A DNA stretch of 21,357 nucleotides from Physcia stellaris (Eukaryota > Ascomycota > Lecanoromycetes > Caliciales > Physciaceae), in NCBI GenBank assembly GCA_018902385.1, contig JABSSW010000124.1, positions 1-21,357 on the forward strand. Reading direction: 5' to 3'. The notes below the pieces were generated by a model that saw only the letters and a program-made list of their open reading frames with translations, was not told where the DNA came from and made no database searches. Positions 1 to 21,357 of the stretch are shown piece by piece; within the stretch, counting starts at the first letter, position 1, and each line of letters starts with the position of its first letter. A program made the translations under genes and the position numbers.

Positions 1-195
1 TTTGAATGATTCAAAACTCAGTTTTGAACCGTTTCGTTGAAACGTTTCGATAGAACTTTGCGAAAGCGTTTTCAGAAGCGTCTGTACGACGTGTTTCAGA
101 AGGTGAATTCGAATCTTCAAATAAGTACATTCGATGTTGTATCAGAATCGATCGAAATTTCATCAAATTTTGAAATTATAAGCGCTCGAATAATT

Positions 196-360
196 TGCAA
201 ACTTTGCAAACAAAGTTTCAATTTCAACGAGAAACTATACGAGCATATTCGCTGTCATGAAATTTCGAAACTCGTCAAAAATTTTTATTTCTCGATCAAT
301 GCAGTCAATTTAGTATGCGAAATCAAGAAAACGTCATTCGTTTCGCATAAATCATTTGCT
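196..360 (+). repeat. C2H2 module, copy 1
   Basis: The finger has Cys codons at 196 and 205 and ends in HIRCH. The CEIKKTS motif begins at 316, followed by FVSHKSF. Frame 1 is open throughout this copy. The finger is complete, so zinc binding would have been possible. Confidence 0.7.
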
Positions 361-487
361 TTTTCTGCAATTCAAAAATCGACAAACGAATTTGCATTAA
401 CATTCAGAACAATCGTTCTATTGAAACGTTTGTCTTTTCGTTTTTACATTCGAAACTAGATCAGAATCAACAGAAAAATCAACAACG

Positions 488-650
488 TGTCGACATTGCG
501 ACGAGACATTCAATTTCAAAAAAATGTTTCGTCAACACAAACGCGAACAACATGCAAAGAAATTTGTCATCAATTCGTCTTTTCGATTTCATGCACTCGA
601 ATCATTAGACGCGACGAAAAAGAAATCAACAGTCAAAAATGTGACGACTT
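488..650 (+). repeat. C2H2 module, copy 2
   Basis: The finger begins CRHCDETFNF and ends HKREQH, with one extra residue between the His pair compared with copies 1 and 3. The second motif, DATKKKS, starts at 608, again +120, but Asp replaces the Cys. This copy is in frame 2, so an indel separates it from copy 1. A further degenerate relative (CEFVEKS) lies near 759. Confidence 0.65.
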
Positions 651-1112
651 TGTTCGCTTCGCAAGAATTGCAAATCTTTGCTCAAAAATCTCAAAAAATC
701 GATGTTCAGAAGCATTCAACTGTCAACTCATCTTTCACGAGTTTTGCATGAAACAATATGCGAATTCGTCGAGAAATCAATTGTCACATGTTCGTTTTTT
801 TCGCAGAAATCATCGATCTTTTTGCAACATCAAGAAATTTTGTAACAAATACGAAAATATCTTTGCAGTTCGTCTCATTCAAAAGCTCGCATCTCTCGAT
901 TACGACATTCAAAATCGCGTGAAAAACACGAAGATTACATCAGATTTGTTTGCAAAAAATGCAAAAATCATCGTCGATATTCGAGCTCAAACTCTTTCGC
1001 ATTCGCGTAAAAATAGAAACTGAACGAGCAATTCTTCAAATATCAACATTCGAATTTGCGTCAAAATCGATGAAAAGATTCTCGATTAAATTAAATCGTT
1101 TGCGTTCGAATT

Positions 1113-1290
1113 TGCAAACGTTGCAAACAAAATTTCAATTTCAATAACAAATTTCACGAGCATATTCGCGAACATCATGTTCGAAAATTTGTTCAAAGTT
1201 TGAATTTCAAAACTTTCGCATCAGAATCTACATGTAAAATCAAAAAAAAGTCAATATTTATTTGCTCATTTGTTTCGTTTGTTTCGCAAA
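1113..1290 (+). repeat. C2H2 module, copy 3
   Basis: The finger begins CKRCKQNFNF and ends HIREHH, in a frame-0 segment open from 1095 to 1475. The CKIKKKS motif starts at 1233, +120 as in the other copies, and is followed by a Cys-Ser-Phe and SQKSF stretch like copy 1. At the DNA level 1106-1200 aligns with 182-280, which makes this a direct duplication. Confidence 0.7.
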
Positions 1291-2127
1291 AATCATTTAT
1301 TTTTTTGCAACATCAAAAAGTCGAATATTCTATTTTTGACAATTTTCAGATCGATGTCGTCAATTCGCTTGAATTTCTCGATTGCGTTACACGAAATCGT
1401 CAAAACGCGCGAAGATTGCAGCAATACTATTCACACGAAATTTTACATCAAAACGAATCGAAATTGTTGCGTTGATTGTTCGTTTACATTTTCGATTTCA
1501 TTTTCTCAAACATTTGTATCGAAATTTTATTTCATTATGAATGATTTGAGTCGCATGTTTCATGAAAAATCTAAATCGTTTGATTTGCAACAACATCACA
1601 ATCATCGTTTTCTCGACAAAATTTCGACGTTAATTCGTCGATCTCGTTTCGCATTTTCGAAAAAGTTTATTTCATTATCGAAAATTTGTTCGAAATGTTC
1701 GATGAAAAATTCAAAAAGAAAGAGTTTATTTCAAAATCAAAACAACGTATTTTTTCGAGCATTTTCAAATCAAATGCAAATCATCGTCTATTTCAAATTT
1801 ACAATCAATCAAAAGTCGTCGATAAATCAAATCTCGAAAAATTCAAAATCGAAAATTTCGAAGACACATGTTTGCGAAATCAATTCGCATTGTTTTGCGA
1901 AATCTTGTTTGAAAAATCGATCGAATTATCGTACAAAATGTTCGAAATCTCTGAAGTCAATTCAAAGATTTCTTTTTTCATTTTCATATTTTTTCGTTTT
2001 TTTTTCGATTTTTTCTTGTTTTCGCATTCGTTTCGATCGTTTTCAACTGAAAGAATGAATTGCATTAACGTTTACAACAAGTCGTTTCGATCATTGATCG
2101 TGTTATTCAATAAAAGTAATGAATTTG

Positions 2128-2165
2128 TCATTTCGAGACGAAACTGAGAAGAGACGAAAAATAAA
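2128..2165 (+). repeat. SRRN-stop tail, copy 1
   Basis: The end of the finger gene reads Ile-Ser-Arg-Arg-Asn-stop and is followed by a GAGACGAAAAATAA-type tract. The same codons and downstream tract recur at 3605-3640 and 15926-15965, so the 3' end of this gene and its flank belong to a repeated sequence. Confidence 0.65.
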
Positions 2166-2275
2166 CGACATTAATATTTTATTATTTAAATCGAAACTAT
2201 CTATAAAACTCGCAAAAACTAATTATTTTTCAAAAAATTTATTACATACACGTTTTACTAGATGAATTATACTGG

Positions 2276-2400
2276 CATCGATTATCGCATGCGCTCAAAT
2301 ATCGATGCGTTAATCGTTGTTACGTTAATTCTACTAATGTGATGAAACTGTTTGTTTCGATATAATCGTATAATCGATTTGAGATTTTCGAAAATTCTCG
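2276..2400 (+). repeat. Internal duplicate, unit 1
   Basis: This unit shares the 18 bases CATCGATTATCGCATGCG (2276-2293) and the ATCGATGCGTTAATCG core with 2502-2620, at offsets of 226 and 224 bases. In one frame it reads KYRCVNRC, as does the right copy near 15690. One of the few GG dinucleotides in the window is at 2274. Confidence 0.7.
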
Positions 2401-2501
2401 ATTGTTTGTTTACTAACTGTCGTCGAAGCTACTCGCGAAAAATTGTATGAATTGATCATTTTTAGAAAATTCGTTACGTTGATGCTTTGAAAATGCAAAT
2501 T

Positions 2502-2620
2502 CATCGATTATCGCATGCGTAAGTATCGATGCGTTAATCGTCGTTGCGTTGATTTTATTAACATAACGAAATTGTTCGTTTCATCGTATAATCGATTTGA
2601 TGTTGCAAAAATTCGACGTT
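2502..2620 (+). repeat. Internal duplicate, unit 2
   Basis: Second member of the ~225-base tandem duplication. It holds the same 18-base and 16-base blocks at 2502-2519 and 2525-2540 and a KYRCVNRRCVDFIN-like reading. Its ending (IN..TKLFVSSYNRF) is closer to the right copy than unit 1 is, so the right copy may have kept only one unit. Confidence 0.65.
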
Positions 2621-3403
2621 TACATTAATGCGAAACGCGTACATTAATGTTTTCATTACATCGAAAAGTTCGATTTTCGATTCTTTACATTCAAAACTAC
2701 ATATCAAATCAAAAGAAACTAGCAATCAATCGTTGATTTGTTTCAACATTTATTTATTGCATCATTCACATTCGTCGCAATGAGCTTTTAAATCAGTCAT
2801 TTCATCAAAACGTTAACGTTTTTCGCTCTTTGCATACAAAATTGAATTAGAATTTACAAAGATTGCATGATAGACGTATCGATTTATTTCTTTTTCTACG
2901 TTTTTCATTTCGAAGTTCTATTTCGCTGTTCGATCTCAATGATTTCGATTTTAGATATTTCGCATAAAATTGCAATCGTCATTCAAACACAAATATTTCT
3001 AGTTTTATTGAAAGTCTGATAGAAGCAAATTGCTATTTTGATCAGAAACTCAAAGCATTAAACAATTTTCTCGTCTCAATCAATCTATTTCAAGATTTTC
3101 AGATTTCAGATATTTTCAAATGACGTATTTTACTATTAAATTGCAAATATCAATGTTCATGTTTTGATGCGAGATTTTGAACTGAAAGTCTAAAGCGTTT
3201 TCATCTTTTTTATTTTGTATTTGTATTAATCATTGATGAACATCGTATGTTTGCTTTGAAATTTACAAAAAAGAGCGCGCTTTTGTTATACTAAAAAACG
3301 CGATATTTCTGCATATTTGATTGTTTTAATAATTTTTCACATTTCGATTCAGACGCAAAATTTTCGAAAACTTCTAGAAAAAACGATCGTTTCATTATAT
3401 TAA

Positions 3404-3625
3404 ATGTCAGATATTTTCGACATTCAAAAATCTTTTAAACATCAAAGTCGCGTCGATTTGCAAAAATCTTTTCGTCGTTTTCAATTCAAATTTCTGTACA
3501 TTTTCATGATTGTCGCGTTCGCTATGAACTCAAAACATTTACGAACAAATCATCGAGATCACGTACATTGTCGATCGATAAAAGAAAAAAAAAACAATGA
3601 GTTGATCGTTTCGAGACGAAATTGA
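3404..3625 (+). pseudogene. Short ORF remnant ending in SRRN
   Basis: A 73-codon open segment with no recognised domain. Only its last residues (NNELIVSRRN-stop) are shared, with the ends of the ORFs at 2147 and about 15945. It sits inside the left long repeat. I read it as the decayed 3' end of the same coding family rather than a small gene. Confidence 0.4.
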
Positions 3626-3849
3626 AAAAACGAGAAATAATGTGACGAGCGTAAATCGATTTCAACATTTGAAATCGACATTTGATCAATCATTAAAGTT
3701 AACATCTTTATTTTATCGCATCGAGTGTTAAAATCGAGATTCGTCTATGATCAAATTTTCTACATATGTTTTGTCAAATTCTCTGTATTTGTCTTTTCAT
3801 TTCGATATTTTCGTGTAATTATGTAGTAGTATCATATCATTGCATAAAG

Positions 3850-6800
3850 TTTACAAATTGAAAATAAAAAATGTTAATGAATATATAAATTGAATTTGTA
3901 AATAAAATTTGTAATTTAATTGATATTTTTAAAAATTAAAACATTTGAAACATGTGATCGTTTTTATAATAAAATAACGAATTCGCGAATCGTCACGATG
4001 CGTCAAAATACGTTAATGATGTAAATATTTCAAAAAAAAACAACAAATCGTTTTTAACGTTAAACGATACGAACGTTAAACGAAATGAATTCAATCGCAT
4101 AAAACACGTTAACGATCAAAATAATTTTTTCATTTTAACACGATTTAACGATCGAATTAAAAGTGAAACAATTTGATTGAAATTAATTCGATCGAACGCG
4201 ATTGATCGCGTTTAATCGATTTCATTTAATTTTTTTGACGATTGCATGAATATCGTTACATTTTATTTTCATATTCGTCGATTTTCATTTAATCGTCATA
4301 CGAATATATTAACATTTCGAATTCGAAAAAAAAATTATTGCATTGTTACATAACGTGCAATTCGACGATCAAATTCGATATTATTCGCAAATTCATATAT
4401 CACTATTATTTTTTTAATTGTTTGTTTGACGCGTTTGTACGAATACGAATTACATGTCGAAAATATCGATCACAATGATTATTTTCAATGTTTTTCGTGA
4501 AAAAATTTGAAAAAAATTGAACGTAAATTATTGAACAAATGATCGTATTCGCATTGATTTAAAAATAAACAAAAAAACGTACAAAATAATATACGTTTTT
4601 TTGAAAAAAAAATTGATTAAAAATGAAATGTTGAATGACAAATTTAATCATGTCAATATCAAAAAAAATTGCAATCGATTTTTATCACAATTAAAAAAAA
4701 TATTTTACAATATTCGAAAACGTTGATTTCGCATAAAAAAAAAACATGTTTATTTTATTGAATTTAAAAAATCAACAATAATTGCAAAAAAAAACGTACA
4801 AAATTAATATCATCAAAAAAATCATGCAATAATAATTTTATTATAAAATTTTCTTTATTCAATGTCGTTTTCGATACAATCATATTTTTTTTTTCGAAAA
4901 AAAAATTGTTATAACGAGATGTGTCGATCAAAAAACATTATTTTTTTAAATATTTTTTTTGAGAAAATCACGATGAAACATTTGAAATTTGATCAATTTG
5001 TACAAATATTGAAAAAAAATGTGAAAATAAATTTCGAATTGAAATTATACATTGCGAATTATATAAATTGAAAAATATCAAAAATCAAATACGATTTTTT
5101 CGTTTTTGAAAAATCGCGATTTTCGAAATGTATTTTTATGAATTTTATCATTTGCAATTTTTATTAAATTAAATCAAAATAAATTATCAATAAAAAAAAA
5201 AAAAAATTTTGATTTAACGATTTGTATTAAAAAATTAATGTAACGAATTATAAAAACGATTGACAAAATAATTTTTCAAAAAATCAACATTTTGCGATTA
5301 ATTCGATTCAAAATATTAATTATATTAACGTCGACATCGTTGTGCAAATCGTCGTAACAACGACGATTTTTATTTGTTCAAATTTTTTCGTTTTCAATTA
5401 TTTTTCATTTTTTTTTTCATTTTTTGTTTTTAATTCGTTTTTATTTTATTTTTCATTATTCGTTTTCAATTCATTTTTTCAACAATTCATTTTTTCAACA
5501 ATTCATTTTTCGTATTTAAAATCATTTTTCAAGTTTTTTTTTTTTTTTCGTTCATTTTTTTCACGATTCGTTTCGTTTTTGCGATTCATAAAAATCGAAA
5601 ACGAAAATTGCAACAAAAAATATATTCAAATAAAATCAAAAAAATTGACAAAAATTGAAAATGCGATTGAAAACAAATTGAATTTAATGCAAATTTGATT
5701 GATGTTAAACAATATATAAATTTTTGCAATTACGTCAATTGTGAAAATTTCGAAAATCGTATTCGAATGTTGAAAATTTTCGCGATCGCACAATTCATAA
5801 ATCGTATTCAAACATTGTTGATATTCATTTTTGACATCATTTAATTGTTGTTGAAATTATTGAACACGATCGAAAACAATTTACAAATATTTAAATAAAT
5901 TCAAATGCGATCGAAATACGACGTTGATTGATTTGATTTTATTTCGAATATTTTGTCATATTTCGAATTTCAATTTAACATCAAAAACAATCGTGTTGCG
6001 AAAATTTTGAATTGTCGCAATTAAATGTTTGTGACGATTTGTCAATTTTCGTAATTGTGTTTTTAATTTTGAATATTTCGAAAAACATCGCAAAAAAATA
6101 CAAATCATAAAAAAACAACGATTGCGATAAATATTATTGACGTCGTTTCATTCATCGTTCATTGAAATTTTTGAATTCGAAATTTGAAAAAAAAAATTAT
6201 GTTAAAAATGAATATCAATATAACGAAAAAACGATGTTTCATTTTTTTGTCGATGTTGATCGTCATAATCGAACATTTCGATCACAAAAAAAATCATGTT
6301 TAATATGAATAATAATTTAATACATTTGAAATTGTTTTAACAAATTATTTGATTTCAATCGCACAATTTTGCAAAATATAAACAATCAAACGAAAAATAA
6401 ACGACACGTTCGTATATTTGATAAAACACGTTAAAAATTAAATAAATTTAAATTTTCGCGAAACACGTTAAACAACAAAATAATTTGACGATTAAAACAA
6501 ACAATCGTTGTTTTAATCGACGACAAAAATTTTGTTCAATCAATTTCGTCAATTACAATTAAAAACGTTTCGCGTTAAATTGCATTGTTTTTTTTTATTT
6601 TTTTATTTTTGATACATATTTGATGTCGCGTTGATTGTAACATATTTATTTTTCAATTTTTGTGTTTTTATATCAAAATTCAACATAATGTTTTCGATTC
6701 ACGATTGATTCGATTGATTAATTCAATGATTTCAAACAAATTAAATCGAATCAAAAACGCGAAAATCGACAATGCGAAATTTCACGTACAACATTCATAA

Positions 6801-8300
6801 TCGATATTCGAAATTGTTTTTTTTGCGATAATCAATATTGCAATTAATTGTTTATGAATTAAATTGTTCAATCAAATGATGTTGTTGATTCAAAAACAAA
6901 TTCATTATTTGCACGCATATAACAAAATACATTTAAATACAATCGCAAAAAAAACGTACAAAAATCATTCAAAAACGCAAAATTATTTCGAATAATTTCA
7001 AAAATATATCGAACGACGAAATCGATACAAAAAACGACAACAACAATAAAAATTCGAAAAAAAAAACATGAATATTACATCAAAACGACGTTTGACAATT
7101 GTTGTAAATCAAATTATTCATGAATAATTCAACAACGTATTGAATCATTTACAGTTTAAAATTTCGATATCAATCGATATTTTCAACATTTTTACATCAA
7201 TTGTGAAAAAACAATCGACATCAAATCGAAACAAATCAAACGATTTCATTTTTTTATCAAAAACAAACAATCGAAACTATCGACGTAATATGAATCGACA
7301 TTTTTTTCGACAAAATTTTTTGTTACATGAACGTTCGAAAAAAACATCGATTACACGATAATGTTGAAAAATCATTAAACGACGAAAAAACAAAAAAAAA
7401 TTCTTTAATGATGAACATGCATATTTGATGAAACGAATTTTTTTTTATTTTCAAACATTAATATTCAATGAATGTATCAAAATTAAATTAAACATTTGAG
7501 CAAAACATAATTTCGATGCAATTAACAATTTTATTTTGAAAATGTAAAAAATATGCAAACGAATGTTTGAGCGCAACATAAAACGACATTCGAAAATTAT
7601 AAATATATCGTAAAATTTCGAAACGCGAATCGTAAAATCATTTACATAAAAAATATGTAAATACATTAACGTCAACACAAATATACAATTCAAACGACAT
7701 TTTTTGATTTAATACAATTTATCGAATTAAAAACATAATGATTTCGTATTATAAATTCGAAATTATTGTCAATTTTCATTAATTGATTGCGAAATTGTTA
7801 ACACAATTATATTTTCATTCGTTTTAATTACGAGAATTTTGAATCGAAAATAAATAAATGCGTGTCAATTATTACAATAAAAATTAACAAATGTTGTGTA
7901 ATTTATTTCATTTATCGTCGTCATTATAATTATCGCGATTTACGACATATTTTTCAAAAATTCTAAAAATGATTTCGATTTTCAAATGTACATCAAAAAC
8001 ATATTCAATAAATTTCGTTTTGTTATAATATTTTTTGTAATCACAATCATACATTATGCGATTAAAAAATTATTTCGCGAATAATAAAAAAACAAACATG
8101 ATATTCGAAAATTTAACGATAAAAAATATGTTACGTGTCATTTCGATTTTTTACATTATTAACATGCAACAAACAATTACGAATTTTACATGTTAATTTG
8201 AAAAAATTTGAATTTTCGTGTTTAAAACGAAATTTGCAAATATTTTCAAAACAAAATCAAAAATCGAATCACAATCAACGCAAAAAACAATGAAATTTCA
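3850..8300. other. AT desert, no gene recognised
   Basis: About 4.4 kb with stops in all frames and only short Phe/Ile/Lys/Asn-rich open segments (4862-5071, 5342-5698, 7140-7361 and 7451-7693 on the minus strand), none with a recognisable motif. In 6001-6300 I found no CT, AG, CC or GG. The stretch is probably mutated transposon or spacer DNA. Homopolymer A and T runs are frequent. Confidence 0.6.
5400..5560. repeat. T-rich low-complexity tract
   Basis: Runs of T broken by C-A and C-G steps, including a 17-base unit repeated in tandem near 5473-5510 (T-run, then CAACAATTCAT). The Phe-rich open segment over it (5342-5698) looks like a membrane protein only because TTT and TTC are the main codons, so I do not call a gene. 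Confidence 0.5.
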
Positions 8301-8312
8301 AAAATTATTTCA

Positions 8313-9480
8313 TTGAAATGTGATTATTTCATCGAAACGATCAAAATTTTGCGAAACAACAAAAAAATTGTTTTACGCGTTTTTACATCAAACAATTTTC
8401 AAATTGATATTAATAATTCGAATATGATCGATAAATTCGTTAATCGAAAAATTAATGTCAATTATAACAATATCATATCATGTTTTTTAAAAAAACAGTT
8501 TGACACGATTTCGAATTTTCGTTTTGTTTTCAAATTTTTTACAAACAATGATCGCGTGACATCAATTGTCGAAAATTCGAATATCGATTCATTGAAAACA
8601 AAAAAAATAACGAAAAATAAAAAAAAACGAACTCAATACGAAAACGAAACAATTGAAAAACGTGTCGAAAAATTGATAAATCGAATTCACACATGCGATG
8701 TCAATGTGTTTATTGTTCAATCATAAATAACAAAATATAAAAAGCGCAAATTTTGAAATCGAATCGTCGAAAAAAATGAAACTTATTATTTTATTGAACA
8801 ACAAAACGATTAAAAATGAACGTTCACGTACGATTTGAATTGACAAACATGATGTAAAAAAATGAATGTACAAAACGAAAAAATATTTGAATATATTTTG
8901 CATCGAAAATTTTGATTTATTAAAACGAATAAAAATTACAATTCAATGAAGAAAAAAATGCAAATGAATTATAAAAAACGTTTCGAAAAATCAATAACGA
9001 TGCAAAAAAATGTGATTACGAAAACGATTTAATATATATTGAATACAAATTGTGCATTTCGTGTTTGATAAAAACAATCAATCAAAATTTAATTGATAGT
9101 TTAACACGAATCGATAAATTCAATGATAAAAATGACGTTAATGATCATTTTAAAACAAAAATTTCAAAACAAACGCGAAATGAAAAAAATAAAAAATATT
9201 TGATACGACAAAAACGAAACAAATTGTCAATGATTTTGATATGTAAAAAACGATTTGAATGTTCAAAACAAAAAAAACGAAATAAATGAAAAAATTATTA
9301 AAAAATAAAATGATTTTTTGAATGCATGATGCGCACGAACAACAATCAACAAAACAAAAATATCATCAATCAAAAAATATGCGAAAGAAAATGAATTTAT
9401 TTGATGCGTTTTGAAACATTTTGAAACAAATCAATGTTTTAAATGTGAATTTTGAATCAACAATGAACGATTTAAAGCAA
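8313..9480 (+). other. Region before element A Gag, unrecognised open segments
   Basis: Two open segments, 8313-8726 (137 codons) and 9050-9289 (79 codons), are Lys/Asn-rich and match nothing I recognise. A 4-residue CFKC stands near 9434 without a full zinc-knuckle pattern. The position just upstream of the Gag remnant suggests the 5' part of Gag or the leader of element A, but this is inference. CT and AG are nearly absent, so original codons are heavily changed. Confidence 0.25.
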
Positions 9481-9537
9481 ATTTCAATTGTTTGAAATTT
9501 GTTTTTGACGAAACGTTGTTGATTTAAAACAATGAAA

Positions 9538-9998
9538 AACAATAATTTTGACTATTTGATTAAACGATTCGAAACAAATCTCAAACGTCAAAATCAATCG
9601 AACATTTTTCTCGAAATTGTTCAATCAATTGTTTCATTATTCGAAACAGAATTTGACAAACGAATTTCGCGAAAAATTCATTTCTCAATTTCAACGAATC
9701 ATTGTTAATAACGAAAAATTCACAACAATCGAGAGTTTAAAAAAATTGATCGAAAAAATAAATCAAAAATTACATATTTTTGAAATCGCTCGTCATGAAA
9801 ATTTCGCGATTAGAAATTTTTCACGAATCATTTTCAAAACATTTATCGTTAAAATCGTGATTCGTGACAACGTGTTCAACGTTAAAAAAATCATGTTTAT
9901 CGTCGATCAAATCATCATGAAATTTTTTTTACAAAAAAAACGACATCGACAAAAATTATTATCGTTGTGAAAATTTCAATCATTTGATACGAAATTGT
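9538..9998 (+). pseudogene. Gag remnant with CCHC zinc knuckle (element A)
   Basis: Frame 1 from 9538 reads NNFDYLIKRFE and frame 2 from about 9602 to 9970 reads QLFHYSKQNLTNEFREKF and onward. This resembles the C-terminal part of fungal Gypsy Gag, where a 'leaf of short helices' region precedes the knuckle. Frame 0 at 9966-9998 then gives C-x4-H-x4-C (CENFNHLIRNC). The first Cys of the usual C-x2-C is Tyr here. The knuckle packages RNA in working elements. Two frame changes and the lost Cys make this non-functional. Placement directly before the protease supports the call, but Gag diverges fast, so the homology is moderate. Confidence 0.55.
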
Positions 9999-10275
9999 TT
10001 TTTTTCTAAAATCATTGACATTTGATTATTCAAAAAAATTAAACAAAAAAAAAATACTTTAGCAATCAACGAGATGAATGAATTTTTGATGAAATTTAAA
10101 TTCGATCAAATTTTTTTGAATAATTATTTTAATGATATCAACAATGAAATTTTTTTAATCATGAATCGAAAAACGTTTAAATCTTTTCAAAATCGCGACG
10201 AAAATGTTGTTTATTTCAACAATATTCAAAACATTCAACACGTTCAATAAATTTTAAAACAATTTTTTAATGATT

Positions 10276-10720
10276 AAATGTACATTAATTTTTGATAAAT
10301 ACAAACACAATTTGCAAACATTAATGAATATAAATATCATTGAATACGTTTTCATTAATGAAAAAATTGCGCAAATGATTTGTGAAACATTTTAAATAAT
10401 TTTTGTGATTTTGTCACGATCGAAATTCGTCAACGAATTCGATGATCGTGAAATTAAATTCATTATTTATGTTATTTATTTTACATTTATCGTACAGAAT
10501 TATTCGAAAATTATTATTTTTATATTTATTATCAAAATCGAAATTCATTCGTTAATATTGAATAAATTTTGAATGAACGTTCATGAAATCATTTTCGACA
10601 TAAAAAACGATAAAATTATTTTCAAATTCGATCGTTGTTTTCATTTCGAAATATTCAAAATTTTTAAAATCAAAAACGAACGTTCAATTTCGTTTAAAAA
10701 ATTATATTTTTTTCATCAAT
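10276..10720 (+). pseudogene. Retroviral-type aspartic protease remnant (element A)
   Basis: Frame 1. The flap-side start KCTLIFDKYKHNLQ leads to LMNINIIEYVFI at 10321, at the place of the family's Leu-x-Asp-Thr/Ser-Gly-Ala active site: Asp has become Asn (GAN to AAN), and the Gly has become Asn. Downstream are FVNEFDDREIK, a TYPE-like IYFTFIVQN strand, and near 10560 the segment preceding MNVHEIIFD, where a conserved Trp reads TGA (10570-10572). Another stop (TAA) lies near 10395. In a live element this enzyme would cut the Gag-Pol polyprotein. The loss of the catalytic Asp alone would inactivate it. Confidence 0.7.
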
Positions 10721-10793
10721 ATCGTCAAACAAATTTTCGATATCGATGAATTTTTAAAAATATCAAATTATTCAAAAACGATCGACGTCATTT

Positions 10794-11183
10794 GTGTTTA
10801 AAATTAATTTTTTTTTTATCGTCGAGAATTTCAAGAATGAAAAATTTTTTTTCAAAAATTTATTGAATTTTAATTCTCGATATGTTATTGAAAAAATTGA
10901 TAAAAAATATTTTTTTGTCAAATTTTCGAAAAAAAAACGACGAATTAAAATTATACGAAATTTTCAACAATTTATTTTTTTGAAAAATTTATTCGAAAAT
11001 CGAATTTAATCAAAAAATTTGTTCGACGATTTAGTCGACGATTTAAAATTTCGTTTTTTGTTAATGAAAACGACGAACAAAATTTCGATTTTGATGTTTT
11101 TTTGAATATCGTTTTTATCGACGTCGTTGTTTATCAATTTTTGACAAAATCAAAAAAAAAAAATTAAAACGTTTTCGCTAATC
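10794..11183 (+). other. Protease-RT connector, unrecognised
   Basis: A 71-codon Phe/Lys-rich open segment (10794-11009) followed by stop-rich sequence. Its place between protease and RT marks it as the poorly conserved spacer of Pol. No motif was seen. Confidence 0.4.
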
Positions 11184-12210
11184 ATGAAAAAATTAAATGA
11201 AATTATTGATAACATCAAAAAAAATCTAATCAAAACAAAGTTTGATTCAGATTTCGATTTCAAATTTTTTTTTAAAATCATGAAAACAATCGTCGAGAAA
11301 TTGAAACGAAAAATTTTTGATTTTTTTAAACGATTCGAAAACGTGTTCAATTTCAAAAAAATCGATAAATTATTTTTTCATAAATTTTACGATCACAAAA
11401 TCGAATTGACAAAAAAATCGAAACAATTGTTTCGAAATCGAATTTATTTTTTATCATCAAAAAAATTCGAGATTTTTCAAAAATATTTTCACGAAAATTT
11501 TCAAAAAAATTTATCAATTTAAACAAAACATTGTATGTATCGTTCATTTTATTCATCGTTAAATCAAACGAACAATTTTTTTTATGTATAAATTATCGAA
11601 AATTGAACGTTATAATCAAACACAATGATTATTTTATATCATTGATTGAAAAGATTTTTGTTCGAATTATAAATTGCAAATTTTTGTTCAAATTGAACAT
11701 TATATCGATTTTCAATGAATTTCGAATAAATTCACAAAACGAAAAATTGATTATTTTTATATGTTCGTTAAACATTTACAAATATCATGTATTATTTTTC
11801 GAATTAATCAATGATTCGACGAATTGACAACATTATATGAACGATTTGTTGTTCGAATACATTAATCATTTTTGTCAAATATATTTGAACGATATTTTTA
11901 TTTACAACAAAATTCGAAAAAAGCATGAACGACATTTTACACAAATATTTCAAAAATTAAAAAAATCGAATTTCAAATTAATATCAAGAAATGCGAATTT
12001 TTTCAAACGAAAATTTCATTTTTGAACGTTATATTATCGACAAAAAATTTGCGTATGAATTTCAAAAAAATTCAAAATATCGTCAATTGAATTCGTTCAA
12101 TTTGCATTAAAAAAATATAAACGTTTATAAAATTTTGCAATTTTTATCGTCGTTTTTTCAAAACATTTTTCAAATTTATCAAATTTTTCATTCGAATGAT
12201 AAAAAAAAAA
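11184..12210 (+). pseudogene. Reverse transcriptase remnant (element A)
   Basis: The N-terminal part is in frame 0 to 11522 (FYDHKIEL, then the YFLSSKKFEIFQKY helix). Frame 2 from 11531 gives the fingers and palm: FLCINYRKLN, IISIFNEFRI, YKYHVLFFELIN, MNDLLFEYINHFCQ. The YxDD box reads YLND at 11882-11893, so a catalytic Asp is lost. Frame 1 further on gives RMNFKKIQNIVN, a TGA at the conserved Trp site (12088-12090), and FCNFYRRF (near 12155), the thumb/connection signature of Gypsy RTs. TGA at 11825-11827 sits before QHYMND, again a usual Trp position in this family. Three frames are needed to read it. The identification as Gypsy RT is firm. Confidence 0.92.
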
Positions 12211-12229
12211 TTGATTTCGAATGAATCGA

Positions 12230-12700
12230 TTTCGTCAATGAAACGTTCGAAACATTGAAAAAACAAATTATCGAAATTTTAATATTTCGACATTACGATC
12301 GTAATCGTAAAATTATATTAAAAATTGATTCATTCGATTGATATTTTGATGAAATTTTGTCGCAATACGACGACGAAAAAGTTTTTCATTCGATAATTTT
12401 TTTTAATAAAAAAATGATTTTTGTCGAATGCAATTACGAAATATACGATAAAAAATTTTTAATCATTATTCGATATTTGAAACATTGAAAATTCGAATTC
12501 GAAAATATCGACGAATTCGTGAAAATTTACATCGATCACAAAAATTTGAAAATTTTCATGACAAACAAAAAATTTATTTTTCGTCAAATACGTTGAACAA
12601 AAATTTTGATCGATTACAATATCAAAATTCAATATCAATTTGAAATCAAAAATGTTAAAACGAACGTTTTGATTCGAATGTTTGAATTTCGTTTTGTCGA
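12230..12700 (+). pseudogene. RNase H remnant (element A)
   Basis: Frame 0. HYDRNRKIILKID leads to the first Asp, then [18 protein letters not shown], where the usual Gly-Gly after the Trp is Asp-Glu. Next come [18 protein letters not shown] (the conserved N/CxYxxYxKE-type helix, with the Glu now Lys), and IYIDHKNLKIFM. Conserved Trp sites read TGA at 12339-12341, 12486-12488 and 12594-12596. In working elements this domain removes RNA from the hybrid. The Gly-Gly to Asp-Glu and Trp to TGA changes are each what G-to-A after a purine gives. Confidence 0.88.
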
Positions 12701-12949
12701 TGACGACGAACGAGAATTTTATAAAAAACAAATTTTGTTGTCGTTTTTTCGATTGCAATTATGTTCGATTGACGTTTAAAATGATTTGTACGAACGAATT
12801 ATGCAAATTAATCGAAAAAATGACGATTGCATTAATTATCGTCAAATTTTAATCGATGAACAAAACATCAACGAAAAATGAATTTACAAAATTATTCAAA
12901 TCGAAACGACGTTTTTTTCAAAAACGAAAATTTATAAATATCAAATCGA

Positions 12950-13950
12950 TTAAATTTTATGATTGAAATAATTCGCGATGTTCACGATCAATTTTTTTGT
13001 GTTCATTCAAACATGAATCGCATTGAGAAATTCATTAAACGTTATTATTATTGATTTAATATGCGATTATTTATCAAACGTTACATTCGTAATTGTCACA
13101 AATGTCAACGATTTAAAATTTTACACGATGATCGTCATGAATTGCTAATATCATTGTTGATTTTTAATCAACGATGAATGAATATTTCGATAAATTTCAT
13201 AATCGAATTATTTGAATTAAAAAAAAACAACGTTATTTGCATTATTATCGATCGATTAATTAAAAAACGTCATTATGTTTTTTGCGTGATCGATAATGAC
13301 GATTTGACAATCGAAATTTGTGTCAAAATATTGTTTCATTACGTATTTCGCACGTATGAATTTTTTTTATCGTTTCGAATCGAAATGATCAATTTGTAAA
13401 TCGCGTTTGAATTTACTTTTGCAAACGTTTGAAAATCAAATATAAATTGTTTACGACGTTTCAATTTCAAATCGATGATCAAATCGAACGAATTAATCAA
13501 AACATTGAAATTCGTTTACGTTTGTATTGTAATTATTGTCAAAACGATTGAATTAATTGAATCGACGTCATGAAATTCGTTGACAACAATGACGTTTTCG
13601 CAATCACGAATTTCATTTCGTTTTTCATCAACAAAAATTATCATTTTCGAATGATTTTTGATTCGAATTTGAATGATTACGAAATCATTAAAAAACGTTT
13701 ATTAATCAAACAAAACGAATTTATCGTCGAAAAAATGAATCGCATCATCGAATAAATCAAAATTAATGTTGTTGATATTAAACAAAAAATGATTGTTCGA
13801 ATCAACAAATTTCGTTTCTCGATCAATTTTGAAATAAAAAATTATGTATGATTAAATCGTCGTCACATCAAAACAATTCGTTCATTTGACAAATTGAATG
13901 ACAAAAAATTAAATTTATATTTCGTTGTCAATTATGTAAAAATCAAAACG
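12950..13950 (+). pseudogene. Integrase remnant (element A)
   Basis: The HHCC domain in frame 2 has His codons at 12983 and 13004 and the Cys pair in NCHKC (13094 and 13103). TGA replaces Trp in YYY-TGA-FNMRLF (13052) and in NQR-TGA-MNI (13175). The catalytic core starts ISINFIIEL; the first DDE Asp is Asn (codon 13193-13195). IIIDRLIKKRHY and FHYVFRTYEF follow. Between 13399 and 13447 the frame changes to 1, and the QTDGQTER-type motif reads QIDDQIER near 13465. NQNIEIRLR, then two TGA codons (13549, 13558), then FVDNNDV lead into LLIKQ and VEKMNRIIE. A C-terminal NRRHIK / DKLNDKKL stretch runs to about 13930. No chromodomain was seen. Confidence 0.92.
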
Positions 13951-14084
13951 TTGACGTGATAATGTTTAAACGCAAACTACGTAACTAAATTTTATACACA
14001 AATCATGTTTTTACACAATAAAAAACTAATTCATCGTTTTTCAAATCACAGAGTTTCAACAAAATTTTTACGTCGAATTAGATT
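13951..14084. other. Spacer after integrase
   Basis: No coding signal. CT and AG start to reappear here (AAACTACGTAACTAA near 13974 and CAGAG near 14049), marking the edge of the most strongly mutated zone. Confidence 0.4.
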
Positions 14085-14900
14085 TTGATTGAATCACACA
14101 TCGCAATGACTCGATTTTCGACGAATATTCGTCATTCATTTATAACGATTTCTTTTGCGTTTTCTTTTTTTTTTATCACAATTTCAAATTTTATTCAAAA
14201 TCTCGATTATCGTTTGACAAAACATTTTCAAAATCACAACGTGAATAATATTATGAATTTTTGTGACATCGTTAACACTTTTTGATCAAAAAATTCACAA
14301 CAATGAATATAACGTTTCAACAAACGATCGATGCGTTATCGTTTTCAATTCAAATTTTGAATTTCGACGCAATGTACAATCGAAATCGCGATGTTTACGA
14401 TCAAACTGTTGCTCGTTGCGAGATGAAACAATTCGTTCAATCAAATTTCAAACAACAATGCAAAATTCTGATTATGATAATTACTATTTTGTTTGAATAT
14501 TCGAAATCGAAACAATCGAAATTGCAACGTGACAAAATCAAACGTCATGAATTGAAACAAGCACGAACAATTTTCAAAATCTTCGAAAAAAAACGAGTTC
14601 GTTGAAAAACGAGAACAAAACGATTTTGAATTTTGATTTTGAATTGCGAAAGACGCAAATAAATGCAACGTTTCAAATTGTTTTGTAGTTATGTTGTGAG
14701 AGAGAATTTGACGAAGAAAATGAATTGAAAGTACACGAGCGTTGATATAGAATAAAGATTGCAAACTGTAATGAAAAAAAAAAATAACAAATATAGAAAT
14801 TGATCGTCGTTGTTTTGATTTATGAAAATTTTGAACTCGAAAATTGTTTTGCTATAAGATGTATTCGCAGTAATTGTTTTACACAATATGATTGTCATTT
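14085..14900 (+). other. Less-mutated island with unrecognised ORF remnant
   Basis: CT and AG are frequent again (for example GAGAGAGA at about 14699 and AGATG near 14858), in contrast to both flanks. The longest + segment is 14282-14605 (107 codons): an N-terminal part, then a Lys/Arg/Gln/Glu-rich likely helix (RDKIKRHELKQARTIFK). This composition resembles the charged N-terminal region ahead of Gag in element B-type polyproteins, but I cannot confirm that. Minus-strand segments here (14441-14764, 14689-14898) look like shadows. It may be a later insertion, a segment that escaped mutation, or the 3' end of element A. Confidence 0.35.
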
Positions 14901-15583
14901 CTTTTCAAATTCGAATCATTTCGTTGTCAAAAAAAAATATTGTTTACGAATTGAAATTGCTCGATGACATGCACATTTATTCAATTTTTCATTTTTGATT
15001 GTTGAAAAAAATTCAACGATTCATTGAAAAAACAACATAACGATTTTTCGAAATTCATTATTGCAAATGAAACGTTCGAATGAAAATTGAACGATATATT
15101 GCAATTTCGATATTATTATTATCGTTTTCAATATCGTTGTAAATGATCGAATTGAAATTTTCACGATCGCGTTTGATATTATGTTGACGACGACGAATTT
15201 CAAAATGTTCAAAACATTGTGAATGTTTTTCACGAAATCAATTCAAAAACAACAAATTTTGTTTTACGAAATGATTAAACAATGATTTTCAAAAATATTA
15301 TCATCGATTAAAGATCGTGACATCGACGTTAAATTTGTCAAACATTCATTTTCGAATTGACATCGATAATTCACAATTTTATCAATTTTTTATTGTTTAC
15401 AGTCAAAATTTACGACGTTTAAAAAATTGAATCGTGTCAAAAACATTTTCAAAAATTGTTGTTTGATTTTATTGAACGATAAAAAATAAATGCATGTAAA
15501 CAAACACGTTGTTTGAAATTGAAAAACATACGAATTTGTCAACAAAATTTTCAACAAAATTCTCAAATGTTTATTAATGATCG
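14901..15583 (+). other. Strongly mutated stretch, possible Gag scrap
   Basis: CT and AG are rare again. In one + frame about 15325-15600 reads a long stretch broken only by a few stops, mostly TGA, including LNRVKNIFKN, LILLNDKK and KTYEFVNKIFNKI. Stops next to MHVNKHVV could be former Trp sites, and helix-rich text of this type occurs in retrotransposon Gag. This is a weak resemblance only. The stretch runs directly into the right long repeat. Confidence 0.25.
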
Positions 15584-16175
15584 ACGAAACTATTTGTACG
15601 ATTTGTTCAAAACTAATTGTTTTTCAAAAATTTTTTCACATATTCATTTTACAAAATGAAATATACGCATCAAAAAACGCACGAAATTAAATATCGATGC
15701 GTTAATCGTTGTCGCATTGATTTTATTAACATTATCAAATTGTTTGTTTCAAAATATGATCGATTTTATGTTTTGAAAATTTTCAACGAATTCATTTCGC
15801 GAGCGAAATTCATTTCGCAAAATTTCGCATTTGTTTCGTTATTTCAACAATCATTTCATTCAACGTTATTTAACAAAACGTTTGAAACGCGTTGAACATT
15901 CACGATTACGAAAAAAAAATTGTTAATCGTTTCGAGACGAAATTGAAAAAAAAAACGAAAAATAATGTGACGAACGTGCATCGAATTCAACATTTGACAA
16001 AGTTAATATCGTGTTAACATCGTTATTTTATCACATCGAATGTTAAAGTCGAAATTCGTTTTGACGCATTCGAAAAATCAAATTTTTTACATATGTTTTT
16101 GCAAATTTTCATGTATTTGCTTTTTATTTAGAAATTCTCGTGTAATTATGTATTAATATTATATCAATGCATAAC
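15584..16175 (+). repeat. Right copy of long direct repeat
   Basis: About 590 bases, aligning with the two ends of 2193-3848 and lacking its middle ~1 kb. An open segment (15617-15895, 92 codons) reads KYRCVNRCRIDFINIIKLF, better preserved than in the left copy. The tail reads LIVSRRN-stop (15926-15945), then TGTGACGAACGTGCATCG and TGTAATTATGTATTAATATT, ending TGCATAA at 16168-16174. It keeps fewer CT/AG than the left copy, so the two copies have been mutated to different degrees. Confidence 0.65.
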
Positions 16176-17676
16176 ATCTCACACGCAAAACAATTGCGAA
16201 ATGTTAATTTTTGCAATTTTATCAAATTCAAATTTAATTTTGAAGTTTTGCATGAACTTTTTGAAAAAAAATTCACGAACAAATTTGTTTATTTTTAACA
16301 AATGATTTGAGAAATCGATCAATTTACTTTACAAAACATCGACATTTTTTCGTTTGCATATTTTTGAAATATCAAACATGTTATGACACAAAATCAAATT
16401 AAATAATATGAATTTATGAAATAGTTTTCGCATGAATTTTGACAAAAATTTCGTTTTTGTTTTATATGATTTGAGTGATGATTCGACGATTAAATCGTCG
16501 ATTTTGTACATAAATTGACATTTTTCGCATTTTAATTTTTAAACAATTTAATTCACATTTCAAACATAACAATTGATAACATCATTCAAACGATGATTTG
16601 TACGTAAACAAAACGACATCATTATTTGTTTTTTAACGTATCAATTTTCAAACAATTTTGTATTCAATATTCAAGTCAATTGTTTATCAATATTTTTTCG
16701 TTATCGTAATCGAAAACTTTATTGCTTTTTGATTGATTTCGACGAACAATCAATTTTTTTCATTCAATCGAAAATTAGAATTTCAATCAAATTTTCTCAA
16801 CTTTTTACAATTTTCAACAAAGACGATTGATTTCTCATTCAAATATTCAAAGCATTTCGATTTTTCGTGAAAATTCGCATTGTTATCGTTTAATGACGAC
16901 ACATTTAAATGTCAATTCATCATCGAATTTTTGTTTGATTCGAACAATTCAATTTAACGATTTTATTTGTTTTTTCATCAACAAGTAATTTGCTCAACAA
17001 GTTTTGAAAATTTCAATTTGTTTTTTTTTTGTTTATCATCATTTTATTTCAAATTTCAATACGACATATCATTTTTTAAAAGAATACGAATCGACGAGAA
17101 TTTGCAAAAATTAATTTTCATTTAAGTCATTTTGATTGTTTTCATATTACAAATCATTCGCATTGCGTTTGAATTATTCGATTACATCGATACAATCGAT
17201 TCAATTTATTTTTTCAATACATCGACAAAAGTTATTGTGAACAATATCGTAATTAATTTTTTTTAAATCAACATCGTTGTCAATCATTAATCATTCGATT
17301 TCGATCAATATTGTTTATTCAACAAAATGAATCGTCGACAAAATTCGTTTTCGCAAAAATTTTAAAGTTTTCGTGATTGTCACAAAAGTTTATCGAAATA
17401 ATCAATTATTTTTCGATTGAATTAATGATCGCGTTACGTTATTTATTTTCAATTTAAAATCGACGATTGCAAATTTTTTTGATATTTTTACATTTATTTT
17501 TCGAAAAATTTACGTCGTAAATTTCAAATCATCTCGTCGATGTTGTTTTCAACGACGAAACAACATCATAATTTCGTTGAATATCATTTTTCGAAACACA
17601 AAAATATCGAATTTATTTTTGCATTTAATTCAAACATGACGAATAAAATAACAATTGACAAAACACGAAATTCATT
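16176..17676. other. No gene recognised; moderate CT/AG
   Basis: About 1.5 kb between the right long repeat and the first Gag signal of element B. CT/AG are of intermediate density to about 17400 and then fall. The only segment of note, 16329-16511 on the minus strand (60 codons), has no motif. This may be the LTR or leader of element B; no second copy of it lies in the window to test that. Confidence 0.4.
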
Positions 17677-18368
17677 CAACAACAATGACAAATTTTTCAA
17701 ACATTGATTGAAAATGTTCGAAACGATGTTCAAACAAAATTTCAAAATCTTGTCGAATTATCAAATTCAATTGAATTTTTAATAATGATGATGACGTCAA
17801 ATGAAATATTCAAAAAACAAAATTTTTTTCATTCATGATACGAAGAAAAAAACGTTATTATCGACAATTCGATCGAACATTCAAACAAAAACACATATTT
17901 TCGAAACGTTCATTTTTACATTGAAAAAATTAAAAATATGACGTTGTTCAAAAATGTTAATATAATTCGAACAAATTTTTATAATTGCATGCGTGATCAC
18001 GCATTACGATAATATATTGAAATCGTCAATGACGATTTGAAAAATTGATCAAATTAAAGAAACGTAAAAAAATGAAAACGTTTATTGTTAAAACGTTAAA
18101 AAAATCGTCGTCAACGACGTTGACGATAATCACGAAAAAAAAATATATTATGAAAAATGTTCGCAAACATAAAAAATCTTTCGATTTCGTTAAAATAATA
18201 ATCAAAAAAATTAAATCGATTATGATGTTAATTTATTCACAATTTTGTTTTATTTACAATGAATTGAAATTGAAATCTCGACGAAATTTAATTAAATCGA
18301 CAGAAAAAATTATCATGAATGAATTTTTTCAACAATTTGACGATAAAAAAAATATAATAAAACATTGA
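17677..18368 (+). pseudogene. Gag remnant (element B)
   Basis: Frame 1 from 17677 gives QIFQTLIENVRNDVQ and, from 17938, MTLFKNVNIIRTNFYNCMRDHALR, then a stop at the place of the LxWY Trp typical of Gag. Frame 0 (18045-18368) continues with KKYIMKNVRKHKKSFDFVK, FIYNELKLKSRRNLIK and MNEFFQQFDDKKNI. This matches the conserved capsid pattern of the family (Arg-Lys-x-Arg-Glu-Pro...Tyr/Phe-Val, Phe-Arg-Arg-Asp, Phe-Leu-x-x-Leu-Asp). The closing TGA (18366-18368) again stands at a Trp position. The Pro and Glu of RKxREP are Phe/Lys here, as expected after mutation. The protein would form the particle shell. Confidence 0.75.
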
Positions 18369-18943
18369 AAACAAATATTGTTTTTATTATCAATTCGAAA
18401 ATGATCGTCGTTTTCAATTCATTTATTGTTTTCAAATTTCAATTTCATTCGATTCGTATAATATATTTTTTTTCATCAATGAGCGTAATGATTACGAAAA
18501 TTTCAATGAATTTTTTTTTCGCAAATCACGACAAAATATTCAATTTCATATCAATTTGACAAACAAAATAACGTTTACGTTTTTCAATAACAACAACGTT
18601 CGTATCAATCAAATTATTCAAATCGACAACAATCGACACAAAATATGCAAAAACGTTTATACGCAAATCAACAATATCGATTTCAACAAACGTAACAAAA
18701 CGAAATTCAAAAAAATCGAAACGTTCGATTCGCGATTTCAATATTCGCAATCTTTACGTTTTAATAATTATTTTGTTGATTTTTCAAATTTATTTTCGTT
18801 TTCATTTTAAGCAAAATATTTATTTTAATCAAAATAAAACGTTTAATTATAATGAAACATTATATCGACGAACGTATTTTGCGAACGAAAAAAACGAAAA
18901 ACAATTATTCGAACGATGAAAAAATTATTAAAATGATTACAAC
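18369..18943 (+). pseudogene. Asn/Gln-rich linker of element B Gag
   Basis: The segments at 18365-18559 and 18556-18810 are Asn/Gln/Phe-rich with no domain. Related polyproteins have a low-complexity linker between capsid and zinc finger, which fits. Minus-strand segments over it (18526-18750, 18843-19100) are shadows. Confidence 0.4.
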
Positions 18944-19282
18944 ATGAATATTGAGAACGCGTCGAAAATATTTGTGATAAATGATAAATATCATGACGAA
19001 AAGCATTTCGAAACTCAAAAATTCTATAAAAATTATGTGATTCATGAATTATTCGAATATTTTGTGAATATTTCAACAAAGCAAACAAAAATTTATTCAT
19101 GCAAACGTTGTCAATCGAAATTTTATTTTAATAATAAATTTCATCGATTGTTGCGTTCGTGTCAAACAATTTCGATTAAATTTGACACGTTGTCGACGAA
19201 AAATATTCATAATTATCAAACATTTACAATACAATCAAACGTCAAAACAAATACACGATTCAATTTCGAATTTCGTTCGTGA
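18944..19282 (+). pseudogene. C2HC zinc-finger segment (element B)
   Basis: A 112-codon open segment in frame 2. The finger lies at 19100-19162: CKRCQSKFYFNNKFHR, then Leu where His is expected, and Leu-Arg-Ser-Cys. Cys, Cys and the last Cys are kept, but the His ligand is lost. It resembles the fingers at 196, 488 and 1113, most closely 1113 (CKRC...FNNKFH). The segment ends in FRS-TGA-RYV (19280-19282), where the TGA is at a Trp site and the frame continues into the protease. Confidence 0.75.
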
Positions 19283-19995
19283 CGTTACGTCACGATAAAA
19301 ACAAACATAAAACAATTTTTTATCAATATATGCGTTGATACAAAATGCGATACATCGTTGATAAATCGTAAATTTTTGATGCAAAAAATATTCGATTACA
19401 AAACGCAAATTCGATTAAATTCGAAATTTTTTAAAATTCGCGATATTGACGATGTCGTCGTGATTACAATTGATTATATTTCGTTCATTTTTCGAATTTT
19501 TGAAATCGCGATTGATGACAAAAATGCGATCGTCACATTTACGCGTCAAGTTTACATAATGAAAAATTGAAAACAAAAATTCTTTAAATAATGACATATT
19601 TGAATTTGAACGAATGAATATAAATGTAAACAAACAAATGATTATTATTGAAAGTTGCAAAAACATCAAAATTAAATTAAATGTTATTAATGTTGATTCG
19701 CAAATCAAACGCGTTGCTCGTGTTAATAAAATTATTAAAATTTCAATCAAATCAATTTTTACAATTTCATTCAAATTACGTGATAAAAATAATTTGTTTA
19801 TTGAACGCGATTTTATGTTTACGTCAATACAAATTGAACGATTAAATCAAAACGAAAATGTATTTTTTTATATTATCGACGCACATACAAAAGTCGTTCA
19901 AATTCATAACGTCGACGTTGAAAATGTTTACATTTTCAAAAATACGCGTTTTGAATTCGTACAAAAATACGAAAAAAAAAATGTTATTTAATTAA
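19283..19995 (+). pseudogene. Aspartic protease and following conserved domain (element B)
   Basis: Frame 2 continues to 19570. The active-site strand reads ICVDTKCDTSLI, with the catalytic Asp (19337-19339) and Thr kept but Gly changed to Lys, which is what GGA to AAA gives after an A. Then come KIRDIDDVVV, FRIFEIAIDDKN and TRQVYIMKN. The frame changes to 0 near 19575, where NNDIFEFERMNINV stands for the family's L-x-GNDI-LxPE motif. The next segment to 19991 (RVARVNKIIKI, FKLRDKNNLF, RDFMFTSIQ, VFFYIIDAHTKVVQIHN, FKNTRFEFV) is the conserved domain that follows the protease in this lineage. A further frame change near 19980 leads to KCYLINSKYV. Confidence 0.78.
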
Positions 19996-20062
19996 TTCGA
20001 AATACGTTCATTTAATTGTTAATGTTCATAAGTTTGTTTTTAAAAATTGATTCAAACAAACG

Positions 20063-21357
20063 TTGAAATTTAATGTTTCGATTATAACAATTGACGCGAT
20101 TATAACGATTAATTATAAAAATTTGCACGATGCGATCGCGATTAATTTCGTCAATGCAAATGACAATTTTGAAATCAATTTTGCACGCAATTTTAACGAT
20201 TTTATTATTGTAAATTTTAATATTAATGTGAAAAAAATTTTGTTTGTTGAAATTATCGTTTACGATGACGTTAACGTTCGAATTAAATTTGCAAACGTTG
20301 CGTTAAATTATTGAAAATTATAAAACGACAACGAATTTACAATGAAAATTTCGAAAAATGAATGAATGTCAATTGAATTCAAACTCGATGTCAAAATAAA
20401 AACAACAAAAATTTATTCATTGAATTTTGCAAATCGAAAATTAATTAATCAAATTTTTAATAAATTGCACGTTCAAAATCGCATGAAATACATCATTCAA
20501 TTCATTTCGCATGATTATTCAATTTTCGCAATATAAAAAATCGTATTTAAATCGAATGATTCAAAACGCAAAAAGCGAATCGTTGTGAATATTCGCGAAT
20601 TAAACAAAATCATTTTCATCGATTTTTTATTCAATGTCATTTCAATCAAAACATTATTTCAATCGTAATCAAATGCAAATTCATATTTGTTTTCGACGCA
20701 ACGAATTTTTTCATTAATAATTAATGAAATTCGCAAATCGATATAAATTTATCGTCGTTTTTCATAGAAAACAAAAACAATTTAACGTTGCAATGATGAA
20801 ATTCAAAAATTCATCTTCGTACGTACAACGACGAATCGATTTCATTTTCGAAATTTTCACGAATTTGTTCGTGTTTACGTAAATAACATTGTTGTTTTTT
20901 TTTAAATTTTGAAAAACATATGATTTATTTACATTCGATATTGAAACGATTGAATATTTATGAAATTAATTTCTCGTCGAAAAATTTTTTTCGATTATTT
21001 CACGATCGTATTTTTTGTTCAAAAAATCGACGTTTTTGATTTCATTATTGCAATCGATAAATTGAAAACAATAATTAAATTGAATTTTTTTATATTTTCA
21101 AAATTTGAAAATTTATTTAAATTTTACAAATGATTACGAAATTTTATCGCGTTTTATGTTCAAAAAAACGAACGCGTTATAACGTCGCAAAATTTTATTT
21201 TTACGTCAATCATCGTTCAACAAAAACATCATTCGAAAAATTTATTCGAAAAAAATTGTAATGAACAATTTTTCAATTGAAAAAAAATTAAAATCATATC
21301 GACTATTGCAAAAAGATTTTTAACAAAATTTCATTTTTTGATACATTTCAATTTCGA
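20063..21357 (+). pseudogene. Reverse transcriptase remnant, partial (element B)
   Basis: The N-terminal extension 20063-20314 (ending YDDVNVRIKFANVALNY) is followed by ENE-TGA-MSIE (TGA at 20363, Trp site). The first RT box is KKRIVVNIRELNKI (about 20570-20614, Asp and Gly replaced). Frame 0 near 20778 gives QFNVAMMKFKNSSSYVQRR, the FNVAVMGYxNSPAYVQRR-type box, with Gly to Lys. Frame 2 gives VRVYVNNIVVFF: the YVDD catalytic pair is YVNN at 20876-20887. Later parts include KIDVFDFI and, at 21131, a TGA before LRNFIAFYV, where the family has Gly-Trp-Leu-Arg. Several frame changes. The sequence ends inside the connection region (FLIHFN). Confidence 0.88.

Follow-up and report, generated by a model that had tools for sequence, protein, structure and literature searches.

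In Neurospora, CpC ranks as a poor target of RIP. A 2025 fungal genome survey states that RIP-like defences have a CpA preference in common (PMC12543289), and in Anisogramma CpA is reported to be targeted together with CpT (PMC10998396). Physcia stellaris is a lichen mycobiont whose draft genome was assembled from Nanopore and Illumina data, and its genome paper mentions abundant apothecia and culture from ascospores (PMC7513301). In this study, the entire contig JABSSW010000124.1 of P. stellaris (21,357 bp, hereafter the window) was analysed. We believe that the window is very probably retroelement remnant DNA struck by a repeat-directed C-to-T process of the RIP kind, which differs from the described systems in its target bases.

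When the dinucleotides were counted exactly, CC, GG, CT and AG occurred 1, 2, 178 and 202 times in the window, respectively, and their means in 200 mononucleotide shuffles were 372, 288, 1017 and 968, respectively. Because even the lowest shuffle counts (329, 244, 964 and 891) were far higher, the loss is far outside chance, and the CC and CT frequencies cannot be called normal. CpA and CpG were retained (CA 1446, CG 1192, TG 1082), and the observed/expected ratios of CG and TA were 3.65 and 0.45, respectively. Seven unaffected random loci had 93–158 CC+GG and 122–138 CT+AG per kb for comparison. The preliminary description had reported abundant CpA and CpG and only three CC/GG, near 29, 101 and 2274; exact counting agrees on the abundance and places the single CC at 29 and the two GG at 102 and 2274, within one base of those positions.

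In the less mutated part at 1–3850 (CC+GG 0.8 and CT+AG 57.7 per kb, GC 0.307), CC was nearly lost while CT was only approximately halved. The interior at 3850–14080 is heavily depleted of CpY (CC+GG 0.0, CT+AG 5.9, CG 53 and CA+TG 114 per kb), as is a second stretch at 17400–21357 (CC+GG 0.0 and CT+AG 7.1 per kb), so the restriction described earlier does extend over most of both. Within the interior, 6001–6300 had been said to lack CC, CT, AG and GG, and the exact count was 0 for all four. Some CT/AG is left at 14001–15000 and 16001–17000.

Within the window lies a decayed LTR retroelement. The two copies of a long terminal-type direct repeat, both on the forward strand, are at 3589–3847 (left) and 15911–16174 (right), with 77.5% identity over a 276-column alignment, and CpY+RpG was 58 per kb in the left copy versus 23 in the right. 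Where the left copy has C, T was found on the right at 8 of 12 CpT, 5 of 30 CpA and 1 of 26 CpG, which are small numbers, and four sites had changed in the opposite direction. A reverse transcriptase remnant at 11837–12025 (forward strand) matched PF00078 with an E value of 2.3e-5 and 24.7 bits, under the Pfam cut-off of 29.6. The element segment at 9600–10000 (forward strand, 401 bp) served as a copy probe and gave 40 scored genome matches including itself, 39 of them elsewhere in the genome.

The context of the changes was read against un-mutated copies from two further retroelement families, distinct from the element of the window. Compared with its un-mutated relative, copy L046 had C-to-T changes at 269 of 320 CpC, 145 of 309 CpT, 11 of 321 CpA and 8 of 312 CpG; the corresponding counts were 310/343, 234/322, 29/326 and 18/332 in L048, and 243/256, 200/262, 14/253 and 8/232 in L049, which belongs to the second family. 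The rates in these three mutated copies were 84, 90 and 95% at CpC, 47, 73 and 76% at CpT, 3–9% at CpA and 3–5% at CpG, and other changes were rare (T-to-C 1.6–2.4%, C-to-A/G 0.4–1.4%). Between two un-mutated copies, the context effect was almost nil (4.8, 4.4, 3.5 and 3.1%). CpC was mutated approximately 1.8–2.9 times faster than CpT, and the base 5' of the target C had little influence. The target preference is CpC > CpT >> CpA and CpG, and the both-strand CpC/CpT process put forward in the preliminary description is upheld by the copy alignments, including its denial of an APOBEC-like 5' context. CpA-type RIP, CpG methylation decay and an APOBEC-like context are all ruled out by these counts. 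The first C of CpCpC was mutated in 190 of 250 cases versus 928 of 1007 for CpC before A, G or T, and this lower rate fits an order in which the middle C is converted before the first, which then stands in the slower CpT context. A search for strand-wise runs of changes turned up nothing more than very slight same-strand covariance in L046.

In the pooled copies of the window's element, changes were found at 826 of 853 CpC, 12779 of 14336 CpT, 5078 of 34214 CpA and 2164 of 33089 CpG, but these n are overstated because the pooled HSPs use the same copies repeatedly, and the same holds for L046 and L047, which have nearly all changes in common. The pooled copy comparison covered HSPs of at least 300 bp and 75% identity, and the pooled fate table covered pairs with a difference of at least 30 CpY per kb, which left 72 of the 296 HSPs counted. 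CpA was weakly above CpG in the old copies (15% versus 6.5% pooled), with per-locus ranges of 5–25% and 2–24%, respectively. When L031 was compared singly with 20 loci (HSPs of at least 300 bp), CpC and CpT were far over CpA and CpG in 20 of 20. L032 was an exception in that its CpC (9/11) was no higher than CpT.

In the graded series L044, L046, L047, L048 and L049, the last from another family, CC+GG was 141, 10, 5, 1 and 0 per kb and CT+AG was 126, 77, 72, 40 and 39 per kb, respectively, and CG (59–68 per kb) and CA+TG (124–131 per kb) stayed steady. Graded copies, as well as the presence of DNA methyltransferase genes, would also suit a slow loss of methylated CpY in repeats by spontaneous deamination, with no active mutation process. 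We consider this improbable, as the excess of C-to-T at CpC (84–95%) over C-to-A/G (0.4–1.4%) in the same copies is very large for passive decay, and CpG was uneroded in the mutated copies. It is just as doubtful that deamination strikes all repeat cytosines and that repair, or a shielding mark, preserves CpA and CpG and lets only the CpY changes persist. CpG and CpA are indeed the spared contexts, and CpG is reported to be often methylated in fungi (PMC8016269), but the 3–5% at CpA and CpG versus 84–95% at CpC in L046 and L049 would require near-perfect rescue of two contexts, and the order of CpC over CpT would be left unexplained.

In the 150 RT matches that were scored out of 527 candidates, the stops were 250 TGA, 33 TAA and 3 TAG, and this dominance of TGA is expected if TGG becomes TGA via CpC while CAA and CAG are mostly spared. 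The DNA is AT-rich and the assembly is a draft, which might raise the thought of base-composition bias or an assembly artefact; we find this hardly credible, since the signature follows the homology between copies and obeys the logic of reading frames. In the mutated DNA, the density of CpG and CpA is barely altered, and general AT bias is therefore rejected.

Seven of ten random 5-kb loci were unaffected, with ordinary CC/CT, and so were the methyltransferase gene loci L009–L012. Of the seven unaffected loci and the three others (L035, L036 and L042), copy searches covered L035, L042 and the unaffected L037. The affected L035 gave 58 further matches, the half-affected L042 gave one near-full-length partner and two short ones, and the unaffected L037 gave no further match and is single-copy. 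On these three of ten random loci, repeats are hit and single-copy DNA is spared, as in RIP. The earlier expectation that single-copy DNA would escape the depletion thus holds, with L037 the one copy-searched locus among the seven ordinary ones. More than one repeat family is affected, and C:G to T:A transitions occur on both strands of the repeats, which is again the pattern of RIP. The process is incomplete, as un-mutated repeat copies are present as well (L043 and L044, with 95% identity over 4 kb). No relatives of the L044 protein were found in a scan of viral contigs.

A search for RID/Masc1-type and DIM-2-type methyltransferases, proposed earlier, turned up two genes of the RID class and a single DIM-2-like gene in the genome, so that a predicted RID/Masc1-class gene, which RIP calls for, is in place. 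At the RID-class loci C5 and C6, SPPCQ is accompanied by an EQT or EET motif. Two TGA lie inside the C6 gene match, probably within an intron. In the methyltransferase tree (103 of 196 rows kept; rows without the motif or length, bacterial rows and a random share of unnamed rows dropped), the C6 clade of 15 rows had a long stem of 1.1 with support of 100/100 and drew a long-branch warning from the tool. Five members examined have SPAQ or SPMQ after the catalytic PCQ, and most other rows have SPAHT or SDAHT. From this stem and these motifs, the divergent second RID-class gene C6 may be one candidate for an altered-target RIP enzyme. Tentatively, and at rather less than an even chance, the Physcia lineage gave rise to a RIP enzyme that reads the 3' neighbour of its target C differently. 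If true, RID duplication can re-programme RIP target choice, and CpA-based indices wrongly list fungi with this kind of RIP as lacking it.

The same process might instead be driven mainly by DIM-2 in heterochromatin, which we regard as unlikely, though worth weighing. DIM-2 dependent RIP reportedly leans to CpC/CpT, a DIM-2-like gene is present, and the mutated copies look old and repeatedly hit. Depletion continues 400–1800 bp beyond the last homology to the copies compared at L019, L023 and L026, but stops near the homology end at L018, L028 and L031, and the wide spread into single-copy flanks known from DIM-2 dependent RIP was not clearly seen. A 2026 review gives CpT as the preference of Neurospora DIM-2 methylation (PMC13297926), and older repeats are reported to depend on DIM-2 (PMC13297926; PMC11969663). 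Against this, DIM-2 of Zymoseptoria tritici drives CpA changes and is reported scarcely to methylate CpT (PMC8016269).

We believe that the process is best read as RIP or a close relative, with a RID-class enzyme as the first candidate and DIM-2 as the second. The enzyme, a DNA methyltransferase from the RID/DIM-2 group, would recognise a pyrimidine 3' of the target C, and duplicated DNA would be targeted around the sexual cycle, in which RIP acts before meiosis. In repeated rounds, CpC would be lost first and CpT later, with mostly CpA and CpG remaining. Its timing and any present activity are inferred.

In the mutated stretches (GC 20–34%), the composite RIP index was -0.69 to -1.10, below gene-rich controls. 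Because the targets are CpC/CpT, unlike the usual fungal CpA, standard detection scores are blind to this signature, and CpA-based index tools would class the stretches as RIP-free. Such targeting alters the kind of stop codon created (TGA) and the criteria by which mutated repeats are to be identified. The P. stellaris genome is a strong counter-example to the shared CpA preference of RIP-like defences. It provides a natural shift in target choice alongside two RID-class genes and a DIM-2-like one, so that what determines the base targeted by RID or DIM-2 can be tested directly.

Like canonical RIP of the Neurospora crassa type with RID, the process in P. stellaris is C-to-T on both strands and repeat-linked, RID-class genes are present, and most 5S genes look intact (seven of eight matches scored 77–89 bits and one 57, with 47 of 1658 candidates scored), which may bear on the escape of repeats shorter than a length limit in RIP. 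Canonical RIP prefers CpA (PMC4352252; PMC12543289), whereas in P. stellaris CpA is near background, CpC goes first, and TpA/ApT is not raised (TA/AT 0.39–0.59 in mutated DNA versus 0.61–0.76 in controls). TE copies of Magnaporthe oryzae, Botrytis cinerea and Sclerotinia sclerotiorum have CpT among their main targets (PMC4352252), CpT changes exceed CpA by RIPCAL in N. crassa Tad1 (PMC2621366), and CpT-to-TpT was dominant in alignments of the RIP-capable control fungi of a 2021 survey (PMC7882544); in this CpT richness P. stellaris is alike. For the CpT-leaning fungi, however, CpT is listed alongside CpA and a CpC signature is not, and the CpT-dominant fungi are positive by TpA/CpA-based indices, which are negative in the mutated DNA here. 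The Magnaporthe/Botrytis type of signature is thus shared in CpT only, as CpA is near background and CpC stands above CpT. The claim that CpC/CpT had not been described as the dominant RIP context is therefore kept for CpC and given up for CpT. Our search of the literature found CpT-rich RIP but no CpC-first RIP; it was limited and does not establish absence from print, and the order with CpC first and CpA and CpG near background looks new. Hypermutation in Basidiomycota is likewise C-to-T in repeats, but its target is CpG (PMC4014442, PMC4352252), the context that P. stellaris spares best.

Exact counting in the window gave one CC (at 29), two GG (at 102 and 2274), 178 CT and 202 AG, far under the minima of 200 shuffles of the window, which were 329, 244, 964 and 891, respectively. 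CA (1446), CG (1192) and TG (1082) were retained, and all four depleted dinucleotides were at zero in 6001-6300. The preliminary description, which by eye had seen three CC/GG in the whole window and none of the four dinucleotides in 6001-6300, was therefore correct on both points. TpA, the product of canonical repeat-induced point mutation (RIP), was low in the window, at 0.45 of expected.

The assembly examined (G000) comprises 43.97 Mb in 147 contigs, and the window is its complete contig C124. Physcia stellaris is a lichen-forming fungus (Lecanoromycetes, Caliciales), and its published genome, obtained from an ascospore-derived culture with Nanopore and Illumina, is slightly larger (46.57 Mb, 43.32% GC); the main text of that paper mentions neither repeat-induced nor transposable nor AT-rich (PMC7513301). 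Direct repeats at 3589-3847 and 15911-16174 (77.5% identity, about 12.3 kb apart) flank DNA in which 11837-12025 weakly matches reverse transcriptase (RT), and the window therefore carries a decayed LTR-type retroelement. The longest frame (start ATG, GTG or TTG) was 262 aa, and a 401-base window probe had 40 scored genome matches, self included. Frames with C2H2-like cysteine/histidine spacing lie at 37-459 and 18944-19282, with weak Pfam scores below the cut-off. Element copies at C58:9034-9415 (+) and C58:17526-17907 (-), about 8.1 kb apart in opposite orientation and with equal probe scores, are possibly an inverted duplication.

Twenty stretches at element copies and ten random 5-kb stretches were sampled, and a C in the less mutated copy was scored as changed when its partner had T. 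For the window's element, the pooled changes in 72 HSPs differing in mutation load were 826/853 at CpC, 12779/14336 at CpT, 5078/34214 at CpA and 2164/33089 at CpG; these pairs share copies repeatedly, and the HSP counts are not independent. When 20 loci were compared one by one with the proxy copy L031, the changes were 82-100% at CpC, 62-98% at CpT, 5-25% at CpA and 2-24% at CpG. In the second half of the oldest-looking stretch, L032 (C2:1463500-1473300), 500-bp segments have a GC content of only 11-20%. Against L031, its CpA and CpG changes were both 24%, and therefore some further process also erodes old copies.

A cleaner context test than these copies is the comparison with un-mutated references, L044 and L045, members of two other retroelement families obtained by RT search. 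The C-to-T changes at CpC, CpT, CpA and CpG were 269/320, 145/309, 11/321 and 8/312 in L046 and 310/343, 234/322, 29/326 and 18/332 in L048 (both against L044), and 243/256, 200/262, 14/253 and 8/232 in L049 (against L045). The CpC rate was 1.8-2.9 times that of CpT (Fisher p = 2.8e-23, 3.1e-9 and 7.1e-10 for L046, L048 and L049, respectively) and 25-53 times that of CpA; CpA and CpG showed no difference in these three copies (p = 0.64, 0.096 and 0.29). The 5' neighbour was of little weight, with 52-71% at CpT and 87-92% at CpC across 5' bases. In a control comparing two un-mutated copies, the context effect was almost nil (CpC 4.8%, CpT 4.4%, CpA 3.5%, CpG 3.1%). A both-strand C-to-T process preferring CpC and CpT, as initially inferred from the window, is thus supported, the copies having changed mainly at these sites and little at CpA or CpG.

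In the series L044, L046, L047, L048 and L049, CC+GG dropped from 141 per kb to 0 while some CT+AG was still present, and CG and CA+TG remained nearly constant. The first C of CpCpC was mutated in 190/250 cases, compared with 928/1007 for CpC followed by another base; this is expected if the middle C converts to T earlier. Among the 150 RT matches scored of 527 candidates, ten were stop-free, and the stops were 250 TGA, 33 TAA and 3 TAG. The excess of TGA is as expected, since TGG becomes TGA through a CpC change; to yield TAA and TAG, CAA and CAG would have to change at CpA. At CpT sites, L046 (C95) and L047 (C51) had 146 both T, 142 both C and 24 differing; they have nearly all changes in common, and the sequence was therefore copied after mutation. 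Since their split, L047 gained 33 CpY (CpC or CpT) and 4 CpA changes, and L046 gained 6 and 1, so that rounds of mutation are visible. The un-mutated copies L043 (C5) and L044 (C12) share 95% identity over 4 kb. Their differences at codon positions 1, 2 and 3 (9, 5 and 89 of 805 sites) are a sign of purifying selection in spite of the mutation process.

CpY sites, with RpG on the other strand, numbered 1132-1423 in seven of the ten random loci, 563 in one, and 58 and 91 in two. The copy search was run on three of them: affected L035 had 59 genome matches, self included; half-affected L042, whose frames were retroelement-like by eye, had a single partner of almost full length (88% over 3.8 kb) besides two short matches; and unaffected L037 matched itself only. 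Depletion stopped near the homology end at L018, L028 and L031, and overran the last homology to fetched copies by about 800, 1800 and 400 bp at L019, L023 and L026, respectively, which may reflect another repeat or spread. Seven of eight 5S matches were in good order (77-89 bits); the match at C14:433396-433503 was weaker (57 bits).

The genome has two RID-class methyltransferase genes, on C5 (SPPCQFFSDAHT, EQT) and C6 (SPPCQSFSPAQS, EET), and one DIM-2-like gene on C3 with PF00145, DUF7893 and a sub-cut-off BAH match. In the C6 gene (L009, C6:791557-792528), SPAQ replaces SPAHT/SDAHT after the catalytic PCQ, and two internal TGA in its match are read as a putative intron. In a 103-row tree, where long branches meet (a tool warning) and the DIM-2 branch is very long, the C5 gene grouped with rows including Usnea and other lichen genera, and the C6 gene fell in a 15-row clade (long stem of 1.1, support 100/100) whose sole other named member is Heterodermia. 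Judged from sequence, all three genes are candidates for the acting enzyme. Most probably, recognition of duplicated DNA is followed by the action of a RID- or DIM-2-type methyltransferase favouring a pyrimidine 3' of the target C, by which CpC first and CpT next become TpC and TpT across several rounds. The best reading of this process is RIP itself or one very closely related to it.

Studies have recorded RIP in two other Lecanoromycetes, in a survey based on TpA/CpA indices (PMC7882544), and in Cladonia rangiformis, where the text is without the terms CpA, CpT and dinucleotide (PMC12542154). We found no report of CpC as first RIP target in the literature, in which older key work was partly covered, and we rate the target choice, CpC and then CpT, as new for RIP. 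A CpT preference can hardly be called new, because CpT signatures have been published alongside CpA in Magnaporthe, Botrytis and Sclerotinia (PMC4352252) and in Anisogramma (PMC10998396), CpT exceeds CpA in Neurospora Tad1 (PMC2621366), and CpT predominated in control-fungus alignments (PMC7882544). According to a 2025 survey, a CpA preference is common to RIP-like defences (PMC12543289).
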